Assembly: GCA_963681505.1 (NCBI GenBank)
Contig: OY811980.1
Span: 944,042-1,008,041 of the forward strand
Source of the DNA: Eunapius fragilis
Taxonomy: Eukaryota; Porifera; Demospongiae; Spongillida; Spongillidae
DNA: 64,000 nucleotides
Direction of reading: 5' to 3'
Of this stretch, positions 1 through 64,000 are shown piece by piece. Within the stretch, counting starts at the first letter, position 1, and every line of letters begins with the position of its first letter. Under the pieces are notes generated by a model. That model saw only the letters and a program-made list of their open reading frames with translations, did not search any database and was not told where the DNA came from. Made by a program: the position numbers and the translations under genes.

Positions 1-93
1 GAAAGAGTTTCGATATCTACAATTGCAGTAAAGTAATATCCGGTAACTAACTCTATACGCTTCACCCAGCCACATTGTACAGGAGCTTGTGCG

Positions 94-239
<146 letters not shown>

Positions 240-345
240 GTGAGTTTCAAAGGCTCTCCTCTGCTCCATTCACAATTTCTGTTCACAATGCCTCTATTTT
301 CCATTGTGTCCGTCCATCTTTACACATTTCTTCACTTTTATTCAG

Positions 346-3300
346 GTGCAGGTCTCCAGGTTTATTACTTTCGCCAACCAATCCCACCAAACCCTAATCC
401 CATTCAATCCTGGAAGGTTGAAGGGCTGGCCACATGGATTATGCAGAGTGCCTTCAGTGATAACCTGGACTGTAACACAACCTCCAATAATGGGACTGGT
501 GTTGGTTGGAGGAGGACACAAGCCACTCTAAACCCTAACTGGATACAGGCAGTGACAAATGGGAGGCGCCTAGTACTTGATAGCTTCACCAACAGTAACC
601 TTGGGATCTACACATGTTATGATAATGTGACCAATGAGACTGTGACCATTAACATCACTAATGGTAAGCAGGACAATATACTTAGCAGTGGGCAAAGAAG
701 TTATGAGCAATTAGGGTGCTAGTTTACCATATGAGAGAACAGTGGACCTGGTTGTTTCCAAGGGTTACTGGGACATATATGGTAGGAATGGGAGGATGCT
801 GTTGGCAGGAAGATCCAATGTTGGTGTACATGTCGAATGACTTTGGTCACTAGCTGGCCAGATGTTCAAATCTATGTCTTCCCACAAAAGTGCTTGTGGT
901 AAAAACACCATGGGTATTTATGTGCCACACCTGTCACATACCCATCTATACACATACACATACACACATGCGCGCACACACACATGCACGCATGCATATG
1001 CACTCCCTCCCACCAAAAAAAAAGCCAATCCAGCCATCCAGGCAGTCAGTGATGTTGTCAACATTGAAGCAGGCTCCAGTGGACAGCTGAAGGTGTATGT
1101 CTCTGGTATCCCTGATCCCTCAAGTACAGCCATCACATGGTTCAAGTTGGGTCCAGGAGGGACCATGACAGAACTGAAGGAGCCAACAGTGAACTTCTCC
1201 AGTGATCATCGAACACTCCTGCTAACCAATGTTCAGGACAGCAATGGAGGGACCTACATGTGTGCCGTTGCTTTTCCCACAACCTCTGTTTCATCAACTC
1301 TAAACATTAACGTTTCTTCAGCTTCCACTTTGAAAGGTGAGAATGATGATGTCAAGTATTGAAAAAGATTGCATGTGTGAATGAAGTAAGTACTACCCCC
1401 AATGGTTTGAATGAAGTAAGTGCTACCCCCAATGGTTTGAATGAAGTAAGTGCTACCCCCAATGGTTTGAATGAAGTAAGTGCTACCCCCAATGGTTTGA
1501 ATGGCAAAATAGTAAGCTGTACCAACACCACATAGGATAGGATAGCTCGATAGGTAATACAGTGTGCTTATCATGTTAGTGTGGTCATAAGGTTTGACAT
1601 CATCCAGTATTCGTAGTGTGGTCATCTGGTTCATGATCATTTCTTTCTTGATACTACTATGTTAAGCAAAATGTTCATAAAGTTCATTTATTAAAGGACT
1701 GGGGATGAGGCATTGGTAAAAATGAACTCAAGTCACTATTCCTTTCTGGGGAGGGAGGGAGGGAGATGTGGGAAGAGGCTTGAAATTAAAAAAAAAACTC
1801 TGTGACACACACATGTACACACATGCACACATACAACACACACACACACTAACACACTCACACACACGTACACACACAGTCCATGCCGCTGGATGCTCTG
1901 CTGGGTACACTCAGAAGGATGATGCACAGCTATGTACAGGTAAGGCTTATTGATGTGCTGCGGCTACTCATAGTTGCAGGAACGCCTGAATCAGAATTTC
2001 TAATTTTGCTTCAGATGTCAACGAATGCTTGTCTAGCAATGGAGGCTGTCACCAACTTTGTATCAACACGAACGGAAGCTTTGTGTGTGCATGCAGGGAT
2101 GGATTCATTCTCAGCACGGACACTTTCTTGTGCCAAGGTTGTGGCGTATGTGTGTATGTGTGTATGATGTGTGTGTATGTGTATGTGTGTGAGAGTGCGT
2201 GTGTATGTGTGTTAAGATGTGTGTGTGTGGATGTAATATGTGTTGACATGTGTGTTGGGTGTGTGTATGTGTATTAGTTTTGGGTATGGGATATTTGCTG
2301 TGTTGTAGCCATGCTCCGTTAAGGTTATAGACATGCACACACTTGCCATTGTCTCCAAACTTTTAAAAAAAGTATGCATAACACACTTAAGCGTTTAGAA
2401 AGGCTTGGTATCAGACTGGCTGCTACTTTGTTTGTTGAATAATGATTGGTGTCACCCTTGGGCCATTAGCCTAATGCAAAGTAATCCCTCTCTACTCTAA
2501 CCTATAGTCGCAACACGCCCACCTGACACAGCCCTTATTTAGCCCTTTATTTAGCAGCTGCCAGATCTGTTCCATTACCTATAGCCTGAACAGTATCAGA
2601 AGCCACATGCATAGATTTGCTTCCACAAAAAAGGGAACGAATAAGCTGTGGTAGTTTAAGAGCTCACACCGAACCCTTATCTTTTTTAACTCCTTGTCAA
2701 GAAAAAAAGTGTATGGAGGGTTATTTGCTGCAGCACCATGTGGCCTGGGAACCATACACTGGTTCCCAGGCCACATGATGTAGAACCCAACGTTATGGCC
2801 TCATCCCCAGTCTCATCACTTTCTAGCTAGGTTTTAATTTCTAACCATATAGACCAGCAGTTGTAGTTTGTATGGTTTCTCACAAAGGGTACTCTAATGC
2901 TGTCAGGGTAACCACACACACCACATGTGCAGCTGGAACATGCCTATGTCTTCATTCTTCCTTCTTTTTCATTTTTGTGTGACTTGCCAAAGCAACATGT
3001 AATTGTATGCCTCAAAGAAAGGCGCCACCCCCAATGTAGCTGGTAATTGCTTTTTTTTTTTTTTTTTTGCATCCTTATACCATATTTACTAACACATTTG
3101 CAGCACATTTGATTAATAGTAAATACAAATTATTATGCAGTGTAACTGTTAAAAAAAACTGTTAATGAAAATTGAATTAGCTGTTATGCCCTCTTTTGTA
3201 AACACCCCCCCCCCCCCTCCCCCATTTCCTACATCTTTGTTTTGCCTTATATAAGTATCCACCAGTGTCTCATCTATTTTGCCAAATGCCCAGCTATCGA

Positions 3301-3769
3301 TAATAAAGGAGTATCCATAAGTGGTTATTGTTTTACTATGGAGTGTGTTTAGAATAATTAGATGCAGTAATTGATTCCCAAACATGTATCTTACTTGGAA
3401 GACCTTTCCTCCATGAGAACTAATTTTTGGATAAATATTATAATGTGGCCACCATTGATTTCATCTCCATGATGTATTCCTTTTGTCACAGTGAACTCAA
3501 CTGTAAGTTCTATTGGAAGTCACCTCGCCATGCCAGTGGCACAGTATGGTTTGGTGGCTGTGGTGGTGCTGCTGGCAGCATCCCTCACCATCGTGTCCCT
3601 CTCCTTTGCTGCCTACTGCTGCCATGCTCAGAAACTAAGCAAAGCTGCCAAGACGTACTCTGTGCACGACCCTAAAAATCTCGAGAGGTACAATGTCGAG
3701 CCTTATTTAACTACTGGAGGAGCAATGAGCGCAAGTGTGCCTGATCCTGTCTATTCAAATGTTAATTGA
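346..3769 (+). CDS. Ig/EGF single-pass receptor, gene A (5' end outside window)
   Basis: Predicted cell-surface type I receptor of the Ig superfamily, 5' truncated by the window edge because no signal-peptide exon is visible. Exons read as 352-663 (Ig1; alternative start 346), 1025-1336 (Ig2), 1880-1939 (small Cys-containing half-EGF piece), 2015-2137 (Ca-binding EGF with DVNEC start, [10 protein letters not shown] core) and 3492-3769 (stalk, membrane helix, short tail, stop). Every junction is phase 1, the class typical of shuffled extracellular domains. Ig1 keeps the Cys (LDC), Trp and LGIYTC signature; Ig2 has only the F-strand Cys (GTYMC). The helix is about [20 protein letters not shown]. 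The tail of about 50 residues holds several tyrosines, ending in DPVYSNVN, a Grb2-type YxN motif. Ig1 and Ig2 are near-identical to genes B, C and D. Exon boundaries are inferred; the ligand is unknown. Confidence 0.8.
1381..1500. repeat. 30-bp tandem repeat, 4 copies
   Basis: Four head-to-tail 30-base units starting ATGAAGTAAG and ending AATGGTTTGA, in the gene A intron after the Ig2 exon. The first unit differs by one base from the others. No coding role seen. Confidence 0.9.
2138..3491. other. Gene A last intron: TG-rich tract and single-copy sequence
   Basis: Contains a degenerate TG/TATG tract (2146-2276), a T-homopolymer near 3051-3068, and at about 2867-2950 a segment clearly similar to 18499-18585 (shared GTAGTTTGTATGG and CAGGGT...ACCACA words), i.e. 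an old dispersed repeat. No gene recognised. Confidence 0.5.
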
Positions 3770-3872
3770 AATAGGGCGGTGACAGTACATACAGACACTT
3801 CAGGGTTTGTTCATAAACATGATTCGTTATATCCTCCATTTTATTTATTTCTATAACGACCTGAAATTGAAG

Positions 3873-3878
3873 AATAAA
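3873..3878 (+). promoter_or_regulatory. Putative polyadenylation signal of gene A
   Basis: AATAAA about 100 bases after the gene A stop codon, at the expected distance for a 3' UTR. Position and motif only. Confidence 0.45.
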
Positions 3879-4354
3879 TTGAGATCAAACCTGTAACTAT
3901 ACAGGCAAAGTGAACAATCAACTAGGCTCCAATGCAGTGACTTCTCTAATTCAAGAGCACACCAGCAAAACTGCAATTGCTATTAGGTGCACAGTGTGGA
4001 TGGAGAAATGGAACAGTGTCCAGCAAAATCACCTTTATGATACTTCATCAAATTTTCCAGGACAAGCTAAAGAAAAGTATGGGTTATGGCTAATTATAAA
4101 TTCAGTGCCCAATAACTTTATGATGGATAGTCCAATTTAGGATGCGTAAGGACCATTTGATAGAAGCTCTTTGGAGTTCACGGAAAATGAAAAATTTTGA
4201 AAACTTGAAAAACTATCCAGAAGGGTGATTTTGCTGGACGCGTGACATCTGACAACAAACGGCACCTTTAGATAACATGATAAAATCTCCTCTTCTATAC
4301 TATATATAGTGACTTCTAAAAATCTGCATGCCCCAATAGAAGTTAGTGTTAGTG

Positions 4355-5788
4355 CAGGGGCGGCGGAAGAGGGGGGGCAAGGGGGGCTTTAGCCCCCCCA
4401 AATATGCATTTGGAGTTGCTCAGCCCCCCCCCAAATTTAGCGATCGATCGGACGATGATATGCTGCCGTATATTAGTACATGTACTCCATTAATACGTCT
4501 GCGTCCTCCCGGGGGTACATTTGTCTACCGCAGTGTACAGTTATTCACGTTCTGCCAGTTTGACATCCCTTTTACATTTGACAATGCATTCTAATCGTTT
4601 AGAGTTTCCCAGGCTCTAATTCATTTTCTCTGGCCGCAAGCAGACCGTCAAAGGGAAGCTATTCGATCGCGGTACGCGTAGTTAGCACAGAAAATTACAT
4701 AGAAACCACGCATATCGCGATGTAATAGTTTCACTTTGAAACCCTGGCATGGAACCAACGAAAAGAATTATACCTCGGCAATTTCGGGCCAAGCTCTAAA
4801 GGACCTGTACAACGAACATGCACTTTCAAACTGGCTGAACGTGGATAAATTTATTTTCTAAGCACCGCGGTAGGGCAAATCTACCCCCGGGAGAAGGTCC
4901 CGGTACATTAGACACTAACGCCACTGATGTTGCTGTTGAATTCTCCACTACTAACCACGAACGCACCAGATACCACAGGAAAAATCGTAGCCTTGGGTTT
5001 TTAGGGCGGTTTTTAACAAAAACCATCCTGGAATTGAGCGTCTAGCATGGAAATATAGCAAAAACCATCCTGGGATTTGGCCTCCAGGGTGGGAATGGCC
5101 TAAAAACCATGCTGGGTTTGTCGAACAAAAACCATGTTGAAGCAATAAATAAATATGCATGAGCTCAAGATGTTTTTTGTTCGACAAACCCAGCATGGTT
5201 TTTATAAGCTATACCCACCCTGGACGCCAAATCCCAGGATGGTTTTTATAAGCTATACCCACCCTGGACGCCAAATCCCAGGATGGTTTTTAAGCTATAC
5301 CCACCCTGGACGCCAAATCCCAGGATGGTTTTTAAGCTATACCCACCCTGGACGCCAAATCCCAGGATGGTTTTTAAGCTATACCCACCCTGGACGCCAA
5401 ATCCCAGGATGGTTTTTAAGCTATACCCACCCTGGACGCCAAATCCCAGGATGGTTTTTAAGCTATACCCACCCTGGACGCCAAATCCCAGGATGGTTTT
5501 TAAGCTATACCCACCCTGGACGCCAAATCCCAGGATGGTTTTTAAGCTATACCCACCCTGGACGCCAAATCCCAGGATGGTTTTTACGATATTCGCTCAA
5601 TCCCAGGATGGCTTTTTGTTAAAAACCACCGTAAAAACCCAAGGCTGAGATTATGAAACATTTTCCTGTGATCTTTGGTAGTACTGTAGTTTTACTGGTG
5701 CTTTGTAACGAAATTCATGTGATCATGGATATAATTATCGTTTGTTCAGTTTAGCCCCCCCAAATATGATAAGCTTCCGCCGCCCCTG
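4355..5788. mobile_element. hAT-like non-autonomous DNA transposon
   Basis: Ends are inverted: CAGGGGCGGCGGAAG at 4355 and CTTCCGCCGCCCCTG ending at 5788. The direct repeat TAGTG flanks both sides (4350-4354, 5789-5793). CAGGGGCGG termini are common among hAT elements, most of which make 8-bp duplications; 5-bp versions are also known. No transposase frame is visible, so it would depend on another element. Inside lie an inverted pair of CCATCCTGG-containing segments and a 42-bp minisatellite that creates long but meaningless open frames. The superfamily call is tentative. Confidence 0.7.
5200..5605. repeat. 42-bp minisatellite inside hAT-like element
   Basis: About nine head-to-tail copies, mostly exactly 42 bases, each containing GCTATACCCACCCTGGACG and CCCAGGATGG. 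Inverted, diverged copies of the same unit lie at about 5015-5140, so the element can fold back internally. Because 42 is a multiple of 3, all frames stay open across it; I do not call a gene. Confidence 0.9.
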
Positions 5789-7715
5789 TAGTGTGAGTAC
5801 TTCTTCGCCCATGAGCTTGTAGGTTTTTAATATTTGTACCCATCAGTTGAACGTGTACTAGTACTGGCATTATGGTTTCGATCCATAAATGGGCCATCGA
5901 GAGCAGCGAGAAAGGGAAACGAAAAGAGTTGCAGCTAGCTACTCTACACTTGACTATCCTACCCACAAGGGGAAATAAAGCTGCTCGGGCGTTCATAAAT
6001 TACGTCATGCTGAAGGGGGGGGGGGGGGGGGGGGGGGGGGCGGGTGACGATATATCAGCCAGTGTGATGATGCATACACTAAGCATACATCAGTATGGGG
6101 ATAAAGTGTGTGTGTGTGGGGGGGGGGGGGGGGGGGGGAAGGCGGTCCATAATAGCGTGATGTAATTTATGAACGGCCCCTACTATCCCTTCAACTTGTC
6201 CTGTTTTCGAGCCAGAGCCTGCTGCGGGAATAACTCTAAATATAGCGACGTATAGGGGCGATGCATAGAATAAATTATGGGTTCGACCAGAGATAGTATA
6301 TAGAGGGATTGGAAACGGGGCCAATCAACACTAATTAACGCGCGCAATCCTCGAACGAATCCTTACAAGCGGTTCGAATACATGCATAGCACTTAGAATT
6401 TTTATGCAACAGACACATTTAGAAGGTTGTACAGATATAACCTCTGGAACAGGCAAGGACAAGGTTAGGCCTTCTGTAACAGGTACATATACTTGAGCGC
6501 GAGGAATTGCCACGACCAAACTCCCCCATTTCTTCGCGTTCTTAATGTGCCGAAGCTTCAATTTTCTTCCGCTCATCACCTTTGAAGAAATTTGCAGAAC
6601 GATTGGGACGTGGTTTATCTTTTAAAACATGTGATGGGTACACAGCCAACATAGCTCTACCATAATAATATATTAAAACCAGCACCATCGCAACAAAAAG
6701 CCGTGACTCCCCAAAACATCACAGCGAGGTTTCTGAAGATGCTATACGCAAACAACATAGCGATGGGCACATACTAGACTATGAGCAGTAAGTACACAAA
6801 TAACGACATGGACAGTTTGTCTAGATCGACGGATTCTCCCCCCAAAGTAAAAAAATGGCTTTTTTTTTTCTTTTTCGGTTAAAAAATGGCGCAAAATCGA
6901 ATTTATAAGTATGCAATGAACTTTAACCATAATTCTCCAGGTCCAAGTCCTACGCGTATTTGAAAATTCATTATAAGCAGTTTTTTGGCATCCATTTCTC
7001 TACTGTTGTTTGATGTGTTTATCTTGCTAAATTTACCAATTGTCAGTCTATTTTTTAAATCACATCCTTGGCTACACGATGCCAATAAACAGATACGGTT
7101 CTTAAAAATGCATTGTGTAGAGAATTTAATTGTCACAAAAAAAAGTACGACAAGCACAACTTTTTTTGAATGTTTTTGAAGCATGATGGGTGTGCTACTA
7201 TATACATTCTATGGCAGTGTTTTTACTCTTTTATTAAGACTTCAATTTGTTCTGCCACTGAGTAGTTCTTCACATTAAATTAATGGCAGATCGTCATGAG
7301 GTGTCGATGCAGGCTCAAAAATCACAGGACATATATATCAACTGACCTCTTGCCAAATAAAAAGTTATAAACGTAGCCTAGCTGGCTTTGAACCACAGAA
7401 ATTGGTTTGAACATCTTGGTTTGGTAAATAAAAGTTTGGTTTAACATATCAACCATCTAATTTGCAGTGGGCCGGTTAATTTCAATACTATTAAAATGCA
7501 AGCAAAAGAAAACGAAATGTGTATAATATTATAGCCGGTCCCAATAATGATTTATGAGCCCCCCCCCCCCCCCACACACACACATATACACATACACACA
7601 CAACCCGGGAAAATTCTGGCCACACTTCAACCCCGCGACATCACTATCACTGCATTATAATTTGTATTTACATTGTATTTACAATTATTCAAATATGGCG
7701 CAAATGTGTATGTAA
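5789..7715. other. Intergenic, no gene recognised
   Basis: Between the hAT-like element and the foldback pair. Holds G homopolymers (about 6016-6040 and 6118-6138), AT-rich sequence and a C-run/CA patch at 7559-7602. Short open frames lack recognisable domains. Confidence 0.5.
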
Positions 7716-8620
7716 ACAAGTAAAGAAAAACATTCTCTAACGAGAAAATTGGTGGGATACAGGAATTGGAGGCAAAGGTGGTGTAAAAAGGAAGGGAACA
7801 AGGTTTTGGGAAAAGATAAATGATACTAAAATCCTATATTTAGCACTTCATTTGGTTCTGTTACATTTACACGTGCTATATATAGGATTTTAGTATCATT
7901 TATCTTTTCCCAAAACCTTGTTCCCATTCTTTTTACACCACCTTTGCCTCCAATTCCTATATCCCACCAACTTTCTCGTTAGAGAATGTTTTTCTTTACT
8001 TGTTTCCTCAATTTTTTCATTATCATTTTTTATTGATTATTACTACTGGCAAGAGCAGACGCCCGCTTTTGTTTGGGATCACTGTAAGGAACGCGGGAGA
8101 ATTCTAACTCGTCGTCTGCTCTCCTCTTTTGTTTGTACAATTCTAAATATACGTAAATTTCGCCATGGGAACGCTTCAATTCAACACTAGGCATTACGTA
8201 ATGATTACATATATCAGTTTTATGCTTTATTCATACATCTGATACTTGAAGATGTCCTTCCAGGAGATTCTAAAGCGATTGGTATAATTGGCGCTCTTTA
8301 AAACCGTTCCTATCCAGAGTTATACTCACCCGAGAATTAGAAGACGACGACGACGACGACGGAGAAGATTTGGCCTGGGGACGAGGTAAACTTTTTTGTT
8401 CTCTTAAAGCAAACAGTTTGAAGACTGGAGTAAAACACTAAAATGACCGCCTTTGCCTTCTGGATCGATAGCAACAAAGAGCAACACTGTCCGTTTCTCC
8501 ATAGATTAATGACCTTATAGATCTATGGTTTCTCGGTACGCGAGTTATACGCGGGTCGCGTTTTTAAAATGATTTCACGACCCGGGTCAATTCCTATATA
8601 GGAACTACTATCGTAGTTCC
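7716..8620 (+). mobile_element. Foldback element, older copy 1
   Basis: Begins with a long imperfect inverted repeat: arms about 7716-7870 and 7878-8008 share the ACAAGTAAA...AACATTCTC, GGTGGTGTAAAAAG and CTATATTTAGCAC words seen in the younger copies at 24484 and 44891. After the hairpin comes a segment with CATTACGTAATG, a (GAC)n run and TTTGGCCTGGGGACGAGGTA. It ends near a small hairpin GGAACTACTATCGTAGTTCC (8601-8620). No transposase is seen; the class is unresolved. Confidence 0.6.
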
Positions 8621-9330
8621 TGATATTTAGCACGTGTAAATGTAACAGAAAAGAAGTGCTAAATATAGGATTTTTGTCTCATTTACCCTTTTCTCAAAAC
8701 CTTGTTCCCATTCTTTTTACACCACCTTTGCCTCCAATTCCTATATCCCACCAACTTTCTTAGAGAATGTTTTTCTTTACTTGTTTCCTCTATTTTTTCA
8801 TTATCATTTTTTTATCGATTATTAATACTGGCAAGTGCCCCCCCCCCCCCCCTCAATTACCGACACGAGCAGACGCCCGCTTTTGTTTGGGATCACTAGT
8901 ACTGTAAGGAACGCGGGAGAATTCAACTCGTCGTCTGCTCTCCTCTTTTGTTTGCACAATTCTAAATATACGTAAATGTCGCCATGGGAACGCTTATGTC
9001 TAACACTAGGCATTACGTAATGATTACGTATGTCCGTTTCATGCTTTATTCATATATCTGATACCTGAAGATGTCCTTCCAGGAGATTCTAAAGCGATTG
9101 GTATAATTTGCGCTCTTTAAAACCATTTCTATCCCGAGTTATACTCACCCGAGAAGAAGAAGACGACGACGACGACGACGACGACCGACGACGGAGAAGA
9201 TTTGGCCTGGGGACGAGGTAAAACACGAACTTTTTTTGTTCTCTTAAAGCAAACAGTTTGAAGACTGGAATAAAGCATTAAAATGACCGTCTTTGCCTTC
9301 TGGTTCGATAGCAACAAAGAGCAACACTAT
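8620..9330 (+). mobile_element. Foldback element, older copy 2, tandem
   Basis: Directly follows copy 1 in the same orientation and repeats its sequence from the hairpin loop onward (ATATTTAGCAC, ACACCACCTTTGCC, GCAGACGCCCGCTTTTG, CATTACGTAATGATTACGTA, expanded GAC run). The left hairpin arm is missing, so this copy cannot fold like the others. A poly-C run near 8837-8852 interrupts it. The head-to-tail layout suggests a dimer or an insertion into a sibling. Confidence 0.55.
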
Positions 9331-9585
9331 CCGTTTCTCGGTACGCGAGTTATACCTCAATATACCTCTATTGATTAAAAAATGCATTGTAAATCAAAAT
9401 TTTTATATTATAAACCTAGAGACCGATGAAACGCATGCATGGCGTCATGGCGTGTTATGGTTATATGGCGGTATGATTGCGCGGGAAGTAACAAATAGTA
9501 TTCGAGAACGGTAACCGGTACATACATGTTACATACAACATAAAGCTTGGCTGAAATACAGACAATGGACTGCACGTGAACGAGC

Positions 9586-12500
9586 TTATACGGTAGTTCC
9601 GCACGAGAGAGACGATGAGAAGAACGCTTCACGTCTAGGTTCCGCTCGAGGGGTCGCACGTGATAACGACCCTTGATAGGCAATGACCCGATTAGTTCCA
9701 TTTTGCATCGCGAAATTTGCGCGTGATGGTGCGACTGCTCTGGGGTTACTAGACGGAAGTACTTGCACCTGGTGAGCTACTCCGTGATGGACGGGAAAAC
9801 TCACATCGCTGTCCGCCTCTTCCACCTCGTACCAAGGCTGTTCTGCAATAGTGGGTGTAAGGTCGACTGCGCATTCTGAAGCCACCGCGCAGTTGGTAGC
9901 AGAGTCGAGACTGGGGACGGGGTGCCGCCTAACCGCGGGCGGAGGCAACACTACATTCTCATAGGCCGGTGGTGGTAAGAGCACGGCGTACTCGGGGACC
10001 GATGGCAATGCTGAGCAACCATTCTTATCCCGGTTGGTGAGCGGCGGTTTTTCCGGCAACGACCCGACGAACACGTTCGACGGAGAAGTAATGCTGAGGT
10101 TGCTCGCTGGGGCCGAGGACAGAGCGCTAATGGTGGAAGTGTATAGAGTCGCGGGACCTTCGGGAATGGTTGCAGGGGTGTCTGAGCCGTATCTCCTCAT
10201 TGGAATTTTTTCTGCCGTATTTGAAGGTTGGGGTGAATGGTAGACAGCGGAGGTACTGCCGTTACCAATAGCAACGATACTGCCGCTATTACCGTCATCG
10301 CCATTACCATCAAGCGTTCTTCTGCCGTTGTCTTCAGACAGCACATTTCGGTTCTTTTCCAAAGTGACCTCCCCTGGTCTGTTGTTTGCTTGCAGCTGCA
10401 CTGAGCCTTCATCAGCAGTGTTGGAGGAGTTGTTTCTCTTAAGGCTGTCCCGTTGGAGTCTGTTGTAGGAGGAGGGATTCAGAGCGTTAGCCCCAATTAT
10501 GCCGCTGTATTCATGGCTAGCCATGGGTTCTTTGGGTACCACAAGTGGGCTATAAATAGGATCTTTACCAGGTACATGAGAGGGTGAGGAGGTGGGAACT
10601 CTGGATGGACTGTAACGAATTTCTGTATCAGTGGTACTTGGTGTTTGTACTAAGGATGTATGGTGTTGGATAATGACCTCCCCATTGCCCGTATGTCCAC
10701 CATCTTGTACATGGAACAGGACATTGGTGCTGGACTTGGACCTTGGACTTGTTTCTGGCCTGAGGGGAAATGAACATACTAAACTCACGCCCACTCCACT
10801 TGCTGCTTAGCAACCTCACCCTAAGTAATTCATTGTAATTCTCCTACATTAATCAACTTCTCCCATTATCACAACTGCTATCCTTTTTTTTTCTTTTTCT
10901 TCATGCAACAATACTAACTTTACAGCATGGAAATGCAACATCGGGTCACACCACACCATCACGCGGGTCACACTGCCCTTACCACGTTGCTGTCCCAGCA
11001 AGAGGTTTGCTGTATCTGAAGTAGATGCATACGTACAGCAGCACAGCCACAGCCACCAGAGCCACAATGGCCCCACCCCCTGCACCCACACCAATGATGA
11101 CAACAGGCAGAGGTGCAGCGGTGCAGCCCTGTGAAAGGTCGCAGTTGGAGATGGGGACGTTTGAGGTAGATGCAACTGTTGTTCCTGTGACCGTTGCTGT
11201 GGCTGGAGCTAGGGTGAAAAACAAAAGGGAAGATTTGGGTCAGTTGCACCCTGTGTGAGGGACATCTGGGGCTTACATTGAAGGGTGGCCTGGGGCTGTA
11301 CCTGAACGTAAGCAGGCCGAGACCGCACAGATGAGGTACTGTTTGCAATGGCCTGGCACCAGTACTGGCCGCCATCTTGGGGCTGTATGTCCGCTATGGA
11401 GAGGGTACTGGTGGTGGTCTGTGTGTGGAGCGAGCACGTGTGTGCTGATGAGCTTTCGCGTTGTGATAGATAGAAACTGAATGTGAACGTACTGTTGAGT
11501 TGCCATATGTGACAACAGCGGTTGAAGATGGAGGGAGGCTCCACCCACTTGTCCTCATCCATGTGATGGCTGGGGCGAGCAACCCAGTGGCAGAACAACT
11601 AAGAGTGATGTTAGCTGACTGGATCACCGACTGGTTGGAAGGTTGCTGAGAAATCACAAGAGCAGAAGCTGCCGAACCAACAATCTTTTAAATGCATGTC
11701 ATAATATTGGTTTCAGCCCACCATTATTTCTTGTGATGGCAAGAGTTATGAAGACATTAGCAGATGGATATTGTGGAATGTTTTGAGTCACAATACACAT
11801 GTAGGTCCCTCCATCGCTGTCCTGAACATTGGTTAGCAGGAGTGTTCGATGATCACTGGAGAAGTTCACTGTTGGCTCCCTCAGTTCTGTCATGGTCCCT
11901 CCTGGACCCAACTTGAACCATGTGATGGCTGTACTTGAGGGATCAGGAATACCAGAGACATACACCTTCAGCTGTCCACTGGAGCCTGCCTCAATGTTGA
12001 CAACATCACTGACTGCCTGGATGGCTGGATTGGCTGTATGTTTACATAGCAGTTTATAATTAGGCTGTTATGTAGATATCAGAGAGCTACAGCAAACATT
12101 AGTGGCTAGTGGTGTATTATGAAATTTGATCAGAAATGTGGTTCTATATACAGTCTCAAGGGCACCACTTTAGTTCCCTGCGCTCTTGCCATACTTAGGG
12201 CATAGATTGTACATTGTAGACATAGATAATGTGTGGTACCTGCCATTAACCATGAATATAATTTTCAATACACCAAAACGCTTACAACAACACAGTAGTT
12301 CCTGTTTTGATCATTACTTCGCACCATGTCATGACATTAGGTGTTTTAATTAATATATTTGCAACACTGTATTTATATAATAAGCAAGAGTTTGTGATGT
12401 GCAGTGCATAGTAAACCATGACTCACCACTTGTGATGTTAATGGTCACAGTCTCATTGGTCACATTATCATAACATGTGTAGATCCCAAGGTTACTGTTG

Positions 12501-13051
12501 GTGAAGCTATCAAGTACTAGGCGCCTCCCATTTGCCACTGTCTGTATCCAGTTAGGGTTGAGAGTGGCTTGTGTCCTCCTCCAACTAACACCAGTCCCAT
12601 TATTGGAGGTTGTGTTACAATCCAGGTTATCACTGAAGGCATTCTGCATAATCCATGTTGCCAGTCCTTCAACCTTCCAGGGTTGAATGGGATTAGGGTA
12701 TGGTGTGAATGGTTGACGAAAATAATAGACCTGGAGACCTGAGGAGCAAAGAAAAGCGATTAGCGATTCTATTTTGGAACACAATTGTTTGCTACACTTC
12801 TGAGAACGCAAGAAGCGTTTACTGGAACATAAGTATTTTATCAAATAAAATCTATATTTCGCACGAGCCGAAGGTTCAGACATATTCAGCAGCCATCGCG
12901 GTGCGCCGAACGCTTGCATATGCTTTTTTTTTTTTTTTTTTTTTTTTGCCGCATGTGCGTCGAATCGCGGTGTGCACTCACCCGTGGTACCAGCTGATCG
13001 AAGCAATGACCCGCACAAACTGAGCATCAACAAAGCCCGCCAGAAATCCAT
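9586..13051 (-). CDS. Ig receptor with long tyrosine/proline-rich tail, gene B
   Basis: Complete type I receptor of 803 residues. Exons: 13051-12982 (signal peptide MDFWRALLMLSLCGSLL, 70 nt), 12738-12427 (Ig1), 12033-11722 (Ig2), 11668-11493 and 11418-11277 (Ig3, split by a phase-0 intron), 11208-10983 (stalk and membrane helix, residues about 372-402) and 10759-9586 (cytoplasmic tail and TAA). The lengths sum to 2412 nt. Ig1 carries the LDC...LGIYTC pair; Ig2 has only GTYMC; Ig3 has LSC...QYWC. The tail of about 400 residues has PEYAVLLPPPAYENVV (a YENV Grb2-type site among PPP stretches) and PWYEVEE, and is related to the gene D tail. The family suggests adhesion or recognition coupled to tyrosine phosphorylation; ligand and signal sign are unknown. 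Splice sites are inferred; the Ig2 donor reads GTGGGC, which is weak. Confidence 0.85.
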
Positions 13052-13176
13052 GAATCGAGGAGCTCGCTGGAGTTCACCTTAAACTATCAAACACGAATGT
13101 TTAAAATTGCTAAGCGATGGATTATAAATATCAAGGCTAGCGGGGGGGGTGGGGTCACACGCCTCCGCATGGACCA

Positions 13177-13260
<84 letters not shown>

Positions 13261-14230
13261 CATACACACACACAACACACACCACACACACATACACACC
13301 CCGTCACATGCACACTCGCAAATTAAATCATATACAAGCAGCCACAACGCACTATGTATAACACAGTGCGTGCACCTGCACAGCTTCTGTTGCCACCCCT
13401 CCCTCTTACAGCTAGCTTGTCCATGCTGAACACACACCAAAGGCAATCAGGCCTCCTACTAAAGCATGCTTTGGCCTCTAGATCTATTAATTAGGACATG
13501 CAGAGCATGCCTTGGTGAGGCCATAGGGGAAATAGTGAGGGCTAGCCAATATATAATATGTGCTGCTGACAGCTAGGTCATCTGTAAGATGCACATGCAC
13601 ACACACGCACACATACACATGCATGCACACACACATGCACACACACACACACTCGCACACACATACACATGTGCACATACTCAGCTGTATATACACAACC
13701 ATACATACAGCCACATATGTGGACAATTTGCTTTGTAATAACTTTTCTTCTGTAACACCTCATATGTACGCAATGCTCACTCCCCACTCCCCCTGACTAT
13801 TTAAGTAGCAGTTTGTACTCATCACCCTCCACCCTCTCCCCCGTAGTGTTACCTTTTATGATGATGGGTGGGGGGGGGGGGGGGGTGTGGAAGGTGTGGT
13901 GATGTTAAGTGATGATGGTGGAAGTGTTCTCTACATTAGCTCACTACAGTGACATGTAGACACAAAGGTTGGGTTTCTCTTGGGGGGGGAGGGGGGGGTG
14001 AAGGGTGGGGGGTTGTGGGTTGTGGGAAGTTGACACAGTAACGTGTTGTATTTAGACATCGCAGTTGGAGAGGTTGACACATGCACAGGGGGGATAATCT
14101 TCCCACAACTGCTGGAATACAACACAGTACTCTCTTGGGACTGGGGGTGTATTGCACGTGTAATATGATCAGCACACTGCCCCGAGATCTAAACGTTACA
14201 ATAATAATCATTCCCATCACCAAGACAATA
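13052..14230. other. Gene B upstream region, CA repeats
   Basis: Contains a poly-G run, a (CA)n tract at 13178-13290, a second CA/CATG tract at 13591-13700 and G-rich runs at 13868-13886 and 13982-14010. The gene B promoter must lie here, but no TATA or Inr signal stands out. Confidence 0.5.
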
Positions 14231-14310
14231 CAAATGGCTACACTAGTGCACATTGAAGCCTTTACCGCCTGCACAATACCTGCTGTTATGCCTCTGTTGT
14301 TGCATGCGAA
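14140..14310 (-). other. Possible membrane-helix exon, unassigned
   Basis: Reading the minus strand from about 14306 gives NNRGITAGIVQAVKASMC followed by a helix-like SVAICIVLVMGMIIIVTF and a basic FRSRGS, the pattern of a single-pass membrane exon. It is preceded by CAACAG, a possible acceptor. I find no convincing extracellular exons upstream on this strand, so this may be a relic of a fifth receptor or chance. Confidence 0.3.
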
Positions 14311-14317
14311 GGTATGT

Positions 14318-14334
14318 GTGTGTGCTTGCACACA

Positions 14335-14368
<34 letters not shown>

Positions 14369-14376
14369 TGCACACA

Positions 14377-14417
<41 letters not shown>
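14318..14417. repeat. Alternating TG/CA palindromic tract
   Basis: Two copies of GCTTGCACACACACGTGTG embedded in long (TG)n, so short CA arms face long TG arms. Alternating purine-pyrimidine sequence of this kind can adopt Z-DNA or cruciform forms. Confidence 0.9.
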
Positions 14418-14418
<1 letters not shown>

Positions 14419-15101
14419 GTGTGTTACCATCAGAAGTACCATGCTGCCAAGAAATGTTCATAACTTCCCTCTGTAACCATCTTTGTGTATGTCACCTTCA
14501 AACGGTGACATATGTTTTCGTACATATAAGCACATTCACTTCTCTGATTGGGACAAGGGTGGTATGTGAAACCTTCCAGCAGCTTATAGTAGCAAGAATC
14601 CGCTACTTATCTCTGAGTATTTCCAGCCTCATAAAGCAAGGACACACGTAAGAAATGGCTCATCCTCCAAAAGTGTCAGGTTGTCAGGCTGGTCCTCCTC
14701 CCGTTATGGGGACAAGTACACATCTCATTCCTGAACCCTGCCTTCCAACTAGTGCCATATGCCCCCCCCCCCCCACCCCCACCCCCACCCCACCCAAACA
14801 CATAAACATTCCACTACTCACAAAACCAGTGGTATTTTGTTGGGCATGTTAGAATACAACCCACTCTGAATGTGACCTAGCCACGGATGTGGCAGGTTTT
14901 CTGCACCCATTAAGTGCATGTCTCCATTAATTAGTGTGAGTACTCCGCTTAGTCACCTGACCCATCTCCTATGCACCCACAAAACATGAGCCCTTACTCT
15001 ACCACAGCTACATTACATGTGCAGACACTCAGAAAGCATACATAGACCACACAGTGCAGTTCATGTATGCAGGAACCTTTCCGGAATGTCACATGACCTA
15101 T

Positions 15102-15240
15102 ACACCCCCCCATCCTATGGTGCTCCATGTACCCCCATCCTATGGTGCTCTGTGTACCCCCATCCTATGGTGCTCTGTGTACCCCCATCCTCTATGTACC
15201 CCCATCCTATGGTGCTCCATGTACCCCCAGCCTATGGTAC
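15102..15240. repeat. TATGGTGCTC/TACCCCCATCC short tandem repeat
   Basis: Five to six degenerate units of about 25 bases containing CCCATCCTATGGTGCTC. No coding role seen. Confidence 0.8.
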
Positions 15241-15552
15241 CCTCTGTCCTATGTCATATGAACTACACCTCTATCACATTACATCAAGCCATTCAAACAT
15301 GGAGACCATATCATGGAGACCTTATCATGAGATGTGCCTGTAGCAGTAGGGGCTCACAAATAAGAGGGAAGTGGGGAGGAGGGGTGGGGTGGGAAGGAGG
15401 GGGTGGGGTGGGGGGTACTCCTGCAGACGTGCACGTGTATGTGGTGTGTGTACTGGTTAATACTATGTAGTGGTGGGCTGTTATTAGGACTTGCACAGGT
15501 CTTATCCATCACACCAAATAATCCCACTACAGATAACTAACAATGGTGGAAC

Positions 15553-15790
15553 AGTTAAGGTACAAAGAGGGCACAGGTGTAGCTAGAGCACCCACTCTAT
15601 GGTGCAGGTGTAGCTAGAGCACCCATCCTAGGGCACAGGTGTAGCTAGAGCACCCACTCTAGGGCACAGGTGTAGCTAGAGCACCCACTCTATGGTGCAG
15701 GTGTAGCTAGAGCACTCATCCTAGGGCACAGGTGTAGCTAGAGCACCCACTCTAGGGCACAGGTGTAGCTAGAGCACCCACTCTAGGGTG
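15553..15790. repeat. 31-bp minisatellite, about 8 copies
   Basis: Head-to-tail copies of a unit containing AGGTGTAGCTAGAGCACCCA followed by CTCTAGGGCAC or CTCTATGGTGC. Two unit variants alternate, which points to higher-order duplication. Confidence 0.9.
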
Positions 15791-15982
15791 TGCAGTACCA
15801 GCCATGGTACAAGCAATGCCATTCATTCATGTACCATGTGTCTATGTTGTGGTTGTTTGTCTATTTCAGTACTGCTGAGTACACATGGGTAGGCTGTGTA
15901 AACTTCGTATTATCAAAGAGTGGGTATAAAACATCAAAATTGGTATGCATTGAACACTGTATGCTAATTCTATCACCACCAG

Positions 15983-16110
15983 GCACAAACAACTCCAGCT
16001 CTCCAGGGCTAAGAGGCCTCTTCCCACACTGCCCACATTCAACTGGGGCCAAGTGCAGCATTGATGGCTACCCACAACTGTGCCAATGTGCTAATTGTCC
16101 AGACAGTTGA
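15983..16110 (+). other. Cysteine-containing exon-like frame, unassigned
   Basis: After ATCACCACCAG, a plausible acceptor, the plus strand reads GTNNSSSPGLRGLFPHC and then CSIDGYPQLCQCANCPDS and a stop. Cysteine density is high, but no EGF or other consensus fits and no neighbouring exons support it. Confidence 0.2.
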
Positions 16111-16179
16111 ACAGTGGGATGGATGAGGGAGACCAGGAGGAGCAGGAAACTGTGGGCATAGAAAGGAAGTGGATTACAC

Positions 16180-16655
16180 ACCTCTTCATACCCACCTACC
16201 CATGCCCACCTACCTCTTCATACCCACCTACCCATGCCCACCTACCTCTTCATACCCACCTACCCATGCCCACCTACCTCTTCATACCCACCTACCCATG
16301 CCCACCTACCTCTTCATACCCACCTACCCATGCCCACCTACCCATGCCCACCTACCTCTTCATACCCACCTACCCATGCCCACCTACCCATGCCCACCTA
16401 CCTCTTCATACCCACCTACCCATGCCCACCTACCTCTTCATACCCACCTACCCATGCCCACCTACCTCTTCATATCCACCTACCCATGCCCACTTACCTC
16501 TTCATACCCACCTACCCATGCCCACCTACCTCTTCATACCCACCTACCCATGCCCACCTACCTCTTCATACCCACCTACCCATGCCCACCTACCTCTCCA
16601 TACCCACCTACCCATGCCCACCTACCTCTTCATACCCACCTACCCCTTAATACCT
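16180..16655. repeat. Minisatellite CCTCTTCATACCCACCTACC
   Basis: About 15 head-to-tail units of roughly 33 bases built from CTCTTCATACCCACCTAC and CCATGCCCACCTAC, with some half units duplicated. Open in several frames only because the unit length is a multiple of 3. Confidence 0.9.
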
Positions 16656-17079
16656 AACTCCTGTGATTCAATCTAGCAAAGGTTTCTACAGTAATAGTGG
16701 GGAAGTTGTTGTTCTGTGGAAACTTTAGCAGTTTAAGGCAGTCAGTGCAGAATTTGTTGTTCCAATGTTGTTCTTGTTGTCTTGACACTTACACTGGCTT
16801 CCTCATACAAAGCCTAGCTCCCCCAGTAAACAAGTTTGTCATCCCAGACACTCTCACACCTCACACACATATACATGCACATACACCCACACACACAAAG
16901 ACACACACATACACTTACACACTCACTCACACACGTCTCAAATGCTTTGATAATGTCTGTACCGTCTGGTGAGATGAAGTGTACGATGCTCTGTAGACAG
17001 GTATGGGAACAATTACAATGGGGGAAGTGGGGTGGGGGGTATAGTTCTATATGTGTGGAAGTGTGAAGCAAGGCCTCTT

Positions 17080-17308
<229 letters not shown>

Positions 17309-17309
17309 C

Positions 17310-17640
17310 CAAAAGCACTTAATGTCTGCACATGCAGCAAAAGAATGTGATGTAGCTGCCAATAGCATGCCTTGCTCCTTCCTTTCTATCTACAAGGCTC
17401 AGTCCTTTTACTTCTAAAGGCAGGGTGGTGTGGTGGTGTACCTTCAGTTGTACCCACATCAGGTGCCATCCAGTGATGGCTTGGCGCGGGTGTAGTGAAG
17501 ACGACAACGTAACACAGCTGTAAGGTGCCATGCCACGCATGACGCATAGAATACACACCTGGATGTGCCATAAATGCTACGTGCACTTGTGTTCAAAGAC
17601 GGTAGGTTGAAACGGGTGTGAATGCCCATCACCACAGCAA
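17310..17640. other. Unassigned sequence after CT array
   Basis: An open stretch on the minus strand (about 17390-17586) encodes Pro/Thr/His-rich sequence including VVFTTPAPSHHW and GTTEGTPPHHPAF. It has no recognisable domain and no good splice donor. I do not call a gene. Confidence 0.25.
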
Positions 17641-17869
17641 GGATGACACTTCTTGAATTACTTACGTCATGTTAGTCTCTCCTTGAAGCCAACCTCACAC
17701 CTCCTCCATTTACAACTGTCTCCCCTTACAACCCTCTCCATTATCCCCTCCATTTACAACTCCATTAAGAGCACTACCACTTTATCAATATTGTATTCTT
17801 AGCACGCAGCCATATGAATGTTTACTTTGGCAGAAGAACAAGTACAGTATTGTGTATCAAGTTAGAGTT

Positions 17870-18330
17870 AGCTGGTCCCTTGTTTCAACCAGATCCTGCT
17901 GTTAGGAGATGGTCCCCTTGTTTCAACCAGATCCTGCTGTTAGGAGATGGTCCCCTTGTTTCAACCAGATCCTGCTGTTAGGAGATGGTCCCTTGTTTCA
18001 ACCAGATCCTGCTGTTAGGAGATGGTCCCCTTATTTCAACCATATCCTGCTGTTAGGAGATGGTCCCCTTGTTTCAACCAGATCCTGCTGTTAGCAGATG
18101 GTCCCCTTGTTTCAACCAGATCCTGCTGTTAGGAGATGGTCCCCTTGTTTCAACCAGATCCTGCTGTTAGGAGATGGTCCCCTTGTTTCAACCAGATCCT
18201 GCTGTTAGGAGATGGTCCCCTTGTTTCAACCAGATCCTGCTGTTAGGAGATGGTCCCCTTGTTTCAACCAGATCCTGCTGTTAGGAGATGGTCCCCTTGT
18301 TTCAACCAGATCCTGCTGTTAGGAGAAGGT
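17870..18330. repeat. 38-bp minisatellite, about 12 copies
   Basis: Head-to-tail copies of a unit containing GATGGTCCCCTTGTTTCAAC and CAGATCCTGCTGTTAGGA, mostly 38 bases, some 37 because of a lost C. Highly homogeneous, so recently expanded. Confidence 0.95.
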
Positions 18331-19240
18331 GGTGCTCCTGTGCAACCAATGGTCCATACACTCCTTATAAGGTAATAGATTCATGCACTCCTTGTAAGGT
18401 AATAGATCTGAGTTGATTTGGCTGCTCACGTTGTCACCTGTTGGGTACATGACGTGTTGGTGTGTTGGTCAGTGCAATACATTTTTAAATCACAAAGGTA
18501 GTTTGTATGGCTTCTCATTGTACCCTTAGTACACAGTCAGGGTTGACCACAAACAACACATATGCAGCCTGAACACGTCTGTGCCTAGTTGGGTCACAGT
18601 TTTTGTTTCCGCATATTATTATGCAATAGATTAATGATTATGTGCGTATTATGCAATCAATAGCATCCATGAAAAAAAACTGCCAGTAGGCAGAACAGCT
18701 AAAGCGTATCTGCCTTCAACTAGACCAGTTGTTCAGGCTTCATACAAGGATAGCCTAGCTTCGGTTATTCACTGCTGAACACATGTGACTCTTTCCCAGC
18801 TATTCAATGGGTGCTAAATTAGGTGATAATTGTATGCATTGAAAAAGGCTGCATTCTGATTGGACTGCAATCCCCATGAACAAAAACTATATAGGCCGAC
18901 CTTACGCAGACGTTTTAAACAATCACTTTGTGTCTGTAACAGGGAGTTGAAGTAGTATTCTGCCAGCACTTGATTGCCATCTATTTCAGTTGGGTATTTG
19001 GCAACATAGATGAAACACTGAGGGATATTCTATTGCCAAAATTTAAATTTAAACTTACTTTGTATGTAAAACCTTGTCAAACGCCTAAGTACAGAACACT
19101 GTAGGCGACTGTTGTGTACTGTAATAAATGAATTTGGATTGACACCTGTACTTCATTACGGCTGCCCCTGACTAGGACCCACTTACGGTACTTTAGCATG
19201 CAATCATATCCAAGCATGCAGTAACAGTATTATTTAGTAG
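18331..19240. other. Intergenic; dispersed repeat shared with 2867-2950
   Basis: No gene recognised. The stretch 18499-18585 resembles 2867-2950. The remainder is AT-rich. Confidence 0.4.
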
Positions 19241-19244
19241 TGAT

Positions 19245-19535
19245 GGTTCCACCAACACCCAGAGATCTGCTCTGTCTTCCCCCACATACAAAGGCCTAAC
19301 ACCCAGAGATCTGCCCTGTCTCCCCTCTATGCACATACAAAGGCCTAACACCCAGAGATCTGCCCTGTCTTCCCCCACATACAAAGGCCTAACACCCAGA
19401 GATCTGCCCTGTCTCCCCAAAGGCCTAACACCCAAAGATCTGTCCAGTCCCCCCACATACAAAGGCCTAACACCCAGAGATCTGCCCTGTCTTCGTACGA
19501 AGGCCTAACACCCAGAGATCTGCCATGTCTTCCCT
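19245..19535. repeat. AGGCCTAACACCCAGAGATC minisatellite
   Basis: Seven to eight head-to-tail units containing GCCTAACACCCAGAGATCTG, with spacers of variable length (CCCTGTCTTCCCCCACATAC or shorter). Unit length varies between about 30 and 47 bases. Confidence 0.9.
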
Positions 19536-19939
19536 CTTTTCACTCGCAGAATAAATATGCTTGAATTCATTTAACTAAGACTAAGCAATGTTTCTACATG
19601 TATTTTTATACTGCAGTACTTAAGCAGATTTTGTTGCAATTAAATTTGTATAAAATGTTGAGTCTCTCGTATTTTCAGTGTGCTTAAATTTACCTTACTG
19701 TTGTCTGTGGCATTCAATAAGTGCTGAAAATGAATTCGGAATAATTCTTTAGTTTTTAATGCATGCATGGGTGAATGCGAGTGTTATGTGTGCATGTGTA
19801 TATGTGTACATGTGAATATGTGTGTATGTGCACATGTGCGTGTGCATGTGATTTTGGATGGGTGTGCATGCATATATATGTGATTGCGTATTTGTGTACC
19901 TAAAAACATACCGGGTTTATTAACTCCAAATGCAGATTC

Positions 19940-20135
19940 TTCTCTAAACACGTACATTCCACAAAGGGATCAAGTGTCTCATTGACAATGGTTTCTGATC
20001 ATGTAACCTAACCAGTAGTGCACTTGAAACATTTGTCCATGTCATGCATGCAGTGTGCATGTTGTATTATGGTTGGCCAGGCTGTAGTTATGCAACCAAG
20101 CAACCATCAAAGTCATTTTTGATTTGACAGATGAT
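19940..20135. repeat. Left arm of a diverged inverted duplication
   Basis: Contains TCATTGACAATGGTTTCTGA, TAACCTAACCAGTAGTGCAC and TTGAAACATTTG. Their reverse complements occur in the same order at 21670-21880. The arms are clearly homologous but have many differences, so the structure is old. Confidence 0.7.
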
Positions 20136-20300
20136 ATTAGACACGAACCCAAACTTGAAACAAGGCAGCCTTGAGCCAGAAAAATTGCCCATGATGGAAG
20201 CAGCATTTCCTCGTTGCACAGCCGCAGAGAGGTGTTGAAGTGGACAGCACTTCTCCTGATGCCTTGCAAACACGACAAGTGTCCGCTTTCCATAAACATT
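20050..20300 (-). pseudogene. Fossil retroelement fragment
   Basis: A short minus-strand segment with the LSAAVQRGNAASI signature resembles the C-terminal part that follows the reverse transcriptase in many invertebrate retroelements. Small, old and clearly broken; family not determined. It lies between the arms of the inverted duplication. Confidence 0.4.
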
Positions 20301-20309
20301 TGATGTTTC

Positions 20310-21180
20310 CTTATCAGGAATTTGTCTGACTTCTGTTTCTCTGTTTAGTCAGCCACTGTCTCTGCTTCTAGCAACACAGCTCTGTTATATTTGTCTGGTA
20401 AAAGTGATCTTTTGTCTATGGCATTCTAATTGCGTATAGTGTTTCAGTTTTGCATACTTCTGTTGTGTTAAGGATGGGGTTAGTTCACTGTGCCATTTGC
20501 CAAGAGATTAGTTGCACCTTATAAAAATATACTTACTTTTTATTCCAGTACATAACAAAAGCAATTTTTAAAAACAATAAATTTGGAGATTGTATTATGA
20601 AAGCCAGCAAGCATTGTACTCAAAAGATCTGCAATGCCCAGTTCTGAATTATTGGCTTCTAGGGATGGTACAAACCTATTCCTGTATGGTCTTATAGTAC
20701 TATCTGAATATTTCATTCACAAGGCATTTCTGGCAGCGAAGATTCCATCTCTTAACTAGAACCCTGTGGAATGTCTCATTCAGATGATAAAAGGCCTAAT
20801 GGTGCCACTTTGGTATTTCTTCAGAAAGTGGGGAAAGAGAGGGTGGGAGGGGAGCTCAACTTACCTGCTCTTCCCCTACATGGCAAAGGTTGTAACCTCA
20901 GAAAATGAAGTTCAATAATAACAATAACTGCGTTATTTGCTAAACTGTGCATACATATTCCCCAACTGATCTAATAAGGGTGGGGTTGCGGTTAAGCAAC
21001 CTCACAAATGAAGTTCAATTATAACAATGTCATTATTTACTAAACTCAGTACACACACCCATTCCAAATGATCTAATAAGGGTGGGCTTGAGGTTAAGTA
21101 ACTTCAGAAATGAATTTCAATAATAACAATGTCGTTATTTACTGAACTACACTCTAGCTAACTAGACCCATTCCATTTGA
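20310..21180. other. Intergenic, no gene recognised
   Basis: AT-rich. Three diverged copies of a segment containing TAATAACAATNNCGTTATTTAC and GATCTAATAAGGGTGGG occur at about 20900-21190, a small local duplication that leads into the next minisatellite. Confidence 0.4.
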
Positions 21181-21186
21181 TGTAAT

Positions 21187-21460
21187 AATGGTGGGCTTGG
21201 GGGTGGTGGGCTTGGGGGTGGTGGGCGTGGGGGTGGTGGGCTTGGGGGTGGTGGGCTTGGAGGTGGTGGGCTTGGGGGTGGTGGGCTTGGAGGTGGTGGG
21301 CTTGGGGGTGGTGGGCTTGGGGGTGGTGGGCTTAGAGGTGGTGGGCTTGGGGATGGTGGGCTTGGGGATGGTGGGCTTGGGGGTGGTGGGCTTGGAGGTG
21401 GTGGGCTTGGAGGTGGTGGGCTTGGGGGTGGTGGGCTTGGGGGTGGTGGGCTTGGGGGTT
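21187..21460. repeat. 15-bp minisatellite GTGGTGGGCTTGGGG, about 18 copies
   Basis: Head-to-tail 15-base units with few variants (GGGG to GAGG or GGAT). Strongly G-biased on the plus strand, so G-quadruplex formation is possible. In frame it reads GLGVV repeats; not a gene. Confidence 0.95.
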
Positions 21461-21669
21461 ATGTACATTATTATGTAATTAAAATGGTCTGGCTTTGTGC
21501 AAGTACAAATGATCATTGGTTCTTTTTTGCGGTTGCCTTAACGTGTTCTCCATCTGAACAGAAACAGCAGGCACTGTACTGCTGATGTGGTGATTGATTG
21601 CCTTGATGCAATTTTGCAAGCGCTTCACAATGTGTAGAAGTAAAATTACATGCACCATAACTTGTCACA

Positions 21670-21880
21670 AATGATTAATTAAAATGTCTTTGGTGGTTGC
21701 CTGGTTGTATAATTATGGCCTAACCAACCATCATTTCAGCAATACAACTCAGCAAGTGTGTTATTAATAATGAAATGCACTGCATGACATTTGCAAATGT
21801 TTCAAGTGCACTACTGGTTAGGTTACACGATCAGAAACCATTGTCAATGAGGCACTTGATCTCTTTGAGGAAGGTATGCA
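21670..21880. repeat. Right arm of the inverted duplication
   Basis: Reverse-complement partner of 19940-20135 (shares TGCACTACTGGTTAGGTTAC and TCAGAAACCATTGTCAATGA). Together they could bound an old element of about 1.9 kb, but no clean termini or target duplication were found. Confidence 0.65.
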
Positions 21881-22454
21881 TGCAGAGAAGACTTGCAGGC
21901 ATGTAAATGAAATGCTTCAAGAATCAAACATATACACACACAAATGGTCACAACACCCACAGTCCAAGGGGAGGAGTGAGGTTTGGCTTGTACTCTTTGA
22001 GGTTTGGTATTGAGGAGTGATTAATAATGGAATACAAAGAGGCATCACTGGGGCATACCTTGTGAGAAATAATCACCAGAGTTGTCAAATGGCACAACTA
22101 TAACGCTGTGCTCATGCAGTGGGTGAGTTCGGCAACTTTTTAAGGTTAGTTAAATAAAGTCCTTGGTACAACTTCAAGTATAGTTCTATAGGCCCCCAAC
22201 CTACTGCCAGATGTAATTAATTTATTATTTGATACCTTGTAACTTATGGTTAATTAGAATACACAGCAGCCAAAAAACTGTGCATTGCAGCCTTTGAAAC
22301 TATGATTACTGACTTGTTCACATTATTGTCCTGTTGTAGTATTTAAATAATAATTTTAAAAACTGGTTGCAAGTATGTAAGAAAAATAACTACAGGTCAT
22401 CTAACCCATCAGGATATGGTTCAACTAAGCTAATTTACTATCCTTAACTTTTTT

Positions 22455-22853
22455 TTAAACGTAAAGACACGTTAATAAACCACATAATGTCGTACAAAAA
22501 ATTACATGAATAGAAAAAGTAAAGAAATAAAATAGTAATACATATCTGAGCCACTTAATGTACAAGTTCTGGCAGACCAGCCACATCATCCATGGCTGCA
22601 CCACTTGGCATAAATTTGTGGCCCTCAAAATGGCAAAAGATAGCATATTATCCATCCCGCTACTTCTGGATGTGATCTTTTCCATTTGGTAGCAATTTTT
22701 TTCAGCAAGGAGTTTGACAAAGCATTCTGCTTCTCGGCCTAAAACTCCATCAACAGAAACCACTAGGGGTGTGAAGGAGGCACGACGTACTTCTGCAGCA
22801 TCACAATATTTTCTCTTCTTCTCTTCTTCGGCAGTTGATAGAATAACATGCAT
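22455..22853 (-). pseudogene. Fossil retroelement fragment
   Basis: Minus-strand segment containing FTPLVVSVDGVLGREAECFV and SFAILRATNLC, signatures of the region downstream of the reverse transcriptase in invertebrate retroelements. Only this fragment is recognisable; it is broken and looks old. Family uncertain. Confidence 0.6.
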
Positions 22854-23016
22854 AAAACAACCATATGCATATGTCTATCCTATGAATGCCCCAGACAACG
22901 GTAAAATAACTTTGACCACACTGAAAATATAACAACTGTCCTTTGTTGTCTGATGATCATGACTGCCACCTCTAGTGGCGTGTATCCAAGTCTTATATAA
23001 TATTAATAATAATAAT

Positions 23017-23069
23017 GCGGGTGGGTTACGTCACCGCTATGCAAGCGTGCGGTGACGTAATCCACCCGC
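23017..23069. promoter_or_regulatory. CRE-containing hairpin upstream of gene C
   Basis: Two 21-base arms, GCGGGTGGGTTACGTCACCGC (23017-23037) and its inverse at 23049-23069, differ at one base and are separated by 11 bases. Each arm holds TTACGTCA/TGACGTAA, an ATF/CREB-type site. About 0.86 kb before the gene C start codon. A regulatory role is inference. Confidence 0.45.
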
Positions 23070-23182
23070 AGCTGCGATGCATTGGGCCCGGGCATGAGAC
23101 TACCAAATGCCACACCCTTGGCCTCATATTCGTCAATTGCCTTGCATAGATCATTGTACTAACTCGCTGCATAGGTGCAACA

Positions 23183-23680
23183 ATGGAGTATCCTGCCAAG
23201 TACCTGGATACATTTCAGTATGAAAAGGGTGACCGTCATGTTGTAATGTCAACCATTGATGGAATCCCAATGCTAGCTCTTGGCTGGCTCAATAGGGAAC
23301 AAAGCAGTAGCTGACTTACCATGCAGTACTCACCTCTCCATGCCTCTGACCACACTGGAGCAGTACCATTCAAAGCAGTAGCTGACTTACCATGCAGTAC
23401 TCATCTCTCCATGCCTCTGACCACACTGGAGCAGTACTATCAAGTTCAAAGCAGAGTTGTGCAAGAAGAGCTAGGAGGAAGTGCTTGGTATGTGTCCGTG
23501 TTTTCAAGGAGAACAATAGCACTACTACTCAACTGTGTGACATCAGCTGGCCAACAGATGGCTTTGTTGTTACTGTCTGCGGTATGCAATCAGAAAGTGG
23601 ATCCCGATACATGGATTGGCATCAGGAACATGGAGTTCCTCACTCCGGATAACAATCCTTCAGTTGTAATCATAATTTAG
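23183..23680 (+). other. Possible transposase-like remnant
   Basis: From an ATG at 23183 the frame reads MEYPAKYLDTFQYEKGDRHV and later GIPMLALGWLNRE. The run vaguely recalls a piggyBac-type segment (WxD/N then V..LST), but too little is left to be sure. A 71-base direct duplication (CATGCAGTACTC.CCTCTCC..) follows at about 23318-23440. Confidence 0.2.
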
Positions 23681-23932
23681 AGCTAATGTGTTAGTTCTCA
23701 AAACCTTGATTTTTGGGGGGCCACGGTTACGTTCCCCCTGGGGAACGAATACTTGCGCAGATAAAGATTAAGAACGCGCGTGCATTCCAATAAATTACAT
23801 ACTACTGTATGAATATTTGCGGGCGTCTCGTAATGTAATTAAATGTTATTACGCGAAAGCCGGAGATTTTCTAGTGGCGGAGGAGGGTTGGGGGAGAGGG
23901 GGGCAGGCTCACACAAGTAGCCACTCCCCGTT

Positions 23933-26900
23933 ATGCCTCGCTGCGGTCCACTGGAGTTGGTTCTTCTTCACTGCTTGTGTGTAACAGCCGTTCCAGGTGA
24001 GCTGCTGGCTGTTGTATATACCATAACGGATTGTAAGTGTGCATGTATCCTTTCAAAATGTGGCAACACGTACTTCTGAGCAACACTAGCCACTTCACCC
24101 GGTTATCACCGAAATGTTTACAAATTACGCACCCGCACACACACGCACACACATACGCACACACATACGCACACACACACATACACACACGCACACGCAC
24201 ACAAACACACACACAACACGGGGTTCTCATATAGAACGATTCCAGAACCGTTCTTAAGATGTATCAAAGGACGGTTCTGGACCGTTCTATCGCGATAGTG
24301 TGAACTCGTTATAAGCTTGAATTCGCCAAAGATAATATTATCTCTCTTGACTAACGAATGCCTGGACATGCCAGAAGTGGAAGACAAACATTTACGGTCA
24401 AGTTGCAATTAGAGAGGAGATGGACAGTTTTTTCCCAACTTATAAAAAACATGTCCAAGCACCACTATGAGACATATAAATATACAAGTAAATAAAAACA
24501 TTCTCTATGAGAAAGTTGGTGGCATATAGGATTTGAAGGCAATGGTGGTGTAAAAAGGAAGGAAACAAGGGTCTAGTAATAAGGAAAAATGGAATAGTCC
24601 TATATTTAGCACACGAACAACATACTATATCCTACATATAGAAATGTGCTAAATATAGGACTATTCCATTTTTCCTTATTACTAGACCCTTGTTTCCTTC
24701 CTTTTTACACCACCATTGCCTTCAAATCCTATATGCCACCAACTTTCTCATAGAGAATGTTTTTATTTACTTGTTTCATTGATTTTTATTCATACCCGAT
24801 TATGAGCCGTATAGCATGTTAAGTAATCCATCTTGATATGAGAGGGAGGTTGTAAAGGTACGACATACCATTGAGTGACCTTAACTTTTTTCGCCGAGCG
24901 AGATGCACGTTCAGGACTATGGCAATATCGCTGTCTTTTTTCAGGATCTGCTCGATACCTTGCACGTCGAGAGGTCCGTTCCTTTTCAGGATCTGAGGGG
25001 GCTTTTAAGGGGCGGCCGAAATAGAAGAGAGGTTATTAATTGTCGCCCCAGCGCGATCGAACCCACAAACGCATTTTGTATCGGGCCAGAAGCAGACAGC
25101 ACCCTCTCCCCCACTAATCGCATCTCGATACCTTGCGCGTCGAGAGATCCGTTTCTTTTCAGGCTCTGCTCGATAGTTTTCACGTTTGAGAGGCCCGCTT
25201 CTTTTCAGGCTCTGCTTTGTAGTTCCGCTCGGGCTGAATCTAATACGTCGTCTCTAGTTTTGAGGTACTATGCTCGTCGTTTGGCTTTCTCCTTATCCTG
25301 ACGTGCATGAAGGCATTTTGAGAAAAAAAAACTTCACTAAGTTACAAAGAGCGTCAAACCTAAACGATAGAATGATTATAGTACGCACGTGCACGTTATT
25401 AAAAATACATAACCGCCAAAGTTAATTACCACTACGTGTAGTGCCCAGACCGTACACATTTGATGTATACTGCTAGTACTTCGTATAAAGAGCGACGTAG
25501 GACCTATCCGAGTCGTGTCAGTGCAGTAAGCTATACGTGATTTGCTAACACAACCACCGATAAATGTCATGTAGCCTCGAGACGTTTTGACCACAGAAGC
25601 GAAAATGCCAGTAAATTCTGAAGCCATTGGTGTGATTTTCATTTCTTAAAAGTGTTCCTATCCCGAGTTATGCGTGGTCAAGAACAAGAACAAGAAGAAG
25701 AAGAAGAAGAACGAGAAATACGTGGGACTGGGTACGAGTTTCAAAAATTGTTTTGTTCTCTACAACCACGCGGTTTTGTGACATCAAACAAACACGAAAC
25801 TGCTTGTTGTTGCCTTCTTGTACGACGACGATAACAAGGTAAGCCATCCGCTCGTCGGGAGTCTTGTTAGAAGCGGGTCGCGTTTTTTTAATGACATTCA
25901 TAATCGGGGTCAAATCCTATATGAGAGTTACTAACGTAACTCTCGATATTTCTTATTTTTGTATATAGTATTGGATGGGTTTAATTCTCTACCTTTGCCT
26001 GCTGCTGCTCACAACGGTAGAAAACTTTAACTACTTGGTATTCTTACTATAAAAGGTGCTTTAACCTACTTACTACAGCGGAATGTGTGTAGTATGCAAG
26101 CAGAAATGCTTTATTAGTAGTGTAGTTCTCTCAGCATAAAAAGAGCTGCATAGGCCAGCTATGTGCATGAAGCAGCTAGGTCCCATTGATGATATCACAA
26201 GAGAGTCATTATCATCACGCAATCTGCAAAGCAGTGTGATTCAATGCTCCTTAGAATGTCTCTGTTCCACAGTATCCAAATACTTTTCATCAGTTTTCCT
26301 CGCTCTCCACTTTCAGTTCCAGACTTATAAAGCCTTGGCTTTTTTATAAAATGTGGTTTGCAATTTTTCTATAGCATGATGAGCAGGTCTCTACAGGAGC
26401 TTGTGCACACAAACACAAACTGAGTTTCTCTCCTCTGCTCCCTTCACACTTCCTTTCACAATGCCTCTATTATCCATTGTGTCCATCTTTACACTTTTAT
26501 TCAGGTGCAGGTCTCCAGATTTATTACTTTCGTCAACCAATCCCACCAAACCCTAATCCCATTCAATCCTGGAAGGTTGAAGGACTGGCCACATGGATTA
26601 TGCAGAATGCCTTCAGTGATAACCTGGACTGTAACACAACCTCCAATAATGGGACTGGTATTGGTTGGAGGACACAAGCCACTCTAAACCCTAACTGGAT
26701 ACAGACAGTGGCAAATGGGAAGCGCCTTCCAACTGATAGCTTCACCAACAATAACCTTGGGATCTACACATGTTATGATAATGTGACCAATGAGACTGTG
26801 ACCATTAACATCACCAGTGGTGAGTACATACATATAGAGGAATGCATGCATACTCCTGCAGTGTATGGTGTATTCATGACATATATATACCACTGCACAG

Positions 26901-28020
26901 CCAATCCAGCCATCCAGGCAGTCAGTGATGTTGTCAACATTGAAGCAGGCTCCAGTGGACAGCTGAAGGTGTATGTCTCTGGTATTCCTGATCCCTCAAG
27001 TACAGACATCACATGGTTCAAGTTGGGTCCAGGAGGAACCATGACAGAACTGAAGGAGCCAACAGTGAACTTCTCCAGTGATCATCGAACACTCCTGCTA
27101 ACCAATGTTCAGGACAGCGATGGAGGGACCTACATGTGTGCCGTTATCCATACTAATGTCACAATGTACATCAACATATCGTGTCCAGGTAGGATACTAT
27201 TGATGACAGTAAGGGGTATAGACAGATGTGACAGTTTAAAGTTTCTACATCTGGGTTAATTATAAATTCCTGCATGCATCAGTCTTCTAGAAATATATGT
27301 GCTTATGTACCATGTAACAATAGATATTCTAGGCTACTCTATAGTCAGTCCTTAAGGTAGAGATGCCTTGGTCCCAGGTAGATGGTGGATGTTTGGCATG
27401 TGTACTTTGTTTAAAAGCGAGTATGTTGTTGTTGTCAGCTTACAGTTTTCATAATATAATGAAAGATGACAGACTAATTGCCCTTGCATTGGTCCTGCCC
27501 AATTGAGTGACTGTTGTATGTTCTGAAAGGACCCAATGTTTTTGGTTTTGAAGAGGAGGTATACAGAGGGGGATTTGGCAGGTAATTAAGACAAGGTCCA
27601 CAACAATTCATCCATGATCTGATCATTTAGCTGATAAATTTCTCTGCTATGAACCAATAATGCCACATGCTCATTGTCCTGACAGGGTGTGCTATCCCCA
27701 CCAGCAAGACCACACCCAGCAACACGCCCACCAATACACCCACCTATACAAGCCCACCTTCCTGTGGTGGTACAATCGATGCCCTCCATACATCTGAGTA
27801 CACTCTGGTAGTGATAGTGATAACGCTGTCATCATTGTTGGTACTATCCATGATGACCAACGTTGTGTTCCTTGCATGGCTGCTAAAGACAAGGCAAAGG
27901 TCATGTTACCAAGTAAAACAAAGTTCACATGATCATATTGATAGTAATCCAATCACTTCCAGCACATGCCAACTCCATCCAGAAGGCGAAGGTGATTTAG
28001 TCTGCAGCAGTAAATTCTGA
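23933..28020 (+). CDS. Short two-Ig receptor with Thr/Pro stalk, gene C
   Basis: Complete type I receptor of 331 residues. Exons: 23933-23996 (signal peptide MPRCGPLELVLLHCLCVTAV, phase 1), 26511-26819 (Ig1, one codon shorter than its siblings), 26901-27188 (Ig2, with a divergent C-terminal strand AVIHTNVTMYINISC) and 27686-28020 (TTPSNTPTNTPTYTSPP stalk, membrane helix about residues 261-286, 45-residue tail, TGA). The lengths sum to 996 nt. Ig1 keeps its Cys pair; Ig2 has only GTYMC. The tail has a single tyrosine (CYQVK) and no long proline-rich part, unlike B and D. Intron 1 carries a 1.4 kb foldback element. Exon 1 was chosen because it is the only nearby ATG-initiated hydrophobic peptide ending in a phase-1 GTGAGC donor, as in B and D; this link is the least certain part. 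Confidence 0.78.
24120..24215. repeat. CA-rich microsatellite in gene C intron 1
   Basis: Degenerate CACACGCACACATACGC tract about 120 bases after the exon 1 donor. Confidence 0.9.
24484..25955 (+). mobile_element. Foldback element, young copy, in gene C intron 1
   Basis: Starts with a perfect 129-base inverted repeat: arms 24484-24612 and 24646-24774, loop 33 bases. It is followed by about 1.1 kb of unique sequence with a (AAG)n run and the words ACGACGACGATAACAAGGTAAG, and ends near a small hairpin GAGAGTTACTAACGTAACTC. Nearly identical to 44891-46300 and related to 7716-9330. There is a short open frame from about 25670 (MRGQEQEQEEEEEEREIRG) but no recognisable transposase. MITE-like or an unclassified foldback family; no clear target duplication was found. 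Transcription of intron 1 would yield a long perfect double-stranded hairpin RNA. Confidence 0.75.
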
Positions 28021-29131
28021 TTCGATCATTTAGACTTATGTGTGGACCGTGTGTATTCAGTTCTAATATCAGATGAATTCATTTTGAGAAGCAAGGGAAA
28101 AAGAATGAAAGGGAGAAGGGGGGGGGAAGGGTTGGAGGAGGGAGGGAGGAAGATTGGAGGGGATAAGTGGAAGTCAAAAGTGGAAAGATAATATGATTTG
28201 CCAACCCTGGTGAAACAGAGAGATATTGTGTTATACACACTGATTGCTGAAAATGGGTTTGCTTTATAATACATCGCAATAGCCACACATTAAAAAACAT
28301 GACTTGATCATGTCCCTCTGGTGTGGCACTTAAATGTTTGTATGGTACCCAGGGGGACAAGCACACAATTACATAAAATACAACATGCAATGAAAAACAT
28401 ATCCCTAGCAAGCTGGATCTATTTATTCTTTTTTAAAAAAACGAAGCCAGCATCATCTCCAGTGTGTGCACATAGTTAATTTAACAGCTGTGAACGACAT
28501 TATAGTTCTTTGATGTATTCTTCAGGCACATCCTACACCGTCGTTGTCCCATTCCCAGACTATAACACTTGAACATTGCAAGTGGACTCGTTGTCAATCC
28601 CTCTTATTCGATGAACGATGAATCTCATTGTAATGCGTTCAATTGGATTAACAAATCAAAACACAAGTACTGGAGGAATACCGTTAATCCTATTCCAATT
28701 AAAAGTAAATAAATGCTTCACGTTCATCGAATAAGGTCTTGTGCTGGCAATGATTTCATAGCACTACATTACCGAGCCGTGTTTATATCGGTAATTAAAA
28801 AACTACCTTGGAGTGCACTGCATACAAGACCTCCACATCACCTAATAAACCGATGTTCTACCTCTACTATGCCATGTTCAAAACATAATACCCACTAGAC
28901 AATACGATCCAGTCCCACAGGTTTGGCCATTTTATACACAAAATGCACACCCCGTATTTTCACACTACCGATACAGTACAAATGATACAGAAAACGTATA
29001 GAAGGCTCTCCGGTAGCTTACTGTACTCAGCGCACAGTCCCGCAAAGCTTTTAAACCCGATAGCAGGGTAAACATAGATAGATACAAGGTCGATAAACGT
29101 TAAGCTCGCTGTAAGCTACATTTCTCATCAG
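28021..29131. other. Intergenic between gene C and Gypsy element
   Basis: Begins with a purine-rich run (about 28098-28165: AAAGGGAGAAGGGGGGGGAA) that may fall in the gene C 3' UTR. The rest is AT-rich without recognisable genes. ATTCGATGAACG occurs in inverse orientation at about 28608 and 28722, a small stem. Confidence 0.4.
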
Positions 29132-29136
29132 TCAAA

Positions 29137-29238
29137 TGTGGAGTGATGAACTATGGACACATTATTACGCATACTATGTTGTATTAATGCACGTGATGTG
29201 TGGTGATTATTAATTAGAGTTTCGAGTAACACGCTACA
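29137..29238 (+). repeat. 5' LTR (102 bp)
   Basis: Begins TGTGGAGTGATG and ends ACGCTACA, i.e. TG...CA boundaries. Identical base for base to the 3' LTR. Very short for a Ty3/Gypsy LTR. The next bases, TGGTGGCAGC from 29239, are a plausible primer-binding site beginning TGG. Confidence 0.93.
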
Positions 29239-32200
29239 TGGTGGCAGCTTACTGGGATTGAAACTTGAACGACTCTCCTTGTTCGGGTGCGTGGAAACAT
29301 GGCTACATATCAACTACCGGCAGTTGAGTGCTTCGATTTTGGAAAACCGGGAGACTGGCCTAGTTGGGTTCGCAGATTTGAGCGTTTCCGGGAAGCATCG
29401 GGTCTGAAAGAAAAGGAAGAAGAGGCGCAAATTAGTGCTCTAATCTATATGATGGGAGATAAGGCAGAGGACATTTTACGCTCTTTCGGTTTGAAGGATG
29501 AAGACAAAAAGAAGTACAAGGTAGTGCGCGATCGATATGATGCTTACTTTGTCAAGAAGCGGAATGTCATTTACGAGCGCGCCAAGTTTAACTTACGGAA
29601 ACAGGAGGATGGAGAGCCTGTGGACGACTTTGTTACATCTTTGTATTCCCTGGTCCAGTATTGCAACTTTGGAGACCTTCATGATGAATTGATCAGAGAT
29701 CGACTGCTGGTAGGTCTTAGGGATGCAAACCTTTCTGAAAAGTTGCAGCTGGATTCAGAGCTTACTCTGGAGAAGGCCATTGCCATAGCACACCAGTCTG
29801 AAAGTGTAAAGCTACAGCAAGCTACAGTAAGGGGAGAACAGAAGATTGTAAATGTGGAGCTGGAAGCTGTATCAGCCAAACAACGTTTATCAAAACTACA
29901 ATCACAAAGTGGGGGAACTGGGTCCCCATCTGGTAAGCAGTGTTTTAGGTGTAGGCGATTTCCACCCCATGCCTTTCACCAATGTCCAGCTAGAAATATC
30001 ATATGCCATCGCTGTGGTAAACGGGGGCATTTTCAATCTCACTGTCAAACTCCTACAGATATTAGTACAGTTAGTAAGCAGAGTGGCACTGGTTTTGTTG
30101 GTATTTTAGATGCTGGGGAAGAAAGACCCTGGTTTGTCACTCTTCAGCTTCAGGGCATAAGTGTGTGCTTCAAAATAGACACAGGGGCAGATGTTACAGT
30201 TATCCCAGAGTCAGTGTTTAAGAGAATAAAGGATGCAAATCTGATGCATAGTGATAGGATACTGTGTGGTCCTGCCCAAATTGCTCTCCATGTTATTGGC
30301 CAGTTTACTGCTACATTGAAGCACCGTGGTGTGGTTATTAGTGAGGGAGTGTATGTAGTACGAGGCTTGCAAACACCTTTAATTGGCCTTCCAGCAATTA
30401 AAGCTTTGGGATTGGTTGTACGAGTGTGTGCTACTGAATCGGAGGATTATACCACAAGAATACTCAATAGTTATCCTGAGTTGTTTACTGGCCTTGGTAC
30501 ACTGGGTGAAGAGTACACAATACGTCTAAGGCCTCATGCACAACCTTTTGCATGTCATACTCCACGGAGAGTTGCCCTCCCACTCATGAATGCTGTGTAA
30601 GAAGAGTTAGAGAGAATGGTAGAGTTGGGAGTGATTAGGCCAGTACAAGATGCAACAGAGTGGTGTGCAGGGATGGTTGTGGTTCCCAAAGCAGATGGCA
30701 AGATACGTATATGTGTGGACTTCACTAAATTGAATGAAAGTGTATGTAGAGAGCTACACATGTTGCCTTGTGTGGAGCAAATATTAGCGCAGCTTAGTGG
30801 AGCAAAGTTGTTTTCTAAATTAGATGCAAACTCTGGTTTTTGGCAAATCAAGCTGTCAGAGTCATCGTCTCCACTTACAACTTTCATAACTCCATTCGGG
30901 AGATTTTGCTTTCAAAGACTTCCATTTGGGATCACTTCTGCACCAGAGATATTCCAGAAGCGAATGACTGAAATTCTTCTTGGTCTTGACGGAGTTGTGT
31001 GTATGATGGACGATGTCTTGATCTTTGGGCCAAATCAAGAAATCCATGACATGAGGTTAAAAGCTGTGTTGCAGAGGGTCAAGTCTGCTGGGGTTACATT
31101 AAATAAAGACAAATGTGTATTCTCTCAGAGCAGTGTGAAATTCCTGGGACAAATTGTAGATGCACATGGGGTGAGGCCGGATCCAAACAAAGTGACTGCT
31201 ATCAGAGAGATGGCTGCACCGACAAACACAACAGAACTTAGACGATATCTTGGGATGATTAATCAACTTAGTAAATTCACTCCTAATATAGCGGAACTCA
31301 CCAAGCCACTTCGAGAGTTGCTGAGTAAGAGGAATCAGTGGACATGGAATGAAACCCATCAGAAAGCATTCTCTAAGTTGAAGGACGAAGTCAGTACGCA
31401 ACCTGTTTTAGCTTTGTACTCTCCCAAGTTGGATACTATTGTGTCGGCGGATGCTTCTTCATATGGCATTGGTGCTGTTTTGCTCCAAAGACAGCTTGAT
31501 GGATCTGTAAAACCAGTTTCATATGCCACTAGATCCTTAACTCTAACTGAACAGAAGTATGCTCAGATTGAAAAGGAGGCTTTGGGTGTAACATGGGCTT
31601 GTGAGCGCTTCAGAGACTATCTTACAGGACTTCAATTTCAAATTGAGACAGACCATAAACCTCTTGTACCACTCCTGGGGTCGAAGAACCTGGAGGATTT
31701 GCCATTAAGGGTTCAGCGTTTTCGACTAAGATTGATGAGATAAGTACACAGTTTCACATATACCAGGAAAAGAGTTGGTCATTGCTGATAATATACCAGG
31801 AAAAGAGTTGGTCATTGCTGATACATTGTCGCGAGCTCCAAGCAATGAAGTATGTCAGGAAGACAAAGAGTTTAGAGCAGAAATTCAAGCTTATGTCGAC
31901 CTGGTAGTTAGGAATATACCTACTTCTGAACCAAAGATGCTGGAAATAAAACAAGCTCAGCAGAAGGATGAAATATGTCAAAAGGTCATTCTATACTGCC
32001 AAGATGTTGGCCTGATAAGAGTCTTGTTAAGGGTGAATTGAAGCAATTTTTCCACGTCGCATCAGAACTTTCTGTGGAAGATGGCTTGTTGTTGAGAGGC
32101 AATCGGATAGTGATACCGATGGCTCTACGTGCACCAGTTTTGAATAGATTGCATGAAGGACACTTGGGAATCAACAAATGCAGGGATCGTGCAAGGGAAT

Positions 32201-32399
32201 CAGTGTGGTGGCCTGGTCTAAACAGAGAATTGGAAGTAAAGATTAGTATGTGTACCAAGTGTATAAAATCGCATTCTCAGAAGCCAGAACCTTTGATGAT
32301 GTCAAAGCTACCTGACTTGCCTTGGCAGAAAGTTGCAACTGACCTGTTTAGTTGGAAAGGTTCACAGTATCTTCTTGTCATTGATTATTTTTCTCGATA

Positions 32400-33452
32400 C
32401 AGTCTACCCTTGATATTATCCGGTCTTTGGTCACATTATTATAATCGGATAAAATCAAATCCGGATTGAATCGCTATTGTCCGTACCGGATAGTAATGAG
32501 ATTCATAGTGAATTAATGAACCGGTCCGGACATAAAATAATTCAAGCATTACAGTTCAATGTATGGTTAGAGCGGTTTAAAATAGCTAGTAATGGCAACT
32601 TGTACGTTGGGTTGCGCTCTCGCTACCTGTGGTGTATATTCTTTCAGAATCGCTGGAAGAACACGTAGTGCAAAACCGACACCACCCATATCTGCTTCTG
32701 CTGCTTCACCACGGAGTTCAAAGCAGGACAAATGAAAACGATTCTTGAAATTCTGCAACCAGCCTTTAGACAGCTTCAGCTCATCTGCAGTTATTCCAGC
32801 AGAATCACGAAGAATATGCGCTTTTTCTGTCAGTACACCGTCCGTAAGGTGACCATTATTTGCCAGAATTAAAGTTTTGTTTCACCGCATCGTATTGCAC
32901 GCATCGCCCTTCACAGCAAACCTGTTTAATCCAAATAAACAGCGTGGCTTCTAGAGTTGGAAACATTCCCGGCGATTATGCTTGCTTTCTTTGTTGGTGG
33001 CAGCAAGCTGCTCCCAGTGGTGTAGCCCCAGTTTTCGCCATTTACGGATCGCATCTTCATTTAACGTGGAGCCAGGATGCGTAGCACGCCACCACCGGGA
33101 AGCATCAGCATGACTCAACCCCTGCTTTTCAGCATATTGTACGATTTCTAACTTATCTTGGTTAGTAAGCTCTGTCCTCACTCGTTTCGACATGTCTCAG
33201 GATGTGTATTGAAGTGATTGCGCCGCCAGCCTTTCATTCGCGCTAACAATTGGGCCTCATACGATGCTATCAGGTGGGCTATTGTGGTGTTTGATACTAT
33301 CCGATAACTACAATAACAAGCGGATAGGGATAGTATCAAAATCCGGATAAAAACAAGATTATAAATGGCTTGTAACAGGTCTGTCACAGCATTTTAGGAG
33401 GATAAAACCAAATCCGGACAGATACAATAAGGATAATATCAAGGGTAGACTG
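32400..33452 (-). mobile_element. Pogo/Tc5-type DNA transposon inside the Gypsy integrase
   Basis: Terminal inverted repeats CAGTCTACCCTTGATATTAT (32400) and its inverse ending at 33452, flanked by TA on both sides (32398-32399 and 33453-33454), as in Tc1/mariner-pogo. Subterminal GGATAAAATCAAATCCGG (about 32445) has an inverted partner near 33400. On the minus strand a frame starting at 33193 encodes a psq-like helix-turn-helix (LTNQDKLEIVQYAEKQG, then AIRKWRKLG). A second piece near 32740-32760 gives WLQNFKNRFHLSCFELRGEA, the CENP-B-type DNA-binding region. No DDE catalytic domain is present, so the copy is non-autonomous but retains transposase DNA-binding sequence. Confidence 0.85.
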
Positions 33453-34482
33453 TATGTGGAGCTCTCCAAACTTTCTGCAACTACATCTCAGGATGTAATC
33501 AACCAAATGAAATCTATTTTTGCAAGGCACGGAATCCCAAATGAAGTGGTCTCGGACAATGGTCCTCAGTTTTCATCAAAAGTATTTCACTCTTTTGCTG
33601 GGGAATATGGATTTGTTCACACCACCAGCAGCCCTAGGTACCCTCAAGGAAATGGTGAAGCCGAACGGGCGGTGAGAACCATTAAAAACATCCTTGACAA
33701 AACAACAGACCCATACCTTGGTCTTCTTGCATATCGTTCCACTCCGCTCCGTAATGGTTACAGCCCGTCTGAACTTTTGATGAATAGGAGATTGAGGACC
33801 ACAGTTCCTACGTTGGGGTATAATTTATACCCATCAGTACCTAACTATCCTCAGCTCAGAGCAATGGAGGAAAGAGATAAACAGAAACAGAAGAGTGATT
33901 TTGATAGACGTCATGCCAGTCGATCTCTTCAACAATTGATGCCAGGTGATCAAGTGTGGATTGATGATCAAAATTTGAGAGGATCTATAGTGAAGGAATA
34001 CTCCCCAAGGTCTTATTTGGTTGAGACGGAAAGGGGTACACTGCGGAGGAACAGACGACAGCTGAAATTTCTCCCAGGGGAAAAGGATCATAGTCATTCA
34101 GCCGTAGTACACAATGGTGGAGGTGTTAGCAGTGCTGATCCAGTGCCCCATAATGTTGTTATCCTTCGAGATGAGGAAGAGACACCGAGGGAGCAGCAGG
34201 AAGCAGCAATAGACCCACAAGAACAGGAAAGGACATTACAAGTGCCGGAAGAATCAGTTGAATCACATGAACAAGAAGCGGTTGGACAACAACAAGGACT
34301 AGAGGAAGTAGCTGAACCACAAGTGCAAGAGCATGAATCAGAAGGGCAATATGAGACTCCAAATCTAAATAATCCCAATGCATCTGGTTCTCATAAGCAA
34401 CAGGAGTTAGCTCAACCAACACCAGTCATTACAAGGAGCGGTCGTGTATCTAGACCACCAAATAGGCTCTAGAAAAGGGAGA

Positions 34483-34584
34483 TGTGGAGTGATGAACTAT
34501 GGACACATTATTACGCATACTATGTTGTATTAATGCACGTGATGTGTGGTGATTATTAATTAGAGTTTCGAGTAACACGCTACA
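34483..34584 (+). repeat. 3' LTR (102 bp)
   Basis: Identical to the 5' LTR. Preceded by AGAAAAGGGAGA (34471-34482), a purine-rich tract of the type that primes second-strand synthesis. Confidence 0.93.
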
Positions 34585-34589
34585 TCAAA

Positions 34590-35290
34590 CTGTACAGATA
34601 AGGGTCAAACTCTCTTACAGTATGTACGCCCACGCCTCATTTAGCGAAACACTGTGATCAATCCCTTACTCTAATATTTATGCTTTTAGCCATGCAGACG
34701 ACGACACGGATTTTTGACGGACAATCGCTAAACGTACGATGGCCAGCCGTATTTCACGGCTCCGGCCAGGCATATTGGCGGCCAACGGTTAGCACAATAA
34801 TCGGCAATCTCTAATGGCTGCTGCCGGGCGGTCAAGGGCCGCGGCTAATAGTGCTAAACAATCAGTAGCTCAGTACTAATACTTATGAATCAAGCCTCTA
34901 TTTCATACTCTCCTTTTGTTGGATATGTCAGTTATTAAATTATAAGGTGATATCCGAAAATAAATGAAAATTTATCATCCGGATTTTTTCTCAGTTGAAA
35001 ATTTCCCAAATTGCGGGGTTAAAGTATATGTATGAATCATTCTTATGCCTTTCAAGTGCCGATCTATTTTTTGATGATGATGTATTCATTGCTGATGAGG
35101 TCGTATCGCTCAGCAAGTACAGCTGTCATACATTCATAGCCAAAATATCCTAATTTGGATAGGTTCGTCTTGGGGGGTGTCCAAAAACACGCCCCAAAGA
35201 GGTAGTGTATCGCAAAGAGCGCACGTAATAAATATCTGGTCCGGAGAGTTTCAAGTCAACTTCGTTGGTCAAGTTGGACGTCCACCGAAC
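34590..35290. other. Upstream region of gene D
   Basis: Between the Gypsy element and the gene D signal-peptide exon, so the promoter is expected here. No TATA box stands out; AT-rich with a GC-richer part (34720-34860). No gene recognised. Confidence 0.4.
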
Positions 35291-38200
35291 ATGGGCACGA
35301 GCACGCACCTCCTCCTCCTCCTCCTCTTAAATGTCCTTCAGCAAACAGCGGCGCCCGCAGGTGAGTGGCGGCAGAGATAATCTCTGGTGGCGGTAGGTTG
35401 TGTGCGTTAGTACCGTTGGGTGGTGCAATGTGGTTTCGGCGCATTCAAATGCGCACGCGGTCAGGGCTACTGATAGTAACCGGGATAAGGGCAAACAAAA
35501 CGTTTTTAAAAATAAAATAAAAATAAAAATTTAACAGTCATACTCACGATACTCGTAGCTAGCAACAAAAGTTATGTATCTTAGCTAGCAACAAAAGATA
35601 TGTATCTTAGCTAGCAACAAAAAGTTATGTATCTTAGCTAGCAACAAAAGATATGTATCTTAGCTAGCAACAATTAAAAGATATGCAACTCAGTAACGAA
35701 TCGCTCAAATTAGTGACAGCGACTAGAGTCTAATTGGTCTTTTTTATGCTGAATCCCTACCATGCATACAATTATACGCAGCACTGCCGTATCATCGACG
35801 TAGTGGTTTTGATCGCGTTGCGTCTACGTGCATTTTTTTTTAAATTCACGCCTTTAGAATTATTTCATCAGCCAAAAAAAAAAAAAGAGTCCGTTTTTGT
35901 ACCCTCCCGTCGTCAAAGTTGATGTATGGAGGTGAAATGGACGAGTTTATGTTGAAGATCAAGTTACATGCACCCACACATATATACACACATAGACACA
36001 CAACCATACATCCATCACATCATACACATGCCAACCACACCCACACACATATGCACACCCTACACCAAACACACACCCACACATGCACATGCACACACAC
36101 ACATACAAAACTCATAAAAGCTTATATGGTTGAATTAGGAAATCTTACTCTGTCTATAATTCTTAATTGAGGACGGATTAACAAACTGCCTCTATTTTAG
36201 CTCTGGGATATCAGAGAGAGGGGAGAGAGGGATGCCTGCTTGATGACAATACTACATGATATGACCACTTTCATTTAAACAACACAATAGAATAAACAAT
36301 AGCAGACCATTGAGAACCAACTGTGCATATGGGGATCCTTTGTACCAGCACTTTTACATACAAAATCAAAGTCGAGATGAAGAGGAAACCAACTCACAAA
36401 ACAACAACTCCTGGCAGCAGTATAACCTCCACAGTATAACCTCCACAGTATAACCTCCACAGTATAACCTCCACAGTATAACCTCCACAGTATAACCTCC
36501 ACAGTATAACCTTCACAGTATAACCTCCACAGTATAACCTCCACAGTATAACCTCCACAGTATAACCTCCACAGTATAACCTCCACAGTATAGTCTCCAC
36601 AATATAACCTCCACAGTATAACCTCCACAGTATAACCTCCACAGTATAGTCTCCACATAGTCTCCACAGTATGACCTCCACAGTATAACCTCTACAGTAT
36701 AGCCTCCACGTAACTTGATAAACACAGCCACTAAATTCAAAAAAGTGTGAGCATCCCATCAATGGAGAGGAGTTATACTTGCATAGCCTTTCTCTTTTAG
36801 TGTCCTTATCATTTGGTATTCCCACTGTCTTGTAATCAGGTCTCCAGGTCTATTATTATCGTCAACCAATCCCACCAAACCCTAATCCCATTCAATCCTG
36901 GAAGGTTGAAGGACTGGCCACATGGATTATGCAGAATGCCTTCAGTGATAACCTGGACTGTAACACAACCTCCAACAATGGGACTGGTGTTGGTTGGAGG
37001 AGGACACAAGCCACTCTAAACCCTAACTGGATGCAGGCAGTGACAAATGGGAGGCGCCTAGCACTTGATAGCTTCACCAACAGTAACCTTGGGATCTACA
37101 CATGTTATGATAATGTGACCAATGAGACTGTGACCATTAACATCACCAGTGGTGAGTACATACATATAGAGGAATGCATGCATACTCCAGCAGTGGTGTG
37201 ATCATGACATATATACCACTGCACAGCCAATCCAGCCATCCAGGCAGTCAGTGATGTTGTCAACATTGAGGCAGGCTCCAGTGGACAGCTGAAGGTGTAT
37301 GTCTCTGGTATCCCTGATCCCTCAAGTACAGACATCACATGGTTCAAGTTGGGTCCAGGAGGAACCAAGACAGAACTGAGGGAGCCAACAGTGAACTTCT
37401 CCAGTGATCATCGAACACTCCTGCTAACCAATGTTCAGGACAGTGATGGAGGGACCTACATGAGTAATGTGACCCAAAACATTTCACTATATCCATCTGC
37501 CAGTGTCTTCATAACACTTGCTGTCACAAGGAAGAATGGTATGTTATTGCAAAAGAAATAATGGTTATGACAGTGGGAAAATAAAACATTACTAAATGAT
37601 GTACATCTGTTGAAGTGATATCGTGAACAATTACTAGAGACAAAGGGGAGGCTAGCCACCTTGGATCACGTGCATGCAGCAAAAAAATTATCATTAGATT
37701 GTAACAAGATTATGGAACCTCTTTACCCCATGCTTTATACATGAGTACCTGCAAAAAAAAAAATCATAAGATTTAAAATGCTTATTTACTTCCCCCACTG
37801 ATCCTATCTAAGTACAGCCATTCCTCTATCGTACAAAAGTGTAAACCCTTTGGACAGCTCCATGTCTATAACGTACCACGCCCACATGGTCACAAATGAT
37901 GAACCATAGTCAGTGTGTAAACAATTGACGACAAAGGTTTACATTTTTTTTTAGATATGATAGAGGATAGAGGAATGATTTTACTTGGATCAGTACGTGC
38001 ATTTGATACTATTGTGTCTAATTAACTCGACAGGTACTAGTTCAGCTCCAGTGATACTACAGCAGCCTCTAAGCGTTTCCTTGCAAACTTTGTCCGACGC
38101 TAGGCTTACTTGCGTCGTCGGCGGGTCCCCAGTCCTCAACATCACTTGGATGAGGCTGGACGCACCCCTCTCACCTAACGCTACTAGCAGCATAATTTCC

Positions 38201-39482
38201 TACAACGAAACAGTAGGGTCAAACACGTGATATCGCGAATTAACCCTTTTTCTCTCTGTAGACGACGGAAGGCATTCTTTTCATCCCATCTATACAACCT
38301 TCTGACGCAGGTCTGTACCAATGCTTGGCGACCATTGCAGGGGCAGGCTCAGTCGTGTCCGCACCGGCCAAAGTGGTCGTCCAATGTACGTTGTGTGCGA
38401 ATGTTCCCATATGCACGCACCGGTACCAACTCCAACCACCCCGCAGCCCTAGGTTTCGGGAGCTCGCCAACGGCGACCCCCGGGGTCAAAGTGACCACTG
38501 CTCCCGTTAGTGAAACGATCATTGTCTTCGTGTCGTTGATAATCGGGACGTCACTTGTGGCTGGATGCCTGAGTGTGGTCATTATCATATGTCGACTGAA
38601 ATGTATCGGAACTTCTAATAAGTAAGTTCTTATTCTTTTTTTTTTGTTGTTGTAAATATCAATTGAAATTTGTGGGTTTGCAGGCAACAAAACTCACCAG
38701 CGCGGCATATTCAACTTCAAGATATTATCCCACGCAACACCAGTCCACTGGTTGGAGATATCGATACACCACATGATGACGTATTCGTCAGAAGTAACGA
38801 TGCGCCCAGGGGCTCCAGGAGACTGCGACCGCTGGATAGCACGTCCAGCACTGCCGGCCTGCTGGAGAGCCAAAACACGCGTCATTCCTCCACTGAAGAA
38901 GACACACACAGCTCCTCAGCCAACCAAAACACACGTCCTCCCTCCACTGAAGGGGTCAGATACGCCCTCCCCACTGAAGGCAGGATTGCTACAATGCCAA
39001 ACTATGCGACGGTTTTGCCCTCAATTCCAAGACCTCAGTCACCTGAACACCAGTATGCCATACCCAGTACCCTCAGCCAGAACGCTCCACCACAGCCCAC
39101 TACCCCTAGGCAGTACGCTGACCCCATGCCTGTGCCATATTTAAACCCATCAGTGCTGAACATACAGGCTTCTGCTTCCCAGAGCCCCGAGCCACACGCA
39201 GACCCAGCAGGAGGGATGGTCGCGCAGCAGAGACCCTGGTATGAGAGCAGCAGCTCAAGTCTCAGACAACTGGGCATTCCCCGAGATGAAATACAGCCTT
39301 ACGCTACCACAAGCAACCTGTCAATACCACTGGAACCAGTAACTGAGCCTCCTCCTCGTCCACCCTCCACACTGCCTCGATCACCAGTTCCACTCCCCTA
39401 TGCGGATCCAGCACCGATTAGACAGAGTCTGGAACTACCGAACAGTCACCGCACACTATCACATAGTATGAGTGCTGTTTGA
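35291..39482 (+). CDS. Three-Ig receptor with long tyrosine-rich tail, gene D
   Basis: Complete type I receptor of 656 residues. Exons: 35291-35360 (signal peptide MGTSTHLLLLLLLNVLQQ; 70 nt, the same length and phase as in B), 36840-37151 (Ig1), 37227-37538 (Ig2), 38034-38212 and 38262-38385 (Ig3, phase-0 intron inside the domain at the same place as in B), 38447-38621 (stalk, membrane helix about 357-381) and 38684-39482 (tail). The lengths sum to 1971 nt. Ig1 and Ig3 keep their Cys pairs; Ig2 reads GTYMS where siblings have GTYMC. The 275-residue tail has NYATVL, QYAIPS, QYADPMPVPYLNPS, PWYES, QPYATT and PYADPAP, i.e. several YxxP and YxN sites among prolines, candidates for SH2 and SH3 binding. 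The tail is related to gene B. The Ig3 first donor is GTAGGG, weak but required by frame. Confidence 0.87.
35565..35685. repeat. 27-bp tandem repeat in gene D intron 1
   Basis: About five copies of TATCTTAGCTAGCAACAAAA with short spacers. Confidence 0.85.
36416..36710. repeat. 15-bp minisatellite ACAGTATAACCTCC, about 19 copies
   Basis: Head-to-tail 15-base units (CACAGTATAACCTCC) in gene D intron 1, ending about 130 bases before the Ig1 acceptor. A few units carry TAGTCTCC variants. A stop-free frame is due to the unit length. Confidence 0.95.
37539..38033. other. Gene D intron between Ig2 and Ig3
   Basis: No repeat or gene seen apart from short A and T runs. Confidence 0.4.
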
Positions 39483-39693
39483 TTTTATGTTTAGTTTTCA
39501 GTTCTAATTTACAACAACATAACATTTGGATGCTTTAATAATTTTTTTCTTACGCACCTGTTCACTGAGGTTTTAGCCCATGCAATAACACGTTGGGTAC
39601 CCACCCCACCCCACCTGAATTTTTCCTTCTCGTTTAATGTTTAAAAAAAAACTGAATTAAACAAATACAATAGTAGTGACATGTCAGAATGCA

Positions 39694-42600
39694 TTAGTAC
39701 TTGCTCGCAGATGAAGAACCAGACGTTTTCTTAGCAGGACAGTTTTTCCCACTCCTGTAAAGAGGGAAAAACCAACATGTTTCACAGCCAAACCTTTCCC
39801 TCCCTCCCCTTTTTTTTTCCTACAAACCTTGCAGAAGGCCTGCACGCAGGCGTGGGATGTGCAGCTGAAGCCATAGACAAGCACACCCTCCCCTGCACCT
39901 GTTCACCAGGTAAGCACACCTTGTCAAAGGCCAGGTTTATTATGGAAGCGTGTGGCTGGACCCGTTGCTGCAGAGGGCTAACCATGTGGGAGAACAGGTG
40001 GTGGAGAGGGTAGCTCTGGGCACGACTCCGCAGGTACGCGCGAGAACCACTTGGAACCCCACGAGTTCCCACGTTACCCTTTCCGCGGGCATGCAGTCGG
40101 TAGTTCCCGTCTGTCGCAGCGCGGGGACTGTGGCAGTCTGTCCTTCTGACGCCACCCTCCCTCATGAAGACATCGATGGGGACCTCCCACATGGCAGAGA
40201 TGGTGGTATCGGTGTTTGCGTCGTCCCCATTGAGGGAGGGGGATGATCGACCGGCAGCCAAAGGGAGTGGCCTGGGGACCATCGCGGGGGCAGGGGAATT
40301 GCATAGGTACTCACCCAGAGGCACAGGGGGGTCCGTGGATGAGGGTGGTCCATGTGTTGTGCCCACCCCAAGAGGGCTGCCGGAAGTGGGCGGTGGTTCT
40401 GGTGGCTGTTGGAATGTCGGGAGCTCTGAAGGCTGTTGTTCGCATGTGCCTGCTGGCTGGGTCAACTTTTGACTCTGTATGGAGTCCATTGCATAGCAAA
40501 TGGTACTTAAGGACCCTTGGCGCGTGTCGGATGGATGGGATCCTTGGTGCGTGTCTGACGGACGGGACCCTTGGTGTGTATCTGATGGACGGGACCCTTG
40601 GTGTGTGTCTGATGGACGGGACCCTTGGTGTGTGTCTGATGGACGGGATCCTTGGTGTGTGTCTGATGGACGGGACCCTTGGTGTGTGTCTGATGGACGG
40701 GACCCTTGGTGTGTGTCTGATGGACGGGACCCTTGGTGTGTGTCTGATGGACGGGACCCTTGGTGTGTGTCTGATGGACGGGACCCTTGGTGTGTGTCTG
40801 ATGGACGGGACCCTTGGTGTGTGTCTGATGGACGGGACCCTTGGTGTGTGTCTGATGGACGGGACCCTTGGTGTGTGTCTGATGGACGGGACCCTTGGTG
40901 TGTGTCTGATGGACGGGACCCTTGGTGTGTGTCAGACAAATGGGATGTGCCTGGTAATGGAAGCATTCTTACTGATGGAGGAATGCTGGGCAATCGCCAA
41001 TGCACGTGGGTGTCTGCAGGGGAGCTCTCTGATCTCTGAGGGGGGGTGACCATAGATCTTCTTGGAACAGTTTCAATCAATGCTCGAACTTGGACACTGT
41101 TTGACGAGCATTTGGGGATGTCAAACAAAGGACACTGTGAGACCTCTGGAGTGCCCAAGGGACAAGGTGAAGTCACCAGAGGCCCTTGCACTATCTCCAT
41201 TGGTTGCTCTCTGCTGCAAGGAAATTTCGATTGCATAGAAAAATTGTCTGATGTTTCGAGCGGAGAGACTGCCAGCCTTTGAGGAGATGGTTGCACTGGC
41301 TCTTGAGGAGGATTTGTCCATTTATCTACTGGCCGAATTGTAGGAAACAGGTGGGAAGGTGAAGGTGGACTGTTTGTCCTCAATTCCAGGCTGTTTGTGG
41401 GTTGTTCCAGGTGACTCCCTGACTGCATATCCATCGGTCCATCTGATTTCAGTGCAGGTGACATCAATTCAGCAGTCACTTCTGATATGTTCTCTCCTGC
41501 CACTTTCACAGGTAAACCAGAATGGGCCCCACCAGCCCCCAATGACCCCCAAGCATGTCTAGGTGGTCCAAAGGGGTTAACACCACAACCCTTAGCACTG
41601 CCTACCTGACTCCCTTCAGACATATCCTTCATACCCTCCTCAAGCATCCTATCCCCAACTTCCAGTGTTGATTGCGGTGTGAATGTTAGATTTAGGCCAG
41701 GATTGGTACCATCCTGACATACTGTAGTCCCTACTCCAGTTTCTATTTCAACACTGTTCCCATCTTCAAAGTTCAAAACAGTCATTCTATTTGGTGAAAA
41801 CGTCTTTACACCAGATGGCTTGTATCCTTTGTGCTTGGCCACAGACTGATTGGAGGCGTACGAACAAGGAAAAATCGGCTCCCAATTCACTGCAGCGTGC
41901 GTATCACACAAGGGGGGAGGTGGACCATCAAAGGGGTGGAGCCTCCGCTTCGCCCTGGGCAGTCCCTGCGCCACGTCCTCCAACGAGTCCTGCGAACCCA
42001 GACCTTCCCGGGATACAGCGCTGGACGACACCTTAACTGCAGCCATGGCGACGGCATCGGGCGGGTACTTTCCCCCCCTGCACCCCCCACCCCCCTTGCG
42101 CGTCCCCTTGTTGTCCTCCAGACCCAGCAAAACGTGCCGCAGGACCCTCGTCACGTGACCCAGCCAACGGAGGGTAGGCAGCCTGACCTCCCACTCCTCC
42201 GTGCGTCTGAGGAGCTCTCCCACCATGGTGTGGAGGGTGTGAGGGTGCCTCTGGGCCACAAGGTACTGGAAGTGGTGCACGTCCAGCTCGTACACCGTGG
42301 CCCTGCCCATGCTGACGGCCGTGTACAGGGAACGCTTCAGCTGGCAGATGGCCTCCAGTTCCCCTAGGACGTCCCCAGGTCCCAGGAGGCAGATGTGGAC
42401 CCCCGAGGTCGGGGGCGGCTCGCTCAGTCTGTAGCACCTTCTTGCGGGAGGCGCCTTTGTTGTGTGGAGTTTGGAAGCAGAAGGCACGGAGCTTAGGGAT
42501 GAAGAGGAAAGGTGGCTTTGAGAGGTTGTGGTTCTTAGGGACAACCTTCTCCGTCTTTGGCCCCGCGTGGAGACGATCTGACCAGTCCCATTAGAGGTCA

Positions 42601-44001
42601 AGTCTGGGAAAGCTCTTGTCCTATTTATAAGGTCCCTAGGGAGTTTTTGATTGCTGCAAGCTGAGAGTTTTAAGGTACCAGATTTGATGAAGTACACAAA
42701 CCTAGAGTCCTTGGTCTCCTGAAATAAAATGTCTTGAAACTTCAATTTCCTTTTGCACAAGGATGCACTAAGTTGGCGTACAAATGCCAGAGCCCACCCA
42801 TCAAACAGACGATGGTTAGCAACGAAGTATGCGTTCTGCAGCAGAACACTCTGCAGGTGGGCGGCCAGGTGCCTTTGGAACGTCTCCTTACCAATAGTAA
42901 GCAGCTGACAGAGCTCATTTGACATGGCTGTGTTTGGAGAGAGTGAGTTGGTGAGGAGGAGAGCCACCTCCCCAAAGTGTTCCCCTGGAGTGAGGATCCT
43001 CAGCTCCGTGCCGTAACTGCGTCTCATCTCAGATACGGTTGAGTCCAACTCGTCACCCATCTTGTCCACCTGCAAAAGGCGGTCGATGGCGATGCCCTCC
43101 TTTGGGTTCTGTGTGGATTGCCGAGTGTAGGTACTGAAAGACTCGAATTGGTCCACAAGGATGGATACAGTGCCTCTCAAAATGATATAGAAGCTGAAAA
43201 TTAAACACATGTGCAACATGGCTCAAACATACTGTAACATGGACGTGGTTTTATGCTATTTTTGCAACAATGCTAAAATCATTGTAAGTACTGGTTTTTA
43301 TACAAGTATATAGCAGCTATAAGTTTCAACCATGACTACGATAGCTGCCACACATTGCTCAGAAACTTCACAATGCTCTTTAACTAAAATACAATGGAAA
43401 AATGCACAAATAATGTTGACAATATATCGGACGCGGCAGTCCCGACTTGATCGTAGACGGCTCATCATAGAAAGCGTCTCAATGTTCATAGAGGCTGCTA
43501 TGAACACTGATACAACCTCTATGAGTTAGCTTAGTCACCAATGTATAATGTCTCAATGAGCGAACAGCGGATTTTTTCTCTATGACCGAGCAATCAAACT
43601 TTTGACGTAAGCGTAAGAAACTAAAGTTCAATGAATAGCCATAGCTATAGCTGCGCCAATACAAGCGTGCCAAAAACAAAAAAAAATTCGGTCCAAGTTC
43701 AACTGCGTACCTATCAACGGGCTCCCCTTGTTCGCATATCACCGTATCTGATTTGTATTCTTTCAGGTGCACAACCGCTGCTAACGATCTCAGCTCATCT
43801 GAAAAGCAATACTACTATGAATTACTATATGTTAGAATAAGTTCGATCTTGCAGACCTTTCGGTAAGCGCTTCAGAATCTCTCCTTTCTCGGCCAACCAA
43901 AGGGCTAACAGTTCGACCTCGTCCTTGGACCTTAATGTAGGCTCTTTGGCTACGGCATCGTAGCATCGTTTCCACGCACCTAGAAATAATTCACTAGCCA
44001 T
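39694..44001 (-). CDS. Protein with two cyclic-nucleotide-binding-like domains (CNBD2-like)
   Basis: Predicted 1219 residues from exons 44001-43857, 43798-43711, 43193-39828 and 39754-39694 (3660 nt). The N-terminal domain reads LKEYKSDTVICEQGEPVDR, then FYIILRGTVSIL and GEHFGEVALLL, the beta-roll and phosphate-binding cassette of cNMP-binding proteins. The usual PR(A/S)AT that follows is SPNTA, so the phosphate-binding Arg is absent. A second diverged copy follows (FVYFIKSGTLKL, GPGDVLGELEAICQ), also without the Arg. The rest (from about residue 360) is Ser/Pro-rich and probably disordered, with about 16 copies of a 9-residue repeat SDTHQGSRP at residues about 830-970. It may no longer bind cAMP. 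Start ATG (MASELFL) chosen as the first in frame. Tail-to-tail with gene D, 211 bases apart. The last intron is inferred. Confidence 0.85.
40515..40935. repeat. 27-bp coding minisatellite in the CNBD2-like gene
   Basis: About 16 near-identical 27-base units (CCTTGGTGTGTGTCTGATGG and ACGGGA on the plus strand) that keep the frame and encode SDTHQGSRP on the minus strand. The central copies are identical, so copy number probably varies between individuals. Confidence 0.95.
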
Positions 44002-44074
44002 CGTGTCTAAGTGCAAAGCGCGGTTACACCATGTGTATCCATAGTAACGGCGTGGCACAGCTGCTCGTGTGAAC

Positions 44075-44460
44075 AAATATGCCTAAAAGTAACAACATAC
44101 ACAGCAAAAAAATTATAATAATAAAAATACGCATATAATTTTAGTGATCGGATACTTCACATCTCTGTACATTTTAAAGCAATTTAATATTGTACAATAT
44201 AGCAAGAGCAATTAAGTTTCACAGTTAACAACGTTCAGAAGTTCTTTACTAGGTCACTTTTTAAAAGAGCTAGATGCCCTCTCAGTGCAAGCATATGGTG
44301 CAAGCAAGCATGAATCACTGCAACATGGCAAAAGTGATATAATCTGATTTTACATAAATATAATAAATCCTGGCCTTATAATATCTATTAAATTCTGCAC
44401 TTTATGCTAAATAATATATTTGAATACAATAATAATAATATGCACATTAAAGCATTACAA
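44075..44460. other. Upstream of CNBD2-like gene
   Basis: AT-rich, no gene or repeat recognised; the CNBD2-like promoter would lie at 44002-44200. Confidence 0.4.
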
Positions 44461-44463
44461 CAG

Positions 44464-44845
44464 CTAAAAGTCACAAGATGTGGTTGGTGGGACACATCTG
44501 GCCAACATTGCCCTGGCATTCTGCCTCATGAGGGTGAGGCTGAGACGACCATACATGGTGGATATAACCTCATTTAGAGGTTGACACAGCTGAGTGGCTA
44601 CTTTTTTTGACAGGGTTGAAAGCACATTGATAGCCCATTGCCCCATCCCCCAAACACCTCCACAACCAAAGGGGTGCAGACCATCCTCTAAGGGCACAAG
44701 CCTCATCGTTTTTAGAGTGCTTGGCCTCTTCTCCCATCTCAGCTGCATGACCACAGGTTTGAGCCGCTTCTTGTAACTGTTGCAGATTTAGCGGATTGAT
44801 TACGTTTACGCATGCAGGTGGGCGAGAGGGAGACCAGTTTGGCAC
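44464..44845 (-). pseudogene. Fossil retroelement fragment
   Basis: Minus-strand segment with PLNLQQLQEAAQTCGHAAEM and YGRLSLTLMRQNARAMLARC, typical of the C-terminal region of a retroelement polyprotein widespread in invertebrates. Only this end is present; it is broken. It lies immediately left of the young foldback copy. Confidence 0.7.
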
Positions 44846-44890
44846 TAGTGATCTTGATTGATCTTAAAACATACATTAGCTTTTATTATT

Positions 44891-45514
44891 ACAAGTAAAT
44901 AAAAACATTCTCTATGAGAAAGTTGGTGGCATATAGGATTTGAAGGCAATGGTGGTGTAAAAAGGAAGGAAACAAGGGTCTAGTAATAAGGAAAAATGGA
45001 ATAGTCCTATATTTAGCACACGAACAACATACTATATCCTACATATAGAAATGTGCTAAATATAGGACTATTCCATTTTTCCTTATTACTAGACCCTTGT
45101 TTCCTTCCTTTTTACACCACCATTGCCTTCAAATCCTATATGCCACCAACTTTCTCATAGAGAATGTTTTTATTTACTTGTTTCATTGATTTTTATTCAT
45201 ACCCGATTATGAGCCGTATAGCACGTTAAGTAATCCATCTTGATATGAGAGGGAGGTTGTAAAGGTACGACATACCATTGAGTGACCTTAACTCTTTTCG
45301 CCGAGCGAGATGCACGTTCAGGACTATGGCAATATCGCTGTCTTTTTTCAGGATCTGCTCGATACCTTGCACGTCGAGAGGTCCGTTCCCTTTTCAGGAT
45401 CTGAGGGGGCTTTTAAGGGGCGGACGAAATAGAAGAGAGGTTATTAATTGTCGCCCCAGCGCGATCGAACCCACAAACGCATTTTGTATCGGGCCAGAAG
45501 CAGACAGCACCCTC

Positions 45515-45547
<33 letters not shown>

Positions 45548-46300
45548 TACTAATCGCATCTCGATACCTTGCGCGTGGAGAGATCCGTTTCTTTTCAGGC
45601 TCTGCTCGATAGTTTTCACGTTTGAGAGGCCCGCTTCTTTTCAGGCTCTGCTTTGTAGTTCCGCTCGGGCTGAATCTAATACGTCGTCTCTAGTTTTGAG
45701 GTACTATGCTCGTCGTTTGGCTTTCTTCTTATCCTGACGTGCATGAAAGCATTTTGAGAAAAAAAAACTTCACTAAGTTACAAAGAACGTCAAACCTAAA
45801 CGATAGAATGATTATAGTACGCACGTGCACGTTATTAAAAATACATAACCGCCAAAGTTAATTACCACTACGTGTAGTGCCCAGACCGTACACATTTGAT
45901 GTATACTGCTAGTACTTCGTATAAAGAGCGACGTAGGACCTATCCGAGTCGTGTCAGTGCAGTAAGCTATACGTGATTTGCTAACACAACCACCGATAAA
46001 TGTCATGTAGCCTCGAGACGTTTTGACCACAGAAGCGAAAATGCCAGTGAATTCTGAAGCCATTGGTGTGATTTTCATTTCTTAAAAGTGTTCCTATCCC
46101 GAGTTATGCGTGGTCAAGAACAAGAACAAGAAGAAGAAGAAGAAGAACGAGAAATACGTGGGACTGGGTACGAGTTTCAAAAATTGTTTTGTTCTCTACA
46201 ACCACGCGGTTTTGTGACATCAAACAAACACGAAACTGCTTGTTGTTGCCTTCTTGTACGACGACGATAACAAGGTAAGCCATCCGCTCGTCGGGAGTCT
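44891..46300 (+). mobile_element. Foldback element, second young copy, cut by the gap
   Basis: Same orientation and almost the same sequence as 24484-25863, including the perfect 129-base inverted arms (44891-45019 and 45053-45181). The main difference is a poly-C run (about 45516-45547) where the other copy has CCCCCA. The right end is hidden by the N run that begins at 46301. Confidence 0.85.
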
Positions 46301-46500
46301 NNNNNNNNNNNNNNNNNNNNNNNNNNNNNNNNNNNNNNNNNNNNNNNNNNNNNNNNNNNNNNNNNNNNNNNNNNNNNNNNNNNNNNNNNNNNNNNNNNNN
46401 NNNNNNNNNNNNNNNNNNNNNNNNNNNNNNNNNNNNNNNNNNNNNNNNNNNNNNNNNNNNNNNNNNNNNNNNNNNNNNNNNNNNNNNNNNNNNNNNNNNN
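46301..46500. other. Assembly gap (200 N)
   Basis: Exactly 200 unknown bases, probably a nominal gap size. The right edge is a (CT)n tract and the left edge is inside a repeat, so the gap was most likely caused by repeats. Confidence 1.
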
Positions 46501-46804
46501 CTCTCTCTCTCTCTCTCTCTCTCACGCGCACATACAAATACACACAAGCATACATAAAAATGGAGGAACAAGTACACATCGAGTACCCTTTACTGCAAAC
46601 ATAATGTCGTCACTTTGCTGCCAGTGACGGCGGCAATCGGATAAGGAAAAGACACAGCCACAAAGGGTTGAAGCATCACGGCCAGAGGCTCAGTCAAACG
46701 TAGAGAAATCATAGCTTGAGCTCAGACTTAAACACATGAGTAACGATTATAGTATATTAATAAACGAGAACTGAACATGCGGAGGGCCACGTGATCGGTG
46801 ATTA

Positions 46805-47560
46805 AAATTTTTAATAGTGCGGAGTGTTTTCCTTACATGCAATATTAAAAGTGCATGTATTCAATTCTCTTTTGTGTGCTGGCTTTTTCAAGTACGACAT
46901 GATTGACGTCTGAGGAGACTGCTTGAATTCAGTACCAACGGAGAATTTATTCGGAAATAGTTCAACAAGCGCACCACTGTAAACGGACGTCGGTACTGGG
47001 TTATTGTTTTCCGCACACATGCTGTTACGAATTTGCTTACCGGGGTCTCGTGTATGCGCATCGACTGCCCATTCCAGACACTACACACAAAACACAAGCC
47101 AATGAATTTCAGCATTCTATATAACGCCCAATACCTCTGGACAAGGGAGAGCTGAGTCCTGCTCCGCTCCCACACAAGGACGAGTTCATTTGAATTGACA
47201 AATCTGCTGACAGGGGAGAGAAACTTCTCAAGGTTAAAAGCAACAAACAGCTTTGGGTGCTGTAGCTCACCAAAACGCATCTTGGCTTTGAGTGCCCTCT
47301 TTCTTCCTAAGCACATCCCCAGCTATGCAACTCACCCCACAGCTCTTCAGCGTTGGAGTGCTGCCAAGCCGCAGGTCAGAGTACCTGCTTGGTGTTCTGA
47401 ACCTCGAGGGAAGCAAACCTCCGTGGGGACTCTGGTTCCTGTATCCAAGCGAAGTGGTGTAGTGCGGAAGAAGGGCGTTACCAGGTGGGGTGCCAGACCC
47501 ATGCTTGCAGTTGGCACCACGCAGACAGCAGGATTTGCCACAAAGCAGTGTTGCGTACAT
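46805..47560 (-). other. Exon-like frames downstream of BORA, unassigned
   Basis: Several minus-strand pieces look coding and have splice-like borders: about 47290-47480 (LPSRFRTPSRYSDLRLGSTP), 47135-47205 (RFVNSNELVLVWERSRTQLS), 47041-47083 (VWNGQSMRIHETP before GTAAGC) and 46808-46985 (GALVELFPNKFSVGTEF to a stop). They may be extra 3' exons of a longer BORA isoform or a separate gene. The frames do not join cleanly by eye, so I leave them unassigned. Confidence 0.35.
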
Positions 47561-47638
47561 GTGTCCAGGTCGTCCCTGTTGTGGGCGTGTGTTTGTAGCG
47601 TCCAGTCCCTTGTGGGATGCTGCTGCGTCCAGTGTTCG

Positions 47639-50087
47639 TTACCGTGGCACTGGACCTCTGAACTTTGACCCAGCCCCCGCCTCCTCTTCCGAGAGGCTTG
47701 GTTGGGTACACCACAGACCTTTTGTCACGCTCGCTTTGCTGAAGTTTGACATCCCGGAGGAGGTGGAACCAAACTCCACTGATGTAGCGATGCCGGAATC
47801 AGCGGAGCTGGCCTGGGGACCAGAGCTGGTTGCCAGGTGCTGCGATTTCCACAGCGGTAGAATGGACTGGGGCCTGCCACCACTGGGGTCTAGCCAATGA
47901 TGCTGTGGAGTGGAGAGGCGTGCCTCCTGTTTTTGACGATTAGGCTTGGGTCAGTGAGATCATATGTATCCATCTGTAAATCTGCCAATGAGAGGGGTGG
48001 AGCCAACTCGTCCCCATCCAGGGTCCCCATCTGGTGCTCGGACACAAGGTTGCTTTACCAGGGGACTTGTGAATGGAGAGGAGGCCAGCTGCCTTTTAGT
48101 GACTGTGTTTATGTGTATGTGTGTGCGGTGTGTTTTATGTGCATGTGTATGTGTGTGTGTGTTATACATGTATGTACATGTGTGTGTGTTTTGTATGGTG
48201 CATAACACATATGATTCAGACCCACTTACAAACACTGGACCACTTGCCTGTTCCTGTCCCTGCTCCATTGGGCGTCGACGTCACTTTCCTCGCTGTCTCA
48301 ACCACTTCTGTCTCTTCTTCTTGGGGTGGTGCAGTGTTCTTGCATATGGGACTAAGTCCCAGAGGAGCCATAACAGAAATGGGCTGCTCTGCTCTGAGTG
48401 GTGTGCCACTTGGAGTTGCCATGTAAAACGCACCACAACCACCCGGCTTGAGACCCCCTTCTCCAATCCGTATGGGCGATATGTCAGCGATGGACTTCAC
48501 CATGGGGGACTGGAGCACAAGGGAAGACGCTGAGGGCTGGTCATCACCAGAGAGGAATCGTGACATCCAAGGTGTGGAAGACGCGCTTGCCCCCGTCAGA
48601 CTGCAAATGACGTGGCATTTTAGGAGTGGCATTGAAGAGAGAGGAATCGGGGGGGAACCTTACATTGCTTGGTGATCACGAGGTGTGGCTGGAGACATTG
48701 TCGTAGCAGGACACACCTGTACATCCTCACAAAATGATCGCGAAACCTGCGTGATATGTTGTATGTGTGCATGACAGCAGGTTTAGTTTTCGTCATGCCC
48801 AAACCTGTTCAACCCTTTCTGGCTTTCCAAATAATTTTCTTCTAAGGGAGCAATTCACAGTGTCCTTGTTTATATCCTCTTCGTGGTTGTAGAACACTGT
48901 ACCTACGTTGGTATGGCAGTGAAAACACAATCATTTTAAATAGAGCCCCCAAATGCACACACATACCGACCGATACATGCATGTGCCCTGTGTGTTGGAC
49001 ACATGTATCCGTGTACAACTGCATGTGCATTGTATGTACTTTTTTTTTACACACGTAAGATACATTATACCAGCACGTATGTGTTGTATATTCTCTACCT
49101 AAAACTTCTTCCAAGTTGAAGCTCGTTGGGAGTGTGAGAACAGTCTGCGTCTCTGCTGTTTGATTGCATGGACATGAGAGTGATGGTATGATGACAGGAA
49201 GTATTACACAACACAAAACACAATTAGATGAGAGGAATCGTATTTTTTTACCAACACACCATCAGCTATGCCACTGTCTCTGATGTCTGGGTCAGACAAG
49301 CTGCATTCCTGAATGTCTGTACAGAAGGAAGAGTGGCATAACAAACAGTCACTGGGCTGGCTATTTCCCCTACGCACAGGCAAGTGTAGGAGGCAGCGGA
49401 GAAAATGTGACTTTCTTAGGTGTAGCCTTGGAAATATGTTGAGCCCATGGTGAAGGAAGAATGGTCTTCTGAGAGAAAAACTGCCAAGTTATGGAAAAGA
49501 TGCATCAATGACAGGTGACACAAAAGGTCTTTGCAGAACAATTGTTCTGCCTCTCAAAAAAATAAATAAATGATGTGACTTGGCAATGTTGGCATGCATG
49601 TTGGACACCAGGCTCTGCATCACAACCTTTGTGCTGCTTACAAAGGACAAAATTGCAACACATTTGTCCTACCAACCTGTTCAACTGCCCTCTGGGCCTC
49701 CTGTCCATTATCAGGACTGCACAGAGAAGGTCAATGCCATTACATAATTGACACAATAAATATTTGAAAATTTAAATTTAAAAAAAGTACCTATGGCCAT
49801 GAAGGGTAGCTAGATCTGTGTCGATTTCAGCAGGTATCTGCATAAGTTGAAGTACTTGGGTAAACATTCTTTTCCACTAATTCAAACGCGTACTCACCAA
49901 ACGAGCAAGATTATCGATAGACCATTTGAAACCTCCGGCCTGTTGGGAGGAGAGAGAAGATAAGAGGGTTACGTCGTATGCGGTGCGTACATACTTCACT
50001 CGATGGTGTTTTGACGACAGAAAATACGGCCGGACTGAATTCAGGAAAATGGGTCCTGTCTTGGGATATGAATGGGTTCGATGTCAT
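47639..50087 (-). CDS. BORA: Aurora borealis (BORA)-like mitotic kinase cofactor
   Basis: BORA activates Aurora A and lets it phosphorylate Plk1 at mitotic entry; acts in cytoplasm and nucleus. Twelve exons: 50087-49995, 49939-49898, 49837-49791, 49716-49677, 49468-49378, 49316-49260, 49155-49099, 48902-48805, 48746-48664, 48600-48230, 48102-48059, 47926-47639; total 1311 nt, 436 residues. Conserved blocks match the animal family in order: NPF near the start, GGFKWSIDNLARLIPAEID (about 33-50), LPSPWAQH (78-85), ETQTVLTLPTSFNLEEVLG (about 125-143), SLRRKLF (161-167) and a Ser-rich region. DSGIAT at 384-389 fits the DSGxxT degron that in vertebrate BORA is phosphorylated by Plk1 and bound by beta-TrCP. 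Shorter than human BORA (559). The last two exons are the least certain. Head-to-head with the integrin gene. Confidence 0.86.
48110..48200. repeat. TG-rich tract in BORA intron
   Basis: Degenerate TGTGTATGTG repeat between the two BORA exons ending at 48102 and 48230. Confidence 0.85.
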
Positions 50088-50764
50088 ATCTTCTCAGCTG
50101 GAGCAGTATATAGAGACAACGCATTTTAGACTTGTAAGGGCCAGCTCGCTTAAGCGAACGTCCTGATCCAGTCCCTTATATCTATATCGCCAAAAGGCCA
50201 TGGCTATACCTTGGGAGAAGGCTCACCTTTTACATACCCACACTGCAATATGTTTATTGAATTTCGAATTTGGCGCATTGCATTTGTAGGTTGTCCAATC
50301 GGATTGCACGCCTTACGCCCAGTTACTTGACTAACGCAAAAATTAATAATGAGGAATTTTGGGGACCGACATACGAGTTTAATATATCCTGAAGAGGCCG
50401 ACGGTTTATGATCTGGTAAGCAGATATATGATTCGGAATCACACATTTCATATGCCACTCAGAGCGGAGACCTCTCGCTACCCGATGTTAAAAATTTCGA
50501 TACAAGTTGGCATCACTCTATGTATAAATACCTTGGAGGGGGGGGGGGGGGGGAATATGTGCGAAGGTAGTATTTTTACAAGGGAGTACTTGTACAATGG
50601 ACGGATTTGAGCGTTAGAGGAGAAAGGGTAGATGAACGTAGGTCAATAATGTTATTTCTAGGCTTGGAGCAGAACATTCCAGCTGTATGGGCATCGATGC
50701 CAAATACTTAGACGTGGAGCAATTCAGGGATGGTGGTGTGTTCTGTGTATGCTTCTAAGTGATA
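50088..50764. promoter_or_regulatory. Shared upstream region of BORA and integrin beta
   Basis: 677 bases separate the two divergent start codons, so both promoters lie here. Visible features: a poly-G run near 50538-50552 and otherwise mixed sequence. No TATA box in good position was found for either gene. A bidirectional promoter is inference. Confidence 0.4.
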
Positions 50765-50884
50765 ATGTTCTCCAGCAAAGGGGAAATGCAGCACCACAGA
50801 AGGCTCGAGTGTTGGATGATAGCTCTGATAGCTCTGGTTGTCTTGCCATTCACTTATGCGCAAGGAGGAGGTTTGTACCCCTGC

Positions 50885-50951
<67 letters not shown>

Positions 50952-53900
50952 TGTGCGCATGTGTGTGCGTGCGTGTGTGTGTGTATGTGTGTGTGTGTGT
51001 GTGTGTGAGTGTGTGTGTGAGAATGACCAGGGTTAACGTTGGCTGCAGCCTGTTCATCTTACACACGATGTTCGGACTGTATCCTGGAGAATCCCTCGTG
51101 TGGATGGTGCAACGATTTGGTGAGGTCATCCCCTTAAGACATGGCTCCAATTCGCTCCACTGTTGTCAATATGATGTTGCCATGGCATCATAAAGCATCC
51201 ATCCAAGCACACATCACTCCTCCCTGTAACATGTGGAGCCACACACACATACACATGCACACACACATGCACACACACACACACACACACACACATGCAC
51301 ATTCCTGCTCTAATACATTTGCATGGCTGCACATGAATGAATGCCATGTTGTCACAGATGTATCCATGGTGTGCAATACCTGTCATTGTGCATTCCTGTT
51401 CAGAGTGTGTTCCAGAGGAGAGCTAGCGTGTCCAGTGTGTCAGCCGTCTCTCTCTGTGGGAACCAAACTGAACTGTCCTCTACTCTGAACTGCCCACCAC
51501 AGAATACCATTTTCCCTAAGAGTTCAAACATGAGCACGTACCAGGTATTGAATGTACCTGGTGCAGCCAGAATTCAGTAATTCCATCCTGTCCAACTCTT
51601 CCTTCACCCCTCTCTCTCTCCTCCTCCCTCTCTCTCCTCCTCCCTTTCTCTCCTCCTTCCTCTCTCTCCTCCTCTCTCTCCTCCCTCTCTTTCATCCCTT
51701 CCTCTCAAGCCATCTGTACCAGTGCAGCCATCACGTGTAGCAGTCACACTGAGACCAGGTGTGTGGCTGTGGGAGGGGCTGTGGGAGGGGCTGTGGGAGT
51801 GATTTTGAGATGGAGGGTGAGGGACATATGTTGCAGGGAGGGGAAGGTGGAGGGAGTGATGATGGGAGTGGTGGAGGTTGAGGGAGAGGTGGAGGGAGTT
51901 AAGCTTCTTAAGTTTCCAGCCATGCGTTAAGGTATGCACACATCATCGCCCCCTCCCCCCCTCCCCTCCATCCCCACAGGTGAACCCTTCCAAATACCCC
52001 TTACTGTCACTCCTCCCCAGTCCTTTCCCGTGGACCTGTACATCCTGATGGACCTTACCATGTCCCTGCAGCAGTATGTCAACGGTTTGAAGGCCACTGC
52101 GAACAAGCTGAGTAAGCCTTGTGGTGGGTGTGTACTTTCTAGTTGTGGCATTGCCCTTATTTGGCTCGCTGGTATAATTCTGGGCACCCCTTGCAAGACC
52201 TGATGTCGTTTGAGATCAGATGTTGTATGATTAGTTCATTAAATACAATTGTGGGGGTGTGGCCTATTATATCTTGCGTACTAGTTATTGTGCGTGAGCT
52301 CACCCTGTTTAGTCCCCGTGCCTAATTGTGGGTGTGGCTTGTGTACTGTCTTGTGTGATGCACACCCTCGTGGTGTTGAGCCTGTTCGGGTCGTGGGGAT
52401 GTGAGTCGTGCTTCCTAGCAACCCTAGTTCAGTTGGTTACTGCTTATTCAAATGTTGTGCATTACTAAATTAGTATGTTGTCATCTTTTAGTTACGACGA
52501 TGCAAGGCCTGACTACCAAGTTTCGTATTGCTTTTGGGTCCTACGTTGACAAACGTTTGGCACCTTTCAGTCACATGTATACGTAAGAACACTGTGGTCT
52601 GTTTGCTGCATGTGTTTGTAGGGCATGGGTGTATGTTGTGTGTGGGTGTGGGTGTGGATGTGTGTATGTGTGTGGATGTGTGCATGGTGTGTGGATGTGT
52701 GCATGGTGTGTGGATGTATGAGTGGATGTGTGAGTGGATGTGTGGGATGTGTGCATGTGTGTGGATATGTGCATATGTGCGAGTGAATGTGTGCATGTAT
52801 GCATGTGTGGATGGATGTGTACACTGTGCATGTGTGGTATGGGCAGATGTGTACACGTGTGCTTGTGTGGGTATGTGTTTGCGGTGGTGTGTACACCTCA
52901 GCTGCTTCCTGTCTCCCCAGGCTTGACAATCCCTGTGTTGGTCTGGGTAGAGTTTGCGCGCCTGTCTATGATTTTCACCATACCCTCAACTTCACTGACA
53001 ACTCAACACTCTTCATGGTAATGCTAATGTGGCGATACTCTAGTTGAACACTCGAGTTCTAGTTAATGTGCATCTGTATCTTTTTAACCTGAACATATTA
53101 ATGTGCTTGTATTCATGATAACACTCCTCCCCTCTCCTCCCTTCCTCTCCCCTCTCCTCCCTTCCTCTCCCCTCTCCTCCCTTCCTCTCCCCTCTCCTCC
53201 CTTCCTCTCGTCTCTCCTCCTCTCCCCCTCCTCTCCCCTCCCTCCTCTCCCCCTCCTTCCTCTCCCTCTCCTCTCCCCTCCCATCCTCTCCCCTTCCTTC
53301 CTCTCCCTCCTTTCCTCCCACCTCCTTTCATCCACCCTCCCTCCTCTCCCCCCCCTCCCCCTTTGTAGGAGATGTTGAACAGCTCCACAGTCTCTGCAAA
53401 CCTTGATTCCCCTGACGCCATGTTGGATGCTTTGCTGCAGATAGCCCTGTGTGAGGTGAGTTCTACTTCACAAACTACTAATGTAAACATGTACACATTT
53501 ACCATGTGGGAGGATAAAGAGAGGGGGGGGGAGGGGAGATGGAGGGAGGAAGATAGGAGGGGGAGGGAGTGGGAGAGTGAGGGAGGGAGAGGAGGGAGAG
53601 AGAGGAGGAGGGAAAGAGGAGCGAAGAGAAGGAGGGAAGAGAAGGAGGAGGGAGAGAGGAGGAGGGAAGAGAAGGAGGAGGGAGAGAGGAGGAGGGAAGA
53701 GGAGGAGGGAAGAGGAGGAGGGAAGAGAAGGGGGAAGAGGAGGAGGAGGGAAGAGGAGGAGGAGGGAAGAGAAAGAGGAAGAGGGGGGGAAGAGGAGGAG
53801 GAGGGAAGAGAAGGGGGAAGAGGAGGGAGGGAAGACCTCCTAATATAACAGGTATCTCAATTGAGCACAATGGTTCAATTTTTATAAGTAACTTTTATTT

Positions 53901-56701
53901 CATATTACTTTATTATGGTGTAAAAAAAATAACGGAATAATGGATAAAAGCGAATCAGTATATTAAAGTTTACCAAAGCTCTCCAAAAATATTGAAGAAG
54001 AAAAAAAGCTAGCAATGACCACAAGAGCTGCCTACAGATGGGATTAACCACATCTGTGGTGACATCAAACACTTGGGTTGGTCGGCTATTAAGTTTGCAT
54101 TAGTTAGTTATGAAACAAGTTCAAAGCTAGGATGTAAAAATGTTGTAGTTAATCGATCATTCATACAGTAACTGCTATTTTATAGGTGTGATACTGTGTG
54201 TTTTGTGATTTAACCATTATTGTACCTGTATGTACGAAAGTTAAGTATTTCAGCCATTTCATAAAATTTTTTGTATCACGTGTTTCCACCAATGCTCCGT
54301 GCGTGTGTTTCTGTTGTTGCTTCAGGACCAAATAGGCTGGTCACCCGCTGGTCAGTCCAGGAGAATCGTATTTGTTATGACAACCGGTGACTATCATTAT
54401 GCCTTGGATGGAACGGTATGCTTTGATGTAGTGTGGTTGATTGAGTTACTGTAACTTCATGTCCTCCTCTCATCCCCTCCCTTTACCTCCCTACCCCCTT
54501 TTTTGACTATTTCTCTTTCTTCTCTCCCTCCCCCTCTCCCTTCCCTCCCCTTCCTACCTTCACCCTCTCTTCACCTCTCTCTCCCTTCCCCTCTCTACCT
54601 CCCCGTCTCTCCCTTTCCCCCTCTCCCTCCCCCTCCTCTAGCTTGCCGGTTTGGTCAACCCACCATCACTGACCTGTCGGCTGTCATCAGCTGGTGTGTA
54701 CCAGGATGGTGAGACATTTGACTATCCATCCGCTGCTGTCATAAGCCAGGTGTTGAATGAGAAGAGAATTATCCCCATATTTGCCGTCGAAGGAACCTAC
54801 TCCATCGCCTACACTGCACTGGCCAATCAAATCAAAAGTGCTTTTGTGGGACTACTTTTCACTGAAAATGATCTGTTGCAGCTCCTGAACAGTACATACG
54901 CAGTACGTTGTCAGTCTAACAGTACTTGCACAGTACGTTGTCAGTCTAACAGTACATACGCAGTACGTTGTCAGTCTAACAGTACTTGCACAGTACGTTG
55001 TCAGTCTAACAGTACTTGCACAGTACGTTGTCAGTCTAACAGTACTTGCACAGTACGTTGTCAGTCTAAAAAGTCCACCACACAATACACTGTACTTGCT
55101 CACATTTGCATCGCTTTGAGAGCTAGATGGCTGAATGATTTTATTGGACCCACTCATGGGTCACAAATGACGTAGGTGTAAAGTAAAATTTGTCAGGGAT
55201 GAGTGTGGAGGTGTGAGGTGTGACTTGTAATACAGTACCACAAATGGAGCACAAACATGTGTGGCTGGTATCACTGTCACATTCTAAATGAATGAATTCA
55301 TTAATATTTAGGCAACATTACATCATCACACCTTCACATAATCCATTCTTCATTACATCTCACATCCTCATTTCATCATCACACTTCACATCATTCCCTC
55401 CTCATTACATCATCACACCTTCACATCATCCCCTCATTACATCATCACACCTTCACCTCATCTCCTCATTACATCATCACACCTGAACATCATCTCTCCT
55501 ACATCTGCAGACCCTTTCCAGCACAGTCATCCCCGTGGTTACTGGTGTAAGCAATGAACAGTACCTCCTCATCAATGTTACTCCTCAAAATAACTGGTAT
55601 GTTTGGCAGCTGATCCTCTGCCTTTTCCAAATTGGTACTGCTCTAATTACAGTGCACCAGGAACACTTCAGATCAACACCACCAACACGTGTGAAAACAT
55701 ATCTGTTAACACGTCTGTTGGTTACATGGCAACCGTGACAGTCTCCAAGGAATTCTGCACCCAGCCCAACAACAACAGGACCATTGCAGCCAACGTACAG
55801 TTCATTGGGTTTGGGGACCTGCAGCTGGCCATATCTGTGGTGTGCCAACCCTGTCAGAGCTGTCTTTCACATGTATGTCACAGCCTTGTGCAGCCACGGT
55901 GTTAGTTTGTAGGTACCACCATGGACCACCGCCATATATGGATCCATTAAGGCTACATGGTTATTAAGGTTACATGATCTATTAAGTATTGTTTATTAAG
56001 GTTACATGATCTATTAAGTATTGTTTATTAAGGTTACATAATCTATTAAGTATTGTTTATTAAGGTTACATAATCATAATCTATTAAGTATTGTTTATTA
56101 AGGTTACATGGTTTATTTTTATTTTGAAAACGGTGTACAAGAACAGAGAATAAATGAATGAATAAGTATGGAAGCAAGAATAAATACACAATGTTATTAT
56201 TATTATTTTTTAATTATCATATGCATGGGATCATACATATTACAATGTTATTTAATACACAGAATTATTTTACCAAAACACAAATGCCTCAATACAAAAC
56301 ACAAATCACAAAACAACATACAAAACTCGATTAGGACATGTGGAAGTCTGCGTGGAATAGCGCTCACATTAATCCTAACTAAATGAAAGATTATTATGGT
56401 CTAATAAGTTTACATTGTTAATGGTTATGCAATCTATTAAGAGTGCACAAGGCTAAATGATATAAGCTTATGTGATCTGTTAAAGTTACGTAGCGTAAGA
56501 TAACATGGTTATTAAGTTTATGTGACCAATTGCAGTTATATGATATGTTAAGATTTATTAAAGTTGCATGATAGCATGGTCTATTAAAGTCACATTGGTT
56601 GGTAATGATCAAATAGCCACATGGACTGCTGAGGTGTGTGGTCATTATATAGCACTTGTCTGGGAGAGAGCGGACTTATGGTATGCTCTATCAGTGAACA
56701 T

Positions 56702-56742
<41 letters not shown>

Positions 56743-57948
56743 CACATGCATACACACGTGTGTACACACATCCCCATTCATAACACACACCACAGGATAA
56801 TGCGTCTGTTGTTATGTGAATGCAGAACGATTGTACTATAAGCGTGGTATGCGTTGGTTTTTAACCCCTTCTCCACCCACTCTGTGTTCTTTTTCTGCCC
56901 AGGACTACACAAGCAGCTCTTGCAGCAACTCAGGTGCACTGGAGTGTTCAACATGTGTGTGTGCACCTAACAAGTATGTGTGTGTATGTGTATGTGTGTG
57001 TGTATGTGTATGTTGTGTGTGTGTATGTACATGTGTGTGTGCCTACATGTGTTTATGTGTGGGTGTGTACGATATGTGAATGTGTGGGGTGTCTGTTTGG
57101 GTGTATATGTTTGCATGTGGATGTGTAGGTGTAATGGTACTGCCCTTTCTGGGACAGGAATGGACCTACGTGCAACTGCAGCACAGATCCAGGAGCTATT
57201 AGTTTCTGCAGGTGAGTGTGGCTAGTGATGTCAGGGCTGATCACGTGGTACTATCATCTACCATGTCATGTGATCACGTGGTACTGTCATCTACCATGTC
57301 ATGTGATCACGTGGTACTGTCATCTACCATGTCATGTGATCACGTGGTACTGTCATCTACCATGTCATGTGATCACGTGGTACTGTCATCTACCATGTCA
57401 TGTGATCACGTGGTACTGTCATCTACCATGTCATGTGATCACGTGGTACTGTCATCTACCATGTCATGTGATCACGTGGTGCTGTCATCTACCATGTCAT
57501 GTGATCACGTGGTACTGTCATCTACCATGTCATGTGATAACGTGGTACTGTCATCTACCATGTCATGTGATAACGTGGTACTGTCATCTACCATGTCATG
57601 TGATCACGTGGTACTGTCATCTACCATGTCATGTGATCACGTGGTGCTGTCATCTACCATGTCATGTGATCACGTGGTACTGTCATCTACCATGTCATGT
57701 GATCATGTGGTACTGTCATCTACCATGTCATGTGATCACGTGGTACTGTCATCTACCATGTCATGTGATCACGTGGTACTGTCATCTACCATGTCATGTG
57801 ATCACGTGGTACTGTCATGTGTCCTCTGTCCTTGGCTTACAAGTACCTTCATCATCTAGGCCTGATGCCACCACAGCGGTGTGCAATGGACGTGGGAACT
57901 GTGTGTGTGGCAAATGTGTTTGTGACTCAGTAGGTTATAACGTACCTT

Positions 57949-57986
<38 letters not shown>

Positions 57987-58072
57987 TGTGTGTGTGTTTT
58001 TGTGTGTGTGTGCGTATGTGTTTGTGTGTTTGTGTGTGCATGTGTGTATGTGTGTGTGCGTATGTGTGTGTT

Positions 58073-58105
<33 letters not shown>

Positions 58106-58238
58106 GTGCGTGTGTATGTGCATATGTGTGTGTATGTGTGTGTATATGTGCGTATGTGTGTGCGTATGTGTATATGTGCGTATGTGTATGTATATGTGTA
58201 TGTGTGTATGTGTGTGTATGTGTGCGTATGTGTGTGTT

Positions 58239-58272
<34 letters not shown>

Positions 58273-60529
58273 AATGTGCAAGTGTTTGTACCACAGGGGT
58301 TGGTTGGTTAGTCTACCTGCCCTCTGACCTCCAGGTGGGCGGGGTTCAATACGGGGGCCCGTTCTGTGAGTGTGACAGGAACAAGTGTCCCATGGGGTAC
58401 AACAGCAAAGGACAGCTGGCCATCTGCTCAGGTGAGCACGATCTATTTATAGATACATGTGCATGTGACCTGCACATGTGACTAGGACATGCGTACGTGT
58501 GACCCTTTGCAACGCTGAGTGCTATGTGTGTCACTTATTAACTTAACAAGGAGCAGCAGCAATCTGGCAGGGGGGGGGAGGGGGGGGAGGAGAGGGGGCG
58601 GGGAGGGGCAAATGTCTCCACCCCCACCCCCCCACCCCTCCCTCAGAATCCTTGAGCAATTTTACTGATCATGTCCCCTTCCCCTAGGTAATGGGAACTG
58701 TTTCTGTGATAGTTGCTCGTGCAATCAGGGCTTTACAGGGTATGCCTGTGGTTGCCCCACCTCCCAACAGCAGTGCGTTGAACCTGGAAAGCAGGTGTGT
58801 GGGTGTGGCTTACTAGTACCAACTGGGTGTGGTTTACATCCCATCTCTATCCCCCCCCCCCCCCCCCCCCCCTTCTCAGAGTGTGTGCTCAAATGCTGGT
58901 CAGTGCGTGTGTGGGATCTGCATCTGTAGCAACATCACTGCTCGCATTGGAACCTACTGTGAGGAGTGCAAGGTGTGTATGTGTGTGTGTGTATGTGTGT
59001 GTGTGTGTGTATGTGTGTGTGTGTATGTGTATGTGTGTGTACATGTGTGTATATGTGTGTGTATGTGCGTTCTTGGTGCTGGTCAAACCACACTGATGCC
59101 TCTGCCAAAGGGGAGTGAGCTGTACAGTCATGTGACGTATGATACCAAGTGCCCAAGATGTTCCCACGTTGAATATCGGGACTGTTCACCACATGGAGCT
59201 ATAAGACACAGGAATTTTAATTAGTACATTTCATTGCAAGCCTTGTCCGGGACTCACTGGTATACTTGTAGGTCTCTCATAAACATCCATAATTATATCA
59301 AACATGTGAACACCTGACGAGTGACATGTTCAGAGGGTTCATTATTAAAGTTAATTATTTTTACAAGTTTGTAGTAGTGTACAGTCCCTGTAAGGTTTAT
59401 GCCAATGCTTGCTACTGGAGGGTTCACTCTTTTAAACCTCATGCTTTTAAAAAAAAAAACAAAGATCAACTTACGTTTACATTATTTCCCCTTCTCCCCA
59501 GACCTGTACGGAAGCCTGTGCCAATATGATGAAGTGTGTGGAGTGTCACATCACTGGCACTTGTGCTTCCAACTGCGCCAATGTCACATACGTGCAGAAT
59601 CGGACCATGGTACCTGGCTCTGATGGAACGACAAGTATGCCTATACACTGCATGTACTTGTGTGTGCATGTGTGTTGGTGTGTGTGTGCATGTGTGTAGG
59701 TGTGTGTGCATGTGTGTAGGTATGTGTGCATGCGTGTAGGTGTGTGTGCATGCGTGTAGGTGTGTGTGTGCATGTGTGTGTGTACAGGTGGGTGTGGATG
59801 TGTGCAGGTGTATCACGTTACTTCTCAACCAACCACCTTAGGATTTCGGAGCTGTTCACTCAACTCTCAGAGCTGTGAGGTCATCTATGAGCTCGATCGC
59901 TATGCGACAGGACTGGAGAAGGGTATTTACGTTGTCCTGGACACCAGTCAGAAGAGCTACATGACATTGCATGCCAATGGTTAGGGCTCTGTGGAGGGGA
60001 GTTTATGGGGGAATCGGGTGTATGTGAACTCTAATAAAATATTTTGTGGGAAGGATGAAGTGGCTGTTGACAAAGATTGTCCCTCACGCAGGTAACTGCA
60101 ACCCCAGCCAATTAATTTGGCCCATCCCAGTGGGTATTATTCTGGGAATCATTATCGTGGGAATCATTGCAATCATCCTTTGGAAGGCTTGCTCCTACCT
60201 GGGTGTAAGTGTTAGGTGTTATGGAGAGGGTATATAGTGTTATGTTGAAGTGTTGATTGTCATGGGTGTAATGTTAAAGTGATGTGTACGAACCATGGTG
60301 GACCCATCGTGTCTTACTTTAGGAATACATTGAATACAGGCAGTGGGAGAAAAGCCTTGAAGAAGAGACCAACAGAGTATGCTGTTCCACTTTATTGCCA
60401 TGATAACCATATATTGTTCCCTTCGCTCCCCCCTTCAATTATCCACTCCAGACTGGAAACAACCCATTGTTTGTCGACCCAACAGCCAGCTATACCAATC
60501 CTCGGTACAAACCAACACGTCACACATGA
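50765..60529 (+). CDS. Integrin beta subunit
   Basis: Adhesion receptor subunit that pairs with an alpha subunit at the cell surface. 816 residues from 23 exons: 50765-50870, 51049-51119, 51404-51544, 51710-51758, 51980-52111, 52492-52582, 52921-53017, 53369-53455, 54326-54415, 54642-54902, 55511-55596, 55653-55872, 56903-56973, 57158-57211, 57860-57941, 58335-58431, 58688-58794, 58880-58972, 59502-59634, 59842-59979, 60092-60204, 60323-60376, 60452-60529 (2451 nt). Order: signal peptide, PSI ([14 protein letters not shown]), hybrid, beta-I domain, four I-EGF modules, beta-tail, membrane helix (about 744-768) and tail with NPLF (795-798) and NPRY (807-810), talin/kindlin-type sites. The MIDAS reads DLTMS (147-151) instead of DxSxS, and the two ADMIDAS aspartates of human beta1 are replaced (SLQQY). 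The HDRRE membrane-proximal motif is absent. Introns are full of satellites. Confidence 0.95.
50888..51022. repeat. (TG)n microsatellite, integrin intron 1
   Basis: Long TG array with a few GC steps, starting 17 bases after the exon 1 donor. Confidence 0.95.
51240..51300. repeat. (CA)n microsatellite, integrin intron 2
   Basis: CA array with CATG interruptions between exons 2 and 3. Confidence 0.9.
51610..51705. repeat. CT-rich polypyrimidine tract, integrin intron 3
   Basis: CTCTCTCCTCCTCCC-type repeat that runs up to the exon 4 acceptor and so acts as an extended polypyrimidine tract. Confidence 0.85.
52112..52491. other. Integrin intron 5
   Basis: Single-copy-looking intron sequence; no repeat or gene recognised. 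Confidence 0.5.
52615..52890. repeat. TGTGTGGATG-type tract, integrin intron 6
   Basis: Degenerate TG-rich satellite with frequent GGATGTGTG and GCATG steps filling most of intron 6. Confidence 0.9.
53118..53365. repeat. Polypyrimidine satellite upstream of integrin exon 8
   Basis: About 250 bases of CTCCCTTCCTCTCCCCTCTC repeats ending at the exon 8 acceptor. Complementary in composition and motif to the purine tract just after the exon. Confidence 0.95.
53517..53836. repeat. Polypurine satellite downstream of integrin exon 8
   Basis: About 320 bases of GGAGGAGGGAAGAG repeats starting about 60 bases after exon 8. In RNA it can pair with the upstream CU tract and loop out exon 8; in DNA both tracts favour triplex structures. 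Confidence 0.95.
53837..54325. other. Integrin intron 8, unique part
   Basis: AT-rich sequence between the purine satellite and exon 9. Nothing recognised. Confidence 0.5.
54888..55072. repeat. 30-bp repeat of the exon 10 splice donor
   Basis: Six potential donors at 54903, 54933, 54963, 54993, 55023 and 55053 sit in identical context (CAGTACGTTG or CGCAGTACGT). Each 30-base unit contains the last exon 10 codons (AACAGTAC) and the first intron bases. The frame is open through all units, each encoding VRCQSNST plus two residues (YA or CT). Confidence 0.93.
55073..55510. repeat. CATCATCACACC-rich part of integrin intron 10
   Basis: From about 55318 to 55500 a degenerate repeat of ACATCATCACACCTTCAC; earlier part unique. 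Confidence 0.8.
55873..56902. other. Integrin intron 12
   Basis: Contains four to five copies of TATTAAGGTTACATGATCTA (about 55945-56115), a TA-rich stretch, and a CA tract at 56701-56770. No gene recognised. Confidence 0.6.
57230..57822. repeat. 33-bp minisatellite with CACGTG in integrin intron 14
   Basis: About 18 head-to-tail copies of a 33-base unit (TGATCACGTGGTACTGTCAT plus CTACCATGTCATG). Nearly every unit keeps the palindromic E-box CACGTG; a few have AACGTG or CATGTG. Open in all frames by unit length; not coding. Confidence 0.97.
57951..58275. repeat. TG/TATG satellite, integrin intron 15
   Basis: About 320 bases of degenerate TGTGTGCGTATGTG. Fills the intron between the third and fourth EGF-coding exons. 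Confidence 0.95.
58566..58640. repeat. G-rich then C-rich tract, integrin intron 16
   Basis: GGGGGGGAGGGG runs followed by CCACCCCCACCCC runs, so self-complementary and able to form a hairpin or G-quadruplex. Confidence 0.8.
58976..59065. repeat. TG/TATG tract, integrin intron 18
   Basis: TGTGTATGTG repeat directly after the exon 18 donor. The rest of the intron (59066-59501) is unique with nothing recognised. Confidence 0.9.
59655..59812. repeat. TGTGTGCATGTGTAGG tract, integrin intron 19
   Basis: About ten degenerate 16-20-base units between exons 19 and 20. Confidence 0.85.
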
Positions 60530-60827
60530 TTGGTCAGAAAATCTTGCATTAGAGCTACCCTGTTACATTTGAGTATCTCCCAGGGTTAGGCGCTTTTTTA
60601 ATTAAAAAAAAAAAAAAAAACGTGTACACTACAATTCATATCAATTCATCATAGCTCCAATTTTTTTTTTTTTTTTTGTATTCTCACACTGCAATTAAAC
60701 AATGATGACACAAAACCAAGAAATTACTAAAATTACCTGTATGAACAGTATGTGCAAAAATATAGATAGAGACAGTCACAAGATATAGCTTCTGCCTGCT
60801 GCTGTGTTAGAGGAGAGCACCAATTGT
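60530..60827. other. Gap between integrin and SMIM7 ends
   Basis: Convergent 3' ends. Holds an A-run (60605-60620) and a T-run (60661-60678). No clear AATAAA on the plus strand. Confidence 0.5.
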
Positions 60828-61560
60828 TCAGGACCCAAATAATCTATATGTACATGCGCAATATATGCATATGGAGGAAGGAGTCACATGTTAAGAGCCA
60901 TGGACACAGAAAGGGGATTGGGAGACAGGCGGGAGAAGTGGGAAAGGAAACGCACTTACATGAACATGCATGCTATAATGAACAAGTTCCACAGGGCAAT
61001 GAAGATTCTGAAATATCTCAGGCTCTTGAGAAATTCCCGAATCTTATCTCCAGCTGTGGTATGGCGGTCACCATCTTCAAACGTGTCCGACTGCGCCTTC
61101 TTGCTGTACCAACAACACAACAATGGCAGGTAGCATCGGGCTAACCAACCAGGCTTTCAATGTTACTACTAAGCAGGCCTTATATACCACCATAGGGGGG
61201 CCTACGCATAGAACACACAACACAAAGGCATACATACAACTCCTGACTACAAAATCTGGGGCGTTTGAAATAAAAGGGGCAAAATATACCAAGTAATATT
61301 CACAAAGGGGAAGGGACGGTTAAAGTGATACTAGAGTAAGTGGATCGGGCATAAATTCCACAATGGCAGCCGCTTATAATCAATCATGGAGCTTTATGGT
61401 TCGAACGCACTTACAGTTTAAAGTTGAGCACTGCGGCGGCATTAATCAGTAAAGTGCTGAGAAAATAGAAATAGAATGCCACGTTAGGATGTGGATACGC
61501 TAGAGCGAGAGAAAATAGTTTACAAGATACTTGCCAGAAGAGAATAATATCTGAAAGCAT
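60828..61560 (-). CDS. SMIM7: Small integral membrane protein 7
   Basis: Small single-pass membrane protein of unknown biochemical role, conserved in animals. Four exons: 61560-61535, 61456-61415, 61103-60960, 60843-60828 (26, 42, 144 and 16 nt) give 75 residues, the same length as the human protein. It starts [23 protein letters not shown], and the C-terminal part has [20 protein letters not shown], then LWNLF and the final ILFGS, all closely matching the family. Intron 1 uses a GC donor (TG/GCAAGT) with a normal AG; with a GT donor one base later (CAA/GTATCT) the frame would not match. The terminal coding exon is only 16 nt. Divergent from RTCA with 61 bases between start codons. Confidence 0.93.
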
Positions 61561-61621
61561 CACTTTTAATATTGCCGAAAGGTTAATTAACGTGGAGAGT
61601 AACTATTGGTACCAGCTAGGT
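61561..61621. promoter_or_regulatory. SMIM7-RTCA bidirectional promoter region
   Basis: Only 61 bases separate the two start codons, so the genes must share promoter sequence or have overlapping 5' UTRs. No TATA box. Contains TTAATTAA near 61584. Confidence 0.5.
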
Positions 61622-63590
<1,969 letters not shown>

Positions 63591-63599
63591 AACTATTCA

Positions 63600-64000
63600 A
63601 TAGTATTGCATATACTTATGACCTGTGGTGTTATATGTACTTTTGATTTAATTGTTATTGGCCATGCCATTTGGAATGGCTACGAACTCGCATGTTTTGG
63701 TGTACACTCAGTCAACATACATGTTTTGCGTACCCACAACACAGTTCAACAGCCATATTTGTAAGGAAACATCTAAAATAAAAATCACACACACACACAC
63801 ACACACACAATACACATGGACACAATGAAGAGAAATTGAACTAAAAGTTATCCACAAATGGAATCAAACAGAAAACTAGATCGAAGGAGACACAAACAAA
63901 CAAAAAAAAAAAACATAAAAAAGCTGCCAGAGGCCCAGACCTAGTGGTGCACTGTTGTTGCTCACAAAATCAACGGATGTAGACAGCCATATTAAGAGGA
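63600..64000. other. Downstream of RTCA
   Basis: RTCA 3' UTR and intergenic sequence with a CA repeat and an A-run near 63903-63914. Nothing else recognised up to the window end. Confidence 0.5.
63777..63782 (+). promoter_or_regulatory. Putative polyadenylation signal of RTCA
   Basis: AATAAA about 190 bases after the RTCA stop codon, followed by a CA repeat (63788-63810). Motif and distance only. Confidence 0.4.

Follow-up and report, generated by a model that had tools for sequence, protein, structure and literature searches.

Ig receptors of a freshwater sponge carry a common head, probably exchanged between genes, over old and divergent tails

Introduction

Vertebrate paired receptors are clustered members of the immunoglobulin superfamily (IgSF) whose heads have been gene-converted over divergent tails; CD300A and CD300C of primates, with one homogenised common head, are an example (PMC12447643, excerpt). 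Hydractinia has 40 Alr and Alr-like genes on chromosome 3, which are likewise clustered transmembrane IgSF genes of an early-branching animal (PMC11876637, excerpt). The Ig-domain receptor tyrosine kinase of Geodia resembles the proteins described below in being located at the cell surface of a sponge and in having Ig-like domains (referred to in PMC12018476, excerpt).

We analysed a stretch of 64,000 nucleotides from Eunapius fragilis (contig OY811980.1), called here the window, and the Ig receptor family to which its genes A to D belong. Sponges distinguish self from non-self; the open PMC literature examined names no sponge cell-surface Ig receptor shown to do so and, judged by titles and the beginnings of abstracts, holds no earlier description of this family. 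Compared with vertebrate paired receptors, the sponge family is without a conserved ITIM or a charged transmembrane (TM) residue, an ITAM sits in the tail of receptor B itself, the putatively converted head consists of two Ig domains, and the close relatives are, among the matches listed, sponge proteins only. Unlike the Geodia protein, the tails of B, D and F contain no detectable kinase domain (0 Pfam families). From Alr, the family differs in its tails, which are conserved one-to-one, and no sequence link to Alr was found: no cnidarian Alr was named among the 6, 3 and 25 matches listed in word-limited searches, two of them limited to about 8000 candidates.

Results

The first-pass annotation, made from the letters of the window, proposed four genes with almost identical Ig1 and Ig2 exons of matching length and phase. 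Genes B (13051-9586, reverse strand), C (23933-28020) and D (35291-39482, both forward) are spliced open frames of 803, 331 and 656 aa, having a GT donor and an AG acceptor at every internal site. Gene A (352-3769, forward) is open from Ig1 to the stop, and the exon probably encoding its signal peptide (C10:943457-943526) ends about 0.5 kb before the start of the window. The other signal-peptide exons are at 12982-13051 (B, reverse), 23933-23996 (C) and 35291-35360 (D; best match, P0002). The shared exons were found as described: Ig1 is 312 nt long in A (352-663), B (12427-12738, reverse) and D (36840-37151) and 309 nt in C (26511-26819), Ig2 is 312 nt in A (1025-1336), B (11722-12033, reverse) and D (37227-37538) and 288 nt in C (26901-27188), and the phase is 1-1. 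Ig2 of D has a Ser (37463-37465) where the F-strand Cys would stand.

Downstream, A has EGF-like exons at 1880-1939 and 2015-2137 and a TM and short-tail exon at 3492-3769. The annotated EGF passes the Pfam EGF cut-offs in exon 2015-2137; the use of this exon is unproven, because its donor is weak (GTTGTG) and the Ephydatia counterpart, P0007, lacks it. B and D each have the expected third Ig domain, encoded by two exons (11668-11493 and 11418-11277, span 11277-11668, reverse, in B; 38034-38212 and 38262-38385, span 38034-38385, in D), followed by a stalk and TM exon (10983-11208, reverse; 38447-38621) and a tail exon (9586-10759, reverse; 38684-39482). The mucin-like stalk of C was recovered as a Thr/Pro-rich stalk, in a single exon (27686-28020) with the TM and a short tail. 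An Rfam search of the window gave no match.

Ig superfamily membership is supported by Ig domains above the curated Pfam cut-offs, including Ig2 of B (39.8 bits; I-set cut-off 23.7) and Ig3 of D (54.2 bits; Ig_3 cut-off 30). Ig1 on its own reaches 17.6 bits, under the Pfam cut-off, with sub-threshold I-set and other assignments and no V-set call by Pfam; the Ig1 region of P0002 has a sub-threshold V-set_CD47 match. AlphaFold2 models of D Ig1 (mean pLDDT 38.8, 8-row alignment) and of P0002 (37.1, 5 rows) were too poor for a reading of the fold.

The family is larger than the four genes first described: A to D are real, and the whole genome holds 16 Ig1 matches. The suggested search of the flanks yielded two more members less than 17 kb upstream; nine further copies lie on C9 and one on C13. 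Seven of the nine C9 copies are open from Ig1 through a tail of about 12 residues, and are thus almost tail-less. In Ig1, the C9 copies share 71-73% identity with the query, the best-homogenised copies being neighbours on C10. Head sharing is incomplete, because F, also a member of this cluster, has retained a distinct Ig1 (46-47% identity with B and D). For E, G13 and the one C9 copy scanned, no convincing signal-peptide exon turned up in a crude scan, which did not list B's known exon among its 6 rows.

At the DNA level, the Ig1 stretches of A to D are pairwise 89-96% identical (A-C, 89%, over a longer alignment of 443 nt) and the Ig2 stretches 95-98%, which bears out the annotated near-identity. 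Among A to E, synonymous divergence (dS) ranges from 0 to 0.13 in Ig1 and from 0.02 to 0.07 in the part of Ig2 that ends at the F-strand Cys. Past this codon, five of the ten pairs have a dS of at least 1.19, four are saturated, and B-D has 0.36. Homogenisation therefore ends abruptly just 3' of the Cys codon, the common part running to about 1263 in A and 11795 in B; only B and D are alike to the exon end. The divergence placed by the first-pass annotation after Ig2 is real and, B and D excepted, begins inside the Ig2 exon. The introns separating Ig1 from Ig2 in A and in B matched no other member. Between C and F, there are 0 differences in the first 80 Ig2 sites and 3-14 per 20 nt in Ig1. 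The runs test gave 4 of 2000 permutations for A to E, and 50 of 2000 after F, G13 and one C9 copy were added.

Close matches named as Ephydatia muelleri proteins (P0001, P0003, P0007) agree with the sponge-like genome supposed at first; P0002, P0004 and P0005, with EukProt identifiers starting in Em, are read as the same species, and P0008 is one more close match, with a D-type tail. The Ephydatia sequences are gene-model predictions, among which chimeras could occur. The TM and tail regions of A, B, D and F pair one-to-one with Ephydatia proteins: P0007 (TM and tail 58% identical, 53/91), P0001 (55%, 216/390), P0002 (53%, 135/255) and P0003 (56%). These tails therefore predate the species split. 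For C or E, no Ephydatia counterpart was found in three protein searches, with queries other than E. Among the long tails, those of B, D, E and F are 26-32% identical to each other and have short motifs in common, so that they are not unrelated. The signal peptides of A, D and F score best with their tail-defined counterparts (z 4.9, 4.4 and 4.8), and that of B has no clear assignment (z 1.6). The signal peptides of P0001 and P0003 are identical and score alike for F.

Ig1 does not follow this pairing, and is 90-95% identical within the window species. AU tests on Ig1 rejected A with P0007 (p 0.0007), B with P0001 (p <1e-4 in both runs), D with P0004 (p 7e-5) and D with P0002 and P0004 (p 0.003); D with P0002 was not rejected (p 0.18). 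The A-E clade in the Ig1 tree has a support of 75/95 only. The Ig1 tree excluded P0005, whose start is truncated; the trees included four of the nine C9 copies, and the tail tree did not contain G13. Two D-type tails of Ephydatia that are almost the same (252/271) bear Ig1 domains at just 63/97 identity. Heads thus appear to move between genes in both species, with other partners in Ephydatia. Since tails and signal peptides pair with their counterparts, Ig1 does not, and homogenisation stops within Ig2, the Ig1-Ig2 head has in all likelihood been swapped between genes whose two ends stayed fixed. Fixed one-to-one orthology, which the first-pass annotation held to speak against an immune-type locus, is found for the tails and not for the heads.

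Of 38 tail tyrosines, 30 are conserved, compared with 536 of 1038 residues of other kinds (one-sided Fisher test, p 0.0006); for tails tested singly the effect is weak (p 0.07, 0.03 and 0.21). The B tail contains a canonical ITAM (DPIYSPL-x11-YSGI, 10498-10563, reverse strand), conserved in P0001. A strict ITAM in the D-type tail of P0008, absent from D and P0002, was treated as chance. The genome encodes a tandem-SH2 unit with Syk as best match (E 1.8e-45). ITIM patterns occur once each in B, F and P0003 at no conserved places (shuffle control, mean 0.4-0.7 per tail), so that ITIM-based inhibition is unsupported. None of the 7 TMs checked has a charged residue. The proposed analogy with paired receptors thus holds for the homogenised head over divergent tails and for the ITAM of B, and not for a conserved ITIM or a charged TM.

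Discussion

Judged by sequence, head exchange, tails with Ephydatia counterparts, conserved tyrosines with an ITAM, and a Syk-like tandem-SH2 unit are all demonstrable. Our preferred reading, to which we give a probability of roughly 0.6, is a paired-receptor-like family with one head and several outputs. In this tandem family of single-pass Ig receptors in a relative of Ephydatia, gene conversion at the scale of exons would swap the Ig1-Ig2 head among paralogs, so that many receptors of one species display one head. The outer parts (signal peptide, Ig3, EGF or mucin-like stalk, TM, tail) would be old separate lineages. That heads were exchanged between such lineages is highly probable. The functional part is more tentative, at somewhat less than even odds: the receptors most likely work in the manner of paired receptors, one common ligand being coupled to the ITAM tail of B, the long tyrosine-containing tails of D, E and F, the short tails of A and C, and the almost tail-less membrane copies of C9. 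We infer a shared ligand, phosphotyrosine signalling and competition between outputs; the putative ligand may come from self, from non-self, from microbes or from the matrix.

The high identity of A to E in Ig1-Ig2 would also be expected of recent tandem duplicates whose downstream parts later diverged or were replaced, with no exchange between old genes. The Ephydatia comparison (tails, Ig1 AU tests, signal peptides) disfavours this, as the tails of A, B, D and F predate the split and Ig1 nevertheless rejects three tail-defined pairs; we consider it very improbable. Recent duplication alone does not explain the common head, which is a new result. Homogenisation could instead have arisen neutrally from tandem homology, similar neighbouring exons of ordinary adhesion receptors converting each other into a common head of no functional meaning. 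Homology suffices for conversion, the best-homogenised copies adjoin on C10 while those of C9 stay at 71-73% in Ig1, and F, with its distant Ig1, is left out. On the other hand, Ephydatia has the same kind of exchange with other partners, both gene ends resist exchange, and the stop within Ig2 is abrupt. We regard neutrality as a real possibility, though a doubtful one.

An allorecognition locus resembling Hydractinia Alr, with a polymorphic Ig1 label that engages the matching label of another cell and is common to one individual's receptors, would fit a tandem IgSF cluster in a sponge, heads that shift between genes in both species, and the D-type tails of Ephydatia with their dissimilar Ig1 domains. 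Against it, like-type Ig1 domains evolve no faster than tails between species (55-71% versus 51-58%), the 25 profile-search matches listed include none named as a cnidarian Alr, and Ig1 falls under the Pfam cut-offs with no V-set call. We consider this candidate rather unlikely. Less likely still is its fullest form, a freshwater-sponge self/non-self locus whose head is a candidate individual label, kept by conversion on ITAM-Syk, other tyrosine and tail-less receptors, so that opposing outputs read one contact. If that were true, sponges would have a paired-receptor logic either independent of the vertebrate one or much older.

For the paired-receptor-like reading, the locus provides a few genes whose parts lend themselves to testing, namely the exchangeable head, the ITAM tail, the other tyrosine tails and the tail-less copies. 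Its predictions are practical to test, because freshwater sponges hatch from gemmules under laboratory conditions. The finding would extend to an early-branching line of animals a pattern familiar from vertebrate immune receptors, in which conversion maintains a common head above divergent tails.

Family members and gene models

A single assembly (219 Mb, 24 contigs) was searched. Ig1 matches numbered 16: C10, the contig carrying the window (C10:944042-1008041), has six, C9 nine and C13 a single one. Those on C10 are the Ig receptor genes A-D, gene E (Ig1 at 938841) and the divergent gene F (Ig1 at 928684), the last two lying upstream of the window. Ig2 gave 20 matches genome-wide at E ≤ 0.001, among them some broken halves of a single exon and two weak outsiders. 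After splicing, B, C and D form complete open frames (803, 331 and 656 aa, respectively), with GT...AG at all internal splice sites; A is open from Ig1 to the stop, and its signal-peptide exon probably lies about 0.5 kb beyond the window edge. The Ig1 and Ig2 exon lengths annotated earlier were exact, and the phase, 1-1, was borne out. By eye, the usual B-strand Cys of Ig2 is absent from the copies aligned among A-F, C9 and the Ephydatia proteins, which leaves one unpaired Cys; D lacks that one too. At C10:1262117-1371250, some 0.25-0.36 Mb downstream, other Ig-domain exons form a more extensive tandem array, in which genome-wide searches found no match to Ig1/Ig2 of the A-F family.

Tails and signal peptides have counterparts in Ephydatia

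The records of P0001, P0003 and P0007, three of the close protein matches, are named Ephydatia muelleri, and P0002, P0004 and P0005, with EukProt identifiers beginning Em, were read as the same species. These matches mark the genome as that of a sponge, most likely one from fresh water or a near relative. These proteins are predicted, and the protein searches were word-limited; matches beyond the close ones in a profile search were distant IgSF proteins. The tails form one-to-one pairs: long cytoplasmic tails were identical at 216/390 positions for B/P0001, 135/255 for D/P0002 and 188/338 for F/P0003, and transmembrane segment (TM) plus tail at 53/91 for A/P0007, whereas identity among the long tails themselves (B, D, E, F) is only 26-32%. 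In the tail tree, B and P0001 formed one group (support 100/100), D, P0002 and P0004 another (98/99), and F and P0003 a third (87/93). Signal peptides scored best with the tail-defined counterparts for A (z 4.9), D (z 4.4) and F (z 4.8); for F, P0001 gave a similar score and has the signal peptide of P0003. B had no clear counterpart (z 1.6). Since the source contigs of P0001, P0003 and P0007 are equal in size, the receptor cluster is probably old.

With the long F tail as query, the strong matches were F itself and the C13 copy; gene E matched weakly (E-value 0.35), as did two further genomic sites (E 0.03 and 0.32). In the C13 paralog of F (L048), an insert of about 1 kb splits the tail exon; this copy may be broken, or may have gained an intron. 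Another match, P0008, comes from a contig of 1343 nt in which Ig3, TM and a D-type tail form one intron-free reading, suggesting that this is a relative's transcript.

Ig1 follows another history

Ig1 of B is 90-91% identical to those of A and D versus 48% to that of P0001, and P0001 and P0003 are 91% identical in Ig1. Constraining the Ig1 tree to follow the tails was rejected for A+P0007 (p 0.0007), B+P0001 (p 5.8e-5, smaller in a second run), D+P0004 (p 7e-5) and D+P0002+P0004 (p 0.003), and not for D+P0002 (p 0.18). P0004, with its D-type tail, grouped with P0007, whose tail is of the A type (100/97). The best tree contained an A-E clade, at a support of only 75/95. Ig2 before its break is too short and conserved, and most branches of its tree were unresolved. 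Given this conflict of tails and signal peptides with Ig1, heads (the Ig1-Ig2 exons) shift between genes in both species, with different partners, the outer parts staying put.

The shared head ends sharply within Ig2

Among A-E, dS was 0-0.13 for Ig1; for Ig2, as far as the F-strand Cys codon, it was 0.02-0.07. Past that codon, in a segment of few codons and uncertain alignment, 9 of the 10 pairs reached at least 1.19 or saturation, B-D being the only low pair (0.36). At the same point, DNA differences per 20 nt rose from 0-2 to 10-14 in 4 of the 5 A-E pairs listed; B-D had no such jump. For the intron between Ig1 and Ig2, neither A nor B gave a match to the others, and C, D and E have a short one in common (75-81 nt). 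F differs from C by 3-14 sites per 20 nt in Ig1, and the first 80 sites of Ig2 are all identical; the C13 copy matches at 79/80 of these first sites. Of 2000 permutations, 4 attained the Sawyer-type runs statistic for A-E, and 50 did so when F, the C13 copy and one C9 copy were added. The matching at silent sites is explained by conversion and not by purifying selection on the protein.

Possible signalling features of the tails

Across four tail pairs, tyrosines were conserved at 30/38 positions versus 536/1038 for other residues (Fisher one-sided p 0.0006); pairs taken singly gave weak signals (p 0.07, 0.03 and 0.21). The B tail carries a canonical ITAM, DPIYSPL-x11-YSGI, kept in P0001 with an altered spacer; an ITAM arose in 36/20,000 shuffles of the B tail. 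Three of 12 tails scanned were positive, the third being P0008, probably a chance match. No conserved ITIM was found in the tails checked, no charged residue inside the 7 TMs checked, and no Pfam family in the tails of B, D and F. C10 also holds two SH2 exons followed by a reading judged kinase-like by eye; the joined SH2 pair matched Syk best (E 1.8e-45). Two earlier papers report Syk-related kinases in sponges (PMC9601881, PMC9486129).

Tail-less copies and neighboring elements

Seven of the nine C9 copies are open through Ig1, Ig2, an Ig3 remnant and a TM, followed by roughly a dozen residues; the other two have a reading broken within Ig2. Among the C9 copies, identity over the longest aligned pieces is 89-99.7%, and the TM resembles, by eye, that of B. 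The single copy scanned for a signal peptide yielded none. Such tail-less copies could act as decoys or competitors. The nine heads (L014-L022) are spread across more than 6 Mb, and one pair is 99.7% alike along 3.3 kb. Other Ig exons on this contig come in identically scoring pairs, and C9 may hold many recent segmental duplications.

Between C and D, open frames resembling gag, reverse transcriptase and integrase (window 29269-34472, + strand) presumably belong to a Ty3/gypsy-type retroelement. Stretches of the first intron of C (24483-25401) recur 20 kb away (44890-45837) at 98-100% identity, probably as a mobile element. On the strand opposite gene D, an open frame of 1146 aa (39782-43222, - strand) ends 300 bases past that gene; it encodes a cyclic-nucleotide-binding domain and contains an internal run of a 27-nt repeat.

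Discussion

Earlier work offers three comparisons. CD300A and CD300C are more similar within a lineage than between orthologs, and resemble A-E in having homogenised heads above divergent tails (PMC12447643). Hydractinia has 40 Alr or Alr-like genes on chromosome 3, possibly including pseudogenes (PMC11876637). A sponge graft study reported adhesion and aggregation-factor genes without significant enrichment (PMC5450542). On the basis of these comparisons, we place the A-F family outside both the vertebrate paired receptors and Alr, as a new form of clustered IgSF receptors whose evolution is paired-receptor-like.
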